Positions 1 to 64,000 are shown, counted from the first letter of the stretch. The stretch: DNA of 64,000 bases from a virus (IMGVR_UViG_3300042350_004191:1-64000), one strand, 5' to 3'. The notes: generated by a model from the letters alone, not told the origin. Numbers and translations: made by a program.

Positions 1-140
1 TGTTTTCCTCTAAATTTAGGACTTGGAGATTCGTAATACTCTTGAACACGGCAAAAAGTCATAGCCCGATCATATTTGTTTTTTATGATCACTGCAAAAA
101 TGAGCGGTTTTACTTCTTTGATTTTGTATTTAATTTCCAT
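1..140 (-). CDS. Conserved phage protein, 5' part only
   Basis: Starts at the ATG complementary to 138-140 and runs off the left edge, so only about 46 N-terminal residues are visible. They include YDRAMTFCRVQEYYESPSPK and then FRGK, which resembles a conserved small phage protein of unknown function (recalled from memory, not searched). Its start overlaps the stop of the next upstream gene by 11 bases, suggesting translational coupling. No function is assigned. Confidence 0.6.
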   Translation of the reverse strand, partial: MEIKYKIKEVKPLIFAVIIKNKYDRAMTFCRVQEYYESPSPKFRGK

Positions 141-450
141 TTTCTAAAAAATTTTCTTTATATATAAAACCAATTATATTATTTTTTGTTTTTATTTGAT
201 ACCAATTTCCAGATTGATTTAAAATGATAATTTCTGTATCATTTGCAAGTCTGGTTATAATTTTAGAAGTTGCAGAAGGTAATTGTCTTAAATTTGTCCA
301 ACCATCGGAATCATAAATGAATCCTTTTCTATAGTTTTCTTCTTTCAGATTTATTTCTCTCGTATAAAATGTATTATAAACTGTAACCGAAGCAGTAGCT
401 ATTGCTGCGATTCCAGTTAGTGTGGCTCCTATTTGTTGAAAACCATTCAT
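130..450 (-). CDS. Membrane-anchored SH3-like domain protein
   Basis: 106 residues. Residues 5-25 are a hydrophobic segment (signal anchor). Residues about 42-102 look like a bacterial SH3 (SH3b) domain: a GFIYDSDGWTNLR start, a central LPSATSKIITRL and a closing WYQIK...GFIYKENF. Such domains usually bind cell-wall peptides or proteins. No catalytic domain is attached, so it is not a lysin by itself. It overlaps the next gene by 11 bases and sits in a minus-strand run with the small Cys/His protein upstream. Confidence 0.65.
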   Translation of the reverse strand: MNGFQQIGATLTGIAAIATASVTVYNTFYTREINLKEENYRKGFIYDSDGWTNLRQLPSATSKIITRLANDTEIIILNQSGNWYQIKTKNNIIGFIYKENFLENGN

Positions 451-453
451 AAA

Positions 454-633
454 TTAAAGCCTATAACAATCTTTTAAAGGATGTTTTTGATGTATACTAT
501 CAATAGTAGCTCTATGATAAGCCCAACAAATAGGGCATTTATAAACTCTGAAATTTTTTTGTTTTGCTTTCTTTTTAGAATAATATCTTCTCTTTGTCGA
601 ACAGACTAAAATATCTCTATTGGTAAAAAGCAT
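454..633 (-). CDS. Small basic Cys/His protein
   Basis: 59 residues, starting ATG at 633. Strongly basic in the middle (KRRYYSKKKAKQK). A C-terminal CPIC...H...H pattern (CPICWAYHRATIDSIHQKH) could bind a zinc ion. The ORF is short but uninterrupted and fits exactly between the SH3 gene and the tmRNA. Function unknown; a nucleic-acid-binding role is only a guess. Confidence 0.5.
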   Translation of the reverse strand: MLFTNRDILVCSTKRRYYSKKKAKQKNFRVYKCPICWAYHRATIDSIHQKHPLKDCYRL

Positions 634-682
634 GACATTATTATTCTACAAATAATAAGATAAGTCAAGAAAAATTTGAAAA

Positions 683-1144
683 TGGTGGAGGTGAGGAGAG
701 TTGAACTCCTGTCCAAATAATATAGGCTAAAAGGTCTACATGTTTGAGTATCTTTAGCATTTCAGCCACCATACGGTGACGGAGACTTTAGGCTGCATAG
801 TGACACTAACTGAGTTTATAGTCTGCCTGTAGACATTATCGCAAATCTACAAACGGAAGATTCTTTTTGTTACGTTGATACAGTCCACAGTTCAACAACC
901 TCTGCTTGTCAATACAACCTTAGAGGATCCGGTTGTAAAGTCTTTTAGGCTGCTAAGAGCATTTCTTCGTCAGCATATGAGGCAAGAACCTCATCGGCAT
1001 TGTTGAAAATGCTTTCGGCTTCAGCTAAAAGCTCAGAAGTATATTCTTCTGCATTTAGTTTTTTAATCGATTTTTTACGAGGCCATCGATTAACCTCGAC
1101 ATGCACTTTTAGTTTCAACTATCTGTCGAAACCAGTACACCCCC
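683..1144 (-). ncRNA. ssrA: tmRNA (transfer-messenger RNA)
   Basis: On the minus strand the RNA begins GGGGGUGUACUGGUUUCGACAG, the canonical tmRNA 5' end, and finishes with a T-arm (GGACAGGAGUUCAACUCUCC) and an encoded CCA. The first seven bases pair with CACCUCC before ACCA, including one G-U. The region GUGCAUGUCGAGG...GGCCUCGUAAAAA matches the pseudoknot and resume region of bacterial tmRNA. The tag frame reads from GCA (1052-1050) to UAA (947-945) and encodes 35 residues ending MLLAA. tmRNA rescues stalled ribosomes and marks the product for proteolysis. A phage copy may keep translation going after host mRNA damage. Confidence 0.95.
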
Positions 1145-1232
1145 AAAATTTCAAAGAACTACCCGATTTTGTATGGTTCACTGACTGCAAACTTATGGAT
1201 CATCGGGAACCATCCCAAATCTAATATATAAT

Positions 1233-1261
1233 AATTTACCAAAAATTACATACAATGTCAA
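1233..1261 (-). promoter_or_regulatory. Promoter of the tmRNA
   Basis: Reading leftward: TTGACA (1261-1256), 17-bp spacer, TAAATT (1238-1233), with TATTATATATT just downstream. It lies between tRNA-Pro and the tmRNA, leaving a leader of roughly 80 bases that RNase P would remove. Confidence 0.55.
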
Positions 1262-1267
1262 ATAAAA

Positions 1268-1340
1268 TCGAGCATGGAAGACTCGAACTTCCGGTATCTT
1301 GCTCCCAAAGCAAGTGCCATTGCCGCTAGGCGAATGCTCG
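1268..1340 (-). tRNA. tRNA-Pro (anticodon UGG)
   Basis: Cloverleaf with a perfect 7-bp acceptor stem (CGAGCAT / ATGCTCG), discriminator A, T-arm GGAAG TTCGAGT CTTCC, and anticodon stem CTTGC / GCAAG around loop TTTGGGA. CCA is not encoded. It lies just upstream of the tmRNA and could be co-transcribed with it. Confidence 0.93.
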
Positions 1341-1342
1341 TT

Positions 1343-1834
1343 TTATAAAAATTCGTCAGAATTTTTTTTATAATACTCCAAACCTTTGTTTATTAAAGCT
1401 TTTTTTGCTGCTTCAATAACGTCTGGTTTATCTTCCAATTCATTGATTTTAAGCTGACCTTGCCAAAAATCATAAACATATTTTTCTTCTTCGGTTTCTA
1501 CTCCTGAAGAATTTTTAGTTTTTACCATTTCAGGTATTTGAATAGATATGTTTTTAATTTTTATATCTGGATTATCTCCAGCAAATTCACCACCAGGATA
1601 AGTTTGAACTCTACCACGACCTTCAAAATAATCATATTCAGGTTCTTCATAAGTCACATCAGGTGTAATATCAAGTTCACCCGAAACAATATATGTTTGT
1701 CCGTTTATATCTAAAGAAATAAAATCAGGTAATGGATCAGATGTATAACCAATCTCAAGGAATTTACCACGTTCTTCTTTAAGAAGAATTTTTGAATATG
1801 CTTCAGCTAAAAATTTAGAATCTTTGTCTTTCAT
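1343..1834 (-). CDS. Predicted internal head protein with capsid-targeting leader
   Basis: 163 residues. The N-terminus MKDKDSKFLAEAYSKILLKE matches the leader shared by many proteins here and ends in LKE, the T4 prohead-protease type of cut site. The rest is acidic, about 140 residues, with IDITPDVTYEEPEYDYFEGR-type stretches and no recognised domain. By analogy with T4 internal proteins it would be packed into the prohead and trimmed to about residue 21. It lies 15 bases after the next upstream gene. Confidence 0.75.
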   Translation of the reverse strand: MKDKDSKFLAEAYSKILLKEERGKFLEIGYTSDPLPDFISLDINGQTYIVSGELDITPDVTYEEPEYDYFEGRGRVQTYPGGEFAGDNPDIKIKNISIQIPEMVKTKNSSGVETEEEKYVYDFWQGQLKINELEDKPDVIEAAKKALINKGLEYYKKNSDEFL

Positions 1835-1848
1835 TATACATTATTTAC

Positions 1849-2343
1849 TCAGTAAGGTACGCCAAATGCTTCGCAAAGTAATTGAACAGCGTCTTTGTCT
1901 ACCTTATCGTCTGATTGAACAACATCCGTATAAACACCAGAACCATAATCTCCATATGGGTCACTAGCTTCGATATCCGCTGTAATCGTAGGTGTTGGAG
2001 CTTTTACTGTAGTTTTATCTTCGTTTACAGTTTTAATCTTATTCAGAATAAGAGTTAATAGTTGAAGGTTTGAAAAGTCTGAGTTTGTATTTTGTACAAA
2101 TTCAGTAATTTCTTCTTTCGAAAATTTGCCTCTTAATGCTGAAAAGGGATCTTGGTATTGACCGAATACAAAATGAGGAAGATATCTTACAGCAAGCATT
2201 GCACTGTCTTTAATAACATGAAATGCAGAAGCATTTTGAATAGTTACTCCTGTAGCAGGATTAATGCTGGCTTTCTTAGCCGCATTATAAAGCTTGGCTT
2301 CTCTTACTGAACTGTTTGTTAATATTTTTTCAATAAACTTCAT
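1849..2343 (-). CDS. Hypothetical protein
   Basis: 164 residues, ATG at 2343. Mostly helical, with a hydrophobic patch AMLAVRYLPHFVFGQYQDP and an acidic tail. It does not carry the common leader. Its start overlaps the end of the coiled-coil gene upstream by 14 bases, so the four genes from 2721 down to 1343 look like one operon. Family not recognised. Confidence 0.7.
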   Translation of the reverse strand: MKFIEKILTNSSVREAKLYNAAKKASINPATGVTIQNASAFHVIKDSAMLAVRYLPHFVFGQYQDPFSALRGKFSKEEITEFVQNTNSDFSNLQLLTLILNKIKTVNEDKTTVKAPTPTITADIEASDPYGDYGSGVYTDVVQSDDKVDKDAVQLLCEAFGVPY

Positions 2344-2539
2344 TTGTTTCTAAAAACTTTTGATATAATTTTTCAAGATCACGAATGTCGTTTTCTGCTT
2401 CCGTCATTTCTTTTAAAAGACTTTCACATTTTGATTTATCACACGTATTGTATAAATCTAATACTTCGTCTTTCAAGTCTTGTATTTGTAGTTCAATTTC
2501 GCTTAGTTCTTTTAAATCTTTGTATACTTCATTTTCCAT
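2330..2539 (-). CDS. Small coiled-coil protein
   Basis: 69 residues from the ATG at 2539; a TTG one codon upstream is a less likely start. Almost entirely heptad-like, rich in E, K and L (LKELSEIELQIQDLKDEVLD, then EMTEAENDIRDLEKLYQKFL). Likely a dimeric coiled coil. It overlaps both neighbours by a few bases. No specific function can be given. Confidence 0.65.
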   Translation of the reverse strand: MENEVYKDLKELSEIELQIQDLKDEVLDLYNTCDKSKCESLLKEMTEAENDIRDLEKLYQKFLETNEVY

Positions 2540-2721
2540 CAATACCTAATTACTGTTTTTTGTCCAGTTTCAAGGTTAGTGATTTTATATGTTAGTTTTT
2601 GGCTTGGGAAATACCGATCATATTTGGAACGATATGACAAGATTTTCTCATGAGATTTGAAAGGTGACAACATCACTTCATAGAAATCGTTGTCATTAAT
2701 TTTTCTTTCGAGTTTAAACAT
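2539..2721 (-). CDS. Small hypothetical protein
   Basis: 60 residues, ATG at 2721. Mixed, fairly basic composition with a predicted beta-rich pattern (KLTYKITNLETGQKTVIRY at the end). It is four bases downstream of the phosphoesterase gene and overlaps the coiled-coil gene start, supporting an operon. Not recognised. Confidence 0.6.
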   Translation of the reverse strand: MFKLERKINDNDFYEVMLSPFKSHEKILSYRSKYDRYFPSQKLTYKITNLETGQKTVIRY

Positions 2722-2725
2722 ACGA

Positions 2726-3796
2726 TTAAACTTTAAGTGTTTTACCGAGCATTGAAACTACTGCTCTTTTGTTTGTAACCAAAACTGTTTCAACCGAAAA
2801 GTCTTGCTCTTTCTTTGAATAATTTACGATTGAGAATGCATTTTGCCAGTTAGCTGCTGATGCATATAATGGTTGAAGATTACAAGCACATCCATTTTCA
2901 AACACACGAATAATCTTTTCTTTTTGTGTGCCTATGGAGGGGATTCTTTGTGGAGTCATACCAATACGATGTGTATGATTACACATAATAGAAGTAAACC
3001 ATTTTTCAAACAACCCTCTAGCTGAATAACCACCATGTCTTCTGACTACATCACCATGCATGATAACGAAACCTTCAACAATTTCAAGGTAATCAACCAG
3101 CTTTGTCTTATTCCATTCTGCTTGAGGATAGAAAATAGATTGGTATGAAAGTTTTTCTTGGATCTCTGGGAGAACACCCAATTCACCGATACGATCTGAA
3201 AGATAACGCCACCATCTTCCTTCTACACCATCACCAGAATGGTTTGCATTTGTTTCATAAATTTCTGCTCCATAAGAAGCAGTAATTTCGTGAAGTAGAT
3301 ATAAGAACTTGTGGAACTCTTCTCTTTCTTTGAGCAAAGAAGTGTTATAGCGAATATCTTTAGAATATCTGCTAATAGCAAACATGTCTAAAATATCACC
3401 ATTTAGCACAATTGTTGATGGTTTAATTTCATCTACTGCTTGTAAGAATATGTTCAACACATCCCAATCTTCACTGCCAAAGTGAATATCGCCTATTACT
3501 AAAGCATAAGGATTAGCCTCTCTTGTAACTTCTTGACGAATAGGTTTATTAAATTCGATTGGGGCTAATTGTAAAATAAAATCTACCAACTCTTCTTTAT
3601 CTTCAGATGGTATATGAGAGGATGGTTTTTTATAGGGAGTTGGACTATTACTAATTGCTACGTTTTCATTTCTCTTACGATCCATTACCCAATCCCAAAC
3701 TGTTGAGGGTTTTGATCCGAGGATTTCTGCGATTTGTCTGAAGCTAAAACCCTGAGACTTTAACTCCTTTGCTTTTTGGATGTTATTATTTAACAT
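2726..3796 (-). CDS. HTH plus calcineurin-like metallophosphoesterase
   Basis: 356 residues from the ATG at 3796; a TTG three codons upstream is possible. Residues about 6-40 form a helix-turn-helix (SFRQIAEILGSKPSTVWDWV). From about residue 100 come the metal-binding motifs of calcineurin-type phosphoesterases in order: GDIHFG, NGDILD, NANHSG, HGDVVRRHGG, NHTHR. The family cleaves phosphoesters in nucleotides, nucleic acids or proteins using two metals. The fused HTH suggests DNA or protein targeting. The substrate is unknown. All metal ligands appear intact. Confidence 0.85.
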   Translation of the reverse strand: MLNNNIQKAKELKSQGFSFRQIAEILGSKPSTVWDWVMDRKRNENVAISNSPTPYKKPSSHIPSEDKEELVDFILQLAPIEFNKPIRQEVTREANPYALVIGDIHFGSEDWDVLNIFLQAVDEIKPSTIVLNGDILDMFAISRYSKDIRYNTSLLKEREEFHKFLYLLHEITASYGAEIYETNANHSGDGVEGRWWRYLSDRIGELGVLPEIQEKLSYQSIFYPQAEWNKTKLVDYLEIVEGFVIMHGDVVRRHGGYSARGLFEKWFTSIMCNHTHRIGMTPQRIPSIGTQKEKIIRVFENGCACNLQPLYASAANWQNAFSIVNYSKKEQDFSVETVLVTNKRAVVSMLGKTLKV

Positions 3797-3842
3797 ATAC
3801 TCCAAATTTACACTAAACCACGTATAAGGTCAAGTTTTATTT

Positions 3843-4484
3843 TTAGATCTCGACTATATCTAATTTGGCCGTCCAGTTATAGGGTGAACCTGTAGAACCA
3901 CCTTTAACATTAATTTTTAAAGTTTTTCCAGTATTCGTATCATCGGCTTCAATAAAAGCATCAGTATTTAAGTCTTCTCTAGAATGAATCATCTTTGTAG
4001 GTATGCCTACAATACTAACTGTACCTGTAGAATTTCTTTTAATCAATCCTGTAAATTCGATATTTGTAGAATAATTTGAAATATTGTTAACTCCAATAAT
4101 AAAAACTTTAAAGAACCAAGACTTTCCTAAAGACATTGTTAAATAAGAAACAGCATTAATATCAGGAACTAATGGAGTATAAAAGGAATCATTTATTGTT
4201 GTTGCTTTATATATAAAAGTACCTGAACGATTGTTATTTGTACCTAATAAAAAGGGAGCATCCGCGCTTAAAGTTTTTAATACAGTTAAAACACCAGTGT
4301 AATAGCCATCTTTAAAGTTCATAGCTAAAGAACTTACGGACACTTTAAAAGTATCGGGAAATGCTTGTCCGGGACTATTTATGTCAAAAAAGTTTGCAGG
4401 TAATATACATGTTTGCCAATTTGGATCAAATTGAGCCTTTACATAAGGTGTCAGTTCGCTAATTCTTTTAGATGTCGTTGCCAT
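3843..4484 (-). CDS. Putative virion/fibre-associated protein with ISEL N-terminus
   Basis: 213 residues. The N-terminus (KRISELTPYV then PANFFDINSPG) resembles the starts of the proteins at 46343 and 63602 (ISELP..., ISQLN...), a pattern that in phages often marks fibre or neck proteins docking onto the virion. The remainder is Ser/Thr/Asn-rich and beta-like. A perfect TATAAATA box lies 8-15 bases upstream, indicating late expression. Exact role unknown. Confidence 0.6.
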   Translation of the reverse strand: MATTSKRISELTPYVKAQFDPNWQTCILPANFFDINSPGQAFPDTFKVSVSSLAMNFKDGYYTGVLTVLKTLSADAPFLLGTNNNRSGTFIYKATTINDSFYTPLVPDINAVSYLTMSLGKSWFFKVFIIGVNNISNYSTNIEFTGLIKRNSTGTVSIVGIPTKMIHSREDLNTDAFIEADDTNTGKTLKINVKGGSTGSPYNWTAKLDIVEI

Positions 4485-4491
4485 TACAATG

Positions 4492-4499
4492 TATTTATA
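4492..4499 (-). promoter_or_regulatory. T4-type late promoter box TATAAATA
   Basis: Exact TATAAATA on the minus strand just upstream of the gene starting at 4484. In T4 this octamer alone defines late promoters read by sigma gp55. Similar boxes precede many virion-type genes in this window. Confidence 0.6.
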
Positions 4500-4928
4500 T
4501 TACTTGGTAGGTTTACCGTGATAATATCTTTCCAAATAAGTTATTCTTTCAGTTATACCATCTACATCTTTTTGTGTATTATTAATTTGATTGTTTAACC
4601 CTTTGAACTGTTCAGAAAACATTATTTGTTGGGATATTATTGTTTCAAGTTTAGTATTTGCGACTTCAAAACCATTTTTATATAAAGCCTCTTGTCTTTC
4701 AATAACTTTTTCAAAAATTTCTTTTTTAACGTAATTTTCAGATAACCAAGAAGTATAATAACCTATACCTAAAAAGACAAAAGCCGCTATAAGGGGTTTA
4801 ACGAATAAGTTAATAAATGAGCGATGTTTATGTTCAAACGATGATATTCTATCAAAAAAATCAGAAGATTGTTCATCATCATAGCCACGGCGACCATAGA
4901 CTTCTTGTTGTTCAGCTTTATTACTCAT
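4500..4928 (-). CDS. Single-pass membrane coiled-coil protein
   Basis: 142 residues. A charged N-terminus of about 40 residues precedes one transmembrane helix (FVKPLIAAFVFLGIGYYTSW, about 42-62). A long heptad-rich region follows (FEVANTKLETIISQQIMFSE, LNNQINNTQKDVDGITERI). The architecture recalls phage spanin-like or tail-assembly membrane proteins but no family is recognised. A late-type AATAAGTATTA box lies upstream at about 4945. Confidence 0.65.
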   Translation of the reverse strand: MSNKAEQQEVYGRRGYDDEQSSDFFDRISSFEHKHRSFINLFVKPLIAAFVFLGIGYYTSWLSENYVKKEIFEKVIERQEALYKNGFEVANTKLETIISQQIMFSEQFKGLNNQINNTQKDVDGITERITYLERYYHGKPTK

Positions 4929-4995
4929 AATATCGACAATAATACTTATTGTCTATCGAACCAAAAAATTTTAAAATTAAATATAAAATATTTAA

Positions 4996-5139
4996 TTAAA
5001 AGAGTTTAGATGCAATTTTTTTGAAAAAGTCTACTAAAAAATTATCTTTCTTAATTACGGGTTGTTCAACAACAACTTTTTTAGCTGTTGTTTTTTTAGA
5101 TTTATTCTTTTTAGTAGTAATTTTAGTTTGTTTTTTCAT
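4996..5139 (-). CDS. Very basic small protein
   Basis: 47 residues, ATG at 5139, stop at 4996. About a third is Lys, concentrated at the N-terminus (MKKQTKITTKKNKSKKTTAK), with a short amphipathic C-terminal helix (FLVDFFKKIASKLF). It may bind nucleic acid or membrane. The next gene also encodes a short basic protein with a similar end, suggesting a related pair. Confidence 0.5.
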   Translation of the reverse strand: MKKQTKITTKKNKSKKTTAKKVVVEQPVIKKDNFLVDFFKKIASKLF

Positions 5140-5145
5140 ATTATT

Positions 5146-5286
5146 CTATTTATTCTTTTTAAACCAATTTTTTATTGTATTAAAGATGTTTTTAGCTTTT
5201 TTGGCTTTTTTCTTTTTAACCATAACAACCTCTTCCACGATCTCTACAGACTGATCTCTATAATTTCTTCTGTTGCTATATTTCAT
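5146..5286 (-). CDS. Very basic small protein
   Basis: 46 residues, ATG at 5286. It has an acidic-hydrophobic middle (VEIVEEVVMV) followed by a Lys-rich amphipathic C-terminus (KKKKAKKAKNIFNTIKNWFK). It shares this C-terminal style with the adjacent 47-residue protein. Sits three bases after the 279-residue membrane protein gene. Function unknown. Confidence 0.5.
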   Translation of the reverse strand: MKYSNRRNYRDQSVEIVEEVVMVKKKKAKKAKNIFNTIKNWFKKNK

Positions 5287-5289
5287 ATA

Positions 5290-6129
5290 TTAATGTTGAT
5301 ATTTAGCATGTCCTTCTCTTTTTTTAAAGATTTTTTTGATAGTCTTAACAGGAGAAAAGACTTCTTCTGGTTGTTCTATAATATCTTCTTTATCAAATCT
5401 TCTATTAGCTGCTATGTTATATGCTAAAATTAATGCTATAGCCAAAGGATCAAATACAATTATAATTGCTATAGTAAACCATTTAACAACCGTATTAATA
5501 TCTGTGTTAAATAATTCGGCTGCATATTTTAATGTTCCAATATCTTTTTGTTTTCCACTTTGTTTCTGTGCTTCAATGGTTTGTAAATCGAGAGTTTTTA
5601 TCTCGTCAAATATTTGGTTCATTCTTGTGCGGGTTTGTGTTATTTCTTCACCCGCTGCTTTAATGTCTTCATAAATAGGTGCAGCCGACCTACGTGACAT
5701 ACTTGGAAGTCTTTTTTCTTGTGATATACGAGATTGGTTTAATGTTTCTACTCTAGAATTTAAAGATTCTAATTCTTTTTCGAGTATCGCTTTTTGCGAT
5801 ATCAAAAATGTTTGTTGTGATTCTGCTTGAGAATATTCTATTAAACTAGTCTGATAAGCTGCTGTCAAATAACCAAATATACCCATAGATGTTATTCCCA
5901 TCAGGGTTAAAATAGCAACGAGTGTGTAAGTCTTAAGTAAAAGATTGGTCTTGTGCCAATATCTATAAAGAAAGCTTGTGGCGACTATCTTACCAGCTTC
6001 TAAAGCACCAGCCATGATTAATACAGATATATAAGCTCCTGCATATAGAGTAGCTATACCCTTAACAGAAAAATAAGCCGCTACACCAGCAATAATGAAT
6101 GCTGTTAAGGCTAAAATTTTGATAAACAT
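5290..6129 (-). CDS. Multi-pass membrane protein with central coiled coil
   Basis: 279 residues. Two or three N-terminal transmembrane helices (5-25, 30-50, 68-90), then a cytosolic or periplasmic coiled coil of about 110 residues (ILEKELESLNSRVETLNQSR), then a C-terminal transmembrane helix (IAIIIVFDPLAIALILAYNI). Conserved hypothetical membrane proteins of this layout occur in T4-like phages of aquatic bacteria (recalled, not searched). A GATAAATATTA late-like box lies at about 6137-6148. Confidence 0.7.
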   Translation of the reverse strand: MFIKILALTAFIIAGVAAYFSVKGIATLYAGAYISVLIMAGALEAGKIVATSFLYRYWHKTNLLLKTYTLVAILTLMGITSMGIFGYLTAAYQTSLIEYSQAESQQTFLISQKAILEKELESLNSRVETLNQSRISQEKRLPSMSRRSAAPIYEDIKAAGEEITQTRTRMNQIFDEIKTLDLQTIEAQKQSGKQKDIGTLKYAAELFNTDINTVVKWFTIAIIIVFDPLAIALILAYNIAANRRFDKEDIIEQPEEVFSPVKTIKKIFKKREGHAKYQH

Positions 6130-6157
6130 AACTATTTAATATTTATCAAAAAGTAAA

Positions 6158-7750
6158 TTATCTACTAATCTCTTCCCAATCCATTGAACCAAAGACATTT
6201 GTAGTATCACTATCAGAAGCTACAACCAAACTCAATTCATAGAAAGTATTGTTTAAAGAATTTCTTTCAAGTTGAAATTTGAATAGGGCTTCTTTTAAGA
6301 TATCTACTTGTGTAGAACCTTGATTTGATGTTGTAAAATACCCACTTGCTAAAGTTCTTCCACCAGTAATAGCTGTTGCATCAAGTTTATATTGTACAGC
6401 AGAATCATCTCCAGCACTCACCCATGTTCCACTTCCACCAGAAGTTACTCCGCTTGCTATAACTTTCCAATTATAATAACCAGCAGATTTGGCAAGTACA
6501 GATAATGCCGTTAAGATAACAATAGCATCTTGTTTATCAGCTTTAAGCCTCATTGTTACAACAGGATAAAAAACACCTTTAGAAGTTAATGCTTTTGGAG
6601 TTTCAATCAATGTGCCTACAGCTTGTTGCAACCCTCTAAGTTCATAACCACCTTCTGATATTACAGTAGAACATACTTGTTTTAATGTTTTAGTACCACC
6701 TGTTGTGGTTGTTTTATTAACAATCTCATATCTAAGAGGTAAGGAAGCTGTGGTGATATAAGTTGAAGCAATTCTGTTAGCATGGTGGAATGAATGACAA
6801 ACAATAAATTTACCATCGATAACAAACCCAGTTCTTACCGTTCCTAAACCAAGCCATTCAATATCCATCCACAAAATTTGTGCTTTTGTAATATCTAAAG
6901 TAAATCCAGAAGGTCCAGTTCCGTTTAATTTGTCACCATTCCAAGCTGATACAGGTACTATAATTTCTGAAGAAGGAGAACCATTTACTAATGTTCTTTC
7001 AACAAAACTCATTACACCATCATCTAGTTGAAAATAGATACCATTATCTTGTCCAAAATACCCAACTCTCTGTCTTAAATTTGCAGTAGAAGGAGCCATG
7101 ACAAAGGTGTTCATGACTAATAACGATTTGCCGGGTTGATAGGAAAACACTTTTGTTGTTTCTCTTATCGCACTTGCTCCTGTTGTATTGGTAACATTTA
7201 ATTCCATCAATCCCTGTGATACATTGAATGAAACCGAACCTCCATTTGCGGATAGTGTAGACCATAAATTATTATCTCTATAACGATGTGAAGAATCAAA
7301 TAAAGTCATGGGAGAAGATGTTCTCAATCTTCCAAAAGCATCAAGCTGTGTTGGTTCTGGTGTTGTTATACTTGTTACGGTATTTGTAACTTTAACATTT
7401 AAAGAAGATGTTGGTGCAAAAACTGTAGCAAAATTTCCATCTTTATCACCAATGGTAATATCATCAACAGAAGATTCTAAATCTTGGGATATTACCCTTA
7501 AAGCATTTAAACCACTACCAGCATCTACAACATCCACTCTTAAATTGGAATTATGATCTTTTAGTTCTACGGCACCGATGCTAACATCTTTAGCAGAAAG
7601 AGTTACAGTAAAATCATCAAAATTTGTAACATAAGATGCTTGTGCAAATAATTTTCTGTTTGCATTATTTTCAACTTCCAACCAAGAATTATTATAACCT
7701 ATATTACAATTGGGCGGTATAGAAGAAACACTATTTATTAGATTATACAT
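6158..7750 (-). CDS. Large structural protein, probably fibre or decoration
   Basis: 530 residues with Ser/Thr/Asn/Val-rich beta composition throughout. It contains an FGRLRTSSPMTLFDSSHRYR segment and a jelly-roll-like middle (GYFGQDNGIYFQLDDGVMSF, VISEGGYELRGLQQ). Related proteins are found in marine T4-like phages as structural proteins of undetermined position (recalled). A GATAAGTAT late box lies at 7759-7767, eight bases above the start. No catalytic motif was seen. Confidence 0.65.
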   Translation of the reverse strand: MYNLINSVSSIPPNCNIGYNNSWLEVENNANRKLFAQASYVTNFDDFTVTLSAKDVSIGAVELKDHNSNLRVDVVDAGSGLNALRVISQDLESSVDDITIGDKDGNFATVFAPTSSLNVKVTNTVTSITTPEPTQLDAFGRLRTSSPMTLFDSSHRYRDNNLWSTLSANGGSVSFNVSQGLMELNVTNTTGASAIRETTKVFSYQPGKSLLVMNTFVMAPSTANLRQRVGYFGQDNGIYFQLDDGVMSFVERTLVNGSPSSEIIVPVSAWNGDKLNGTGPSGFTLDITKAQILWMDIEWLGLGTVRTGFVIDGKFIVCHSFHHANRIASTYITTASLPLRYEIVNKTTTTGGTKTLKQVCSTVISEGGYELRGLQQAVGTLIETPKALTSKGVFYPVVTMRLKADKQDAIVILTALSVLAKSAGYYNWKVIASGVTSGGSGTWVSAGDDSAVQYKLDATAITGGRTLASGYFTTSNQGSTQVDILKEALFKFQLERNSLNNTFYELSLVVASDSDTTNVFGSMDWEEISR

Positions 7751-7758
7751 TCTAATAA

Positions 7759-7767
7759 ATACTTATC
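7759..7767 (-). promoter_or_regulatory. Late-type promoter box GATAAGTAT
   Basis: One of the recurrent (A/G)TAA(A/G)TAT boxes placed 8-25 bases above late-gene start codons in this window. Related to the T4 TATAAATA octamer. Confidence 0.5.
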
Positions 7768-7775
7768 TTTTTTTA

Positions 7776-8912
7776 TTAGTGAATAATCAAATATGTTCCT
7801 CGAACATCTCGTCTACTAGCAGACAAGTCAGATTCACCGGGTAAAACAATAACGTTATACTGTCCAGCATCACCTTTAGGAGTGTCTTTTAGTTCGTCAA
7901 TTGTTAATAAAGTTTTTGGATCAATATTATATTTTTGAGAAATAATGCTTTTTGTTGCATCAACATTATTATATTTCCATTTTTTATCGTCACCTATTTC
8001 AATATATTTGAAACGAGTAATTGCATAAAGTTCTGGTTCTTTTACTTTGTCCTCAACATTTACTATGTACGAAACTTTATCTTTTTTAGGATCGATTAAT
8101 TTTTCTTGTTCTTTTCTTGCACCATATGAGAAATTAAAAATAACATTTTCTGGTGGATTTGGAAAAGCTTTGGTCATCTCTACTTCTTTTGTATAAATGT
8201 AATGATCAACCATGGGCGTGTTCTTTACAATATCCATGACGATATTAAAGAATTTTGGAGATAATAAATCGCCAGAATCATTCCAACGAATTTGTACTCT
8301 TTTGTTTCTATGTTTTACGGCGGCTAATTTTATTTCTGCTTCCAATTGACCTTGAAAACTTTCAGGATCATTGAACAAATAATTTAGTGTTCTGTTTTGA
8401 AACATAGAAACTTCTGGAAAGAGTGTATAAGATCCATGTTTTGCATAACAAACTAATTGACATGCACCAGCGGATGGACATGTATCTACAATTTTGAATT
8501 CTCCAGTATCCTCATCTATTACCAAACCTTTTAATGCTGGTAAAGTAGTATTATAAAATACTGTATCTTCAGTAGAACTCTTTTTCATTTTTGCGTTTTG
8601 GCGCAAGAGTTCTTCGGGTCTTTTAGTTAAAATATTTTTAAAAGCATCCAGATCTACAGTTTCTCCGCTTGGTGTTTGGACCAAGACTCTTTGTGCAATA
8701 GAAGCATGAATATGAGGCATATGCAAGTAATCTTGCTTCTGTGTTTTAGGGTCTACTTTTTTGACTCTTTTCTTTTCGACTACTCTATTGATATAATCAA
8801 CAAGTTTTTGGGAATCGATGGGTCTTGTTGTTCCCATTGAAGAATCGAAGGCTTCTCCAAGACGAACACCCTCATACAAACCTTCCAGTAAAATTTGATC
8901 TTTTGAACGCAT
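7776..8912 (-). CDS. gp88-like protein with capsid-targeting leader
   Basis: 378 residues. Leader MRSKDQILLEGLYEGVRLGE (1-20) ends in LGE, fitting the prohead-protease site. The body carries DTCPSAGACQLVCYAKHG (C145, C151, C155), then VQIRWNDSGDLLSP and YIYTKEVEM, the pattern of the phage 'gene product 88' family (recalled). That family has no established biochemical function. The triple-Cys cluster suggests metal or Fe-S binding. The leader predicts that this protein is packed in the head. Confidence 0.75.
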   Translation of the reverse strand: MRSKDQILLEGLYEGVRLGEAFDSSMGTTRPIDSQKLVDYINRVVEKKRVKKVDPKTQKQDYLHMPHIHASIAQRVLVQTPSGETVDLDAFKNILTKRPEELLRQNAKMKKSSTEDTVFYNTTLPALKGLVIDEDTGEFKIVDTCPSAGACQLVCYAKHGSYTLFPEVSMFQNRTLNYLFNDPESFQGQLEAEIKLAAVKHRNKRVQIRWNDSGDLLSPKFFNIVMDIVKNTPMVDHYIYTKEVEMTKAFPNPPENVIFNFSYGARKEQEKLIDPKKDKVSYIVNVEDKVKEPELYAITRFKYIEIGDDKKWKYNNVDATKSIISQKYNIDPKTLLTIDELKDTPKGDAGQYNVIVLPGESDLSASRRDVRGTYLIIH

Positions 8913-8936
8913 ATATTATATATTTACCGTAAATGC

Positions 8937-9176
8937 TTACTTAACAAACACTTTAACGTGTGGGTGTATTGTCAAATAAGTTATAGCGTCTTCGTATGTC
9001 CTAAATTCTTTTACAACTTCTTTTTCGTAGGTTGCATAAAATTTAAAAGTTTCTGTTTTTAAGTTTTTTGCTTTTAGGTTTTCTGTTTTTAAGTTTTGCA
9101 TAACTGCATCAATTGCTTTTTTAATATTAGCATCTGATGTAGGATCATTCTTCAAGTTTTCGGTGGAAGTATACAT
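8937..9176 (-). CDS. Small protein with NLKTE repeats
   Basis: 79 residues. The middle contains near-perfect short repeats (QNLKTENLKAKNLKTETFK), seen in the DNA as repeated tttaagttttt-type units. The C-terminal half (ATYEKEVVKEFRTYEDAITY) is a compact alpha/beta segment. A CATAAATA late box lies at 9185-9192. Function unknown; the repeats may be a slippage product. Confidence 0.6.
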   Translation of the reverse strand: MYTSTENLKNDPTSDANIKKAIDAVMQNLKTENLKAKNLKTETFKFYATYEKEVVKEFRTYEDAITYLTIHPHVKVFVK

Positions 9177-9194
9177 GATATATGTATTTATGAT

Positions 9195-9593
9195 TTAATA
9201 GTTCTCTTTGATCCATTTAATGACTCTATTCTTGTACTTTTTAGAATAGTAGAATTCATAATGACCAAACAGCTTTCTCATTCCACAAGCGTCCCAGTTT
9301 TTCTTTGCCCACCATTCAACCCAATTTTCGGCTTCAAATATTAATTCGGCTGGATAGTTATAACTGTCATGGAATTCTTTAAAAACTCCATTACGGATAC
9401 AATAAACGTGTCCTAGTTCATGAAAAACTGTTTCAGCTAAACGTTTTTTGGTAATCTTTTTATTTATGAAGATCTTTTTGCCTGTAGTGGCGCATTGACC
9501 ATCAAATTCTTTGGTAAAAGTATTAAAACCAACTTTGACGTTATAAGCCTTACACAGTTCTCGTAAAAACTTGTAAGTTTCTTTTTTTGTCAT
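9195..9593 (-). CDS. Putative zinc metallopeptidase (HExxH)
   Basis: 132 residues. The motif FHELGHVYC (HELGH at 58-62) is a classic gluzincin-like zinc site. A third ligand may be a Glu in AELIFEAENWVEWWAKK about 30 residues later. The length and a basic C-terminus resemble small phage SprT/ImmA-type peptidases. It may cleave a phage or host regulator. It ends at 9195 and is preceded by a basic 70-residue protein whose stop is three bases above. Confidence 0.7.
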   Translation of the reverse strand: MTKKETYKFLRELCKAYNVKVGFNTFTKEFDGQCATTGKKIFINKKITKKRLAETVFHELGHVYCIRNGVFKEFHDSYNYPAELIFEAENWVEWWAKKNWDACGMRKLFGHYEFYYSKKYKNRVIKWIKENY

Positions 9594-9596
9594 AAC

Positions 9597-9809
9597 TCAC
9601 CTAGGGTTTAAAATCTTTTCTTTCTTGAGCCTGTCTCTGAGCTTTCTTTCTTTCTTTTGTTTAGGAGTCTCGAATGCTCTCTTAGAACGAACCTGATCAA
9701 TAACCCCTTCGATCAAGAGATTGGTTTTTAATCTTTTAAGAACGCGATCTAAACCAGCTTTATCTTCTCGATCACGTTTGTTGAGTTTGATTTCAGTGTT
9801 TATAACCAT
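9597..9809 (-). CDS. Small highly charged basic protein
   Basis: 70 residues, ATG at 9809. Very rich in Lys, Arg and Glu (VRSKRAFETPKQKKERKLRD), likely a helical nucleic-acid- or ribosome-associated protein. Recalls S21-like basic phage proteins in composition only; no homology is claimed. It lies directly upstream of the metallopeptidase gene. Confidence 0.6.
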   Translation of the reverse strand: MVINTEIKLNKRDREDKAGLDRVLKRLKTNLLIEGVIDQVRSKRAFETPKQKKERKLRDRLKKEKILNPR

Positions 9810-9858
9810 AATTTTGAAAAGTATTGTATATGAAATTTTGGAAGTTGCAAGTTTTTTT

Positions 9859-9932
9859 TGGTGCGGGATGAGGGAATCGAACCCTCGTCTAAGCTTTGGA
9901 AGAGCCTCGTTTTACCATTAAACTAATCCCGC
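9859..9932 (-). tRNA. tRNA-Gly (anticodon UCC)
   Basis: Acceptor GCGGGAT / ATCCCGC, discriminator A and an encoded CCA. Anticodon stem AGGCT / AGCTT around CTTCCAA; T-arm GAGGG TTCGATT CCCTC. Decodes GGA/GGG. It is the only tRNA in the window with a fully encoded CCA end. Confidence 0.95.
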
Positions 9933-9946
9933 CGTCCCAACTGGAA

Positions 9947-10054
9947 TTACTTCACAGCAGCGACTGTAGTTTTACCACAAGGCTTACATTCTTTCTTGGA
10001 AGCACAAGCAGTCAAACCAACCATTGCGACTAACGATAGGATGATGTATTTCAT
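9947..10054 (-). CDS. Tiny lipoprotein
   Basis: 35 residues: MKYIILSLVAMVGLTAC signal with lipobox LTAC, then a short Cys/Lys tail (ASKKECKPCGKTTVAAVK). Mature product would be only about 19 residues with a CxxC. Such entry-exclusion or spanin-like micro-lipoproteins are common in phages, but the role is unknown. It has its own TTGACA-17-TAGGAT promoter. Confidence 0.6.
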   Translation of the reverse strand: MKYIILSLVAMVGLTACASKKECKPCGKTTVAAVK

Positions 10055-10063
10055 AAGGTCACT

Positions 10064-10092
10064 ATCCTACTACAGATTTAGTTGTTTGTCAA
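10064..10092 (-). promoter_or_regulatory. Promoter of the tiny lipoprotein
   Basis: TTGACA (10092-10087), 17-bp spacer, TAGGAT (10069-10064). The spacer AACAACTAAATC partly matches the TTACAAGTAATC spacer element of the main promoter family. Confidence 0.55.
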
Positions 10093-10099
10093 ATAAAAA

Positions 10100-10171
10100 C
10101 ATCCTCGACGGGTTTCGAACCCGTACTGCCACCGTGAAAGGGTAGTGTGCTAACCGTTACACTACGAGGAC
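10100..10171 (-). tRNA. tRNA-Glu (anticodon UUC)
   Basis: Acceptor GTCCTCG / CGAGGAT (one G-U), discriminator G, anticodon stem CTACC / GGTGG around CTTTCAC, T-arm CGGGT TCGAAA CCCG. No CCA encoded. Confidence 0.93.
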
Positions 10172-10227
10172 TAGAGAAATATTTATATTGACTCTACCAG
10201 TAATTTTAGATAATATCAAGCTCAAAT

Positions 10228-10725
10228 ATGAATATTTTTATTCTGGATGAAAATCCCAAGACAGCGGCACAGTACAATTGTGATAAACATGTTGTAAAAA
10301 TGATCGTAGAACTCTACCAGCAATTAGGTTCGGCTGTAATTCGTAGTGGCGCAACGCCAGAACTTATGCCACTAACATCAAAAAACACGCCACTAAAAGG
10401 AGGCTATCACAATCATCCATGCACCCGTTGGTGTGGAGATTCAAGAGACAATTATGAATGGGCAGTCGAACATGCATTGGAACTTTGTCTAGAATACACC
10501 AAAAGATATGGAAAGATTCATTCATGTGAAGCAGGAATTGTTCATTTGGCAAAGATGAGTAATATTATTCCCGAAGGACCTTTAACTTCGTTTGCTCTGG
10601 CAATGCCTGATGAATATAAATCCGAAAATGCTGTAAATTCTTATCGTACATATTACTTGAATGACAAAAAAGCCTTTGCCAAATGGGAAAAATCAAACAA
10701 TGTTCCTTTTTGGTGGAAGTTGTAA
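10228..10725 (+). CDS. Conserved phage protein, NifX-length alpha protein of unknown function
   Basis: 165 residues, one of few plus-strand genes here. It contains MNIFILDENPKTAAQYNCDK then HVVKMIVEL, HNHPCTRWCG and LELCLEYTKRYGKIH, the pattern of a widespread phage protein sometimes loosely annotated as a pyrimidine-dimer glycosylase-like protein. I could not verify catalytic residues, so treat it as a conserved phage hypothetical. Several conserved His and Cys residues could bind metal. The call label's length comparison implies no homology. Confidence 0.7.
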   Translation: MNIFILDENPKTAAQYNCDKHVVKMIVELYQQLGSAVIRSGATPELMPLTSKNTPLKGGYHNHPCTRWCGDSRDNYEWAVEHALELCLEYTKRYGKIHSCEAGIVHLAKMSNIIPEGPLTSFALAMPDEYKSENAVNSYRTYYLNDKKAFAKWEKSNNVPFWWKL

Positions 10726-10770
10726 CTCAAATAAAATAAGTAACACCATGGGAGGAAATTATTAGCTACT

Positions 10771-10839
10771 ATGACCATGTTACTAGTAATGTCCCTAGTA
10801 GCAATCGGTGCTACCGTTTACTTGGTAGTTTGTGATTAA
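10771..10839 (+). CDS. Possible 22-residue membrane peptide
   Basis: ATG ACC ATG then a single hydrophobic helix (LLVMSLVAIGATVYLVVCD). A GGAGG lies about 20 bases upstream. It overlaps tail-to-tail with the gene at 10811-11197. Short, so a chance ORF is possible. Confidence 0.3.
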   Translation: MTMLLVMSLVAIGATVYLVVCD

Positions 10840-11197
10840 TATTTTTAACAATATCTTTTAAATCTTTGTTTGGAAAAAGTTTTAATACTTTAACAACAAT
10901 TTCTTCTTTCTCTAAATTATATTCTAAAAGCTTTTCTACTTCTCTAGGATATATTTTTCTATGTGACTTGCAATATTCTATGATTTTTCTTTGTTCTTTG
11001 GTTATTTCACGAAGCCTTTCGTTCATATTTAAAAACTTATGAACTTTGCTTTTACCTCTTGGGTTTTCTTTTATCAATTCTTTATAATGATCTAGAACTT
11101 CGTTTAAGACCTTTTCTCCATCGTATTCAGAAATTGTTTCCATGTTTTTTATGATTTCTTCAAAATCATCCACTTCAGATTTATTTTTAGTACTCAT
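10811..11197 (-). CDS. Helical charged hypothetical protein
   Basis: 128 residues, strongly helical and charged (DDFEEIIKNMETISEYDGEK, EITKEQRKIIEYCKSHRK). The start ATG overlaps the stop of the Nudix gene (ATG/TGA style overlap at 11194-11197), so the two are translationally coupled. No domain recognised. Confidence 0.65.
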   Translation of the reverse strand: MSTKNKSEVDDFEEIIKNMETISEYDGEKVLNEVLDHYKELIKENPRGKSKVHKFLNMNERLREITKEQRKIIEYCKSHRKIYPREVEKLLEYNLEKEEIVVKVLKLFPNKDLKDIVKNINHKLPSKR

Positions 11198-11598
11198 TTT
11201 AATTTTTTAAATAGTTTTGGTAAAGCATCGACCACCGCTTTTGATGGGTTTATTTTGGACAAATGGCTTAAAGGAATCCATACAAAATCTATATGTTCAT
11301 TGGAAATTTTCGGTAAAAATGGTTGGTTTACTTTCATAATAAAAGAATAACAGGTTCTTCCTGTTTCTTTTTTGATATATTTGATATAATCTAATATTTT
11401 TCCTTCAGGAAGGAATCCTATTTCTTCTATTGTTTCACGATTGGCTGTTTGTAAAGGAGTTTCTTTTTTTTCTCTGTGACCACCAACAAAAGTGTATTTC
11501 CCATTATGTTTCAACAAAAACAAAATCAAATTGTCCGGTGTAAGAAAAATATATCCAGCACCTTCATGATCATTTGAAACCATATCTAAAAATTTCAT
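11194..11598 (-). CDS. Nudix hydrolase
   Basis: 134 residues. The Nudix box is intact at about 40-62: GHREKKETPLQTANRETIEE followed by IG, with G40, E46, R54-E55, E58-E59 and G61. The family hydrolyses nucleoside diphosphates linked to another moiety (NDP-sugars, dNTPs, NAD, mRNA caps). The substrate is not evident. Coupled to the downstream helical gene. T4 also carries a Nudix enzyme (NudE), so this is consistent with a T4-like phage. Confidence 0.9.
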   Translation of the reverse strand: MKFLDMVSNDHEGAGYIFLTPDNLILFLLKHNGKYTFVGGHREKKETPLQTANRETIEEIGFLPEGKILDYIKYIKKETGRTCYSFIMKVNQPFLPKISNEHIDFVWIPLSHLSKINPSKAVVDALPKLFKKLK

Positions 11599-11663
11599 TC
11601 CAAAAAGTCTATATCAAATAAAACTTATTTGCAACCAAAGATTTATCCGATAAAATATATTTA

Positions 11664-12071
11664 TCAGAACATAGGACTATGTAATGTAATGGTTGGTTCG
11701 ATAAAGGCGGCTGATCGAATAAAAAGTTTCGGATAACAAATTTCGGCAATAGTCATAGGATCATATATAGGATAGGTTGCCACCGGAAAACTTCCTTTGG
11801 CTGGATCATATACGAAAGTAATGTTCTTATAAACAAAAACATTCACTGCATGACCCGTCACAGGATAAACATAAAACTGTATGGCAAGGGTACGAGTCCA
11901 AATATAAGGTTCAAGTTTTTTATTAGCTTCCAATAAAAACTTATGGTGCAAAGAATAAATCAGACAACCATTGTCTATCATCGTGAAAGTTCTTTCCTGA
12001 TGATGTTTGTAATTGGGTATAAAAAAGAAAAAACAGACTACCAATATAAAACTTGGTAGGAGCCTTATCAT
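11664..12071 (-). CDS. Membrane-anchored transglutaminase/papain-like protein
   Basis: 135 residues from the ATG at 12071 (the longer ORF begins with TTG). A signal anchor (RLLPSFILVVCFFFFIP) is followed by C36 (DNGCLIYSLHHKF), H74 (TGHAVNVFVY) and D89 (FVYDPAKGSF), spaced like the Cys-His-Asp triad of transglutaminase-like folds. It could act outside the inner membrane, for example on cell wall or proteins. The fold call is by pattern only. Confidence 0.5.
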   Translation of the reverse strand: MIRLLPSFILVVCFFFFIPNYKHHQERTFTMIDNGCLIYSLHHKFLLEANKKLEPYIWTRTLAIQFYVYPVTGHAVNVFVYKNITFVYDPAKGSFPVATYPIYDPMTIAEICYPKLFIRSAAFIEPTITLHSPMF

Positions 12072-12108
12072 GAAAATATTTACACAAAACAAGTGTAAGT
12101 ATTAAAAT

Positions 12109-12816
12109 ATGAAAGATAGGGATCATAAATTATTGGAAGAAGCTTATAAAAAAGTTTATTTAAAAGAAGAAGAAGAGAAATATAACATGGACGAAGTTCC
12201 TAGTGACCAAGAAATGGAACGTGCATTGGAAAAATATTACCAAGAACACGAAAACCCAGACGAACTTACCAAAAAACTTTTCACATTAAAATCTTTAAAA
12301 AGTTTCTTTGAAGAAATGAAACAAACAAGAGATAGTTGGAATTCTGCATATCCAAAAGATAGAAAAACTACAATAGCTGATGCAATAAACAGCATATATT
12401 CCGATACATATAAAGATGTACATGGAATAAGAATGACTCCGAATGTAACAGGAAGGTTCGCTCTTTTCCCTGAATACCATCCACTTATTTCCATGGCATT
12501 TTCTTATTTCAGGCTTTATCGAGAAGATGAATTAACCAGAGACGAAAGAAATCTAGGGTACGAAAACCGCGAAGTACTTTATGATTTAGAATTGAAGATA
12601 GATCGTTTTATTGATGATATAAATGAAGATGCTGATCTTCCTAGTATAGCCAAACAAATATTCGATATGATCGAATCGGCAAATTTTAAACAGGACAACG
12701 ACAATTTTTACAAAAATAATTTGTTGGATTCCGTGAGAACCTCTATAAAGAGAGCCTCAAATCTTGATGAGAACGAAAGAAAATATTTGTTGGCAAATTT
12801 ACCAGAAAAAATTTAA
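12109..12816 (+). CDS. Predicted internal head protein with capsid-targeting leader
   Basis: 235 residues on the plus strand. Leader MKDRDHKLLEEAYKKVYLKE ends in LKE. The body is helical and very charged (EMERALEKYYQEHENPDELT) with no recognised domain. A TGTAAGTATTA late box lies at 12094-12104, only a few bases above the start. Tail-to-tail overlap with the gene at 12813. Confidence 0.75.
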   Translation: MKDRDHKLLEEAYKKVYLKEEEEKYNMDEVPSDQEMERALEKYYQEHENPDELTKKLFTLKSLKSFFEEMKQTRDSWNSAYPKDRKTTIADAINSIYSDTYKDVHGIRMTPNVTGRFALFPEYHPLISMAFSYFRLYREDELTRDERNLGYENREVLYDLELKIDRFIDDINEDADLPSIAKQIFDMIESANFKQDNDNFYKNNLLDSVRTSIKRASNLDENERKYLLANLPEKI

Positions 12817-13040
12817 TCAGGCTTTAATTGTCCGATCTTAATTTTAATCTGACCATTACCTTTATTGATTCCATAAGGATGTTGATAAAAACGCTTGGGT
12901 AATTGGTTAATAGCTCCCTCATGATACTTGGGTTCTATAAGTGACAAATCATCACCCTCCAGATAAACATAAGATTCGCCTGTAAGAAGACAGACTATTT
13001 CTTGTTCAGGATTTTCAAAATGCTTGGAAGGAATATACAT
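12813..13040 (-). CDS. Small hypothetical protein
   Basis: 75 residues, ATG at 13040. Predicted beta-rich (EQEIVCLLTGESYVYLEGDD) with a Pro/Lys-rich C-terminus. It stands alone between convergent and divergent genes. Not recognised. Confidence 0.55.
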   Translation of the reverse strand: MYIPSKHFENPEQEIVCLLTGESYVYLEGDDLSLIEPKYHEGAINQLPKRFYQHPYGINKGNGQIKIKIGQLKPD

Positions 13041-13082
13041 TTAAAGATATAATATCCCAACTATTCGATAAAATCAAATAGT

Positions 13083-13283
13083 TCAACCACCATTTCCACC
13101 GCCACCGTCTCCACCACCAGCAGCACCATCTCCTGCACCAGTGCCAAAACCATAGCCAGCACCATACCAAGGATATCCCCATGTTCCATAGGGTCCGATT
13201 CTTCTGCGACCAGAAGAAGACTTTCTTTTCTTCTTGGTCGTTCTTTTTCTCTTTTCCAACAAAAATTCTTTAAAGGAGATCAT
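13083..13283 (-). CDS. Small leader-bearing Gly-rich protein
   Basis: 66 residues. The start MISFKEFLLE closely resembles the T4 capsid-targeting sequence (MKTxxEF... type) and ends with LLE. A basic stretch (KRKRTTKKKRKSSSGRRR) and a Gly-rich tail (GYGFGTGAGDGAAGGGDGGG) follow. It may be a DNA-binding internal head protein. A TAAGTATA box at 13288-13295 lies back-to-back with the TATAAATA of the next gene. Confidence 0.6.
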   Translation of the reverse strand: MISFKEFLLEKRKRTTKKKRKSSSGRRRIGPYGTWGYPWYGAGYGFGTGAGDGAAGGGDGGGGNGG

Positions 13284-13299
13284 TTTATATACTTACTTA

Positions 13300-13307
13300 T
13301 ATAAATA
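13300..13307 (+). promoter_or_regulatory. T4-type late promoter box TATAAATA
   Basis: Exact TATAAATA five bases above the GTG start at 13313. It is divergent from a second box on the minus strand at 13288-13295. Confidence 0.6.
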
Positions 13308-13312
13308 TAACA

Positions 13313-13981
13313 GTGAGAAATAAAGATCAAATACTTTTAGAAAACTTATACAATTCCATCTTAGAAGCAAAAGTGGTAATGGAAGACCCTAAAAGTCTGA
13401 TCGGTCAAATTGTCGATGTCCATCCAGCAATTTCTGGCACACCAGAAAGCGATCCTATGCTTTATATGGCATGGTCCATAAAATCCCTAGCAACAGGAAA
13501 AGTTATCCATAATACCAGAACACTATTGTTAAAAGACTGTACGGCAATAATCGACCATGATAAAGTCAAAAATTTTCAACTCAACCCAAATAAAGGAACA
13601 AAAACCCCTAACCTATTAGTAAGAGGCACAGTATTAGACATAGACTTTGATGTGTCTAAAATATCTAATATCCTATCAAATGGAGATTGGAAATCAATAA
13701 CTTATAATCCACACAAACACAGAGAATATGTATACAAAGACAAACTACCCGAATGGTGGAACACTGACGAAAGATTTCCCCATGATAATCCAAGAATCCC
13801 AGACCTAGCTAAAAAAAGATTGGAAGCATCAGAAGAAAGATCTAAAGAAAATTTCTCATATAATGAGCTTAGTAAAAAAGACCCAAATGAAAACATTTCA
13901 AAGTTTTCCTGTGAAAATATACTTTTAAAACAATACCTTAAAAGAGGAGAAGACTATATGTGGGTAAAAGGTGTATTATAA
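13313..13981 (+). CDS. Predicted internal head protein with capsid-targeting leader
   Basis: 222 residues, GTG start. Leader (M)RNKDQILLENLYNSILEAK has the shared pattern and an ILE site. The body has mixed composition (SLIGQIVDVHPAISGTPESD, GTVLDIDFDVSKISNIL) and no recognised domain. The GTG was chosen because it gives the leader exactly and sits below a perfect late box. Confidence 0.7.
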   Translation: MRNKDQILLENLYNSILEAKVVMEDPKSLIGQIVDVHPAISGTPESDPMLYMAWSIKSLATGKVIHNTRTLLLKDCTAIIDHDKVKNFQLNPNKGTKTPNLLVRGTVLDIDFDVSKISNILSNGDWKSITYNPHKHREYVYKDKLPEWWNTDERFPHDNPRIPDLAKKRLEASEERSKENFSYNELSKKDPNENISKFSCENILLKQYLKRGEDYMWVKGVL

Positions 13982-14019
13982 TAGGGTACAAGTTTACAAA
14001 ATTAGGTTATATAAAGGCA

Positions 14020-14547
14020 TTATAACAAATTTTGTATTTTATATAAGTTTTTGTATTCCAAAGCAAATCTTGAAGTATCGTAGGTTATATTTTTCACCTT
14101 GGTCCCTTTAGAAATAAATTCGGCCTTTTGATGATATTCTTCCTTTGGTATAAAACCACATATCCATGCCAAGGAAAAATCGTTTTTTATTCTACTGAAT
14201 ATATAAAAATCCACTTCCCTGTTCCTCTGATCCTCATAGATAGTGCCTATATAATCTATATGTGGTTTAAAATTACAACCTTGAGCCTTGGAATCAAAAG
14301 TTCTTTGTTTAGAGTTTTTGAAATCATATTTTACATCATCACTATAATCTAATATCTTAATGGTATGTTTTATGGCTACTTCTGCCAAATATCCGGTCAA
14401 TCGTATTTTTTCCCACTTTTGCTCAGTCCTATGAGTCCCATATTTTCCAAATCTCCTTTCAAAAACTTTATTTCTTTCTTCGGCTTCTTTAACCATCTCA
14501 GGAGTTATGATTACTTCCATAATGTCATTTCGATCTTGGACTTTCAT
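14020..14547 (-). CDS. PD-(D/E)XK-like nuclease-fold protein
   Basis: 175 residues; an internal ATG nine codons in is an alternative start. RLTGYLAEVAIKH supplies a conserved Glu, and KYDFKNSKQRTFDSKAQGCN contains a D...DxK pattern typical of PD-(D/E)XK endonucleases. The family includes restriction, repair and host-degrading nucleases. The catalytic assignment is tentative. A sigma70-like TTGATT...TATGATAAT promoter lies at about 14555-14590. Confidence 0.6.
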   Translation of the reverse strand: MKVQDRNDIMEVIITPEMVKEAEERNKVFERRFGKYGTHRTEQKWEKIRLTGYLAEVAIKHTIKILDYSDDVKYDFKNSKQRTFDSKAQGCNFKPHIDYIGTIYEDQRNREVDFYIFSRIKNDFSLAWICGFIPKEEYHQKAEFISKGTKVKNITYDTSRFALEYKNLYKIQNLL

Positions 14548-14914
14548 TTGTCAGGATATATTATCATATTCTATAGGAAAATCAAATAATAGGTGGACTA
14601 GGGGTATATTATAGGGTAGGGGGTGTATATTTTTATACAGGGGGTAGGCAATGCCCCCCCACCGACTTTTTTATGACAAACTCTATGGGTGTTTTTTTCT
14701 GGCTTGGGTCTGTTACTATGACACTCTTTCAGTGGTGGACTGTGTTGTGTCATAGTGGTTTCCGTTTCATCTGGTTTGTATCAGAGTGCCTGTCACTTCG
14801 AGGTCGAGTCTTTACAGCACCGGACAGATGACAACAGCACCGGAGGGAGCAACCGATACGGCGCAAAAAAAACCCTCTCCTTTTGGAGAGGGTTTCAGTG
14901 GGGAAGATTTCGGA
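14548..14914. other. Intergenic junction where base composition changes
   Basis: No gene of credible length. It holds the promoter of the gene at 14547, then GGGTAGGGGG and GGGGGTAGG repeats flanking the dyad TGTATATTTTTATACA (14624-14639). Next come GGGGGTAGGCAATGCCCCCC followed by T6, a possible plus-strand terminator (about 14640-14673), and a minus-strand terminator at 14868-14898. From here rightwards the DNA is clearly richer in G+C. Confidence 0.6.
14868..14898 (-). terminator. Rho-independent terminator
   Basis: Reading leftward: ACCCTCTCC AAAA GGAGAGGGT then a T-run. It ends the transcript of the gene at 14915-15148. Confidence 0.8.
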
Positions 14915-15148
14915 TTAGGAAACCGGAGCCTTCTTCAGGTCATGGATGGGCGCAGCCTTTGCCTTGCCAACCTTGGGGAGGTTGGTGGCGCAGGAGCGCA
15001 GAGCAAAGCGCACCGCATCGGATTTGCTGATGCCCAAGGTGAGCATGATGGTGGACAGAGCCGCCTCTGTTTCAGCTTCCCAACGGAAGGTTCCGCCGAG
15101 GGCTTTGTTGGTTTTGTATGCGCGTTTGGTGGTGGTGATGTTTCTCAT
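14915..15148 (-). CDS. Ribbon-helix-helix-like small regulator
   Basis: 77 residues from the ATG at 15148; the longer ORF continues upstream through the promoter and is not credible. The segment RWEAETEAALSTIMLTLGIS then KSDAVRFALRSCA fits a strand-helix-helix DNA-binding domain of CopG/Arc type. It could be one of the proteins that bind the repeated operators in this region, but that is inference. Own promoter and terminator. Confidence 0.55.
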   Translation of the reverse strand: MRNITTTKRAYKTNKALGGTFRWEAETEAALSTIMLTLGISKSDAVRFALRSCATNLPKVGKAKAAPIHDLKKAPVS

Positions 15149-15158
15149 AACGGTGATG

Positions 15159-15187
15159 ATAGTAGTCTGGATTACTTGTAAACACAA
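15159..15187 (-). promoter_or_regulatory. Conserved-spacer promoter
   Basis: TTGTGT (-35), 17-bp spacer beginning TTACAAGTAATCC, TACTAT (-10). Drives the RHH-like gene. Confidence 0.6.
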
Positions 15188-15284
15188 GCACAAATGTAGG
15201 ACAATCTGGGAGGGTAAGAGAGGCAAGGGGATGACAGCACCAGCACCGGAGGAGCATCGAGGTATGGCGCATCGAGGAGAAAAA

Positions 15285-15318
15285 GAAAACCCCTGTCACC
15301 TTTCGATGACAGGGGTGG
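15285..15318 (-). terminator. Rho-independent terminator
   Basis: ACCCCTGTCATCGAAAGGTG(ACAGGGGT) hairpin, then TTTTCTTTTT on the minus strand, ending the gene at 15337-15852. Confidence 0.75.
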
Positions 15319-15336
15319 ATGCCACACGCCGCTCTA

Positions 15337-15852
15337 TCAGAAACCATCGTTGTATGGTTCGTAAGGTTCGTTCAGACCTGATGCCAGCCATTCGGTGACA
15401 GTGTTCCGGTCTTCGAGGATGATGTCACTGGCGACCCAGTAGTTGAGGATATCCTCAGTGAGGGTGGAGGGGTTGTAGCCTCTCTGGTAGAACCTACCAT
15501 TGACAAAGGTGCAGAAGGCGGCGGTGCAATCGACATCCCTCTCGATGAGTTCGTACCTCTCGATGGTCTGACCGAAGGATGCACCCTTGGTGCCAGTGAA
15601 GGTGATCTTCCGAGTGTAGAAGTTGCTGTGATCATCTTCATCAAAGAAGTTCTCAGGCAGTAGGCAGCAGTCCATCTTGTGTTCCCTACAGAGGTAGCCT
15701 TCGAGTTCGGTGCAGTGAAGGTCACAGATGATTTTCGCATCGGTGATGGACGGGTATTGATCGTCCTTGGTATCCGCGATGTGCTTGGGAGCAGTCGTGG
15801 TGTTGAGGTAACGGTGTTTGATGATGTTGATGAGTTCGGTGAGTGTGTCCAT
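15337..15852 (-). CDS. Hypothetical early protein
   Basis: 171 residues from the ATG at 15852 (longer ORF rejected because it crosses the promoter). Cys/His positions DLHCTELEGYLCREHKMDCC may bind metal, followed by an acidic alpha/beta C-terminal half. Single-gene unit with its own promoter above and terminator below. Not recognised. Confidence 0.65.
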   Translation of the reverse strand: MDTLTELINIIKHRYLNTTTAPKHIADTKDDQYPSITDAKIICDLHCTELEGYLCREHKMDCCLLPENFFDEDDHSNFYTRKITFTGTKGASFGQTIERYELIERDVDCTAAFCTFVNGRFYQRGYNPSTLTEDILNYWVASDIILEDRNTVTEWLASGLNEPYEPYNDGF

Positions 15853-15862
15853 AACGTGTAAG

Positions 15863-15891
15863 AGACTACTATGGATTACTTGTAAGGTCGA
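15863..15891 (-). promoter_or_regulatory. Conserved-spacer promoter
   Basis: TCGACC, 17-bp spacer TTACAAGTAATCCATAG, TAGTCT. Drives the gene at 15852. Confidence 0.65.
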
Positions 15892-15916
15892 GCTAAAAAT
15901 GAATTCCTTTTTAATT

Positions 15917-15961
15917 GCCAGCACCCTGTGTCATTGAGGCAAGGCGACACAGGGTGCTGTT
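15917..15961 (-). terminator. Long hairpin terminator
   Basis: AGCACCCTGTGTC and GACACAGGGTGCT form a 13-bp stem with a GCCTTGCCTCAAT loop, followed on the minus strand by GGCAATTAAAAAGG. It ends the 16782-15978 operon. Confidence 0.7.
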
Positions 15962-15977
15962 GTAACTCAGTGCTGCA

Positions 15978-16190
15978 TTACAGAACAGGTAGGTCTTCGA
16001 CTTCGTTGACGGTGATGAGGTAGTGCTTCCTCGTTCCATCATTGTTGAACCATGTGGCTTGCACCACATTGTCCTTGTGCAGTCTGATGTAGGGAGTGCG
16101 ATAACCTCTCTCTCCCTCATCCAAACCCCTCACTACTTTAGTGATGACAACTTCGAGGTCTTCTAGGTCCTTGATGTCTTTAGTCTTCAT
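15978..16190 (-). CDS. Small hypothetical early protein
   Basis: 70 residues, ATG at 16190. Contains DLEDLEVVITKVVRGLDEGE and a beta-like C-terminus (NNDGTRKHYLITVNEVEDLP). It overlaps the end of the 16187-16426 gene by four bases (coupled). Last gene of a three-gene operon. Not recognised. Confidence 0.65.
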   Translation of the reverse strand: MKTKDIKDLEDLEVVITKVVRGLDEGERGYRTPYIRLHKDNVVQATWFNNDGTRKHYLITVNEVEDLPVL

Positions 16191-16426
16191 TGATGGTATT
16201 GTCCGGTGGTCAGACGCTGGAGAGACTCAGCCCAATCGTAGTGGGGCATCCATTCTCCATCGCTGAAGTCGATGTAGTGCCTGTCATGCGACAGCTTGTA
16301 GGTGATTCCTTTTGCCTTGCATTCCTTTCGGAACTGGAGGTAGTCAGGATCTGTCTTCTTCCTCGCTGGCTTCGAGCCGTATTCGAGGAGTCGATTGAGA
16401 TTGCGCTGGAGCATCCAGAGACTCAT
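16187..16426 (-). CDS. Small hypothetical early protein
   Basis: 79 residues from the ATG at 16426, preceded by a strong GGAGG and overlapping the stop of the upstream gene (ATGA), which is why this start is preferred over an ATG 11 codons earlier. Basic, with LEYGSKPARKKTDPDYLQFR and WMPHYDWAESLQRLTTGQ. Function unknown. Confidence 0.65.
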   Translation of the reverse strand: MSLWMLQRNLNRLLEYGSKPARKKTDPDYLQFRKECKAKGITYKLSHDRHYIDFSDGEWMPHYDWAESLQRLTTGQYHQ

Positions 16427-16782
16427 TTGAATTCCTCCGGTATCTCGACCTTCTCCCATTCGCCGTAGGCAATCGAGGAGCCGTAGTTATCGACAAACGG
16501 TTTGAGTCTGTCGCCAGCTTTGTAGCCTGTCATGGTGTAGCCCATGCGAGCCAGTGCTTCGAGCTTCTCGTCGGTGAGAAGGTCTGCATCGGTCTGGACG
16601 TTCATGCTCACGTTGACCTTGAAGGGGATTCTCTTTGGTGAGTAGAGAGCCTTGCCAGTGCGTTTGAGCTTTCCGTTCCTGAGAGCCTTGGCATTACGCA
16701 AAGCCTCACCGATTGTTTCGCCACAGCCCCAATTGAATTCATTGGTCTTGGCGATGTAGTAGACTGTCTGTTTACTGGACAT
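16423..16782 (-). CDS. Hypothetical early protein
   Basis: 119 residues from the ATG at 16782; a TTG 13 codons upstream is also possible. KQTVYYIAKTNEFNWGCGET suggests a small alpha/beta domain, followed by a basic segment and an acidic C-terminus. First gene of the operon with 16187 and 15978. Not recognised. Confidence 0.6.
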   Translation of the reverse strand: MSSKQTVYYIAKTNEFNWGCGETIGEALRNAKALRNGKLKRTGKALYSPKRIPFKVNVSMNVQTDADLLTDEKLEALARMGYTMTGYKAGDRLKPFVDNYGSSIAYGEWEKVEIPEEFK

Positions 16783-16991
16783 AAACGAGTGTGCCTTGTC
16801 TGACTTCGAGTTGAGAAGCAACCTGCTTTTATGTGGTTACAGGTTGGGCGATGAATTGACCAGCGAAAGCACCAGCAACGCCGCCACATTACCCTTTTCT
16901 TCTCGTCTGTGAAAGTCAGCTTATAGGCTATGTTCTCCTACTGATGTTTTGTGTGGTGTTCTCAGTACATCTCGTACTTTGAACGAGAACC

Positions 16992-17019
16992 ACTGTAGCA
17001 GGATTATTTGTAAACGCGA
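16992..17019 (-). promoter_or_regulatory. Conserved-spacer promoter
   Basis: TCGCGT, 16-bp spacer TTACAAATAATCCTGC, TACAGT; drives the operon starting at 16782. Confidence 0.55.
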
Positions 17020-17155
17020 GAAAATAAAATTCAATTGGAAAGATTTTTTTCTTTACATTTGGAAATCAAACAGTCGTTTAAGTTGGAAATTAAATTGTAA
17101 GACAATTAGAATTTTCTTGACTGACAAAGAAATTTTTAGTAGTCAAAATTTTTTG

Positions 17156-17184
17156 AAATAGAACAAGTAATCCGAAAATGTCAA
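17156..17184 (-). promoter_or_regulatory. Second promoter for the 16782 operon
   Basis: TTGACA, 17-bp spacer ending GGATTACTTGTT, CTATTT. Here the spacer carries the ATTACTTGT element in the opposite orientation. Confidence 0.35.
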
Positions 17185-17280
17185 GACTAAAATGATTGTC
17201 TTACGTTGTAAGTATTTGTGCCAGCCCGAATTAGAAACAAGACGTTGATTGTAAGACAAAGAGAAAGGCTGGACACAAAG

Positions 17281-17306
17281 AAGGACGGGAGCAATCCCGT
17301 CCTTCA
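17281..17306 (-). terminator. Hairpin terminator
   Basis: AAGGACGGGA-TTGC-TCCCGTCCTT stem followed by CTTTGTG on the minus strand and CAAGTTTTAG on the plus strand. May work in both directions. Confidence 0.65.
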
Positions 17307-17326
17307 AGTTTTAGAATGTAAGACGA

Positions 17327-17491
17327 TTAGTTAGGGCTGTTGAGCATCTGGAGCTTCTGGTCTTTGAGACTGACCATATTATCTGCAAGGATGTTCAGTT
17401 TCGCCTCATGCTCTCGCAAGTGCTGGAGGAGGATGGAGATTGCGGATTTGGCTAATTCCATTTCCTCTTGGAGTCTTTCGATTTGTGTCAT
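17327..17491 (-). CDS. Small coiled-coil protein
   Basis: 54 residues, ATG at 17491. Nearly all heptads (MTQIERLQEEMELAKSAISI, LREHEAKLNILADNMVSLKD). It sits after the hairpin below the 17531 gene, so it may be expressed by read-through. Likely a small dimeric protein; role unknown. Confidence 0.55.
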   Translation of the reverse strand: MTQIERLQEEMELAKSAISILLQHLREHEAKLNILADNMVSLKDQKLQMLNSPN

Positions 17492-17499
17492 GGTGAAAG

Positions 17500-17526
17500 T
17501 GGGGAGAGGGTTTCCCCTCTCCCCAT
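17500..17526 (-). terminator. Hairpin below the 17531 gene
   Basis: GGGGAGAGG-GGAAA-CCCTCTCCCC on the minus strand, with no strong T-run. Attenuator or weak terminator between 17531-18106 and 17327-17491. Confidence 0.5.
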
Positions 17527-17530
17527 GATT

Positions 17531-18106
17531 TTAGTCGTGGAGTTGGATCAGATTCCCCTTCACTTTGATGCCAGCCATTTGCTCTGGCGTGAAGATGAAT
17601 TCGCGGAACCTCTCACGCTTGAAGCCGCACACCTTTTTGATGTGTTTCTTCGCCAGCGTCAGAGGACGCGAGTTAACGGGTTTCTTTGGATTGGTCGGAG
17701 GAGCGATTTGTTCCTTCTGTTCCCGAAACCCATACAGATGAATCGTTCCGCTTTCCTTGTGGAGCTTGATTCCATCCGAGATAATCTCGTAGGTATCCTC
17801 TCCGTTGTTTTTGTTTTGAGCCGCATGAACGTAGCTCCCAGAGACACCATTGGTGAGCGTTTGCGTCAGCGAGGCGAGCAATTCCGCTTTCGCTTTGGCT
17901 TCCAGATCGTTTTGCGGTTGGTATGCTTCCAGAGCAGCTTTGTCATGCTCACAGGCAGCTTTGTTGCTGATACCAAAGTTAAGCGTGTAGCGAGCCGTCT
18001 CGCCAGTGTCTTTGGTAACGTAGAGGAAGGAGATGAACGTGCAACCCTTCTTTGTGGCTTCCTCCAGAATTTCCAGAGGACTTTGTGTGTTGGTGTTATT
18101 TCTCAT
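17531..18106 (-). CDS. Hypothetical early protein
   Basis: 191 residues, ATG at 18106 below TTCCTGTT. Alpha/beta N-terminal half (GCTFISFLYVTKDTGETARY) and a basic C-terminus (LAKKHIKKVCGFKRERFREF). Composition and codon use follow the G+C-richer cluster. Preceded by a conserved-spacer promoter. A nucleic-acid-binding role is possible from charge only. Confidence 0.65.
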   Translation of the reverse strand: MRNNTNTQSPLEILEEATKKGCTFISFLYVTKDTGETARYTLNFGISNKAACEHDKAALEAYQPQNDLEAKAKAELLASLTQTLTNGVSGSYVHAAQNKNNGEDTYEIISDGIKLHKESGTIHLYGFREQKEQIAPPTNPKKPVNSRPLTLAKKHIKKVCGFKRERFREFIFTPEQMAGIKVKGNLIQLHD

Positions 18107-18116
18107 AACAGGAAGG

Positions 18117-18145
18117 AGTATCGCATGGATTACTTGTAAGGTCGA
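18117..18145 (-). promoter_or_regulatory. Conserved-spacer promoter
   Basis: TCGACC, 17-bp spacer TTACAAGTAATCCATGC, GATACT; dyad copies sit immediately upstream (18174-18300). Confidence 0.65.
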
Positions 18146-18222
18146 GAAAATAAATCCGATTGGATTAAAATTTCTGAATGTCTTACAATCAACCTATCCA
18201 CATGGAATTCGATGGGATTGGA

Positions 18223-18310
18223 ATTGTAAGACAATTAGATTTTGATTGTCTTACGATATATAAGTCAAAAAAAATTGTAAGACAATTGAGAACCAGATCG
18301 TAAGACATTC
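18223..18310. repeat. Cluster of 13-bp dyads
   Basis: ATTGTAAGACAAT at 18223-18235 and 18274-18286, a variant ATTGTCTTACGAT at 18245-18257 and a partial copy near 18298. Spacing of about 20-30 bases suggests cooperative binding upstream of the 18117 promoter. Confidence 0.7.
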
Positions 18311-18380
18311 TTCGCCACTCGGTTTTGTCCGTGGGTTTAACCCACTGTCAAGGATCACCGAAAACCTATACGATTTGATT

Positions 18381-18686
18381 TTACTTTTTCGCTTCCATCG
18401 GAAGCTTCACGCAGTTGCAGAATTCCACATCTGCGAGTGCATCTTGCTCTGTCATGCTTCCCTCATCGATCATGTCTGAGTAGATGCAGACAGCAATCTC
18501 ACGGAGAGAAGAGGCTTTCATTTCCCAACCATTCCCCCAGTTGTTTCCATTGTTGGGAAGTTCCATGTCCCTCTTCGCATGAGAGCAAGTGGAAGCATGG
18601 ACACGGAAGGCTCCGTGTCTCCAGCTTGCAGGACCACAGACTTGTACGGACAGTTCTTTCGATTTGGTGATAGTAGGTGTTCTCAT
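18381..18686 (-). CDS. Hypothetical early protein
   Basis: 101 residues, ATG at 18686 below a TTTCCTGTT leader. Cys/His-containing N-terminal half (CGPASWRHGAFRVHASTCSH) then an acidic helical half (YSDMIDEGSMTEQDALADVE). Single-gene unit with its own promoter. Not recognised. Confidence 0.6.
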   Translation of the reverse strand: MRTPTITKSKELSVQVCGPASWRHGAFRVHASTCSHAKRDMELPNNGNNWGNGWEMKASSLREIAVCIYSDMIDEGSMTEQDALADVEFCNCVKLPMEAKK

Positions 18687-18696
18687 AACAGGAAAG

Positions 18697-18725
18697 AGTG
18701 TCGCACAAATTACTTGTAAGGTCGA
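18697..18725 (-). promoter_or_regulatory. Conserved-spacer promoter
   Basis: TCGACC, 17-bp spacer TTACAAGTAATTTGTGC, GACACT, followed upstream by dyads at about 18757, 18803, 18820 and 18887. Confidence 0.6.
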
Positions 18726-18914
18726 GAATAAAAACCGATTGGATTTAAGTTTCCAATTGTCCTACAATCGCTGAAAATTTTTGCCCTATATATGTAAGAC
18801 AATTAGATTTTGATTGTCTTACGAATTATTGGCTGTCTGAAAACCGTTGTTACCTGACACTATGATGCAACGTAACACGATGTTGAATTGTAAGACAATT
18901 AGATTTCCGAGCAA

Positions 18915-18947
18915 AGAAGAACCCCAAGGATTTCTCCTTGGGGTTTT
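18915..18947 (-). terminator. Rho-independent terminator
   Basis: AACCCCAAGGA-GAAA-TCCTTGGGGTT hairpin below the gene at 18951-19061. Confidence 0.7.
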
Positions 18948-18950
18948 GAG

Positions 18951-19061
18951 CTATTTGTTTTCTTCGTTTAGCTTCGCAACCTCATCGAGCCATGCTTCGT
19001 ATTCGGAAGCAAACTCATCGCTCTGCATGATGGTATTGAAGTCATCGGTGACTGGATTCAT
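18951..19061 (-). CDS. Acidic 36-residue protein
   Basis: ATG at 19061, four bases after the stop of the 73-residue gene. Strongly acidic helix (SDEFASEYEAWLDEVAKLNE). Framed exactly by the upstream gene and a terminator, which supports it as a real small gene. Confidence 0.5.
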   Translation of the reverse strand: MNPVTDDFNTIMQSDEFASEYEAWLDEVAKLNEENK

Positions 19062-19064
19062 AAG

Positions 19065-19286
19065 CTATTCACCCCAATGGGAGATCCTGCAACGCATCAG
19101 ATAGCAAGTCTCATCGTGCCAGAAGTTACAGACAAAAACGCAGTTAGGGATAGGACCAATAGCTTCACTGCTGCGATCAATGAAGAGTCCCTGTTGCCAG
19201 CATTCATTACGAATGCCCCGATCTTTCCACCGAAGCGGAATGTATTGACTCCACCAAACTGAGTCGGTTGTGGTTTTAGTGCTCAT
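19065..19286 (-). CDS. Small Trp/Cys-rich hypothetical protein
   Basis: 73 residues, ATG at 19286 below a TTCCTGTT leader. Rich in Trp and Cys (DSVWWSQYIPLRWKDRG, NCVFVCNFWHDETCYLM). Resembles small phage proteins of unknown role in general features only. First gene of a two-gene unit. Confidence 0.6.
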   Translation of the reverse strand: MSTKTTTDSVWWSQYIPLRWKDRGIRNECWQQGLFIDRSSEAIGPIPNCVFVCNFWHDETCYLMRCRISHWGE

Positions 19287-19296
19287 AACAGGAATG

Positions 19297-19325
19297 AAAC
19301 TACTACGGATTACTTGTCAGCACAA
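19297..19325 (-). promoter_or_regulatory. Conserved-spacer promoter
   Basis: TTGTGC, 17-bp spacer TGACAAGTAATCCGTAG, TAGTTT, with a dyad at 19356-19368. Confidence 0.6.
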
Positions 19326-19387
19326 GAAAAAAAACCAATTGGATTCAAATACCCGATTGTAAGACAATTAGAATATTATTGACAAAA

Positions 19388-19421
19388 GCAAAAAACCCCC
19401 ACCTTTCGGTGAGGGTCTTTT
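19388..19421 (-). terminator. Rho-independent terminator
   Basis: ACCCTCACCGAAAGGTGGGGGT hairpin then T6, ending the DUF932 gene. Confidence 0.8.
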
Positions 19422-19435
19422 GTGATTCTTATCCC

Positions 19436-20482
19436 TTACTTGGTAGCGAGGATTGCTTCACGCCCAAGCTGCAAGATCTCTTTGCGACGAGCATCATTCG
19501 AGAGCATCGCAACAAACGCTTGCTTATGTTCAGCAGCACTACCCATCGCAGAGCGATAGAGGCGGCTACCTTGGGAGTTAGTGCGTCCAGTGCCATTGCC
19601 ATGAGTCCAAAACTCTGTTGCACCATTGGCAAGGTCATACAGGGTTTCGCCAGTGTTCCCGATACCACGCGCAAAGAGCAACGTGATTTCGTTTGCTGCA
19701 TTCACTGCGCGAGTCGAGAGTTCGACAGTGCCAGTGGTTTTGGCAAAGTATCCCATAGCCATTGCAAGGGCTTCGTTATTGTCAACCCTGCAAGAGGAGA
19801 GATACTCCATGACTTCGACCAGATTGGCGCGACCTTTGAGGATAGCGTTAACCAAGTCTCCGAGGTTTTCCATGGCGAGCTTCGCGTTCTTGGTATGGTA
19901 AACCTTGAAGCTAACATCACCCATTGCTTCCATCGACCAACGCAAGGTGTTCATGCAGATGATTCGGATGATCGAATCATAAACATTCATTGCAATGGTG
20001 CCATCATGGGAAGTGACAAAGTTCAAGTGGGCTTTGAATTTCTCTTTTCCACGCTTGTTGACTTTGACTTCCAGATCCGACCCATTCAGTGCAACACTGA
20101 TGGCGAATTTCTTCCCACGCTCCAGCGAGCAGATCGAGGAGATTTTGGCTCCCAAATCTTTGATCGCAGCTTCGAGGGTGTTCCAAACCTCTTCGTTTGA
20201 GATAGGCGTATAGCCAGCCTTGGGAATGTGCAGAGGCACAATCTGATCTACAACGTCGAGGTCATCGCGGCATTCGCGGTGATCCGCGAGCAGCACTTTA
20301 TACTTGTCCAAGGTGATCTGGCGACCATCCAAGTAGACAAGTGCAGGGGATTCAGCGACCTTGAAGAAGTGCTTTTTGGCAACCTCTCTGTCGATCACTT
20401 GACGGTGATTCGCCATCGTATGCCACTCAGTGCCTTCGATGGAGTCTACCATATCATGCGGTAATACTATTCCATGACTCAT
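19436..20482 (-). CDS. DUF932 family phage/plasmid protein
   Basis: 348 residues. The order of motifs fits DUF932: an N-terminal half with ISNEEVWNTLEAAIKDLGAK, then FKAHLNFVTSHDGTIAMNVY and IIRIICMNTLRWSME, then a helical C-terminal region with GYFAKTTGTVELSTRAVNAA. Common on phages and plasmids; the biochemical role is not established. Single-gene unit with its own promoter and terminator. The largest gene between 14.6 and 26 kb. Confidence 0.85.
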   Translation of the reverse strand: MSHGIVLPHDMVDSIEGTEWHTMANHRQVIDREVAKKHFFKVAESPALVYLDGRQITLDKYKVLLADHRECRDDLDVVDQIVPLHIPKAGYTPISNEEVWNTLEAAIKDLGAKISSICSLERGKKFAISVALNGSDLEVKVNKRGKEKFKAHLNFVTSHDGTIAMNVYDSIIRIICMNTLRWSMEAMGDVSFKVYHTKNAKLAMENLGDLVNAILKGRANLVEVMEYLSSCRVDNNEALAMAMGYFAKTTGTVELSTRAVNAANEITLLFARGIGNTGETLYDLANGATEFWTHGNGTGRTNSQGSRLYRSAMGSAAEHKQAFVAMLSNDARRKEILQLGREAILATK

Positions 20483-20548
20483 ATATTTTGTGTCTTTCTT
20501 TTGTGTTTTGGTTAGTTAGCTGAATACTTCTTGCATTCAACTGTCCCT

Positions 20549-20577
20549 ATCCTAATTGAGATTACTTGTAAGTGCAA
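20549..20577 (-). promoter_or_regulatory. Conserved-spacer promoter
   Basis: TTGCAC, 17-bp spacer TTACAAGTAATCTCAAT, TAGGAT; drives DUF932. Dyads follow at about 20607, 20637 and 20674. Confidence 0.6.
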
Positions 20578-20705
20578 GTTTTATTTTCATTCTTTTTTAA
20601 TTAAATCCAATTGTCTTACAAATCGAGGTCAGTCTGTTTGTCTTACAAAGTGTTGACAATCAACAACATCCATCCGATTGTCTTACGATCTATTCACCTG
20701 TGAAA

Positions 20706-20737
20706 AAGGGAGGAAGATTTCTCCTCCTCCCTTTACC
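20706..20737 (-). terminator. Hairpin terminator
   Basis: AAAGGGAGGAGGAGAAATCT(TCCTCCCTTT) with a following TTC; ends the 22305-20758 operon. Confidence 0.65.
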
Positions 20738-20757
20738 ACTACACCACACACAAAACT

Positions 20758-20886
20758 TTATGAAGGCATATCCCAACCTTCATCGTATGCTTCTTTCCAT
20801 GCACGATAGTAATTGTATGCTGCCCATCCAATCACTGACAATGCACCAACAAGCACACCGAGGATAAATGAAATGAAAATACTCAT
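20758..20886 (-). CDS. Small single-pass membrane protein
   Basis: 42 residues. Hydrophobic helix (SFILGVLVGALSVIGWAAY) then a short charged tail. Its ATG overlaps the end of the preceding gene by four bases. Probably an inner-membrane micro-protein; role unknown. Confidence 0.55.
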   Translation of the reverse strand: MSIFISFILGVLVGALSVIGWAAYNYYRAWKEAYDEGWDMPS

Positions 20887-21203
20887 TCGGAAACTTCCAA
20901 TTTGGTTGGTTCGTAGTATTGATGTTGAGGCGCATCATACCATTCTTCTGTGGAGACTTCACCTTTGACCAGATCATATGTGATGTTGTCTCCGTAGTTG
21001 CTACCATCACCAGCACCCGAATAGGAATAGACTTCCCATGCCCAGTCTTCAATCTCTTGGGCGAAGTTGTTATTTTGTTCTGGTGCTAATCCAACGTGCA
21101 AATATCCTTCGTCACTTCCACCAGAAAACTCAAGGACGATTTGTTCGACTCCAAGTTTCTTGGCTTTGTTGTAGATTTTTTTAGATAGAGGTTGTGCTTC
21201 CAT
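20883..21203 (-). CDS. Hypothetical early protein
   Basis: 106 residues, ATG at 21203. Beta-rich and acidic (EQIVLEFSGGSDEGYLHVGL, WAWEVYSYSGAGDGSNYGDN). It lies two bases below the DUF6915 gene in a tight operon. Resembles conserved phage hypotheticals; no function. Confidence 0.65.
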   Translation of the reverse strand: MEAQPLSKKIYNKAKKLGVEQIVLEFSGGSDEGYLHVGLAPEQNNNFAQEIEDWAWEVYSYSGAGDGSNYGDNITYDLVKGEVSTEEWYDAPQHQYYEPTKLEVSE

Positions 21204-21204
21204 G

Positions 21205-21564
21205 TTATTTGATTTCTAATTTGGTTGTTTGGGTTTTCTTGCCGACAGTCATCATCCACTTTGGAGGATTGTTAGTCAGCATGAAAAGGTAATCCTTTGG
21301 AGTCGGAATGAATCCGCAGTCTTCTTGGATATGTTGCTCCGCGAGCATCTTGGTAGGAATCTCCTGTCCATTGCTATTAGTGATAGCATGACCAAACTCT
21401 TTGATTGCCCATTGGATACCAGCAGAATGATGACGCAGTGCGCGATGAGTCCAATCTCCTGTGAAGGCTTTTGTTTCATCGAACCAGTCATGGAGTTCGA
21501 CGTAATCCATCGGATCGCCACCCCATTTAGAGGCTGATGATTGTGCGTGTTTGTAAGGTGTCAT
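21205..21564 (-). CDS. DUF6915-like conserved phage protein
   Basis: 119 residues from the ATG at 21564 (the longer ORF starts at a TTG inside the upstream gene). It has HAQSSASKWGGDPMDYVELH, DWFDETKAF, HRALRHHSAGI and AEQHIQEDCGFIPT in the order I recall for this family. Many conserved His residues suggest a metal site. Function not established. Confidence 0.75.
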   Translation of the reverse strand: MTPYKHAQSSASKWGGDPMDYVELHDWFDETKAFTGDWTHRALRHHSAGIQWAIKEFGHAITNSNGQEIPTKMLAEQHIQEDCGFIPTPKDYLFMLTNNPPKWMMTVGKKTQTTKLEIK

Positions 21565-21574
21565 AGGATTTCGA

Positions 21575-21724
21575 TTAGTTGTTTCCAAGACCTTCTCGCA
21601 TTTTGAAATGATCTTCCATGTATCTTAATGCTTTTTCTTCATCAAAATTATAAGTCTCCATGACATACTGGACAGCCTCTTCAAAAGTCAATTCAGTATC
21701 GGGGTTGTTCCATTCTTTTTTCAT
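21575..21724 (-). CDS. Small acidic helical protein
   Basis: 49 residues, ATG at 21724, overlapping the end of the glycosylase gene by four bases and ending just before the DUF6915 ATG. Sequence such as NPDTELTFEEAVQYVMETYN is helical. Fits perfectly in the operon, so probably real. Confidence 0.55.
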   Translation of the reverse strand: MKKEWNNPDTELTFEEAVQYVMETYNFDEEKALRYMEDHFKMREGLGNN

Positions 21725-22305
21725 TTGCTGTAAGACTTCCAGATTTCCAAATCCATGTCAGCAATATTCTTTCCTGCTTTTTCGCATTCGGAAATAAAAT
21801 CCAATTCAATTTTCCGATACTTCTTCTTGTTGGAAGGAGTTGCTTTCGGGACATTGTATCCCTTCTCTGACATATACTTGAGGATGTGTGTATCCAAGAC
21901 AGCAACCTTCATGTCTGGACGAGAGTGCAGGACAAAGAACCGAGATGTCTTGGGTCCGATTCCCTCTACGGATTCCAGTTCTTGGCAACTGACAGTATGA
22001 AGTCTTCCTTCAAACTGGAGAATGCCACGGAAAGCTTTTTCAATCCGATTGTATTGTCCGAGCTTGTAGTGCTTCAAACGTCCCACCAAGGTTCCAGAGT
22101 CAACCATAGCATCGTTATAGTTGACGAGGTAGCGCAACCATTTGAAAGGAGAAACCCCAATGACTCTGGATGTCCACAAAAACTGATTGAGTTTTTCTGC
22201 CTGTGTCTTTGCCGTCTTACCAGCAACGAGGATGGCAAACATGAGAAACTCTTCGAGTTCTTCTTGGGTTCGATTGTAGTTAGTGATGTCTGTTGGTGTT
22301 ATCAT
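21721..22305 (-). CDS. HhH-GPD DNA glycosylase
   Basis: 194 residues. The helix-hairpin-helix ESVEGIGPKTSRF (111-123) carries the candidate catalytic Lys119, and AVLDTHILKYM carries Asp138, 19 residues later, as in endonuclease III/OGG-type bifunctional glycosylases. These enzymes remove damaged bases and cut the abasic strand. The Lys predicts lyase activity. No Fe-S cluster cysteines are seen at the C-terminus. First gene of an operon down to 20758. Confidence 0.8.
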   Translation of the reverse strand: MITPTDITNYNRTQEELEEFLMFAILVAGKTAKTQAEKLNQFLWTSRVIGVSPFKWLRYLVNYNDAMVDSGTLVGRLKHYKLGQYNRIEKAFRGILQFEGRLHTVSCQELESVEGIGPKTSRFFVLHSRPDMKVAVLDTHILKYMSEKGYNVPKATPSNKKKYRKIELDFISECEKAGKNIADMDLEIWKSYSK

Positions 22306-22315
22306 GGTGGTAGTG

Positions 22316-22343
22316 GTTGTATCAGATTAGTTGTAAAGGTCAA
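22316..22343 (-). promoter_or_regulatory. Conserved-spacer promoter
   Basis: TTGACC, 16-bp spacer TTTACAACTAATCTGA, TACAAC; drives the glycosylase operon. Confidence 0.6.
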
Positions 22344-22351
22344 GATTTATT

Positions 22352-22546
22352 TCAAACACAGTATGCTTCGAGTGCATCGAGTTTTTTGGCACAGATGAGA
22401 ACAAGCATTGCTTGAGTAATCTTTACTCCACACTTTGCTGTGTAACTCATAGGGATGTTGGGAAACTCTGGAGTGGAAACAGTCTCTCCGTCGAATACCA
22501 CAGGGAAAGCATCTCCTGCAATGTTTATCCAAATTGTTTTTTTCAT
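22352..22546 (-). CDS. Small hypothetical protein
   Basis: 64 residues, ATG at 22546. Short beta segment (KKTIWINIAGDAFPVVFDGE) then a helix (SYTAKCGVKITQAMLVLICA). It follows the 75-residue gene with no gap. Not recognised. Confidence 0.6.
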   Translation of the reverse strand: MKKTIWINIAGDAFPVVFDGETVSTPEFPNIPMSYTAKCGVKITQAMLVLICAKKLDALEAYCV

Positions 22547-22774
22547 TTAGATTTTCTCCTTCACACGGATGAGTTCGTCTGCTGTGCGATAGGTGACTTT
22601 GGTGAGTTGCAACAAAGGTGCTTGGTCAACCTCGCCACCAGAAAGAATCTTCGTGATGCGATAGTCAACGCCATTGCTGATGACAGTATCACCCAATTCC
22701 AATTCGTTTCCTTCTTGGTCAAGGACAAATGGTTTACAATCTTCGTCGGATAGGTAGTAGTTGGTTTTTTTCAT
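22547..22774 (-). CDS. Small hypothetical protein
   Basis: 75 residues, starting with MKKTNYYLSDEDCKPFVLDQ and containing NELELGDTVISNGVDYRITK, a small beta-barrel-like pattern as in SH3-like or YopX-like domains. It overlaps the upstream gene by four bases. Function unknown. Confidence 0.6.
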   Translation of the reverse strand: MKKTNYYLSDEDCKPFVLDQEGNELELGDTVISNGVDYRITKILSGGEVDQAPLLQLTKVTYRTADELIRVKEKI

Positions 22775-23010
22775 GGAAGGTCTTTATAGAATTTTAGAAC
22801 GCCTCGGTCAATAAGATTTTGCACTTCTCCACATTCAATCTTTCCACGCTCACCATCGGAATCAATGAACCACACGTTCCCATTTGGTGCTTCACTGGAC
22901 AGAAGAAGAACAGAGCCTTCTCTATGGTTTTTGTAAATCTGTGGATTGGGGTTATGAACATTGCTGTCGTATCCCAATTGAATTGGTTTTTGGACGATAT
23001 AGGATTTCAT
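22771..23010 (-). CDS. Small hypothetical protein
   Basis: 79 residues from the ATG at 23010; the longer ORF would run into tRNA-Cys and is rejected. Contains REGSVLLLSSEAPNGNVWFI then DSDGERGKIECGEVQNLIDR. It heads a three-gene unit directly behind tRNA-Cys, so the tRNA promoter may serve it too. Confidence 0.6.
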   Translation of the reverse strand: MKSYIVQKPIQLGYDSNVHNPNPQIYKNHREGSVLLLSSEAPNGNVWFIDSDGERGKIECGEVQNLIDRGVLKFYKDLP

Positions 23011-23027
23011 TTGGTTTTTAGTGGTTA

Positions 23028-23099
23028 AGCATCGTGTTGGATTTGAACCAACGTATAAGAGTTTTGCAGACTCTCGCCTTACCACTTGGCTAACGATGC
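23028..23099 (-). tRNA. tRNA-Cys (anticodon GCA)
   Basis: Acceptor GCATCGT / ACGATGC, discriminator U as usual for Cys, anticodon stem AGAGT / ACTCT around CTGCAAA, T-arm GTTGG TTCAAAT CCAAC. No CCA encoded. Confidence 0.94.
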
Positions 23100-23114
23100 G
23101 TCAATGTGGCGAGC

Positions 23115-23143
23115 ATCATGCCCAAAATTACTTGTAAGGTCAA
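23115..23143 (-). promoter_or_regulatory. Conserved-spacer promoter of tRNA-Cys
   Basis: TTGACC, 17-bp spacer TTACAAGTAATTTTGGG, CATGAT, ending about 16 bases above the tRNA. Confidence 0.65.
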
Positions 23144-23198
23144 ATCTTTTTTTAGGGGTCTGAGAGAATTCTCTGATTGTAAGACAATTAGATTTTCC

Positions 23199-23226
23199 TT
23201 GACTAAGAATTTATTTCTGATATTAT
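23199..23226 (+). promoter_or_regulatory. Rightward sigma70-like promoter
   Basis: TTGACT (23199-23204), 16-bp spacer, TATTAT (23221-23226), preceded by a perfect dyad at 23176-23188. No protein gene follows on this strand; the hairpin array at 23271-23421 does. Confidence 0.5.
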
Positions 23227-23232
23227 CTATAA

Positions 23233-23421
23233 CCTTTTGATTGTAAGACAATTAGATCTGATTGTCTTACATGTCGGCGTTCAACGACATTCAGGAATGT
23301 TGCCTAATGCCGACATCGGTATCACAAATTGTGATTTCAAAAACGTTTGCAAACAGACATGTATTATGTGTCTGTCTGCAAACAAAACAAAGAGGGTCGA
23401 GCCTTTCGACCCGACCCTCTT
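23233..23421 (+). ncRNA. Candidate structured small RNA (strand uncertain)
   Basis: Four inverted repeats follow one another: 23271-23316 (ATGTCGGC...GCCGACAT with an inner ACATTC/GAATGT stem), 23321-23335 (ATCACAAATTGTGAT), 23345-23383 (about 15 bp with one mismatch, GTTTGCA.ACAGACA) and 23391-23420 (AGAGGGTCG...CGACCCTCT). The last doubles as the terminator of the minus-strand gene at 23442. A rightward promoter lies just upstream. There is no credible ORF with a ribosome site. Confidence 0.4.
23386..23421 (-). terminator. Rho-independent terminator
   Basis: AGAGGGTCGGGTCGAAAGGC(TCGACCCTCT) then TTGTTTTG on the minus strand, below the gene at 23442-23690. Confidence 0.7.
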
Positions 23422-23441
23422 ACCACTACTACCACCAAAAA

Positions 23442-23690
23442 CTATTTAGATTCTTTTTGTTTAGCTCTCAGCTTTTTTAATTTGTCCCAGAGTTTAGCAT
23501 GTTCAACATTAAAGCTCTGATATTCTTCATACAGTCCCTTATCGAGGAAGCATGAAATATTATCTCCTAAATCATCAACAAACTCCAAATCATCTACAAG
23601 AGTCAAAGCAACGTCATGAAGGTCAGACCAAACTTCTTCGAGCCTGTTTAACAATTCTTGTTCTTTCTTTTCAAATGTATTCTTTTTCAT
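23442..23690 (-). CDS. Coiled-coil hypothetical protein
   Basis: 82 residues, charged and helical (EKKEQELLNRLEEVWSDLHD ... LWDKLKKLRAKQKESK). A negatively charged middle contains DLEFVDDLGDNISCFLDKGL. It lies four bases below the membrane protein gene. Function unknown. Confidence 0.6.
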   Translation of the reverse strand: MKKNTFEKKEQELLNRLEEVWSDLHDVALTLVDDLEFVDDLGDNISCFLDKGLYEEYQSFNVEHAKLWDKLKKLRAKQKESK

Positions 23691-23694
23691 GGTG

Positions 23695-23946
23695 TTAGCT
23701 ATTCAGCCAGTTGATGAACCTCATAGTAAAATGAGCAATGATATATATTTCAGCGATCACTGATAGTAAGACAATCAGATAAAAGCCCCTAACAATCCAG
23801 ATGTCTTTGTTCGAGTTAATCATATCTTGTATTATTTTTTTCCTTTCTTCTTGGATGTATTCTGATTCAAAACTGTATTTGGAAAGAGGCTCATTGTCCT
23901 CTCGCGTATGCGCGTGTGTGCGCTGTATTGAATCAGGGTGTTCCAT
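23695..23946 (-). CDS. Single-pass membrane protein
   Basis: 83 residues. Charged N-terminal half (TREDNEPLSKYSFESEYIQE) then a hydrophobic helix (WIVRGFYLIVLLSVIAEIYI). A dyad-like AGTAAGACAATC lies within its coding region. Role unknown. Confidence 0.6.
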   Translation of the reverse strand: MEHPDSIQRTHAHTREDNEPLSKYSFESEYIQEERKKIIQDMINSNKDIWIVRGFYLIVLLSVIAEIYIIAHFTMRFINWLNS

Positions 23947-23963
23947 TTTAGCACAGTGTTGTA

Positions 23964-24125
23964 TTAATACCAGTAGTAGGCTCGAACACGATTTTGTTCA
24001 GGGTGTTTGGCGAGATTCGGTGTCTTAAAGACAGCCATTGCTTCTCGTTGCACCTGTCGTTCCCACCTACTGACAGATGAGCAACCAGCAGTTCCTAATA
24101 GTAAGACAATTAGAATAGTTTTCAT
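23964..24125 (-). CDS. Small lipoprotein
   Basis: 53 residues: MKTILIVLLLGTAGC signal with lipobox LGTAGC, then a basic-aromatic mature part. The ATG overlaps the stop of the upstream gene (TAATG), showing coupling. The dyad sequence AATTGTCTTACTATT is embedded in codons 4-9, so the regulatory repeat has been built into coding DNA. Confidence 0.6.
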   Translation of the reverse strand: MKTILIVLLLGTAGCSSVSRWERQVQREAMAVFKTPNLAKHPEQNRVRAYYWY

Positions 24126-24601
24126 TAGGCTGCAATTTTCAAATCAGTAGGAACCTTGGCAGTCTTTCCTGTAAAGGTTTCGTAATACTCTACTGCATGT
24201 TGCCATTCAGTATCTTCCATTGTTCCATCAGAAGAGAAGTCGAATACTTCTTTGGGGAAGATGTGTGCAAAGGTTAGCAGTGCAAAACATACGAGAAGAT
24301 CGTAGGGTTTACGGGCTGTCTTGCAGAAGTCGCTCCAGTTGCCAAGCAAGTTAGGGCGCGACCAGTGCATACCAAAGGTTTCGTGATCGAGTCCTTCAGC
24401 TTGATTTCCATTGAACCAGACTTCGGTTTCGTTGAAGATAGGATCACCTTCTCCGAGTCCTCCTCGAATCTCGATACCCTTGTTAGGCAACCATTCAGCA
24501 AACTTCTTAATCTGCTGACTGGCTTTCTTGAACTTCTTGCGAAGCTGTTCAGTATTTTGAACCTTATTAGGCTCAAACTTCCAGTAGTGTGTGTATCCCA
24601 T
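24125..24601 (-). CDS. MGYTHYW-type conserved phage protein
   Basis: 158 residues from the ATG at 24601; a 73-residue upstream extension in frame overlaps the next gene and is rejected. The start MGYTHYWKFEP is a hallmark of a conserved phage/plasmid family of unknown function (recalled). Further segments: EIRGGLGEGDPIFNETEVWF and FCKTARKPYDLLVCFALLTF. Coupled with the lipoprotein gene below. Confidence 0.75.
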   Translation of the reverse strand: MGYTHYWKFEPNKVQNTEQLRKKFKKASQQIKKFAEWLPNKGIEIRGGLGEGDPIFNETEVWFNGNQAEGLDHETFGMHWSRPNLLGNWSDFCKTARKPYDLLVCFALLTFAHIFPKEVFDFSSDGTMEDTEWQHAVEYYETFTGKTAKVPTDLKIAA

Positions 24602-24602
24602 A

Positions 24603-24911
24603 TTATTGTTCTCCGTTGAAATGGTATTCGTATTCCGCTGCCTCGACAAGCAGGTTGATGATACCAACGCCAAACTTGTCTTGGGGGTCGCTATCCATTT
24701 CATGGTAATGATCGGCAGCGATGCCATAGTTTCCGTTTTTGATTTCATGGCAAACAAACAAGGAGTCTGCGAAATCGTCTGATGCCATCTTGAGAAGCTC
24801 CAGATCGCTATTACGAGCATAGCGTTCCATGAGTTTGAGGTAGTATGGCTTGAACCGCTTGATGTGGTTGTCTGCCATTTTGTTTAGCTTTGCTTTTGGT
24901 AGTTTTTTCAT
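24603..24911 (-). CDS. Helical hypothetical protein
   Basis: 102 residues, ATG at 24911. Helical with a basic N-terminus (KLPKAKLNKMADNHIKRFKP) and an acidic C-terminal half (YHEMDSDPQDKFGVGIINLL). It heads an operon with the MGYTHYW gene and the lipoprotein gene. Not recognised. Confidence 0.6.
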   Translation of the reverse strand: MKKLPKAKLNKMADNHIKRFKPYYLKLMERYARNSDLELLKMASDDFADSLFVCHEIKNGNYGIAADHYHEMDSDPQDKFGVGIINLLVEAAEYEYHFNGEQ

Positions 24912-24920
24912 AACGCGAGC

Positions 24921-24949
24921 AGATTAGTGGTTTTTATCTGTAAGGTCAA
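24921..24949 (-). promoter_or_regulatory. Conserved-spacer promoter (divergent spacer)
   Basis: TTGACC, 17-bp spacer TTACAGATAAAAACCAC, TAATCT; drives the gene at 24911. Confidence 0.55.
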
Positions 24950-25146
24950 GATTTTTCTGCAAGGTCGATAAGTTGTTGGTGATCAATCCATTTGCCATCA
25001 ACAGTCTTTTGGAACTTGGTGATGATCTTCTGGAATTGTTCATTGGTCAATCCCAAATCTTCCTCGATCCAATCATCCCAATTGGAATTAAGATAACACA
25101 GTGCATAGTCGATGACTCGATCCATTGCTTGTTTATTCTTTTTCAT
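24946..25146 (-). CDS. Small helical hypothetical protein
   Basis: 66 residues, ATG at 25146 overlapping the stop of the next upstream gene. Acidic helical (LNSNWDDWIEEDLGLTNEQF). Last gene of a run from 25947 to 24946. Not recognised. Confidence 0.6.
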   Translation of the reverse strand: MKKNKQAMDRVIDYALCYLNSNWDDWIEEDLGLTNEQFQKIITKFQKTVDGKWIDHQQLIDLAEKS

Positions 25147-25400
25147 ACTAATTCAATCTGATCTTCGCCACGGAAGATCGTTTGCGGTTGGAGAGGAGCA
25201 AGTTCAAAGATAGGAGTAGGTTCTCCATCATTTCCTTGAGACTCTTGATGAATCTTGTAGATACGATAGAGTTCTTTTTTGCGACCAACTCTCACAATAT
25301 CACCTTCTTTAACCATGTCACCATGCTTGTCACCTGCAATGATTGAGCCTTTGAGTTGGGCATGAACCTCTTCGTAGGTATTAGTAGTTGTATGCATCAT
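25143..25400 (-). CDS. Small beta-barrel-like hypothetical protein
   Basis: 85 residues from the ATG at 25400; the upstream extension is a shadow of the neighbouring gene. AGDKHGDMVKEGDIVRVGRK then ELYRIYKI suggests a small SH3/KOW-like barrel. Overlaps the downstream gene by four bases. Confidence 0.6.
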   Translation of the reverse strand: MMHTTTNTYEEVHAQLKGSIIAGDKHGDMVKEGDIVRVGRKKELYRIYKIHQESQGNDGEPTPIFELAPLQPQTIFRGEDQIELV

Positions 25401-25401
25401 A

Positions 25402-25611
25402 TTATCTGTCCTCCGCGATCCACCACCCAAGTTGCGCCAAGGCAGCATGAGCAGCATGGTTAACATCAACGGCATCAACCTCAAACAAATCACTTGGATT
25501 GAAATCGTTGACAATCAGAAAAGACTTTTTCTTCCGACGAATCTCACGCTTCACTCTTTCTGTTGGTAAAGAGCGTAGCTTGTTTGTTAGGATTCTTTTT
25601 ACTGTTTTCAT
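25402..25611 (-). CDS. Small basic hypothetical protein
   Basis: 69 residues, ATG at 25611. The basic N-terminus (KRILTNKLRSLPTERVKREI) is followed by LFEVDAVDVNHAAHAALAQL. Sits directly between its neighbours with one-base gaps. Not recognised. Confidence 0.6.
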   Translation of the reverse strand: MKTVKRILTNKLRSLPTERVKREIRRKKKSFLIVNDFNPSDLFEVDAVDVNHAAHAALAQLGWWIAEDR

Positions 25612-25947
25612 TTAGCAACTCCTGCAAACTGTTGAGGTCACACCAGCAAGTTCGTTTTCCCATTCGGTTGCTGGCTTCAAGAGAGTAAGCTGAACCCTGT
25701 CTCCCTCGTTATCTATGAGGAGCATCAGACAACCATCATCGCTTACAGAAACAATTGAATTGTTTTCTTCCACGAATTTGACATTGTAAGACAGTCCATC
25801 TTCTTCCCAAGAAAGATAAAGGAATTCGTTTTCTTTATCTCCTGTGATTTCATCAAGACTTGGATAGATCAGAGCATTGTTCTCGACAATGACAGCAGCG
25901 CATTCACGAAGTCTGTTGAAGGCTTGTTTAAGTGGTATCTTCTTCAT
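25612..25947 (-). CDS. Hypothetical early protein
   Basis: 111 residues, ATG at 25947. Alternating beta pattern (FLYLSWEEDGLSYNVKFVEE, SIVSVSDDGCLMLLIDNEGD) and a helical N-terminus. First gene of the operon down to 24946. Function unknown. Confidence 0.65.
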   Translation of the reverse strand: MKKIPLKQAFNRLRECAAVIVENNALIYPSLDEITGDKENEFLYLSWEEDGLSYNVKFVEENNSIVSVSDDGCLMLLIDNEGDRVQLTLLKPATEWENELAGVTSTVCRSC

Positions 25948-25956
25948 GTTGGTCAG

Positions 25957-25985
25957 AGGTTAGTGGTTTTGTTTGTAAATGGCAA
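25957..25985 (-). promoter_or_regulatory. Conserved-spacer promoter (divergent spacer)
   Basis: TTGCCA, 17-bp spacer TTTACAAACAAAACCAC, TAACCT. A dyad at 26006-26018 abuts it and overlaps the stop of the next gene. Confidence 0.5.
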
Positions 25986-26017
25986 GCATTTTTTCTAAAC
26001 CACTGATTGTAAGACAA

Positions 26018-26218
26018 TTATTCTTCCTCAGAGAATTCCAGAAGAGATTCGATATGCTCGAAAGATTCTTTGATCTTCATATTTCCATATGAGATGATCT
26101 TGGATTCGAGTTCGTAATGCTCATCCATTGAATAGCCAGCAAGAAACAGGTGAAGCGCACTGGCAGCTTCTTTGGTTTTCTTGTCGCCATACTTTTTAAT
26201 GAATTGTGTTTTAGTCAT
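26018..26218 (-). CDS. Small hypothetical protein
   Basis: 66 residues, ATG at 26218. Helical (FIKKYGDKKTKEAASALHLF) with an acidic end (HIESLLEFSEEE). Its stop lies inside a 13-bp dyad. Not recognised. Confidence 0.6.
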   Translation of the reverse strand: MTKTQFIKKYGDKKTKEAASALHLFLAGYSMDEHYELESKIISYGNMKIKESFEHIESLLEFSEEE

Positions 26219-26222
26219 TTTG

Positions 26223-26468
26223 TTATTCGTTTGTATAGAGTCTAGGTGTTACCGCTGTTTTGACAAAACCGTTATACAGTTTAGGTGTAACTTCTGTTTT
26301 GACATGTTTCCATTCAGCGCGATTGCAGTGATGCTCTATCCACCGCTGCAAAAGATTTTGTGCTTTGCAAATGGCAATACGAACCTCATCAAGATCATTT
26401 GTATTACCAGTGATCTCCTTTCGGAGTTGTCCCAAGCATTCTTCGATTTCGATATGTGTCAGTGTCAT
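26223..26468 (-). CDS. Small hypothetical protein
   Basis: 81 residues, ATG at 26468. The N-terminal half is helical (TLTHIEIEECLGQLRKEITG); the C-terminus has an internal repeat (VTPKLYNGF...VTPRLYTNE) that is also visible in the DNA as a short direct repeat. Follows the rIIB terminator. Confidence 0.6.
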   Translation of the reverse strand: MTLTHIEIEECLGQLRKEITGNTNDLDEVRIAICKAQNLLQRWIEHHCNRAEWKHVKTEVTPKLYNGFVKTAVTPRLYTNE

Positions 26469-26482
26469 AAAGTATTTGGTGG

Positions 26483-26515
26483 TTTGGGGTGGGAGAGAAT
26501 ATCCCTCCCACCCCT
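26483..26515 (-). terminator. Hairpin terminator below rIIB
   Basis: GGGGTGGGAGGGATATTCTC(TCCCACCCC) on the minus strand; the T-run is weak. Confidence 0.6.
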
Positions 26516-26525
26516 ACCACTACTA

Positions 26526-27464
26526 CTACCAATTCTTCTTCACGAATTTTCCGTTGCTATCACGAACAGCGTAGTATTTCTGTCCGGTAGGTTTCTGTCC
26601 ATAGACACCACGCTCTCCATTAGAGAAGTCGTATTCGTCTTGCATCTCGTCCTCGTAGCTATCGTCATAGTCATCCTCATACTCTCCACCATTGGAGGAG
26701 TAGAGTGGAGCGTCCCATCCCGACTCGTCACGCTGAACCTTAGAACGCCAATCGTCCTTGTATTCAGCAACGACCTCGTAGCGACAGCACCGACCCTTGG
26801 TGTTGTTGTAATCAGCAGGGATGCTGACAACATCCTTGGGATTGATCTTGACGATGACAGTCTTTCCGTTCTCACCATCCGAGAAATTCGGAAGGTATTT
26901 GATGGAACAGAAGTGCAGACCTTGCGAGCAAGTCTGATCCTTGTCCTCACACACACGATTGCGAGGCATCTCACAGATAGAACCAACTTGATTGTTGAAG
27001 GTTCCAGAGTGAATGTCTGTCCAATCGCCACGGATATTCTTGAAGGCAAGGAAGCAACCATCTTCTGTGATGGGAAGCTCACCAGCCTCAAGGAAATCAT
27101 ACAACTCATCCACAGCACGTTTGCTTGGATTCTGCATGAGGTTGGCGAGGAATTTCACCATCGGTTGAAACGGCAAGTCATCGCGCATGAACGCGAGGAT
27201 GCGGTTGGTCAGTGTGTTGTGGATGATTTCACCATTGAAGGTGATAGCACCATCAGCAATCGCCACACCATCAGAGATGTATTGACTGACTTGGTTTCCA
27301 ATGTCCACAAGGTCAACGAAGCTCTCCCAATCGCCCATGCGAATAGCATCCAAGATGCCGTTGTATTTGGGATGATCAGTCTCGACCATATAGGACTTGC
27401 CATCTATCACAGCAGCGATCTTGCCGCTACCAGTGATTGTAACTGCGTTTGTGGTTGTAGCCAT
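26526..27464 (-). CDS. rIIB: rIIB-like protein
   Basis: 312 residues. The middle resembles phage rIIB: LANLMQNPSKRAVDELYDFL then CFLAFKNIRGDWTDIHSG, followed by CSQGLHFCSIKYLPNF and the C-terminal VSIPADYNNTKGRCCRYEVV. In T4, rIIA and rIIB act together at the membrane against the lambda RexAB exclusion system and influence lysis; the exact mechanism is unresolved. It sits directly downstream of rIIA, as in T4. The C-terminal tail is acidic and Tyr/Asp-rich. A promoter inside the end of rIIA gives it separate expression. Confidence 0.85.
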   Translation of the reverse strand: MATTTNAVTITGSGKIAAVIDGKSYMVETDHPKYNGILDAIRMGDWESFVDLVDIGNQVSQYISDGVAIADGAITFNGEIIHNTLTNRILAFMRDDLPFQPMVKFLANLMQNPSKRAVDELYDFLEAGELPITEDGCFLAFKNIRGDWTDIHSGTFNNQVGSICEMPRNRVCEDKDQTCSQGLHFCSIKYLPNFSDGENGKTVIVKINPKDVVSIPADYNNTKGRCCRYEVVAEYKDDWRSKVQRDESGWDAPLYSSNGGEYEDDYDDSYEDEMQDEYDFSNGERGVYGQKPTGQKYYAVRDSNGKFVKKNW

Positions 27465-27501
27465 ATTTTCTATTTGGTTTTAGTGTTGTTGTTTCAGTTG
27501 G

Positions 27502-29499
27502 TTATTTCATCTCTGATGCCGCTTTCAGCACCAGATCATCCGACACTTGCCAACTATCAAGTGAAGAATAGAGCAACTTTACCAGATTGCTTGTAAAGGT
27601 CAAGCTGTTTTTCTCAGGTATTTTGATATAGTATCTGAGAGGAGCATATTTCTTGGCATACTCACAAGCACTATGAATGTCCAGTATGAATTTTTTGAAT
27701 TCGTTTGTATCTGACAAGGCAACGAACAGCTTGTTCTTCACAAGGCTATTGATCTTGCCACGATCCGGTGCATGGCTTGCCATCTTCAGCTTCTCAATGT
27801 CATAGTCAACAATGGTGTTGTTTATGACATCGTTGATAGGCTTACTACCGAGGGCTGCGATATGCTTGACATTACGCTCTGTCACCATACGGACATCGTG
27901 AATGTCGATGCCGAGGTATTCCAGAGCAGACCACAGATTGTCTTTGCGATTGAAGTTAGCGAGAACCTTGCCGTCTTTGTTCTTGAACGAACCAGCATCG
28001 AAATACCAGTCGTTAAGATTCTTGACCACATAGTATTTGGGAGCAGGTTCATTACCAGACAGATCAAATTGTTCTGCTTGGCAAGTGACGTTACCATCGT
28101 TACGAAGGAAGAACAGATTGATCACTCCCTTGAGGCGACCTTGACGAGTAACACGACCAGCAGATGCGCGGTTGGTGTTGACAGGATCAAGGTCAGAGGT
28201 CTTGTTGAAGATGTTGGCGGGGAAGCCAGCACCGATCAGATTGTTCATCTCGTCTTGAGTGACCAGATTGACAGAAGCATTTGAATTGGAATTCTGTCGA
28301 ATGAATTGGATCACACGCTTGTATGCACCACGCTTGAGGTCATCGTAATACCACAGAGCATTGTTATCCAAGGAAGCATAGCCAGACTCAGTATATTTTC
28401 TGCGACCATACATACGCTTGGAAACATTCTTGAGGTTGGGAGCATACGGATGGATGGAGCGGCGAGGCTCAGTAATGTCGATCTTGTTCCACATGACCTT
28501 ACCTTTGATCATACTGGAATTAAGGAACGACCATTGACCATGCAGCAAGTAAAGGGCTTTCATGGCATCCAAGAGGTTCGGAGAATCCTTGATGGTTTCC
28601 TCGACCTTTGCCAAGAAGTCTAACTTGACCTGTTCGATCTTGTCATTGAGTGCCTTGATCGTGGAAGGGCAATAGGACAGAGCCTCACGCGAAGGAACGA
28701 AATCCAATTCACCAATGTTGAAGGTGATCACCAGACCCGCCTTGCGAAGAATCTCATGGTGAGCATAGTCCATCTTGTAGCTGTCGATAGGATAGGTCAC
28801 ACCGCCCATGACAGCAAAGGACTGGTTCAGGCTATTGTAGGACTTCCAGAATCCACCAGTGAACATCGGCTTCTCATTGTCCCAATCAATCTTGCCACCG
28901 ACAATCGTAGGACGAACATCGAAGAAGCGGAATGATTTATAGACAGCTTGAATGAAATCATTGAAGTCTGTTTGCTTGACCGGAATCTGGATTGCTACAC
29001 CATTACTCTCAGTGGTCTTGTCCATAGACATGAGACTGATCGTAGGCATATTGTCAGCATTGAAGTAAGCATTGTAGATGCGCTTCTCTCCTTTGACAAT
29101 CGAAGTGATCGTGAAGTTATCCGTATAGCAGAAGGGAGATTTGCTACCCAATCCCAAGCAACCAATCTGTGAATTGGTGTTGGTCTTGGTCGAAGCAAAA
29201 TAGACAGCATAGATGTCGTAGATGTCCTCATGCTTGATGCCTGTGCCGAAGTCTTGGATAGTGAGCCAAGGTTCGATGGCATTAGGAAGGTGAATGAGGA
29301 AGGGCTGATTAGCCTTGCCAGCAGCAACCATCGAATCAGATGCGTTGCAGCCAAGCTCGCGGACAATAGCCAGAGGCTTGTCAGAGTAGAGGTCAGAAAG
29401 AATCTGGAACGCCTTACGCGAAGCCTTCATCTTGAATTGAGCCTCGTCAGTAATGTTTCCGATCTGTTCGATAGTGGTATCGGTATCGTTGATGATCAT
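27502..29499 (-). CDS. rIIA: rIIA-like protein (GHKL ATPase fold)
   Basis: 665 residues. The N-terminal GHKL ATP-binding motifs are clear: N-box RELGCNASDS (47-56), DFGTG (83-87) and GLGSKSPF (116-123), as in Hsp90/MutL/gyrB-type domains. Length is close to the T4 rIIA protein (725). The C-terminal half is unassigned. It pairs with rIIB downstream. T4 rIIA/rIIB counter prophage exclusion, so this pair probably protects infection. Start ATG at 29499 with its own promoter at 29555-29583. Confidence 0.9.
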   Translation of the reverse strand: MIINDTDTTIEQIGNITDEAQFKMKASRKAFQILSDLYSDKPLAIVRELGCNASDSMVAAGKANQPFLIHLPNAIEPWLTIQDFGTGIKHEDIYDIYAVYFASTKTNTNSQIGCLGLGSKSPFCYTDNFTITSIVKGEKRIYNAYFNADNMPTISLMSMDKTTESNGVAIQIPVKQTDFNDFIQAVYKSFRFFDVRPTIVGGKIDWDNEKPMFTGGFWKSYNSLNQSFAVMGGVTYPIDSYKMDYAHHEILRKAGLVITFNIGELDFVPSREALSYCPSTIKALNDKIEQVKLDFLAKVEETIKDSPNLLDAMKALYLLHGQWSFLNSSMIKGKVMWNKIDITEPRRSIHPYAPNLKNVSKRMYGRRKYTESGYASLDNNALWYYDDLKRGAYKRVIQFIRQNSNSNASVNLVTQDEMNNLIGAGFPANIFNKTSDLDPVNTNRASAGRVTRQGRLKGVINLFFLRNDGNVTCQAEQFDLSGNEPAPKYYVVKNLNDWYFDAGSFKNKDGKVLANFNRKDNLWSALEYLGIDIHDVRMVTERNVKHIAALGSKPINDVINNTIVDYDIEKLKMASHAPDRGKINSLVKNKLFVALSDTNEFKKFILDIHSACEYAKKYAPLRYYIKIPEKNSLTFTSNLVKLLYSSLDSWQVSDDLVLKAASEMK
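27576..27603 (-). promoter_or_regulatory. Internal promoter for rIIB
   Basis: TTGACC, 16-bp spacer TTTACAAGCAATCTGG, TAAAGT, located within the last codons of rIIA about 110 bases above the rIIB start. Confidence 0.55.
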
Positions 29500-29554
29500 G
29501 GTAGTAGTTTGTTTGTGGTTAGTTGTTGTAGTTGTATTTCATTTAACGTGGAGA

Positions 29555-29583
29555 AGTATGCCAGCGATTACTTGTAATGTCGA
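29555..29583 (-). promoter_or_regulatory. Conserved-spacer promoter of rIIA
   Basis: TCGACA, 17-bp spacer TTACAAGTAATCGCTGG, CATACT. A second partial copy (TTGACT-TTACAAGGAATTAC) lies at about 29609-29637 and a dyad at 29649-29661. Confidence 0.65.
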
Positions 29584-29667
29584 GAAATAATTTCGAGAAA
29601 GTTTTTGTTGGTGAGATAGTAATTCCTTGTAAAGTCAAGCTTTTTGTGATTGTCTTACAATCGGTGT

Positions 29668-29715
29668 TACGAAGAAAAAGAGCAGGGACTTTTGATCCCT
29701 GCTCTTTCTTGTTTT
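29668..29715 (-). terminator. Rho-independent terminator
   Basis: AAAGAGCAGGGATC-AAAA-GTCCCTGCTCTTT hairpin and following TTCTTC; ends the operon 30998-29729. Confidence 0.75.
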
Positions 29716-29728
29716 GTTTAGGGGGAAA

Positions 29729-29911
29729 TTATCTGACCTTCAAATCATCCAGAATCATTGCTGGAAGATACTTCTGGTTGACAATGACAGTTAGTTCATC
29801 CATTCGAGTTTCAAGCTCTTTAATCTTTTTCGATTTGGCAAGACTCGAAAGCATCAGGACGAATACGATCAAAGTAATTGTGAATGAAAAAAGTATATCA
29901 GTTGTTTTCAT
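29729..29911 (-). CDS. Small membrane protein with coiled coil
   Basis: 60 residues from the ATG at 29911 (an ATG three codons earlier is possible; the far upstream extension is a shadow). Hydrophobic helix (ILFSFTITLIVFVLMLSSLA) then heptads (KSKKIKELETRMDELTVIVN). Role unknown. Confidence 0.6.
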   Translation of the reverse strand: MKTTDILFSFTITLIVFVLMLSSLAKSKKIKELETRMDELTVIVNQKYLPAMILDDLKVR

Positions 29912-30074
29912 TGTAGTCATGGTTCGAGTAATCGAGGTAATCATTGAACCGACCTTGCCGCTTGATCTGTTCGAGCCACGATTCATCCGTGAACTCAAAA
30001 ACTGATAGTGCGATAAACGAGGGTATCGTTGTTTTGCCAAACAGGTTGGCGATCTTCTCTATGATGTTGTGCAT
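29898..30074 (-). CDS. Small hypothetical protein
   Basis: 58 residues, ATG at 30074. Amphipathic N-terminus (MHNIIEKIANLFGKTTIPSF) and acidic Tyr/Asp-rich C-terminus. Overlaps the next gene downstream by 14 bases and, out of frame, the end of the ORF 29995-30189 by 80 bases. Either both are used or the upstream ORF ends in a shifted frame. Confidence 0.45.
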   Translation of the reverse strand: MHNIIEKIANLFGKTTIPSFIALSVFEFTDESWLEQIKRQGRFNDYLDYSNHDYNENN

Positions 30075-30189
30075 TGGATTTACTTTCTATTTGGTTTTTG
30101 TTGATGTTGTCCATGATCAGGAATGTAGTCCATCCGAATACGAATGCACCAGTTACCAGACCATAGGCAAAGGGTATGATGTTTTTCAT
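29995..30189 (-). CDS. Small membrane protein
   Basis: 64 residues, ATG at 30189. Hydrophobic N-terminus (NIIPFAYGLVTGAFVFGWTT) then a basic tail. Three bases after the gene at 30192. The last 80 bases overlap another ORF in a different frame, so the true C-terminus is uncertain. Confidence 0.5.
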   Translation of the reverse strand: MKNIIPFAYGLVTGAFVFGWTTFLIMDNINKNQIESKSNAQHHREDRQPVWQNNDTLVYRTISF

Positions 30190-30191
30190 GG

Positions 30192-30446
30192 TTAGTCAAT
30201 ACTTTCTGTTAGGAATTCTGGAATGTTTTGAATTGATGCTTCTGGTGCTTCAACAATGTCGAGAGCATCATACAGTTCATTGTATTTCACAAGACTGCAA
30301 AGATCTTCATAAAGACAATCTTTAGCGTGTTGAACCATGCTTTCATCATTCAGATCAACATAGTATCCCAAGTCTATATGAACCTTTCCCAATCTTGGAG
30401 CCTTGGGTAAGTCTTTGACACAATCGAATTCAAGTTGGCTATTCAT
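30192..30446 (-). CDS. Hypothetical early protein
   Basis: 84 residues, ATG at 30446. Acidic, helical with PRLGKVHIDLGYYVDLNDES and a C-terminal EAPEASIQNIPEFLTESID. Own promoter (TTGACA-17-TATCAT). Not recognised. Confidence 0.6.
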   Translation of the reverse strand: MNSQLEFDCVKDLPKAPRLGKVHIDLGYYVDLNDESMVQHAKDCLYEDLCSLVKYNELYDALDIVEAPEASIQNIPEFLTESID

Positions 30447-30455
30447 AGTATTGGT

Positions 30456-30484
30456 ATGATATGATTTTTAATGTGGAATGTCAA
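30456..30484 (-). promoter_or_regulatory. Sigma70-type promoter without the spacer element
   Basis: TTGACA, 17-bp AT-rich spacer, TATCAT. A plain host-like promoter in a region where most others carry TTACAAGTAATC. Confidence 0.6.
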
Positions 30485-30491
30485 TTCTTTT

Positions 30492-30998
30492 TTAGCAGAG
30501 TTCCTTTTGAAGTTTCTTGGGTGCGCTCTTGATCGGAGAGTGTTCATGGTCGTGATTATGCAACCAGTTTGGATAGCTGAAGTATTCTCCGCAGAAGTCC
30601 ATACCTTCTTCGATATACGTCAAGCGAAACTCCCGACCAGTAAGCAGGGAAAGAGTTTTGACAATACCGATAGGAGGACTCCATGCGGTTTCAAAACCAA
30701 TACCAGTAGGTTCTGCATAGTAGACTTCACCGCCACCTTTGGTTCCCCAATTCTCCACGCACCAATCCCATGCGCTATCTGCACCATACTTGCGGATAAG
30801 TTTCTGACGCAACTCAAGTCGAAAGGCAGGGCTGTCGAGATTGTCATCCTTATCCGCTTTTTTGAGTGCGGTTGGGATGGGACGAATCTTTTGGAAAGAA
30901 AGGTTTCCCTTTTTGTCCATGTAGTCTTTGAGAACATCCAAGATAGAATCATTGGTATCCTCGTTTAACATTAGTGTATTGCTGCAATAGTTAGGCAT
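30492..30998 (-). CDS. Api92-like/DUF1281 ferredoxin-fold protein
   Basis: 168 residues. The start MPNYCSNTLML, the middle LSFQKIRPIPTAL, WDWCVENWGTKGGGEVYY and ETAWSPPIGIVKTLS match a common phage/plasmid family annotated as Api92-like ferredoxin-fold domain (recalled). Function not established. It follows the small gene at 31020 after about 20 bases. Confidence 0.8.
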   Translation of the reverse strand: MPNYCSNTLMLNEDTNDSILDVLKDYMDKKGNLSFQKIRPIPTALKKADKDDNLDSPAFRLELRQKLIRKYGADSAWDWCVENWGTKGGGEVYYAEPTGIGFETAWSPPIGIVKTLSLLTGREFRLTYIEEGMDFCGEYFSYPNWLHNHDHEHSPIKSAPKKLQKELC

Positions 30999-31019
30999 GG
31001 TAGTATTTCTATTTGGTTT

Positions 31020-31178
31020 TTAATCTTCGAGTTCTTTCATGTTATCGACTACGATTTGACAAGCCATATCTTTGACTTCATCCAAGTATTCGACAAGACC
31101 GAATTGTGATTCGAGCATACAAATCAGGTCTTCCTGAATTTGTTCGCTGACTCTTGCTATTTGTTTTTTCTTACCCAT
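31020..31178 (-). CDS. Small hypothetical protein
   Basis: 52 residues, ATG at 31178 overlapping the end of the upstream gene by eight bases. Basic start (MGKKKQIARVSEQIQEDLIC) then an acidic helix (SQFGLVEYLDEVKDMACQIV). Fits the operon spacing, so likely real. Confidence 0.5.
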   Translation of the reverse strand: MGKKKQIARVSEQIQEDLICMLESQFGLVEYLDEVKDMACQIVVDNMKELED

Positions 31179-31380
31179 TGAAGTATGTCTCCATTTCTTC
31201 TTTTGTTAGTGGTGTGATGTGTTCCACTTCCATGTCACTCATCTCGAATGATTGAAGTGAAGCAGCACCAGTTGTTTCGAGGAAGTTGTAGTCCAACTCT
31301 TGAATTGATCCGTCTGCATCTGTCTTGTTCTCCGCGATGACATCGAGAGAGAACGAGACTTTGTAGGTGTAGCGTTTCAT
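31171..31380 (-). CDS. Small hypothetical protein
   Basis: 69 residues from the ATG at 31380; the longer ORF starts with TTG inside the upstream gene. Beta-rich (KRYTYKVSFSLDVIAENKTD) then acidic (EMSDMEVEHITPLTKEEMET). Not recognised. Confidence 0.6.
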   Translation of the reverse strand: MKRYTYKVSFSLDVIAENKTDADGSIQELDYNFLETTGAASLQSFEMSDMEVEHITPLTKEEMETYFNG

Positions 31381-31396
31381 GACAGGCGCGATTAGA

Positions 31397-31726
31397 TCAA
31401 ATGTCGCTGTGCTCGTCAAGAACTTTCTTTACGTAGTGCTCGACTTTGTTCCATGTCGTTCCCTCATTGGCATCCACATAGTTGTAGAGGTAATTGGAAA
31501 CAATCATTGCTTCGCGGGTAGTGAGATCTCTTGGAGCCTTGGCACAATAGTCTTCAGGTGTCCAGACTTCGAGATAGCATTCAGGATACTTTTGTTGAAG
31601 AGCAAAGAGTTCGGTTAGGAAATCCTGTTTACTACCAAACCCCTTTCCATAGTCCTGATCAGGATAGACCTCTTCGACTACTTGACGGATTTTCTTTTTG
31701 TTTACTTTTGGTTTCATGGTTTTCAT
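31397..31726 (-). CDS. Hypothetical early protein
   Basis: 109 residues, ATG at 31726 (second ATG three codons in). Basic N-terminus (PKVNKKKIRQVVEEVYPDQD) then LQQKYPECYLEVWTPEDYCA, which suggests an alpha/beta domain. Upstream gene is the papain-like protein. Not recognised. Confidence 0.6.
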   Translation of the reverse strand: MKTMKPKVNKKKIRQVVEEVYPDQDYGKGFGSKQDFLTELFALQQKYPECYLEVWTPEDYCAKAPRDLTTREAMIVSNYLYNYVDANEGTTWNKVEHYVKKVLDEHSDI

Positions 31727-31739
31727 TTGGTTTAATTGT

Positions 31740-32183
31740 TTATCCTACTTTCCAGTATCCATAGACACATCGTTTGCCGTCCCTCGAACAATTGTGGGTA
31801 TCATGAATGACCCCATCAATAAGGGCGACTAAGTGTTTGGAGACACTGAGAATGTATCGACCATGCATTGGAACCTCATAGGGTTTCATGTGAGCAGTGC
31901 AACCCGTTCCGATTCCCATGATAGGTGTCCACTTGGCTCCCATATGATCCATGATCTTCTTAATGGTGTTACGATAAACGCCTGATCGAGCCGAAGACTT
32001 GCCACGTTTGCGTTTACCTGTCCTTTCATTCGAGGACATCTTATTCACAAACTCATAGACTTCGAGGTAGTTCTTTTGAAAAGCAATTGAGATTGCTCGA
32101 ACAACACAGTCACCCGCAGATCCTTTGAATCCTGCTTCGTGTCTGCCCCCGTCATTGTATTGGAAGGCGAGTTGGTTATTCAT
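31740..32183 (-). CDS. Papain-like phage protein
   Basis: 147 residues from the ATG at 32183, chosen for its strong AGGAGGG site. GSAGDCVVRAISIA (C26), SVSKHLVALIDG (H117) and GVIHDTHNCSRDG (D128) follow the Cys-His-Asp order of a widespread phage/plasmid family with a papain-like fold (recalled). The usual RCVYGYW end is intact. It may be a cysteine protease or an inactive relative; substrate unknown. Confidence 0.75.
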   Translation of the reverse strand: MNNQLAFQYNDGGRHEAGFKGSAGDCVVRAISIAFQKNYLEVYEFVNKMSSNERTGKRKRGKSSARSGVYRNTIKKIMDHMGAKWTPIMGIGTGCTAHMKPYEVPMHGRYILSVSKHLVALIDGVIHDTHNCSRDGKRCVYGYWKVG

Positions 32184-32322
32184 CGGAACCCTCCTGCTTG
32201 GCAAAGTCGAGGAGCAACTTTCTCAGTTGATTCCTTCGCATTACTGCTTCGAGGGTTTCGTCGTATTGAAGCTGTTCGGAGAATAGTTCTCGAATAGCTT
32301 GTTTGATTTCGGTGGTAGTCAT
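32176..32322 (-). CDS. Small helical protein
   Basis: 48 residues, ATG at 32322. Charged helix (MTTTEIKQAIRELFSEQLQY, EAVMRRNQLRKLLLDFAKQE). It overlaps the papain-like gene start by eight bases; its 3' end provides that gene's ribosome site. First gene of the operon below the 32332 promoter. Confidence 0.55.
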   Translation of the reverse strand: MTTTEIKQAIRELFSEQLQYDETLEAVMRRNQLRKLLLDFAKQEGSDE

Positions 32323-32331
32323 AGGCTGTCC

Positions 32332-32359
32332 TTTGTATCAGATTACTTGTAAAGGTCAA
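32332..32359 (-). promoter_or_regulatory. Conserved-spacer promoter
   Basis: TTGACC, 16-bp spacer TTTACAAGTAATCTGA, TACAAA; lies immediately downstream of the tRNA block. Confidence 0.65.
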
Positions 32360-32367
32360 GAAAAAAA

Positions 32368-32458
32368 TGCAGGGTATGGGAATCGAACCCATGCTCGTCC
32401 CTCATCTAGGGAACACAGATTATAAGTCTGTCGGTGCTTCCAGTTACACTAACCCTGC
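32368..32458 (-). tRNA. Class II tRNA with anticodon UAU
   Basis: Acceptor GCAGGGT / ACCCTGC, discriminator A, D-arm GTGT / GCAC, anticodon stem ACAGA / TCTGT around CTTATAA, T-arm ATGGG TTCGATT CCCAT. The variable arm is long, with stem TCCCT / AGGGA, as in Leu, Ser or Tyr tRNAs. The anticodon UAU would read AUA (Ile), but tRNA-Ile is normally class I. The identity is therefore unclear: Ile by anticodon, Leu-like by body. Confidence 0.8.
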
Positions 32459-32467
32459 TGGAAATTG

Positions 32468-32540
32468 TGGGGCGGGAGGGAGTCGAACCCCCAACCAAGC
32501 GATTATGAGCCGCCTGCTCTAACCATTGAGCTACCACCCC
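32468..32540 (-). tRNA. tRNA with anticodon CAU (Met or lysidine-Ile)
   Basis: Acceptor GGGGTGG / CCGCCCC, discriminator A, anticodon loop CTCATAA, T-arm GGGGG TTCGACT CCCTC. G1-C72 pairing argues against an initiator. It may be elongator Met or, if modified by host TilS, an AUA-reading Ile tRNA. Confidence 0.9.
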
Positions 32541-32558
32541 AAATAAAATGTAAAAGAG

Positions 32559-32632
32559 CGTCTCCATCTGGGATCGAACCAGAAACCTACAGCTTAGAAG
32601 GCTGTTGCTCTATCCAGTTGAGCTATGGAGAC
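32559..32632 (-). tRNA. tRNA-Arg (anticodon UCU)
   Basis: Acceptor GTCTCCA / TGGAGAC, discriminator G, anticodon stem ACAGC / GCTGT around CTTCTAA, T-arm TCTGG TTCGATC CCAGA. Reads AGA/AGG, which are frequent in the AT-rich late genes. Confidence 0.94.
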
Positions 32633-32638
32633 AAAGGG

Positions 32639-32721
32639 TAGCGAAGGTGGGACTCGAACCCACACGCTGTTGCCAGCAACGGATTTTAAGTCCGTTGTGT
32701 CTGCCATTTCACCACTTCGCC
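32639..32721 (-). tRNA. tRNA-Leu (anticodon UAA)
   Basis: Class II with variable arm TGCTGGCAACAGC; acceptor GGCGAAG / CTTCGCT with a terminal G-U, discriminator A; anticodon stem ACGGA / TCCGT around CTTAAAA; T-arm GTGGG TTCGAGT CCCAC. It differs from the neighbouring UAU tRNA mainly by one base in the anticodon loop. Confidence 0.93.
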
Positions 32722-32730
32722 ATAAAGTTT

Positions 32731-32919
32731 TCATCCTCTTAAAAGTCTTTTGATATCACATTTGCATTTAGCATAGTGAGGGCATCCATTGCAATACCTG
32801 TAATTGTCGAGATAGATATCTGGACGGATACAAGTTTCATGTAGGAGAGGTTTATCATCACCAGTCTCGGAAAGGATTTTACTGGTAATATCGTATTTCG
32901 GTTTTCGTTTGCGACCCAT
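32731..32919 (-). CDS. Small Cys-rich, probably zinc-binding protein
   Basis: 62 residues, ATG at 32919. Basic N-terminus (MGRKRKPKYDITSKI) and a cluster of cysteines (HETC...YRYCNGCPHYAKCKCD) compatible with one or two zinc ions. Sits just upstream of the tRNA block and may share its transcript. Function unknown. Confidence 0.6.
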   Translation of the reverse strand: MGRKRKPKYDITSKILSETGDDKPLLHETCIRPDIYLDNYRYCNGCPHYAKCKCDIKRLLRG

Positions 32920-32924
32920 ATTAC

Positions 32925-32953
32925 TGTTAATCTGATTTACTCGTAAAATCTTA
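32925..32953 (-). promoter_or_regulatory. Weak conserved-spacer promoter
   Basis: AAGATT, 17-bp spacer TTACGAGTAAATCAGAT, TAACAG; it would drive the Cys-rich gene and perhaps the tRNA block. Confidence 0.35.
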
Positions 32954-33107
32954 GATTACTAATAAAAGTTTTACAAGTAAAAAATTCAGATAGTTTTACA
33001 GGTTATAAGGATTATGAGTAAAAGTTCCATTACAATTAATCCAATTGGAACTGTTTTATATTTCTGGTTACATGTAATTTCGAGCATCGTCTTCATAACA
33101 AGTAAAT

Positions 33108-33168
33108 TAGGGAGGGACAATTACAATTAAAAATCAATCGAATTATAATTAATCCCTCCCTATTTATG
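33108..33168 (-). terminator. Long hairpin terminator
   Basis: GGGAGGGATTAATTATAATT paired with AATTGTAATTGTCCCTCCC across an AT-rich loop, below the gene at 33174-33401. Confidence 0.5.
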
Positions 33169-33173
33169 TTAGA

Positions 33174-33401
33174 TTAAGCCCACTCAGGACCAATCAGTTG
33201 AACACCACTCTTACCCAAGCGAGCCTTATAAACAGACTCACCTTCTTCCTTAGAGTTACGGGCAACTCTACGTGAGGGCATTAACAGTGCATTTTGAAGC
33301 TTACGAGTATAGTCATAACGACGATCCTTGTGAAGGAATTCACCAGTCTCATTGTTACGAACAACCCACATAAGCTTATTCGTCTTTTTGGTTTTGTTCA
33401 T
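33174..33401 (-). CDS. Small basic hypothetical protein
   Basis: 75 residues, ATG at 33401. Strongly basic (NKTKKTNKLMWVVRNNETGE, LMPSRRVARNSKEEGESVYK). May bind DNA or RNA. It is the single gene next to the putative origin and has the best-matching promoter of the family (33412-33440). Confidence 0.6.
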   Translation of the reverse strand: MNKTKKTNKLMWVVRNNETGEFLHKDRRYDYTRKLQNALLMPSRRVARNSKEEGESVYKARLGKSGVQLIGPEWA

Positions 33402-33411
33402 ATCGGCCCTA

Positions 33412-33440
33412 AGATTACTATAGATTACTTGTCATGTCAA
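33412..33440 (-). promoter_or_regulatory. Conserved-spacer promoter, strongest match
   Basis: TTGACA, 17-bp spacer TGACAAGTAATCTATAG, TAATCT. Dyads lie at 33472-33484 and 33528-33540. Confidence 0.7.
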
Positions 33441-33471
33441 TGAGTTTTTTCAAAATACTTTCGGATCCCCA

Positions 33472-33679
33472 ATTGTAAGACAATCAGTTTTTTCTTGACA
33501 CAGGACTCGATTTTTAGTAGGAACTAAATTGTAAGACAATCATTTTTTCCTTGACTTGTATTCAGATTTTTAGTAGCCAGAAATCTCTTTGTCTTACAAT
33601 CTACTGGTTCTATTTGAGATTTAAATCCTATTTTAATTGGATTTTACTGATTGTAAGACATTCAGTTTGTAAGACAATC
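33472..33679. repeat. Dyads alternating with rightward promoter-like elements
   Basis: ATTGTAAGACAAT copies or near-copies at 33472, 33528, 33588, 33650 and 33667. Two are each followed after about 10 bases by TTGAC(A/T) and then ATTTTTAGTAG (33495-33520 and 33551-33576). A third such unit is at 17094-17142. No protein gene follows on the plus strand. Confidence 0.65.
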
Positions 33680-33684
33680 AATTA

Positions 33685-33900
33685 TTCAAACGATTGTTTG
33701 TTGACTTTCAAACGATTGTATGGAATCTTTCAAACGACTGTTAGACATATTCAAACGTATGTTTAATAAATTCAAACGTATGTTTAATTATATTAATTGT
33801 AATACATTTAATATAAACGACTTACGGCTATCAGATTACTAATATAATAAAAATTACATTAAAAATTTAAAAAAAATTAGTTGTAAAAAAATAAAAAAGT
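33685..33900. repeat. Iteron array with AT-rich flank, putative origin
   Basis: TTCAAACG starts at 33685, 33707, 33729, 33750 and 33771, spacing 22, 22, 21 and 21, with consensus TTCAAACGnnTGTT. This is helical phasing typical of initiator-binding iterons. The first unit contains the perfect palindrome CAAACGATTGTTTG in near form. The next 110 bases are almost pure A/T (ATATAATAAAAATTACATTA and similar), a candidate DNA-unwinding element. No gene occupies 33402-34005. Confidence 0.55.
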
Positions 33901-34005
33901 GAGTCTAATATAATTTTCTTTTATTATTTCTACTCTGTTAGACCCTTCAAAGACATACCATTCCTGTCTGAACCAACCCTGAAACTTATTTGGAACCTTT
34001 TAATC

Positions 34006-34119
34006 CTACTTCTTAAATGCTTTTCTATTATTATATCTTTGTTCTTCTGTTGGATCAGTAGAACAATTTATACATACCAAGCAATATAAGAAGAAAAATA
34101 TGATGGCTAATGGGTGCAT
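34006..34119 (-). CDS. Possible 37-residue membrane protein
   Basis: ATG at 34119. Hydrophobic N-terminus (MHPLAIIFFFLYCLVCINCS) then a short charged tail. It could be a secreted or membrane micro-protein. A weak hairpin GTCTAA...TTAGAC followed by T-rich DNA lies below it at about 33900-33950. Confidence 0.4.
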   Translation of the reverse strand: MHPLAIIFFFLYCLVCINCSTDPTEEQRYNNRKAFKK

Positions 34120-34153
34120 TACATTTTATCTCTTAAAGATATTTACAATAGCC

Positions 34154-34396
34154 TTATACAGAATGGTAGAAATTGAAACCGAAATATAGGTTTTTACCAT
34201 TGGTTAGGAATTTTGGAATAGGGATAAATTCTTCTGAGTTACCTTTTCCTTCTTCCATGAGTCTCATGTATTCTTTCTCTGATTCTGTATTTCCTTTCTC
34301 GGCTATTCTTACTGCATTATAGTTTTCGTATTGCTCATAATAGCTTTCACAATATTCTATTGCTTCTTGGGTTATCAATGGATTGTTAGGATTCAT
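34154..34396 (-). CDS. Hypothetical protein
   Basis: 80 residues, ATG at 34396. Acidic helical (ITQEAIEYCESYYEQYENYN) with a beta-like end (FLTNGKNLYFGFNFYHSV). Preceded by TTGCTG...TATAAT (about 34402-34430). Not recognised. Confidence 0.6.
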   Translation of the reverse strand: MNPNNPLITQEAIEYCESYYEQYENYNAVRIAEKGNTESEKEYMRLMEEGKGNSEEFIPIPKFLTNGKNLYFGFNFYHSV

Positions 34397-34588
34397 TGCT
34401 CTATTATATTATGTTTTAATGCAACAGCAAGTTTTATTGTGACAGAAACCAGTGCTGTATTCTAACAAGGTGTTGTATTAAAACAGGAAGGTCTATATTC
34501 GGTCTATTATAATTTTATTACTTTAGGGTAAAAATAGATTCAAATACTTTATATTGAAAGACTTATATCATTTATGCGGTGAATAAGG
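34397..34588. other. Intergenic region with promoter only
   Basis: Contains the sigma70-like promoter of the gene at 34396 and otherwise AT-rich DNA with no gene or repeat recognised. Confidence 0.5.
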
Positions 34589-34912
34589 CTAATAATCTCC
34601 GCAATCTTTTCTGCCTTTTTTGAAAGGTTTTTTCTTGTTTTTGAATACTTTTTTGGTATTTTGGGCAACTTTTTGGGGTGGTTCTATGGTTCTTTCTACC
34701 AGATTTCGCTCATAGATTTCCTCATAGGCACTGATCCAGTCCTGACCTTTTTCTCTTCCAAGCTGGTAAAGGAAGGTATGAACCGAATCCAGACTTGGGT
34801 AATAGTTGTCTGAAAGGAATGTCTTCCAGTCGAATTGTTCGAGGCTTTCTCTATATTGTTCTATGTTGGCTGGCACATAGAAGTCTTCCAGATGTCTAAT
34901 CATTGAGGGCAT
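34589..34912 (-). CDS. Hypothetical protein with basic tail
   Basis: 107 residues, ATG at 34912 (second ATG three codons in). Helical body (YVPANIEQYRESLEQFDWKT) and Lys-rich C-terminus (KKVFKNKKKPFKKGRKDCGD). It lies six bases below the membrane protein gene. Function unknown. Confidence 0.6.
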   Translation of the reverse strand: MPSMIRHLEDFYVPANIEQYRESLEQFDWKTFLSDNYYPSLDSVHTFLYQLGREKGQDWISAYEEIYERNLVERTIEPPQKVAQNTKKVFKNKKKPFKKGRKDCGDY

Positions 34913-34918
34913 AAAAGA

Positions 34919-35155
34919 TTATCTTTGGCAACACTTTTCTTTATTGCAGCCTGTCTTCTTTCTCTTGTATGATACCGAAGAACCATTTCCTATAAGTGCA
35001 AGGAGAACCAGTGCAGCGAACCAGTTTGTCCATGTATAGAGAATGGCTGTCTGGAATAATGTATTGACACACCAGATAAAGATAATCGGAACAAAATAGA
35101 TTGTCAGTAAAACCAGTGCGAATACAAATAATAGGCTGATTAGTCTTGTGATCAT
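34919..35155 (-). CDS. Two-helix membrane protein
   Basis: 78 residues from the ATG at 35155; the upstream extension overlaps the next gene. Two hydrophobic helices (LISLLFVFALVLLTIYFVPI, FAALVLLALIGNGSSV) and a basic Cys-containing tail. Size and topology would suit a holin, but no lysis partner is next to it, so this is only a possibility. Confidence 0.55.
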   Translation of the reverse strand: MITRLISLLFVFALVLLTIYFVPIIFIWCVNTLFQTAILYTWTNWFAALVLLALIGNGSSVSYKRKKTGCNKEKCCQR

Positions 35156-35159
35156 AAAA

Positions 35160-35351
35160 TTATTTTCCTGCATGTTTTGAGAGAAACATGACTTTCTTTG
35201 GGTTGATATCCACCAACTCTTTGCCATACATTATTTTTGATACGAGTCTGTCTTGTCTTCCATGATAGAGGACAAAGTATCTTTGATCGCCTTTGATCCT
35301 TGTATGGTGGTTGATTATATATCTCAATTGTTTAGAGATGGTCTGAAGCAT
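35160..35351 (-). CDS. Small basic hypothetical protein
   Basis: 63 residues from the ATG at 35351; a GTG four codons earlier is possible. Basic (ISKQLRYIINHHTRIKGDQR) and ending MFLSKHAGK. Overlaps the end of the upstream acidic protein gene. Not recognised. Confidence 0.55.
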   Translation of the reverse strand: MLQTISKQLRYIINHHTRIKGDQRYFVLYHGRQDRLVSKIMYGKELVDINPKKVMFLSKHAGK

Positions 35352-35559
35352 AGGGTTGATCACCGAAAGGTTTGGCTTCCGAAATTGTTACCTTTACAGA
35401 AGCACCCCTTCCACCAAAGCTCTTGATATCTTGGTTGAAATTATCATCGGCTTTTTGGGTTTCTTTAATCTCATCGGTTTCTTCAATATCATCAATAACA
35501 AGATTAAGTTCATCTTGTTCATTATATTCTGTAATAATTTGTTCGTCTTTTTTACTCAT
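35332..35559 (-). CDS. Acidic hypothetical protein
   Basis: 75 residues, ATG at 35559. N-terminal two thirds very acidic (DELNLVIDDIEETDEIKETQ), C-terminus Gly/Lys-containing (FGGRGASVKVTISEAKPFGD). Could be disordered. Function unknown. Confidence 0.6.
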   Translation of the reverse strand: MSKKDEQIITEYNEQDELNLVIDDIEETDEIKETQKADDNFNQDIKSFGGRGASVKVTISEAKPFGDQPYASDHL

Positions 35560-35594
35560 AGTATTATATATTCTTACACAGTTTTACTGATTTG

Positions 35595-35966
35595 TCAAGG
35601 GGTAGTTTTTAAAAGTTCTGGATTCTCATGGTTATTGCCCAAGACTTCAATAGGATTATCATAGAGATAAAGGGAATGTAACCACTGGAAGGACAAGGTT
35701 CCTTCGGGTTCGATTAGTTCTGCAACAAAGGCAGCATGTTTATATTTGATGATGGCTTGCCTTTTACTGTTTGCCCATATGAATTCTATAATATCCCCTT
35801 CAAAGAGTTCATGGCCGCTTTGGGTTCTCATCTCTGTTGATTGTTGGAGATTACCCTTGAGATCATTTGGAATCGTGCTGAAGTCTGATTCCATGTCAAA
35901 GTAATTGAATTTATTATTCGGATTATCCCATAGCCGAAAATGGAAGGATCTTTTCATGGTAAACAT
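35595..35966 (-). CDS. YopX-like protein
   Basis: 123 residues (ATG at 35957 also possible). SFHFRLWDNPNNKFNYF near the start, EMRTQSGHELFEGDIIEF in the middle and PIEVLGNNHENPELL at the end match the YopX domain found in many phages. Its role is unknown, although it is common in early regions. No partner gene is evident. Confidence 0.8.
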   Translation of the reverse strand: MFTMKRSFHFRLWDNPNNKFNYFDMESDFSTIPNDLKGNLQQSTEMRTQSGHELFEGDIIEFIWANSKRQAIIKYKHAAFVAELIEPEGTLSFQWLHSLYLYDNPIEVLGNNHENPELLKTTP

Positions 35967-35987
35967 ATAAGGGTATTTATATACCCA

Positions 35988-36164
35988 TCAATCATAATAT
36001 TCGTATTCAAAGGAATCCTTTGATCTCATGGCTTCTATTCTGTCCCTTTGTAAACGGAGGTCATCAATAATCTCAATGGCAACAGTAAGTTTCTTTTTGA
36101 GTTCTTCGTTTTCTTTCCTTAGTTCAATAAGGACAGGATTAGTTTTTGTTTCTACTTTGTTCAT
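35988..36164 (-). CDS. Small coiled-coil protein
   Basis: 58 residues, ATG at 36164. Heptad-rich (LRKENEELKKKLTVAIEIID) with an acidic Tyr-rich end. Directly follows the stop of the gene at 36168. Likely real from spacing. Confidence 0.55.
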   Translation of the reverse strand: MNKVETKTNPVLIELRKENEELKKKLTVAIEIIDDLRLQRDRIEAMRSKDSFEYEYYD

Positions 36165-36167
36165 AGA

Positions 36168-36494
36168 TTAGTTATTCAGTTGCTTGGTCTTATTAAGAAG
36201 TTCTCTTATCAAAGGGTTTTCTATAATCGAGGCAACAATTGAATCGTATGCTGCAACCATATAAACCTTTCCTTCACATATCTTAAATAGATCATCGGGA
36301 TCTTTGATAACATAGCACAGCACCGGATTAGGATCAACTATAGAGTTTCTATATTCCTCTCGAAAGATTACCCAATATCCTCCAAGCTTTACTTTTATAG
36401 GAAAGCTATGGGGTGGATTACTTTTGGGTTTCTTGGAGTAGCTTGTAGGCCCTGCCCAAAGCCACTTGATTGCCGATTTTATGGTTGAAAGCAT
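36168..36494 (-). CDS. Hypothetical protein, start uncertain
   Basis: The reading frame down to 36168 contains FPIKVKLGGYWVIFREEYRN and ENPLIRELLNKTKQL, beta then helix. The start is unclear: an ATG at 36494 overlaps the end of the upstream gene by about 77 bases and its first residues look like a shadow. The true start may be a rare codon near 36425. Confidence 0.45.
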   Translation of the reverse strand: MLSTIKSAIKWLWAGPTSYSKKPKSNPPHSFPIKVKLGGYWVIFREEYRNSIVDPNPVLCYVIKDPDDLFKICEGKVYMVAAYDSIVASIIENPLIRELLNKTKQLNN

Positions 36495-36687
36495 CTTCAT
36501 TTGAACATATTGCTTCTGCTGAAACGGTGATTGATTTGTCAGGATTAGTGAGTTCGATACGAGTCTTTCCTCCCTTGGGTTGGATTTCTTCGTATTCACC
36601 ATCCATCTTCTTGATGGTCTTTGTGTTTCGGGTATGAATGACTCTTACCTTGTAACCGCTTTGTCTTAGTGATTTAACTGTTTCCAT
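36418..36687 (-). CDS. Hypothetical protein
   Basis: 89 residues from the ATG at 36687. Beta-rich (SGYKVRVIHTRNTKTIKKMD, GKTRIELTNPDKSITVSAEA) with a helical C-terminus (IGNQVALGRAYKLLQE). Possibly a small nucleic-acid-binding fold. Not recognised. Confidence 0.6.
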   Translation of the reverse strand: METVKSLRQSGYKVRVIHTRNTKTIKKMDGEYEEIQPKGGKTRIELTNPDKSITVSAEAICSNEDAFNHKIGNQVALGRAYKLLQETQK

Positions 36688-36688
36688 A

Positions 36689-36883
36689 TTATAAATTGAT
36701 TCTATTTCTTTTGATGGCAAATGATTTTTTTGTTTGTCCTTTGTATTTGAATGTAATCAGATCTTTGCCACTAAAATCTTCTTCTACATCCATAAATTCA
36801 ATATCAGGATTGTTGTTTAGTGAAAGATGTTCTCCATCTACCGTTACACACGTTTCATATTCCAAGAATGTTTGGCTGTTCAT
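36689..36883 (-). CDS. Small hypothetical protein
   Basis: 64 residues, ATG at 36883 overlapping the stop of the upstream gene by four bases. Beta-like (LEYETCVTVDGEHLSLNNNP) with a basic end. Not recognised. Confidence 0.6.
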   Translation of the reverse strand: MNSQTFLEYETCVTVDGEHLSLNNNPDIEFMDVEEDFSGKDLITFKYKGQTKKSFAIKRNRINL

Positions 36884-37389
36884 TTCAATGTTTTGTTATA
36901 ATCTGGAAACAAGGGATATGGTTGAGCAGATGCATGGAGTTCCCTTTGCTCTTTGAGTCGAACATTTTCTTTGTATTGGTTATAGCCCCACATATACATC
37001 AAACCCATAGCATGAACAATGATTACATAAATCATAATTGTTCTGAAGTCTGATTTGGAAGATGTTTCTTTCGGTGGTTCGTTTTCTTCCATCCACTTTC
37101 TTTTCCAGTCTTCTACGATAGGAGGTCTGGCTGTTTTTGGTTCGGGATTAATTACTTCATCAATATCGAGCTTGGCTTTTTCAATAGCAAGTTTTTCAAT
37201 ACCATCTCTGACTTCCATTTCATCTTCGATGATTTCAACAAGATCATTCAACAATGAAATACGATTGATTATTTTGAATTCAATGAAGTGTGTTCTTTTG
37301 AAATCCATCAGACCACGATAGATCTGGAAGAATTTCTTGTCATCTGATTTACGAATCAGATCTTCGATTGCTGTTGCTAATGTAGTCAT
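36880..37389 (-). CDS. Helical membrane-anchored protein
   Basis: 169 residues. Helical N-terminal domain (TTLATAIEDLIRKSDDKKFF, ISLLNDLVEIIEDEMEV), a Pro-rich linker, then a transmembrane helix (MIYVIIVHAMGLMYMWGY) and a basic tail. Lies seven bases below the RecA-like ATPase gene, so it may anchor or partner that protein. Confidence 0.6.
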   Translation of the reverse strand: MTTLATAIEDLIRKSDDKKFFQIYRGLMDFKRTHFIEFKIINRISLLNDLVEIIEDEMEVRDGIEKLAIEKAKLDIDEVINPEPKTARPPIVEDWKRKWMEENEPPKETSSKSDFRTIMIYVIIVHAMGLMYMWGYNQYKENVRLKEQRELHASAQPYPLFPDYNKTLK

Positions 37390-37395
37390 ATATTT

Positions 37396-38178
37396 TTAGT
37401 AGTTGAATACCATTTTAGGAGGAGCATCGTCTGTTTCATATTCATAGACTAGTTCTTCCTTCTTCTCAGTTTTGTCTTTGACATTATCGCCTTCAATTGC
37501 AGTAAAGTCAAACCCATTTTCGGTCATCTTGAAATAGGTTGTGCCAGCAGAACCAAAGCGGTTCTTGGTCACTTCAAATTCGCAGATGGACGAATCAAAC
37601 TTGTTGCGACGAATCATGATATTGCAATCAACATTGTGGGGGAACAGGGTAGTTCCCTTATATGTGCCACGCTTGGTCGAATGGAGGATCGTGCCGACCA
37701 CAACACCAAGCTGTTTGGCAGTAGAAGTAATGTAGTTGGCAAGATAGGTTTCGAGAAACAGACGGCGCAAGCCAGTCTTGCTTGCGATGGCAGGAAGGGA
37801 GTCGATGATGATAACATCAAACTTGTTTTTCTCGACTTCTTCAAAGATGGATTCGATCACGTTCATATTAGCAATCTGAACATGCTCAACACCGATACGA
37901 GAAGCGGTGAAGCCAAGCTGGTAGATGGTTTCTTCGGCTGAGATATAACCGACATTCAAGCCGTTCTGCTGGATGCCATTGAGCATTTGCAGGAGCATGG
38001 TGGTCTTGCCACAACCCGGCGTTCCCGCCAGAGTAAAGGTTTGACCAGCAATGAAACCTCCACCAAGAGCCTCGTCCAAGTCAGTGATGCCAGAAGCAAT
38101 TCTGAAATAGAAGTTGTCTGGAACCTCAACGTCTTTGGTCTTGATGAAGTTGGAATGTTGTATGTTTAGTTCAATCAT
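37396..38178 (-). CDS. RecA/RadA-superfamily ATPase
   Basis: 260 residues. GITDLDEALGGGF precedes Walker A GTPGCGKTT (52-60); Walker B is DVIIIDSLP (121-129); LHSTKRGTYKGTTLFPHNVD resembles the RadA/DnaB-type loop. It lacks a zinc finger and LonA-like C-terminus, so it is shorter than bacterial RadA. Likely a recombination or branch-migration motor, or a helicase-like partner. Own promoter at 38188-38216. Whether it replaces UvsX is unknown. Confidence 0.8.
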   Translation of the reverse strand: MIELNIQHSNFIKTKDVEVPDNFYFRIASGITDLDEALGGGFIAGQTFTLAGTPGCGKTTMLLQMLNGIQQNGLNVGYISAEETIYQLGFTASRIGVEHVQIANMNVIESIFEEVEKNKFDVIIIDSLPAIASKTGLRRLFLETYLANYITSTAKQLGVVVGTILHSTKRGTYKGTTLFPHNVDCNIMIRRNKFDSSICEFEVTKNRFGSAGTTYFKMTENGFDFTAIEGDNVKDKTEKKEELVYEYETDDAPPKMVFNY

Positions 38179-38187
38179 GCAGGGGTC

Positions 38188-38216
38188 AAGTTACACGGAA
38201 TTACCTGTAATGTCAA
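38188..38216 (-). promoter_or_regulatory. Conserved-spacer promoter of the RecA-like gene
   Basis: TTGACA, 17-bp spacer TTACAGGTAATTCCGTG, TAACTT; shows the promoter family extends beyond the G+C-richer cluster. Confidence 0.6.
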
Positions 38217-38225
38217 CCACTATCT

Positions 38226-38768
38226 TCAGACTATTTGAAAGTGTCGAACATCATTTGGATCGTCAGACTTGACCCCGAAAATATTTGCGAGATAAAAACC
38301 ACCTTTCTTATTCTCGACATAAACTGGTTTAGGGATATTTAAATGAATTAAAAGCTTTTTGAGAAGGTCAACTCGATCTGAATTGAAACCAAATCCATCA
38401 GAATCAATAAATGATTTCCAGAAAGAAACATATGATACATCCATCTCACTTGTCTTACCTAATATGATACCCAGACTATCAACATCAATATTCTCGAAAG
38501 CTGATCCACCTTTACCAAAAACAAACAGACCATCCCCTTCTATTCCTTTTCTTTCTCTGACTTTTCTTAATAGATAAGAATGAGAAGGCATTGTCTCATC
38601 TTCCAGATGAGCATAAAATATCGTTTTGTTATCTTCATCAAATGCGAACAAGTATGCTTTTTCGGAAAAGAAATCTCTTGGGTATTGCCTACCATCCAAA
38701 CCAATAATCTTGTCTGGATTTTCTTTTAATAAAAATTCTTTTTCGTATAAAAATTTTACAAAATTCAT
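38226..38768 (-). CDS. Leader-like hypothetical protein
   Basis: 180 residues from the ATG at 38768; the longer ORF crosses the terminator. The start MNFVKFLYEKEFLLKE resembles a capsid-targeting leader and contains LKE. The body has FSEKAYLFAFDEDNKTIFYA and SYVSFWKSFIDSDGFGFNSD and no recognised domain. Could be a head protein; alternatively the start is coincidental. Confidence 0.6.
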   Translation of the reverse strand: MNFVKFLYEKEFLLKENPDKIIGLDGRQYPRDFFSEKAYLFAFDEDNKTIFYAHLEDETMPSHSYLLRKVRERKGIEGDGLFVFGKGGSAFENIDVDSLGIILGKTSEMDVSYVSFWKSFIDSDGFGFNSDRVDLLKKLLIHLNIPKPVYVENKKGGFYLANIFGVKSDDPNDVRHFQIV

Positions 38769-38784
38769 ATTATTACTTATAAAG

Positions 38785-38816
38785 TAAAAACCCCTCTTGA
38801 AAAAGAGGGGTTTTTG
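38785..38816 (-). terminator. Rho-independent terminator
   Basis: AAAACCCCTCTTTTTCAAGA(GGGGTTTT) hairpin with T-runs on both sides; ends the gene at 38824 and could work in both directions. Confidence 0.85.
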
Positions 38817-38823
38817 TATTGTA

Positions 38824-38982
38824 TTAGAGTAACGATGCAACTACTTTTTTAGCCCAACGAAATAATCCGAAAAAAATCTGAGCGATTTCTTTCAAATCTT
38901 CTCGCTGTATCGTTCCAACAAATCCAACTGTTCCATAGGGTCCGAAGACTATTCCTAATTGATGAGTTTGGTATTGTTTCAT
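38824..38982 (-). CDS. Small amphipathic protein
   Basis: 52 residues, ATG at 38982 with a strong AAAGGAGATG site. YGTVGFVGTIQREDLKEIAQ then a hydrophobic-basic C-terminus (IFFGLFRWAKKVVASLL). Might associate with membranes. TTAAGTATAAAG upstream resembles the late box. Confidence 0.55.
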   Translation of the reverse strand: MKQYQTHQLGIVFGPYGTVGFVGTIQREDLKEIAQIFFGLFRWAKKVVASLL

Positions 38983-39196
38983 GTATTTTCATCTCCTTTC
39001 ACTTTATACTTAACAGCATTATCTATACCAAACAAGTTACAATATTGTAATACTTTATAACCTGTTGAATACGTGGAGGATAAAAAGTTTAAATGTTAAA
39101 ATTTCTTTCTTAATAAAATAGTAAAGAAGTATGGGCAAGTTTATTATGTAATAATAAGTTAACCAAAATTCAAACAAACATCTTTTGACCAAATAT
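38983..39196. other. Short intergenic stretch
   Basis: AT-rich; contains the control region of the gene at 38982 and an inverted ACAATATTGT. No gene seen. Confidence 0.4.
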
Positions 39197-39349
39197 CTAA
39201 TTTTGTTTGTAAACATATATTTTTTTACCTTTTACTTCTTTTACCTTTACTTCTGGTTTAATTTTCTTTTCCCAAACTATATTATCATAGTTGTTTTTAT
39301 AGTTTTTGGAAAAACAATTTCTCGGTTTATCTCCTTTTCCTGCACTCAT
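39197..39349 (-). CDS. Small basic protein
   Basis: 50 residues, ATG at 39349. Lys/Asn-rich (GDKPRNCFSKNYKNNYDNIV, KKIKPEVKVKEVKGKKIYVY). Ends before the divergent intergenic region. Looks like a bona fide small gene; function unknown. Confidence 0.5.
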   Translation of the reverse strand: MSAGKGDKPRNCFSKNYKNNYDNIVWEKKIKPEVKVKEVKGKKIYVYKQN

Positions 39350-39352
39350 AAA

Positions 39353-39445
39353 TTATTTTGAACAAGACTGAATTAAGAAAGCAAAACTGAAAAATAAAAC
39401 TACCAGTAAAGATGAACTGAAAATTATTGAAAACTTATTTTTCAT
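39353..39445 (-). CDS. Tiny lipoprotein-like peptide
   Basis: 30 residues: signal MKNKFSIIFSSSLLVVLFFS then FAFLIQSCSK; Cys near the end could be lipidated (LIQSC). Three bases above the next minus-strand gene. Could be a spanin-like fragment, but this is speculative. Confidence 0.4.
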   Translation of the reverse strand: MKNKFSIIFSSSLLVVLFFSFAFLIQSCSK

Positions 39446-39504
39446 AGCTTATTACTTTAGCTTCTTTTGGGTGTTTTGTCAATCTTTTTTGTAAGTAATA
39501 ATAT

Positions 39505-39714
39505 ATGAGATCAAAAGATGACATTATGTTACAAGAAGCTTATGAATTAATTCTTGAAGGTAAAAAGAAAAAAGAAACAAATAAAAAGAAACCCAATCCT
39601 TGGGCTGTTTGTAATGCTTCAACTGGTGGAAAAAAGAAAAATCCAGAAAAATTTGAAAGTTGTGTAAAAGGTGTTAAAAAGAAAACAGGATTTAAAGATA
39701 AAAAGAAAAAGTAA
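39505..39714 (+). CDS. Leader-bearing Lys-rich internal head protein
   Basis: 69 residues. Leader MRSKDDIMLQEAYELILEGK with an ILE site. The rest is a very basic domain (PNPWAVCNASTGGKKKNPEK, FESCVKGVKKKTGFKDKKKK) seen in other phages as a small Cys-containing protein (recalled). Good candidate for a DNA-binding protein packed in the head. A GTAAGTAATA box lies about 12 bases above the start. The stop abuts the next start. Confidence 0.7.
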   Translation: MRSKDDIMLQEAYELILEGKKKKETNKKKPNPWAVCNASTGGKKKNPEKFESCVKGVKKKTGFKDKKKK

Positions 39715-40059
39715 ATGAAATCAAAAGACGATAAAAATCTTTTAGAGGCTTATTCAACAGTTTTAAAAGAAAATAGCTGTGGGATCATGGGTGATATGAT
39801 CGTTGCTCCAACCGAAACCGGACATCCCGAACAAACAGATTCTTCAAGAGAACAAGAAGAAACAAGTATGGATGAAAATAATGCTTCAGTCATTTTACAA
39901 AAAGCAAATGTTTTAGTATCCTTATTACAAAGCGGAGTTCGCTTAGATCCTTGGATGCAACAAAAAATTACTCTTGCTGCTGATTATCTTACAAGTGTAA
40001 CCGATACAGCAACATTCGATCAGCAAAAGAATCAACACCAACCTCATCATGAAATCTAA
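39715..40059 (+). CDS. Leader-bearing internal head protein
   Basis: 114 residues. Leader MKSKDDKNLLEAYSTVLKEN contains LKE. The acidic middle (PEQTDSSREQEETSMDENNA) is followed by a helical segment (SVILQKANVLVSLLQSGVRL). It begins on the base after the previous stop and overlaps the next gene by 11 bases, so the three are co-translated. Confidence 0.7.
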   Translation: MKSKDDKNLLEAYSTVLKENSCGIMGDMIVAPTETGHPEQTDSSREQEETSMDENNASVILQKANVLVSLLQSGVRLDPWMQQKITLAADYLTSVTDTATFDQQKNQHQPHHEI

Positions 40060-40420
40060 AGACGATAAAAATTTACTCGAAGCATACGAATCTGTTTCTA
40101 AATTACAAGTAGAAGCAGAATCTAAAATATATCAACCCAAACAAAATATTGCGGGAGGAACTAGCACATCTTTAAAAGACTTAACATATGCAAAAAAAGC
40201 TGAATATGACGAAGATTTAGCTGAATGGATCAAAACTCGTATATCCAGAGAGCTTCCACAAGATTTAGATGTTAGAGAAGATCTGGTTAAACTTTATAAA
40301 AAACTTAGCGCGAATCAATTGGGTAAAGAAATTACAAAACCCAACGATGAAAAAGAATCTCAAGAAACCCTTACACGCGCACAATATGCAATGTCTGGTT
40401 ATAGTGGGCCAAATTCATAA
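40049..40420 (+). CDS. Leader-bearing internal head protein
   Basis: 123 residues. The first 13 residues (MKSKDDKNLLEAY) are identical to those of the preceding gene, pointing to duplication. The cut site is less clear (SVSKLQVEAES). Helical charged body (DEDLAEWIKTRISRELPQDL). Third of the three co-oriented leader genes. Confidence 0.7.
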   Translation: MKSKDDKNLLEAYESVSKLQVEAESKIYQPKQNIAGGTSTSLKDLTYAKKAEYDEDLAEWIKTRISRELPQDLDVREDLVKLYKKLSANQLGKEITKPNDEKESQETLTRAQYAMSGYSGPNS

Positions 40421-40834
40421 CACATAGTTCCCGTCATTGTCTGTCCAGATAACTTTTTTAAAATTAAAAAAACGAAGGAGATTCTCACATGACATACATG
40501 GTTTTGACAATGCTATTTCTTGCTTTCTGTTATACCTTATATTAATAAGGGTGCATTTCTTGGTGTCTATATTCGTAAGCTTTCTGAGCTTATTGATTGC
40601 ATCGAATTCACTACAGGTAAACTTTTCTCCCGATATATCTTTACCTGTCCTTGCACATAACTTTTTGTTTCTTAGATTTATTGGATGAGTCTTTCTACAA
40701 TTATGTCCTATGGATATAATTCTATTCTTATAAAGGATGAAAGAGAAATGGTTGCATCGCATTTCTGGATCAGGATCTATTAAAGACTTAGATATTTCCT
40801 CGATCCTTTTATATTTTTTTATATTCGATCCCAT
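40415..40834 (-). CDS. Deaminase-fold protein with Cys in place of His
   Basis: 139 residues from the ATG at 40834. FTCSEFDAINKL (C74-S-E76) and KPCMSCENLL (P112, C113, C116) give the zinc-site layout of the cytidine-deaminase superfamily, with Cys instead of the usual His, as in some CDA-type enzymes. The Glu that activates water is present. It overlaps the canonical dCMP deaminase upstream by 26 bases. Substrate unknown. Confidence 0.65.
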   Translation of the reverse strand: MGSNIKKYKRIEEISKSLIDPDPEMRCNHFSFILYKNRIISIGHNCRKTHPINLRNKKLCARTGKDISGEKFTCSEFDAINKLRKLTNIDTKKCTLINIRYNRKQEIALSKPCMSCENLLRFFNFKKVIWTDNDGNYVL

Positions 40835-41219
40835 AAAATTCAAAGATGTCTATAGCTTTCATGTCATGGTCATATAATTCCGAATATATAACTTTCTTGA
40901 TGCCATAAGCAGCAATCATAGTAGCACAATTAGAACAAGGTAAGAGTGTGCAAGCCAACAAACTACATTCTCCACGTTTAATAAGAGAAAGTAAATTAGC
41001 TTCTGCATGAATCATGTATGGTCTTCTTTCATTTCGATCTAACCAAAAATTGTTATCTACGTTTTTTCCTGTAGCCAATCCATTGTAAGCAACACCTATG
41101 ACACGATTATCAAAATCCAAAGCACAAGCACCAACTTTTTTAAATTGATCTTCAGATCTTAAAGCTGCTACTTCTGCTATTTTCATAGCATACTCTTCCC
41201 ATGATAATCTAGACTTCAT
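40809..41219 (-). CDS. Deoxycytidylate deaminase-like enzyme
   Basis: 136 residues. IHAEANLL (H71, E73) and LLPCSNCATMI (P94, C95, C98) are the full zinc and catalytic motif of dCMP deaminases. The reaction converts dCMP to dUMP, feeding thymidylate synthesis during phage replication; T4 gene cd is the analogue. It overlaps the downstream variant deaminase and the upstream gene by a few bases, indicating co-translation. Confidence 0.85.
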   Translation of the reverse strand: MKSRLSWEEYAMKIAEVAALRSEDQFKKVGACALDFDNRVIGVAYNGLATGKNVDNNFWLDRNERRPYMIHAEANLLSLIKRGECSLLACTLLPCSNCATMIAAYGIKKVIYSELYDHDMKAIDIFEFYGIEYKKI

Positions 41220-41988
41220 TCGCTATTTCAATAAATGCATGAAACAATTTTTCGTTTTGAAAAAGATTACAAGCAGTAAACCCTTGCCACATGTTCCAAC
41301 TGAAATTCAGTCTTTCTTTAAATCCTTTTATTTTGTTTCCACCGTTTTTACTCCCATTGATAATATTATCAAGAATAATGTTTGTAATAGTCCATAAATT
41401 ATTATTTTCATTTTCTATTTTTGTAGAATTTAACAAAGAAAAAGAATTGAAACTATATGGTTTTTTCTTTTTTTTGTATCGAATATCTGTTGCATAGTTT
41501 GCATAACCCATCATTTCCATATTGGTTAGTATTCTGTTTTTTGCTTCATTAATAGAATTATTAATGGATTCATAATATACTCGACAATGATCTAATTTTT
41601 TCGCAAGTTCTTCTATGGACAAATTATTTTTTTTATGAATAAAAACATTATCTTGCATAAAATATTTTGGTGTTATAAAATCTACTTTGGTAGTTGGATT
41701 ATGCCAACCAATTAAATAACTCAAGTCTTGTTTTGTATTCCAAATATAAATTTGGGGATACCCTTGCTGCAATGCAACATCATCGCTACATGTATTTTCA
41801 TGTACCAATACAGCACAGTGTTTCTTAAAATCGGTGCTGCCATGTGACACAGCATCCTTTAATACCCAACCTTTACCTAAAGCTATTTTTAAAATATCCC
41901 TAGTGGATGTATACAACCCTTCTTTGGAGGGTAAGCTAATAGTAGAAGCTTTGTCTGATGCATCTTTAATTGTTAGCGGTTGTATCAT
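41209..41988 (-). CDS. Hypothetical protein, weak DUF932-like pattern
   Basis: 259 residues, ATG at 41988. LYTSTRDILKIALGKGWVLK then FKKHCAVLVHEN, YPQIYIWNTKQDLSYLIGWH resemble the N-terminal layout of DUF932-type phage proteins, but the canonical NSHDG motif is absent (here NTKQD). The C-terminal half is helical. It overlaps the metzincin gene start and the dCMP deaminase. Function unknown. Confidence 0.55.
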   Translation of the reverse strand: MIQPLTIKDASDKASTISLPSKEGLYTSTRDILKIALGKGWVLKDAVSHGSTDFKKHCAVLVHENTCSDDVALQQGYPQIYIWNTKQDLSYLIGWHNPTTKVDFITPKYFMQDNVFIHKKNNLSIEELAKKLDHCRVYYESINNSINEAKNRILTNMEMMGYANYATDIRYKKKKKPYSFNSFSLLNSTKIENENNNLWTITNIILDNIINGSKNGGNKIKGFKERLNFSWNMWQGFTACNLFQNEKLFHAFIEIANEV

Positions 41989-42478
41989 TTAACAGAAAGT
42001 TTTCAATTAATCTTTTGTAATAAAGATAGCTAATCTTATCATTAACTTTTAATTTATCAAGCATTGATGGTTTAGCTGTAGATAAAATTTTATCATTCAT
42101 TATAGAACCTTCTTCCGTAGTGTGTCCTAGACCTAACATATGTCCAGCTTCATGTGCAACTGCTCCTGAAAGATATTCTCCTTTCAATACATGATCGTAT
42201 TCTTTATTTAAAAGAACCGTTTTTGTTCTAGGTGAATATTGTGCAACCCAATCCGGTTTTTTAATTCGGCTTGGATCTGCATGTTCAATTATCAAATATG
42301 CACTATCAATTGATTCTGTTCTTTTAAAAGCCAAACGATTTGTGGTCCAATAATCTAAACCTCTGGCTATTTCTTCTGGATATGGACCATCATAATAATA
42401 TTCTATCAAAAGAGATTTTTCTCTTTTGAATTCAAAATAGAATAAAACACCTATAGCTATGATTAGCAATAATTTCAC
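41966..42478 (-). CDS. Membrane-anchored metzincin zinc protease
   Basis: 170 residues, GTG start. A hydrophobic N-terminus (KLLLIIAIGVLFYFEF) anchors or exports it. HEAGHMLGLGH (109-119) gives three zinc His and the catalytic Glu, and SIMND supplies the Met-turn (M127), together diagnostic of matrixin-type metzincins. It would cut proteins outside the cytoplasm, perhaps at lysis or entry. The promoter's -10 ends seven bases before the GTG, so the mRNA may be leaderless. Confidence 0.85.
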   Translation of the reverse strand: MKLLLIIAIGVLFYFEFKREKSLLIEYYYDGPYPEEIARGLDYWTTNRLAFKRTESIDSAYLIIEHADPSRIKKPDWVAQYSPRTKTVLLNKEYDHVLKGEYLSGAVAHEAGHMLGLGHTTEEGSIMNDKILSTAKPSMLDKLKVNDKISYLYYKRLIENFLLNDTTANN

Positions 42479-42484
42479 AAAACA

Positions 42485-42513
42485 AGTATGGCTATTTTTA
42501 CTTGTATTGTCAA
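42485..42513 (-). promoter_or_regulatory. Promoter of the metzincin gene
   Basis: TTGACA, 17-bp spacer ATACAAGTAAAAATAGC, CATACT. The expected start site falls on or next to the GTG. Confidence 0.55.
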
Positions 42514-42516
42514 ACC

Positions 42517-43797
42517 TTATTTAAGTAATTCTTTGATAAAAGCAGCAGCCCATTTCTGAGCTTCGCCTGTGTTAGCGGCTCCACGGATATTCCCATCAAT
42601 AAAATTCATAACAGGCTTCATTTGTTCATCGGATATACTGCTTAATTTTTCAGCAGCTTTCGCGTATTGTTCAGGACTTAAATCTAGATTTTTAGCAGCA
42701 TTAACAAATGCTGGTGAGGGTCCATTAGACCAGTCACCCTGACCATTAATTCCTTTTTCAAATAAAGCTGAATCAAATTTGTTTTTAGCTACATCAAGTG
42801 GAGATTCTGGATTAAATGGTGTTTCATGGTATCTTTCGAAATAAGAATCAGGATTTAACCCTGCATCTACGGGTTGATCGATCAACTCAGCACTGGGTTC
42901 ATTAGCTGTCAGTCCCATCTCACTTTCTAGACCATTAATATATTTGGAAAGATAATCAATACTAACCCCTAATATAGGTGCAGCTACAGCAAGAATAGCT
43001 GCTTGTTTAGCGACTTTCTTTGGATCAGGTCTTTCTCCATTTAAAACATCTGTTGCTGCTTTTCTTAATGCACCAGCAGTTGCAGCTTTTAACATTGTTG
43101 CAGGAATACCAGCTATGCCAGCAATTGATGCTAATGCTCCACCAGCAGCAGCACCTAAAGCCAATAATGGTGCAGCCTTACCAACGAACTCTACTCCTCT
43201 TCCAATCGAATGTCTAATATCACTTAATTTAGATTCTGTTGGTTTAATTGAATACTCTGATTCTAATTTTGCGATCATTCCATCAATTTGTTTTTTTACC
43301 GAATCATCAGCACCGGAAGTTGTTCCTAAGTCCCTCTGAAGTTCTTTTAGGTGTGAACCAACTTTCTTTTGGAATATCTCAAATCTTTTGTTCACTCTTT
43401 GTGATTGAACATTGCTTTCTCCTGTGGGTGTTTTTTCTCCCATAGCAAATCTTTTCCATCCAGAAACATTAGAAGCAATTCTAGAACCTAATTTTTCCTC
43501 AACATAAGACTCTTCTTTGATTTCTTCTTGTGAAAAAGACTGTTCTATTTCTTTTTGGTCAGTAAAATCTTTAGGAGATTTTTTAATTTCGTCAAAAAAT
43601 TTATTGATTAACTCTCTATATTTTTCTTGTGCAAGTAATTCAGCCTCTAAATTTTCTATGGCCTTTTTTAATTCGTCTACATTATCTTCTATTTTTTGTT
43701 CGAGATCTGTAGGTAAACTATTTTCAACTTCCTCTTTTAAAAGAACTCGTTTAAAATAAATTTCTTGTAATGATTTAAATTCTTCTGTCTTGTTCAT
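42517..43797 (-). CDS. Large leader-bearing virion protein
   Basis: 426 residues. Leader-like start MNKTEEFKSLQEIYFKRVLL followed by KEE (site LKE). Then a coiled coil (IENLEAELLAQEKYRELINK), and an Ala/Gly-rich hydrophobic middle (AAPLLALGAAAGGALASIAG and further) that may cross a membrane, for example after ejection. The C-terminal region is helical. Overlaps the next gene start by four bases. Candidate internal or ejected protein. Confidence 0.7.
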   Translation of the reverse strand: MNKTEEFKSLQEIYFKRVLLKEEVENSLPTDLEQKIEDNVDELKKAIENLEAELLAQEKYRELINKFFDEIKKSPKDFTDQKEIEQSFSQEEIKEESYVEEKLGSRIASNVSGWKRFAMGEKTPTGESNVQSQRVNKRFEIFQKKVGSHLKELQRDLGTTSGADDSVKKQIDGMIAKLESEYSIKPTESKLSDIRHSIGRGVEFVGKAAPLLALGAAAGGALASIAGIAGIPATMLKAATAGALRKAATDVLNGERPDPKKVAKQAAILAVAAPILGVSIDYLSKYINGLESEMGLTANEPSAELIDQPVDAGLNPDSYFERYHETPFNPESPLDVAKNKFDSALFEKGINGQGDWSNGPSPAFVNAAKNLDLSPEQYAKAAEKLSSISDEQMKPVMNFIDGNIRGAANTGEAQKWAAAFIKELLK

Positions 43798-44831
43798 AAT
43801 AAATTACATTCTTTCAAAAATTCATTAAAGGGATTATATGATTCGTTTTTATATGAATACCTTGTTTTAGTTGGCCCGACTTTAGTTTCTGTTCTTGTCA
43901 CTCCAGATGGTTTTTTAGTTGTTTTAACTGGGGCGTTTTTTTGTTTAGACCATTTTTGGTTTAGTGTTTCTATCAAATTAGGATTTTTAATTATTTCTGC
44001 TTTTTTTGTTTTTCCTTTTTTACTGGATAAAACTACCCAATTTTTACCATCATACACATATTTGAAAATACCATGTTCAACAGTATCATTTTTCTTTGGG
44101 GATTCTATTGCTGTTTTTGATGTACCTCTTACAGGTGTAATTTCACCTTTAGGTTTTTTTGGTTGTTCTTGTGTTTTTTGTTGTGGAACTTCTTCAGTTT
44201 TTTGTTGAGTTGGTTCTGGTGTTTTATTTGAGTTATCTAAATCTTCTTTTCTAAATAAAGGTTTGCCGCTTACAATAGTAGATTTGATCTTACCTGTTGC
44301 TGCTTTATTCTGTAATTCTGTTTCAGATATTTTTAAATAATCTGCTGCACCTTTTATATCAAGATAACCTTGTACATTAGTTGTTGGTTTGGAAGTTTCT
44401 GGTGTCGGTTCACTAGTTGGTTCTGGTTGTGAAGTTGTTTTTACTTCCGGTGTGGTTGTTGAAGTTTGTGTGGGATTAGTTAAAAATTTCTCAAGATTTT
44501 CTATTTCTTTTAATCTTTGTGCTATAATTGGAAAATCTTTTTGAAGCGTATCGGGATTGGGATCTACTTTAAAAAGTTTCAAATCATTTTTGAAATCAGC
44601 AATTTCTTGTTGGACTTTCTGAACAAAGGATTTTAGTAAGGAACCTTGTTGGGCTTTTGCGTACTCTGTTCTTGCACTTGGACGATCAGCCGTATCGCCT
44701 GTAAGCTTTCCTCCAATATTTTTCATCAGTGTACCAGCACCTTGTTTGATACCAGCACCCTGACCTTTTAATCTGTCCCAAATCCCCTCTTGGTATAATT
44801 GTTCCAAGAGCAAATCATCATTATTTCTCAT
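43794..44831 (-). CDS. Leader-bearing protein with HTH domain
   Basis: 345 residues. Leader MRNNDDLLLEQLYQEGIWDR. Low-complexity Thr/Pro/Lys regions flank a HTH_17/excisionase-like domain (IKGAADYLKISETELQNKAA then GKPLFRKEDLD, about 155-200). The C-terminus is basic and Ser/Tyr-rich. A DNA-binding domain in a leader-bearing protein suggests packaging with, or delivery to, DNA. A TATAAGTATTA box lies at about 44843-44853. Confidence 0.7.
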   Translation of the reverse strand: MRNNDDLLLEQLYQEGIWDRLKGQGAGIKQGAGTLMKNIGGKLTGDTADRPSARTEYAKAQQGSLLKSFVQKVQQEIADFKNDLKLFKVDPNPDTLQKDFPIIAQRLKEIENLEKFLTNPTQTSTTTPEVKTTSQPEPTSEPTPETSKPTTNVQGYLDIKGAADYLKISETELQNKAATGKIKSTIVSGKPLFRKEDLDNSNKTPEPTQQKTEEVPQQKTQEQPKKPKGEITPVRGTSKTAIESPKKNDTVEHGIFKYVYDGKNWVVLSSKKGKTKKAEIIKNPNLIETLNQKWSKQKNAPVKTTKKPSGVTRTETKVGPTKTRYSYKNESYNPFNEFLKECNLL

Positions 44832-44842
44832 ACTTATGTATT

Positions 44843-44853
44843 AATACTTATAC
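44843..44853 (-). promoter_or_regulatory. Late-type promoter box TATAAGTATTA
   Basis: Twelve bases above the start of the HTH-containing protein; a second copy CATAAGTA follows at 44831-44838. Confidence 0.5.
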
Positions 44854-44878
44854 ATAAGTAAGAGTAAAAATGTAATTT

Positions 44879-45106
44879 TTAGTTGTCGATTCTATACAGA
44901 GCCAGAGAATCTCTCCGATAGGGGGGATAATCAGGATATCTGGGAATTACTCTGTAATGTGCAGACTCAACAGGAGGATAACCTGATGGTGTTACATACG
45001 TTTGACCATTGCCGTTGTTAGTTGAGTAAGATCTGGTCGTATGATATGCACAGCCAGAAGACAGCACACAACCTACGGTTAGCACAATATGGAATATGTT
45101 TTTCAT
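44879..45106 (-). CDS. Lipoprotein
   Basis: 75 residues. Signal MKNIFHIVLTVGCVLSSGC with lipobox LSSGC, then a Tyr/Pro/Ser-rich mature part (YPPVESAHYRVIPRYPDYPP). Likely an outer-membrane-directed phage lipoprotein such as an exclusion factor or spanin partner; not determined. Driven by a conserved-spacer promoter. Confidence 0.7.
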   Translation of the reverse strand: MKNIFHIVLTVGCVLSSGCAYHTTRSYSTNNGNGQTYVTPSGYPPVESAHYRVIPRYPDYPPYRRDSLALYRIDN

Positions 45107-45114
45107 ACTCCACC

Positions 45115-45143
45115 AGACTATAGGGAATTACTTGTAAGGTCAA
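45115..45143 (-). promoter_or_regulatory. Conserved-spacer promoter of the lipoprotein
   Basis: TTGACC, 17-bp spacer TTACAAGTAATTCCCTA, TAGTCT. It overlaps the stop codon of the gene at 45140. Confidence 0.65.
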
Positions 45144-45967
45144 GAAATTTTTATATCACCAGTGTAGTTTTCTGGTTCTTTAATTCCTGTAGGACCTTTT
45201 TTCTCTATTAAATCATTTAAAAAATACCACCTTGGGTATAAAGTTCCTTGTCCAACTTGGATAAGTCCTGTTGGTTTTCCTCTGTTATTATCTAGTCTAA
45301 AGGCTTTTCCTAACTTAATATCTGGAGCATTTTCTGTTTTTGTAATTTTGAATTTGTGCAAATAAGTTGAATTATCAGTTTCAAAAATAAACCAAGTTGC
45401 ATACTGTAAGTCTGGATAAATTTCTTCATTGATAATTTGGCTTTGATAATTTATTATATTATCGAAAGATTCATTATTTGGTCTTGGGTCTGTTAATTGT
45501 ACCCAAAATGTTCCAGTCTGTGAAATAATTCTTTTAACATCAATATCATTTTTTTTATTTTCGTCCTGATTTACTATCTGATTTAATTGGTTATTAAACA
45601 AATTTAAAAGAGGATTTTGTTGAATATCTACAATTTCACCTACAAGACCTTCAAGGGTTCCAACTTTTTCCATTATTACTGCTGTAGGGGAAAATATTCT
45701 GGCTGTTGAAGTTTCTTTTGTTGTTGTTGAAGTGCTTTGCGGCGTTTTGCTTTCTTGTAAAGCTTTATTAGCCATATCGCTTGTTACAAATTTCAATTCA
45801 AACTTTTTCTGTTCTAAATTTTTTGGAAGCTGAGTTTTTACATCTTTATTATTTTGAAATTTTTTCATGAAATCTGGAAGTCTTGTTAGATTAAAATTGT
45901 ATGCTCCTTTTGCTGCATCGAAAATATCTCCAAGAGCTTCTTGAATTACTGAATCGAATTTATTCAT
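45140..45967 (-). CDS. Virion-type protein with short leader
   Basis: 275 residues. The start MNKFDSVIQEALGDIFDAAK has an IQE site and partly fits the leader pattern. The body is Asn/Gln-rich with PTAVIMEKVGTLEGLVGEIV and IYPDLQYATWFIFETDNSTY. A TAAATATAC box lies just upstream, divergent from the plus-strand virion module. Not recognised further. Confidence 0.6.
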   Translation of the reverse strand: MNKFDSVIQEALGDIFDAAKGAYNFNLTRLPDFMKKFQNNKDVKTQLPKNLEQKKFELKFVTSDMANKALQESKTPQSTSTTTKETSTARIFSPTAVIMEKVGTLEGLVGEIVDIQQNPLLNLFNNQLNQIVNQDENKKNDIDVKRIISQTGTFWVQLTDPRPNNESFDNIINYQSQIINEEIYPDLQYATWFIFETDNSTYLHKFKITKTENAPDIKLGKAFRLDNNRGKPTGLIQVGQGTLYPRWYFLNDLIEKKGPTGIKEPENYTGDIKIS

Positions 45968-46004
45968 ATAGTATATTTAGTATCTTAAGGATAATTATTA
46001 GAGA

Positions 46005-46325
46005 ATGGTTGATACACAACAATACATTGCCCAAGAATATCTTTATAATAATAGAATTTATAAAGGAAGATTTCCTATAGCCTTGGTAAACAAAAATTGT
46101 CCTTATGGTGGATATATTTCACCTGAACAATTTGAAAGAAACTTTACACCAAATACAACATTAAGAGAAGAATTAAACGAAGACGAAATTGGTTTTATTA
46201 GACTAGAAACCGAAGTAACCGGAAAAGATTCTTCTGGAGGAACAGTTATCAAAGATTACATTACTACTGAAAATTCACCTAATAAAAATCTTAGTAATAA
46301 AAACTTTACTTTAAGTTTAGCTTAA
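46005..46325 (+). CDS. Small virion-module protein
   Basis: 106 residues, ATG at 46005. NRIYKGRFPIALVNKNCPYG and EVTGKDSSGGTVIKDYITTE are typical of small structural proteins. First gene of the plus-strand late module, 18 bases before the next gene. Role unknown. Confidence 0.6.
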   Translation: MVDTQQYIAQEYLYNNRIYKGRFPIALVNKNCPYGGYISPEQFERNFTPNTTLREELNEDEIGFIRLETEVTGKDSSGGTVIKDYITTENSPNKNLSNKNFTLSLA

Positions 46326-46342
46326 ATAATAAATAATAACAT

Positions 46343-47314
46343 ATGAGTCAAGGATTAAAAATTTCAGAATTACCAGATCTTCCAAAAAATGATATAGATG
46401 TTGGTGATTATTTTATCATAGCCGAAAAAACTGGACAAAATACTTGGGCTACAAGAAAAGTTGATGCAAAATTTATTTTAAAATTAAAAACAGAAGCTGT
46501 AAATGCTGGTTTAGATGAAAATGAAGCTGAAATTTTAGCATCCACAACAACAAATAACCAAACACAAGCATCGGTTTTAAATTTAAGAAGACTGAAAGCT
46601 GGAAGTGATATTTCTTTGGTCCAAAGTGCAGATAATATTACTATAAATGCACTCGTAAATGCCCGAAATGCAGAATCTAATATAGCTAACAGAGCAGGAC
46701 TTTTCATAGGAAAAAATACAAATGACGATTTAAGATTTAAAAATATTTCAGGTACTAAAGGTATTGAAACCGTACATGATAATCCTACAAGGGTTATTAT
46801 ACAACCTATGGCTCATCATTACTTTTTTGTTCCTGCTAGACCGAACAATCCAGACATAAACCCGAATATTTTAAATGTATGGTCTAAACAAAGATCTCAG
46901 CCCGGTGCTTTGTGGCCCGGAAGAACTTTGACGGGTGCATGGACTACACCAACACAGACTTTAAATTTAACAGATCAAATCAATGCATTGCCACAAAATG
47001 TTAGAGACTCCTTAAATGCATCTGAAAAAGGATTAGCTTTTATAAGAATAAGGTTAAACACAAACTCTGCTGGAAATGTCCCACATTATGTACAGGTAAA
47101 ATCATCTGGTGCAAATGATTGGGTAACTAAAATTGATATAGATCCATCGGGTGGATCTGGTGCAGCATGGGAAGGTGAAGATACGACTACAACTATTGTA
47201 CAGTTTAATAAAACAAACAGAAGTTTTGACTGGAGAGTTGGTGTTGGTAATGTAGCAAGAGGACCAACATGGGAGTTTTCTGTTGGAATGTGGTTAGAAG
47301 GTTTCTTTATTTAA
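46343..47314 (+). CDS. Putative fibre/neck protein with ISEL adaptor
   Basis: 323 residues. The start GLKISELPDLPKNDIDVGDY then FIIAEKTGQNTWATRKVDAK is the adaptor pattern shared with 3843 and 63602. The C-terminal domain is beta-rich (HYVQVKSSGANDWVTKIDID, WRVGVGNVARGPTWEFSVGM), probably a fibre head or whisker part. Preceded by TAAATAATAAATAATAAC. Precise position in the virion unknown. Confidence 0.6.
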   Translation: MSQGLKISELPDLPKNDIDVGDYFIIAEKTGQNTWATRKVDAKFILKLKTEAVNAGLDENEAEILASTTTNNQTQASVLNLRRLKAGSDISLVQSADNITINALVNARNAESNIANRAGLFIGKNTNDDLRFKNISGTKGIETVHDNPTRVIIQPMAHHYFFVPARPNNPDINPNILNVWSKQRSQPGALWPGRTLTGAWTTPTQTLNLTDQINALPQNVRDSLNASEKGLAFIRIRLNTNSAGNVPHYVQVKSSGANDWVTKIDIDPSGGSGAAWEGEDTTTTIVQFNKTNRSFDWRVGVGNVARGPTWEFSVGMWLEGFFI

Positions 47315-47323
47315 TTTTTCAAA

Positions 47324-50300
47324 ATGTCTGATGAATTTAAACCATTATCATACAATGATTGGTTAGCAAAAAATGGCTTATCTGCCACAGAAGATTTTGC
47401 TGGCTATTCAAAATATTTGGTAAATTGGTATAAAAAACAACAAAATCCAAATGTAAATTTAAGAGCAGACTACATACAACTATTAAGAGATTTAAATTTT
47501 GTATTTGGTGATGAAAAACGTGATCGTTTTTTAAGTAATATAAATTTTGGTAATAGAGAAGAATTAATAAATTCTTTACCATACTTTGTTACCAAAATCA
47601 AAGAGCTTGTCAAAGATTTTAACGAAAAAAGACAATCAGTTAAAAAATCAAAATTAAAATACAATTTAAATTCGTCCAATAAAGGAATCGAAACATTATT
47701 ATATGAATATGTTTTAAGATGCTTTACTAGTAAAGACAGAATTGCACCTGTACCTTATAAACAATTATCTGGACTGTTACCCGACCTTAATAATTCAAAC
47801 AAGTCTTTTTTTATAGAGGTTGAAGAATTATACGATAATTCAAATTATTCTGATGTCTGGCCCGGTAATCCAGCACGAAACGTATCTCCTAAAACTTTAT
47901 CAAATCAATTTCCTTATCAAGGAAATTTAAATGAAAACCAGATTTTAGGAATGCTGACATCTTCTTTAAAAGAAAGAGCAGCTTCCACTCCTTTATCTAA
48001 AATATTTTTTGATTTTTTAGATACTAATAATCCAGCTTTAGACGAGTCTGAAATGGATTTAAATGGATATTTAAATGCAATTAATACTATTGTAGCAAAT
48101 GAAAAATACATGGGTAATGATTTATATGCATTGACTGCTATTAAAAATTTTAATGCATTTTCTTCAGATTATACGGCAAATTTAAATTTAGAAGTTGGAA
48201 ACAATTGGTTTTATTGGCCTAGTGGTGCAAAAATTTATAAATCAGATCCTATAGATAACATATATTTTCCAATTAATATAAACAGTAGTGATCTTGTAAA
48301 AAATGGAGCTACTGGTACTGGAGATTTTAGAACTTCTGATATTATCCTCACAGATAAAAAAGGTTATATAGAAGGTGCTTGGTTGCTAGGTCCAAGAATG
48401 GAATTTAGTAAACATAGAATCACTGTGAACATTGATTCAGGAGAAAAAAGACAATTTTTATGGCCGTATGTTGGTTTTAATTTAACCAAAAACACTAATC
48501 AATGGAGAGGCTTTTCTTTAAATGATGATTCTAATAAATATTTTTATTTCTTATCAGATAAAGAAAAAAATTTGATATTAGAGAAATATTATACATTAAG
48601 ACTCCCAGTACTTTCTAGTCAGCCAGTTTATTTAAATTCTACTAATTTTTATAAAAGTGGGGCATTGCCAGCACAAAATGCATTAGATGCAGATGTGATT
48701 ATTAAACAAAAACACACTTACGATTTTCAACCCATCTATTCTTCTAAAACAGAAGCAGCATATTTATATAGATTTCATGAAACCGAAATACCCATAAAGG
48801 CAGGGGTAACAAATGTATTATGGCCTTTAACAAAAATTGATGATGAAAATCAAAATATTCCTATCACAGTAACTGATGATTTTTGTGACCCTATTGAATT
48901 AAAAATGGTAAATGTTCAAGAAGGCTTTAGGGGAGCAGTTGCTGGAACCAATGCTGATGAAGCTGACATAATTTACAAGATAGATAAAAGAACCGGAAAC
49001 CCTATAGAGGCAGCATGGTTAGCAAATAGTGATGTATCAACATTAAACACAAGCACTGCAAATGATATAAAAGTATATAATACTAAAGCAAGTAGTGAAT
49101 GTTGCGAAACTTTATTGGTAGGTTCAAATCAAGATGGTATTTTTACTCATATAAAATCTGGACAAAGGATTTCTTTTGTTTGGGGAGATAAAGACACATT
49201 TGCAGATGAGGTTTTTAACTACTCTTCACACAAAGAAAATTGTCCATATGAAAAATTAAAGACCAATTACTATTCAGACCAAGATTACAACAATCCAAGA
49301 CCAATAGCTGAAAAAACTGAACCTTGGAAAGATTGTACTTGTAAAGCTACTCTCTATTCACCAATAGGACATAAAGGAAATTCTTTTGATCAATATGATG
49401 GCATTACAGATTTATTATATGCTGATCCACAAGGCACTGGTGAAGACTTTGATTTAAATACTTGGAAAGACACAAGATGTTTGGGTTATAAGTCTAGTCC
49501 ACAATTTTCATTTTTTAAATTAGATAACAATGCACCAGACGTAATTGGTTTTTGGAATGGTCAGTGGAGGACATCAAATGGTGGTAGAATGGTTTTAAAA
49601 ACCGGAAGAAGATATACGTATTATAGAACACATTTTAAACGTTTAGGAAATGATGGTCCTATGATAGTTTTGGATTATCAATATAAAGACCCTATAGGTT
49701 TTTGTTTAAACTCAACTCCAGTAGACATGATTTTATGTGTAGACTTGAGTAATTCTCAAAAATATAATCTTGATATAACAAGGGATATTGTTCAAAAAAT
49801 TGTAGAAGGCCAACCTGATAATGTTCATATAGGAATAGTTGCTTTTGATTCTAGGCAATTTCGTTGTTCATATCTTTCAAGATATCCTGATTTGGGTAAC
49901 TTTTTGGATCAATTGTTTGCTTTTGATGACAGTAATTTTTATGCATATAGAACGAATATTGTTGATGCATTACGTTTAGCTGAATTTTTATTAACAACTA
50001 CAATAACGGAAAATAATAAAAGATCAATAATAACTTGGAATAAGATTTGCAGAGATGTAAATGCAACAATTGTCGATGCTCAAAGAAAAGCTATTTTCAA
50101 TCAACCAAGATTAAATGAAGTAGATAAAAAAATTATATTAATAAGTGATGGAGATGAGACATCAGAAGTTGCCAAGGGATATGGTAAAACACAAGCTGAA
50201 GCTAACAGAGTTTCAGAAGGAAAACTTGCTTTGATTCCGTATGTCAATTCTCTTAAAGCTAAAAAATATCCTTTAATTAATTCACCACAACAAACTGTAG

Positions 50301-52027
50301 GATTTACCTTTCAATGTATTGATATCGGACCTTTGAGTATGATAAACAATACCATGGAAAGAATAGCATCCAATACAAATTTATATTTTAATTTACAAAA
50401 ATATTTAATAACAAACGATACTACGGATGTAACAAGAATTATTAAAAATATAATTTATAACACAGTTAATTGTTATGATGTATATTCTAGGTGGAAAAAA
50501 TTAATAAGAAGCAATACAGACGGATCTTGGGTCGAATCTAACGAAGAAACAGACATGGTTTTAAGACCCGGTGATAACTTAGTTTATCTACATAGAGAAA
50601 CTATAAACTACATTTCTCCTCTAAGAGAATATGCAAACTTTTCAATTCCTTCAAAAAGTTTTAATATAAAGATTCCTTTAAGAGGTTGGGATTATGCGAA
50701 AAATAGATATGTAAATGATCCTGTAGTTACCTATAGAGGAGGAAAACCATTTTGGGGAAAAGTTTATGTAGATGTAGACAATACTAATAATTTTCAGAAA
50801 GAATTTATGTATATGGGTGGTCATGTAAGATGGTTTGATGAATACCTTCCTATTACACAACCCGAAGTTTCTACTATGATTTTGAATTATGGTGATTTTG
50901 TCGAATATATCAGAAAAACACCAGAGAGATTGAAGTTGAGTGATGTTTTTGATTTTGTAGAATATAAAACAAACTATCAATGGAACAAATTAGAATTTTC
51001 AAAACAATTTTCTAATTTAGAAAGATTTTTCAAAAGTGATAGATTAGAATATGTTGCAACACCGACTTCTGTAAAAAGTGATATGGTGATTGAAGGTTTT
51101 TATGAATTTAAACCTGCTAGATACAACTATTATGCTAGAAAACGATTTACATTCGAACAAGATTTACAATTAATATATAAATGTCGCCCAACGTATGTTG
51201 ATATTTTAACAGGTAAAGTTTTAGAAGCACAATACCCATATGCAAACTTGGATAACATTAATTTTCCAACAACACCATTAATACCATATACTAATAATTT
51301 TATTACTAAAAAGAGTGTTGGTGGTTATTTATTACCTAATAATTTAGGTGTTCCATATTTTTCTCCTTATGGATATAACTTTGAAATAGATGAAGAAAAG
51401 ATAGCACTATTTGAAAGTCAAAAAAGAGAAATGATCTTTTTAGATCCAGAAAAATATGGACCAATAAATAGAAATCTTACAAATATAGATAATCTTGCAC
51501 CTACAAAGGTAGAATCGATAGATAATAGATGGATGATGATACCGTATGGTTCTGGAGAAACTGCTGGTGTTATAACAAATACAAAAAATTTCCAAAAATT
51601 TACAGCATATCAAAGTGAATACGAAATCTTAGGTGTTAATAATTATGGAGTTAGTAGACCCACTGATAATTTCCAATTTTATAATCAAAACAGACAATGG
51701 ATAGGGGGAGGAACTACAGAAAGAGGGGAAGTTACAGAAAAAATGTATTTAGACCGAAGAGCAAAATTTTTGGCTAATTTGGGTATAATGACAAAATGGA
51801 GAATGGATTTGTTTGGAAATAACTATGCATTATATAAATCTAAATCTGATGCAAATCTTCTTGAAACTGATAATTCAGATGTCAATTATAATGATATTGA
51901 TGCTTCTAGAGAGAAACTTTCAACAGACGATTGGCCTAGAACACAACTCTTCCCAGAAAATTATGAAAATATTGCTTATAACTCTAAAGCAATCGATTAT
52001 CTTGACTTTATCGTTGAAGAGGAATAA
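47324..52027 (+). CDS. Giant virion protein with von Willebrand A domain
   Basis: 1567 residues. The vWA domain starts near 800: VDMILCVDLSNS carries the DxSxS MIDAS (807-811), RTNIVDALRLAE the MIDAS Thr, and KKIILISDGDE the later Asp. A Cys-rich stretch precedes it (SSECCETLL, KENCPYEK, WKDCTCKA). The ends are beta/helix mixtures without recognised domains. vWA domains with intact MIDAS bind protein ligands through a metal. Next to the portal, so likely a tail/baseplate or neck component. Confidence 0.75.
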   Translation: MSDEFKPLSYNDWLAKNGLSATEDFAGYSKYLVNWYKKQQNPNVNLRADYIQLLRDLNFVFGDEKRDRFLSNINFGNREELINSLPYFVTKIKELVKDFNEKRQSVKKSKLKYNLNSSNKGIETLLYEYVLRCFTSKDRIAPVPYKQLSGLLPDLNNSNKSFFIEVEELYDNSNYSDVWPGNPARNVSPKTLSNQFPYQGNLNENQILGMLTSSLKERAASTPLSKIFFDFLDTNNPALDESEMDLNGYLNAINTIVANEKYMGNDLYALTAIKNFNAFSSDYTANLNLEVGNNWFYWPSGAKIYKSDPIDNIYFPININSSDLVKNGATGTGDFRTSDIILTDKKGYIEGAWLLGPRMEFSKHRITVNIDSGEKRQFLWPYVGFNLTKNTNQWRGFSLNDDSNKYFYFLSDKEKNLILEKYYTLRLPVLSSQPVYLNSTNFYKSGALPAQNALDADVIIKQKHTYDFQPIYSSKTEAAYLYRFHETEIPIKAGVTNVLWPLTKIDDENQNIPITVTDDFCDPIELKMVNVQEGFRGAVAGTNADEADIIYKIDKRTGNPIEAAWLANSDVSTLNTSTANDIKVYNTKASSECCETLLVGSNQDGIFTHIKSGQRISFVWGDKDTFADEVFNYSSHKENCPYEKLKTNYYSDQDYNNPRPIAEKTEPWKDCTCKATLYSPIGHKGNSFDQYDGITDLLYADPQGTGEDFDLNTWKDTRCLGYKSSPQFSFFKLDNNAPDVIGFWNGQWRTSNGGRMVLKTGRRYTYYRTHFKRLGNDGPMIVLDYQYKDPIGFCLNSTPVDMILCVDLSNSQKYNLDITRDIVQKIVEGQPDNVHIGIVAFDSRQFRCSYLSRYPDLGNFLDQLFAFDDSNFYAYRTNIVDALRLAEFLLTTTITENNKRSIITWNKICRDVNATIVDAQRKAIFNQPRLNEVDKKIILISDGDETSEVAKGYGKTQAEANRVSEGKLALIPYVNSLKAKKYPLINSPQQTVGFTFQCIDIGPLSMINNTMERIASNTNLYFNLQKYLITNDTTDVTRIIKNIIYNTVNCYDVYSRWKKLIRSNTDGSWVESNEETDMVLRPGDNLVYLHRETINYISPLREYANFSIPSKSFNIKIPLRGWDYAKNRYVNDPVVTYRGGKPFWGKVYVDVDNTNNFQKEFMYMGGHVRWFDEYLPITQPEVSTMILNYGDFVEYIRKTPERLKLSDVFDFVEYKTNYQWNKLEFSKQFSNLERFFKSDRLEYVATPTSVKSDMVIEGFYEFKPARYNYYARKRFTFEQDLQLIYKCRPTYVDILTGKVLEAQYPYANLDNINFPTTPLIPYTNNFITKKSVGGYLLPNNLGVPYFSPYGYNFEIDEEKIALFESQKREMIFLDPEKYGPINRNLTNIDNLAPTKVESIDNRWMMIPYGSGETAGVITNTKNFQKFTAYQSEYEILGVNNYGVSRPTDNFQFYNQNRQWIGGGTTERGEVTEKMYLDRRAKFLANLGIMTKWRMDLFGNNYALYKSKSDANLLETDNSDVNYNDIDASREKLSTDDWPRTQLFPENYENIAYNSKAIDYLDFIVEEE

Positions 52028-52047
52028 TTATTATTCAACAAATTAAA

Positions 52048-53973
52048 ATGGCTGACATAACACCACAGGCAAATATACAAAAGGACAATGGAAGAAGTTT
52101 CATGAGTTCATTAGTTTCAAAGCTTCCTTTTATGCAGGATGTCGTTGAAACAGAAACAAACAATCCAAAATACGAATTGTTTGATCGTTTATCTAAACGA
52201 TATGAAATGAAAGTAATGAAACAGTCTGTTTTGGTTGGTCCGTATTTAAACCAAAACAGTTTAGATGCTGCAAACCCCGCAAACGTTTTTGGTTCAGACA
52301 AAGGTTATCATCAATACATTTATGCAAATATAGATGTCGATAAACAAAGAAGATTGTCTGAATATAGGAGAATGGCTGCTTTTGCAGAAGTCTCTGATTG
52401 TTTGGACGAAATTTGTGATGAATTTATTAACAAAGACGAAAGAGGTAATGTAATAAAGTTATTACATACAAACACAACTAAGTTAAGCGAAGAAGTTAAG
52501 TCAGAATTAGAAAAAGAATTTTATAAATTTGTCCAGTGTTTTGATTTAGAAGGTAAGGGTTGGGGTTATTGTCGCAGACTTTTAACGGAAGGTGAGCTAT
52601 TCTTTGAAAATATAATTCATGAAGAAAAAAGAGACAAAGGAATAATTGGAGCATTGAGTATACCCGGTGAACTTATCAATCCTATCTATGATAATGTTCA
52701 AAATAATGTAATTCAAAATTTCCTATTTCAAAAACCAATTAATTTTGTAAATCAAGCTGATCCTCGAAATCCTAATTTTACACCTAATGCAAACAATCTT
52801 CCTACAAACATAGGAAGTGCAAATGCATTACAACATCAAATGATTACTTTGGAAGGAAACCAAGTAACTTATATAGATTCAGGTATTTGGAATGATAATG
52901 TAACAATTAAAATACCTTTTATAGAAAATTGTCGTAGAGCCTACAAACTTCTGTCTTTACTTGAAGATGCGATCATCATTTATAGAATGGTCCGAGCACC
53001 GGAAAGATTAAAATTTGTAATTGACGTTGGTAACATGCCTCCAGCAAAAGCTGAAGCATATGTTAAAGGTCTGATGCAAAAATATTGGACAAAGAAAACA
53101 TATGATAGTCAATCTGCTAATAGTGCATCAGGTGGAGGTTCTGCTGGAAATGTATATGATCCACAATCAATGTTGGATTCTTATTGGTTTGCAAAAAGGG
53201 CTGGTGAACAGGGATCAGACGTTCAGGTTCTTCAGGGTGGACAAAATCTTGGTCAATTAGATGATTTAAACTATTTTGTTTTAAAATTATATAAAAGTCT
53301 CAAAGTTCCAACTAGCAGATTAAATCCAAATGAGACTTTTAAAGATGGTGCTGAAATTCTTAAAGAAGAATTAAGATTTGCTAAGTTTATTGTTAGATTA
53401 CAAAATCAATTTAGTACAGGATTAAAAGAATCTTTTGTAACGCATTTAAAATTAACAGGTCTTTGGAAAGAACACAAACTTCAAGAATCTTATTTCAATT
53501 TTGAAATGGTTCCTCCATCTAATTTCTTTGCAATTAGACAACAACAATTACTGGAATTAAAACTTAAAAACTTTGAAACCATGTCTGGTAATGAAGGTAT
53601 TTCAAATACATATGCACAAAGATATTATCTTGAAATGTCTGATGCAGCTATTAGTGAGAATATGGAATGGAAGAGAAAAGATGCAGCATTGGCTTGGGAA
53701 TTAGCACAGATAGAGGCTGCTGGACCCAATTGGAAAGAACAAGTGGAAGCTACTGAAAAAGCAGCAACCGAAGCTGGTGTAGCTGGTGGCGGCGGTGGTG
53801 GCGGTGGTGGAGAATCAGCTTTACCGGAATTTGGTGGTGGACCATCTACTGGTGAAGGAGAAGGTGCAGAAACGGGTGAAGCTGGTGGTGGAGCAAATAT
53901 AGCTGGTGGCGCAACTCCCGCACCTACAACAAATGTTCCTGAAGCAGAAGAAACAGAAAATATTCAAGCATAG
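52048..53973 (+). CDS. Portal protein, T4 gp20-like
   Basis: 641 residues. EYRRMAAFAEVSDCLDEICD, then YKFVQCFDLEGKGWGYCRRL, VRAPERLKFVIDVGNMPPAK and VLQGGQNLGQLDDLNYFVLK, are strongly gp20-like. It forms the dodecameric portal ring for DNA packaging and tail attachment. A Gly-rich C-terminal tail (GGGGGGGGESALPEFGGGPS) beyond the core is unusual. Normally flanked by prohead genes in T4, but here followed by fibre genes. Confidence 0.92.
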   Translation: MADITPQANIQKDNGRSFMSSLVSKLPFMQDVVETETNNPKYELFDRLSKRYEMKVMKQSVLVGPYLNQNSLDAANPANVFGSDKGYHQYIYANIDVDKQRRLSEYRRMAAFAEVSDCLDEICDEFINKDERGNVIKLLHTNTTKLSEEVKSELEKEFYKFVQCFDLEGKGWGYCRRLLTEGELFFENIIHEEKRDKGIIGALSIPGELINPIYDNVQNNVIQNFLFQKPINFVNQADPRNPNFTPNANNLPTNIGSANALQHQMITLEGNQVTYIDSGIWNDNVTIKIPFIENCRRAYKLLSLLEDAIIIYRMVRAPERLKFVIDVGNMPPAKAEAYVKGLMQKYWTKKTYDSQSANSASGGGSAGNVYDPQSMLDSYWFAKRAGEQGSDVQVLQGGQNLGQLDDLNYFVLKLYKSLKVPTSRLNPNETFKDGAEILKEELRFAKFIVRLQNQFSTGLKESFVTHLKLTGLWKEHKLQESYFNFEMVPPSNFFAIRQQQLLELKLKNFETMSGNEGISNTYAQRYYLEMSDAAISENMEWKRKDAALAWELAQIEAAGPNWKEQVEATEKAATEAGVAGGGGGGGGGESALPEFGGGPSTGEGEGAETGEAGGGANIAGGATPAPTTNVPEAEETENIQA

Positions 53974-54021
53974 CCAATTAATTCATTGGTTATAATTAAA
54001 GTGTAAATCTGATTTAAAATA

Positions 54022-54031
54022 CATAAGTATA
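54022..54031 (+). promoter_or_regulatory. Late-type promoter box CATAAGTATA
   Basis: Seven bases above the ATG at 54038; starts the fibre gene block. Confidence 0.5.
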
Positions 54032-54037
54032 TGTTAT

Positions 54038-63589
<9,552 letters not shown>

Positions 63590-63601
63590 GTAATTAGATA
63601 T

Positions 63602-64000
63602 ATGGCTGATTTAAGAATATCGCAATTGAATCAAGTGGTAACACCCACTTTAAATGATATATTTCCTGTTGTAAATTCTGCGGAAACCAAAAGAATAACT
63701 TTTGGTAATATTAATAATTCATTGCCAACTACCACCTTTGTCAGGGCCAATTCTGGTATATGGAACAAAACTTTAGATTCAGCAAGAATGGAAATAAACG
63801 GAAATGTAGGTATAGGAAATACGCTTAATAATGTTGAATATATTGTTAATTGGAACAGTTTAACTTATCAAACTAATAGTGGTGTAATCGAAGCCGACAT
63901 AACAAATGATAATATGATCATAAAAGAAACTGGTAACTATTTGGTAAGTGCCAGATATTCCAGCTATGACCTAACAGATGATACCGACAGCTTAAGAATA
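63602..64000 (+). CDS. Fibre-type protein, 5' part only
   Basis: 133 residues visible before the window ends. The start ADLRISQLNQVVTPTLNDIF then PVVNSAETKRITFGNI is the ISEL-type adaptor. It continues with beta-rich sequence (EINGNVGIGNTLNNVEYIVN) like many marine-phage fibre proteins. ATG at 63602, 12 bases after the previous stop. Confidence 0.7.
   Translation, partial: MADLRISQLNQVVTPTLNDIFPVVNSAETKRITFGNINNSLPTTTFVRANSGIWNKTLDSARMEINGNVGIGNTLNNVEYIVNWNSLTYQTNSGVIEADITNDNMIIKETGNYLVSARYSSYDLTDDTDSLRI

Follow-up and report, generated by a model that had tools for sequence, protein, structure and literature searches.

A conserved N-terminal leader resembling a capsid-targeting sequence on unrelated proteins of an uncultured clade of T4-like giant phages

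A 64,000-nt stretch (the window) of a virus genome of 210.6 kb encodes eight proteins that begin with one shared leader (leader I), which is very probably a diverged capsid-targeting sequence (CTS) that loads a variable set of proteins, is trimmed from them and provides for their delivery; that these proteins are packaged, cut and injected, and what their bodies then do, is in each case inferred. Since the leader sits where T4 puts its head-loading tag, it is probably the mark of a large injected arsenal, most of it unknown. The phages carrying it form an uncultured clade of T4-like giant phages without close cultured relatives.

A preliminary description of the window had proposed a single leader on at least ten unrelated proteins. 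All the open reading frames that it named are present, and leader I is common to eight of them, listed here with minus-strand genes named by their left end, whereas 13083, 38226 and 45140 carry a second leader and 42517 remains uncertain.

1343..1834, minus strand: leader I protein of 163 aa (MKDKDSKFLAEAYSKILLKE), [L/I]xE at residues 11 and 20, late motif upstream
7776..8912, minus strand: leader I protein of 378 aa with a GP88-domain body (PF17338) (MRSKDQILLEGLYEGVRLGE), [L/I]xE at residues 10 and 20
12109..12816, plus strand: leader I protein of 235 aa (MKDRDHKLLEEAYKKVYLKE), [L/I]xE at residues 10/11 and 20, late motif
13313..13981, plus strand: leader I protein of 222 aa with a GTG start (MRNKDQILLENLYNSILE), [L/I]xE at residues 10 and 18
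39505..39714, plus strand: small basic leader I protein of 69 aa, body pI 10.2, [L/I]xE at residues 11 and 18, late motif
39715..40059, plus strand: leader I protein of 114 aa (MKSKDDKNLLEAYSTVLKE), [L/I]xE at residues 11 and 19
40049..40420, plus strand: leader I protein of 123 aa (MKSKDDKNLLEAYESV), [L/I]xE at residue 11 only
43794..44831, minus strand: leader I protein of 345 aa (MRNNDDLLLEQLYQEG), [L/I]xE at residue 10, late motif

The consensus of leader I is M[KR]xKDxxLLExxY..(I/V)L or, more loosely, M[KR]x[KRN]DxxxLxxxY with a hydrophobic stretch after it. We built a 21-residue profile from the eight window genes and ran it over all start codons of the 210.6-kb genome, which returned the same eight genes and nothing else convincing, the next candidate being 190097 (E 0.3). 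Leave-one-out profiles recovered seven of the eight at E values of 2e-8 to 2e-6; 43794 scored E 0.0095, and its assignment is backed by homologues starting MKRKDDLLLE(Q/N)LYQEG. Genes 39505, 39715 and 40049 are, in this order, the first, second and third members of a three-gene leader I array. As the preliminary description had stated, the bodies behind the leader belong to different families (that of 13313 is one of an eight-protein family), and its suggestion that a 20-residue motif could serve as a finder for such proteins held good, the leader profile being effective both in this genome and in its relatives.

The genes at 13083, 38226 and 45140 do not match the leader I profile and begin instead with a second leader (leader II) that, by its pattern, is a putative T4-type CTS. 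They are listed below together with 42517, which was rejected as a leader I gene because it fails the profile; arrows mark the junction between leader and body.

13083..13283, minus strand: small basic leader II protein of 66 aa, MISFKEFLLE↓KRKRTTKKKRK, late motif
38226..38768, minus strand: leader II protein of 180 aa, MNFVKFLYEKEFLLKE↓NPDK, read from an internal ATG at 38768, late motif
45140..45967, minus strand: leader II-like protein of 275 aa, MNKFDSVIQE↓ALGD, [L/I]xE at residue 10, late motif
42517..43797, minus strand: possible leader protein of 426 aa with a divergent but conserved N-terminus (MNKTEEFKSLQEIYFKRVLLKE)

The N-terminal pattern of 42517 is retained in a homologue of 37% identity (MNTHQDIKTLNDLYYKRVFLKE), and the 38226 protein is a distant homologue of proteins bearing either leader I (L201) or the leader MISFKEYFLLE (L229).

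The strongest evidence for the capsid-targeting reading, as far as sequence comparison can carry it, is the swapping of leaders on shared bodies, with exchange at or beside the predicted cleavage Glu. For each body, we looked for homologues that lack leader I. In the first swap (body L163), MKNKDQILLENLYTE↓MAYPVSFSFEEF has as its counterpart in several other phages MKSFKQYIKE↓MAYPVSFSFEEF, on bodies 83-93% identical; the body begins MAYPV, where leader I ends in YTE and not in [L/I]xE, and the alternative leader closely matches T4 MKTYQEFIAE. The second swap pairs MKNKDQIILENLYESI↓SNDVS with MTFKEYFLE↓SNDVS on bodies 78% identical, and the third pairs MNRDHKLLEEAYRQVRLFE↓SPE with MISFKEYFLLE↓SPE on bodies of ~40% identity, with 38226 of the window as a distant member. 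In the first two swaps, DNA similarity starts at or beside the junction of leader and body. The L163 body carries two further leaders in cultured phages, MKQVRLSQFLSE↓APLP in XacN1 (LSE↓A) and MKIYNLYSTLLE↓APLP in Slicko01 (LLE↓A), and an alignment of the family with its four leader types leaves M1, K2 and the final Glu as the only invariant leader positions. Interchange with T4-type CTSs thus extends to three body families and a more distant fourth, by natural swaps and not by experiment, and puts the T4 capsid-targeting model to an independent test by evolution.

The position of the putative cleavage motif was examined in one protein from each of 83 body clusters. The Glu of [L/I]xE stands at residue 10 in 68 of the 83, at residue 11 in 22 and at residues 18-20 in 42, and no single position past residue 20 is occupied in more than 3/83. 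Residues 15-24 contain the motif in 44/83 clusters, compared with 16.3±3.4 in shuffles, none of 2000 shuffles being as high, and positions 9-12 or 17-21 contain it in 79 of 83 leader clusters versus 32 of 184 other genes of the genome; six of the 83 clusters lack it at residues 9-12. Among the window genes, all eight have it at residue 10/11 and six also at residues 18-20, 40049 and 43794 having only the first. The preliminary claim that the leader ends in (L/I)xE is therefore borne out by a strong concentration of the motif at the leader end. As a correction to that description, the LLE at residue 10/11 of the commoner leader type is no worse a candidate for cleavage than the later site. Because [L/I]xE at residue 10 cannot be separated from the conserved helix, its enrichment alone is no proof of cleavage. 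Propeptides of 10-19 residues are cut after L/I-x-E, and ten residues are enough for targeting (PMC9026906); in the T4 record, the Glu of [L/I]xE is E10 in both IPII and IPIII, whereas IPI has E19. A Glu-to-Asp change at position 10 is reported to block cutting in T4.

A prohead protease gene, which the preliminary description had named as something to look for nearby, lies ~4 kb past the end of the window, is of the gp21 type (S77) and stands within a T4 head operon; the T4-type head module of the genome is as follows.

52048..53973, plus strand, inside the window: gp20-type portal protein of a T4-like head module
67951-68622, beyond the window: gp21-type S77 prohead protease (PF03420 at 67957-68478, E 3e-30)
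68866-69753, beyond the window: gp22-like scaffold protein
69825-71261, beyond the window: gp23-like major capsid protein
71607-72527, beyond the window: leader II protein directly behind the capsid gene, starting MSLFKDFYTKVIQE↓A

The capsid protein of this genome is at most 34% identical to those of cultured phages, chiefly cyanomyoviruses, and has hundreds of relatives in IMG/VR. Its homologues retain [L/I/V]xE at the end of the T4-equivalent propeptide in 80 of 80 relatives, from which the specificity of the protease appears unchanged in the clade. Of 13 searched records that bear the leader and measure at least 106 kb, 12 have an S77 protease; no S77 gene was detected in the leader-bearing 124-kb contig G033, which may be a fragment. 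Conversely, some S77-positive relatives, such as G020 (177 kb), do not have leader I. In seven phages the gene that immediately follows the capsid gene encodes a T4-type leader; in six relatives its product starts MNLFNxFYxxI(I/L)xE↓A or MNLFNDYYKDLVNE↓M, and a homologue in another phage has a leader I start, MRNKDTILLENAYNTISE↓M.

In cultured phages, homologous bodies bear a leader in the S77-positive XacN1, Slicko01 and Vibrio K566 and have none in Dickeya JA29, Salmonella Sen-NF, Streptomyces Gilgamesh and Tunturi_5, where no S77 protease could be detected; the leaderless proteins include the Gilgamesh homologue of 7776. Salicola SCTP-2, which has S77, is ambiguous (N-terminus MNLNE↓SLSA). 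Alishewanella phage Slicko01 has five adjacent genes that share a leader of their own, MK[IF]xxLYESLLEEG, the last of them encoding the homologue of the L163 body. The proteins of this array (WGH49657-WGH49661) are annotated only as hypothetical proteins, and the array was recognized in the present analysis. ORF170 of XacN1, which would start at APLPDD once trimmed, is not mentioned in the main text of the XacN1 virion proteomics paper, and we found no virion proteomics for the clade itself.

Leader I is present in 12 of 30 records related through the major capsid protein (MCP), with 8-9 copies in the near-complete G021 and G028 and five in G007. The notion that it marks all relatives was rejected, 18 of the 30 records, many of them fragments, being without it. 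A DNA pattern that matches M[KR]xKDQI[LF][LF]E exactly was found in 96 stretches of IMG/VR, often several consecutively, and a scan of bacterial and archaeal genomes totalling 257 Gb gave a single chance-like match in a 32-codon reading frame. Up to 15 leader genes occur on one 66-kb contig. Altogether, at least 202 IMG/VR proteins carry leader I; with the leader removed, their bodies fall into 83 clusters, of which 48 have a single member. Synonymous codon choice is about as diverse in the leader as in the bodies, indicating that conservation acts on the amino-acid sequence; this variation also led us to reject recent DNA duplication as the origin of the shared start. A search of T4 with the leader I profile gave no match, nor did tblastn searches of cultured phages with the leader or with an NPWAVC-family leader protein, so that no cultured phage with leader I itself has been identified. 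No mention of KDQILLE was found in the literature.

Most bodies have no Pfam match. Those that do include GP88 (7776 of the window), GNAT acetyltransferases, a tRNA nucleotidyltransferase with an HD domain and DUF5661, with weak matches to PARP/ART and, for 13313 of the window, to mycobacteriophage L5 gp82. The ART-like body (L145-type) matches Pfam PARP at E 1.1e-4 and ART-PolyVal at E 0.006, both below the curated cut-off, and a fold search with its low-confidence model returned ART-like top matches that are not significant (E of at least 0.47). Structure prediction for two body families gave weak models (pLDDT ~60), fold searches with which found no significant match, so that the ART call depends on weak matches in sequence and a likeness of motifs. 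By eye only, the L163 body appears kinase-like (a glycine-rich loop, a Lys, D..N and DFG-like motifs), and Pfam gives no match; the 43794 protein has a helix-turn-helix-like stretch inside its body. A good number of the bodies are small and acidic, with no known function. Their median pI is 5.6, with 24% above 8, so that they are not mainly basic, unlike typical IPI-III. T4 Alt is an injected ADP-ribosyltransferase whose N-terminal propeptide is removed by gp21. Because of Alt, the T4 set is itself not limited to small basic proteins, and a small basic body is typical but not defining.

The regions upstream of the leader genes are rich in TAA[AG]TA within 40 bp of the start, which we scored as a late-promoter-like motif, as in T4-type late promoters. 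It precedes 58 of 82 leader genes, against 13.6±3.6 in shuffled controls, 11 of 24 genes of the structural region and 1 of 23 in the 15-38 kb region. Nine of the 12 candidates in this genome have it, the remaining three being downstream operon genes. In the absence of transcript data, these motifs point to late expression of the leader genes. Tagged enzymes that are late and yet non-structural would be most readily understood as cargo destined for the next cell, which is an inference.

We propose that tagged proteins would be made late in infection together with the head proteins, and that the N-terminal helix (approximately residues 1-17) would bind the prohead core, trapping them inside the prohead. 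The S77 (gp21-type) protease would then cut after [L/I]xE at residue 10/11, at residues 18-20 or at both, freeing the mature bodies, which would stay in the head, enter the next host with the DNA and act there before phage gene expression. On this reading the bodies are exchangeable cassettes, gained and lost by the phages, and leader I is swapped for a T4-type leader in front of the same body.

Other explanations of the shared start were considered. The leader could direct its proteins not into the head but to another part of the virion (tail tube, baseplate or neck) or to an assembly site; several leader genes do lie near the tail-fibre and structural region (39-46 kb of the window), and late motifs would fit any virion protein. 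We nonetheless regard this as improbable, as the leader exchanges with T4-type CTSs on the same bodies, is present on a homologue of the product of the gene immediately following that for the capsid protein, ends in the cut motif of the head protease, which is retained in the capsid protein as well, and has no counterpart on homologues in S77-negative phages. It is similarly doubtful that the tagged proteins are parts of the prohead core or scaffold, degraded or expelled at maturation and never injected. T4 core proteins, which also have several L/I-x-E sites, are removed in this way (PMC9026906), and the abundance of small, acidic bodies without known function would suit such a role. Core parts, however, would not be expected to comprise 83 unrelated, fast-changing body families or enzymes such as tRNA nucleotidyltransferases, GNAT acetyltransferases and PARP/ART-like proteins, and [L/I]xE falls to background past residue 20. 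Part of the tagged set, for instance the product of 71607-72527, could still be core proteins.

That the common start has no targeting role, and is only a remnant of duplication or recombination or an element of translation initiation, is scarcely tenable. The genes do occur in tandem arrays, a setting in which 5' ends are often duplicated; against this, the amino acids of the leader are kept while synonymous codons vary as they do in the bodies, the position of [L/I]xE is kept, and a different protein leader, sharing its cut motif, is found in its place. We therefore retain the interpretation of leader I as a diverged CTS.

Injected phage proteins take effect ahead of all phage gene expression, yet only few have been recognized, since a short tag is the only sequence that they have in common. 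Leader I exposes at least 83 further families, mostly without a Pfam match, and suggests tRNA nucleotidyltransferases and acetyltransferases as possible kinds of packaged cargo. We lean, with only modest assurance, towards a broader view in which S77 phages generally use lineage-specific, interchangeable head-loading tags, the system of this clade being exceptionally large, with dozens of cassettes per pangenome, each delivering a ready-made protein or enzyme at DNA entry. On that view the tag alone would reveal unexplored counter-defence and take-over proteins, with candidate activities in tRNA end-repair, acetylation and ADP-ribosylation besides kinase-like and unknown ones.

Judged on its primary structure, leader I meets the structural criteria for a CTS with a sequence of its own. 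Like the CTSs of T4 IPI, IPII and IPIII and the Alt propeptide, it is N-terminal, spans 10-19 residues and precedes otherwise unrelated proteins; both have [L/I]xE at residue 10 or 19, a gp21-family protease encoded in the genome and variable cassettes. The likeness is limited to length, register and cut motif. Sequences that do resemble those of T4 stand at 13083 of the window and on the swap partners (e.g., MKSFKQYIKE versus T4 MKTYQEFIAE, the T4 pattern also including MKTFKEF), whereas leader I has a conserved sequence of its own, M[KR]xKDQILLExxYxxIL, in which the conservation extends further. With 83 body families sampled, the clade also has a far larger repertoire than that of the T4 internal proteins, one that is often not basic and includes enzymes. 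One leader I family parallels Alt in having a PARP/ART-PolyVal-like body, a weak assignment.

T-even Ip loci were found by their signal sequence (Repoila 1994, cited in PMC12373910); T4 Ip1-3 were recently shown to inhibit distinct Type IV restriction enzymes, and at least ten Ips are reported from coliphages (Silas 2025, PMC12373910). There, as proposed here, hypervariable injected proteins come to light through a packaging leader that they have in common; the present clade differs in being uncultured and in its leader, its long arrays and its body families. Among cultured phages, the Slicko01 array resembles the leader I system in its S77 protease, its shared leader ending in LxE and one body homologous to a leader I body, and it differs from that system in the sequence of the leader.

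Seven genes in the same genome, all lying beyond the window, encode proteins with T4-type N-termini and are additional candidates for packaged proteins. Each is preceded by a late-promoter-like motif and carries [L/I]xE, the predicted cut motif of the gp21-type prohead protease, in its first ~20 residues, less clearly so at 74051-74581.

Genes with T4-type N-termini outside the window
71607-72527, plus strand
74051-74581, minus strand ([L/I]xE less clear)
120488-121363, minus strand
122326-122694, minus strand
180118-180441, plus strand
180451-180735, plus strand
197326-197496, plus strand

Two small proteins (L204:13131-13400 and L195:2221-2490, both minus strand) start with a degraded leader I that runs straight into a T4-type one (MKNKDQISTKNISFKDFFLE), suggestive of a leader exchange in progress. 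Several leader proteins (window 39505-39714 and L093, L137, L143, L153 and L166) contain a small lysine-rich module, NPWAVCN(A/K)STGGKK..PEKFE.CVK.VKKK, either as the entire body or as its C-terminal portion, and this module is possibly DNA-binding cargo. The product of window 41966-42478 (minus strand) combines a hydrophobic N-terminal stretch with HEAGHMLGLGH, a matrixin-type zinc metalloprotease signature.

In two phages, G028 (L245; G028:C1 ~147000-148570, minus strand) and G032, the gp21-type protease is encoded by a reading frame of 614 aa, and the conserved ELNHP motif is immediately followed by an intein-like insert that begins with CITSSASILCEDGW and ends with VYCVSVPNENFYCMDNGKCSWTGN.

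The cultured Alishewanella phage Slicko01 (L265; record 85888-89441) has a putative packaging-tag array: five neighbouring genes, annotated only as hypothetical proteins, share a leader of their own, MK[IF]xxLYESLLEEG, and three of the five have ART-like (V/I)(V/L)(F/Y)H(A/S)T bodies.
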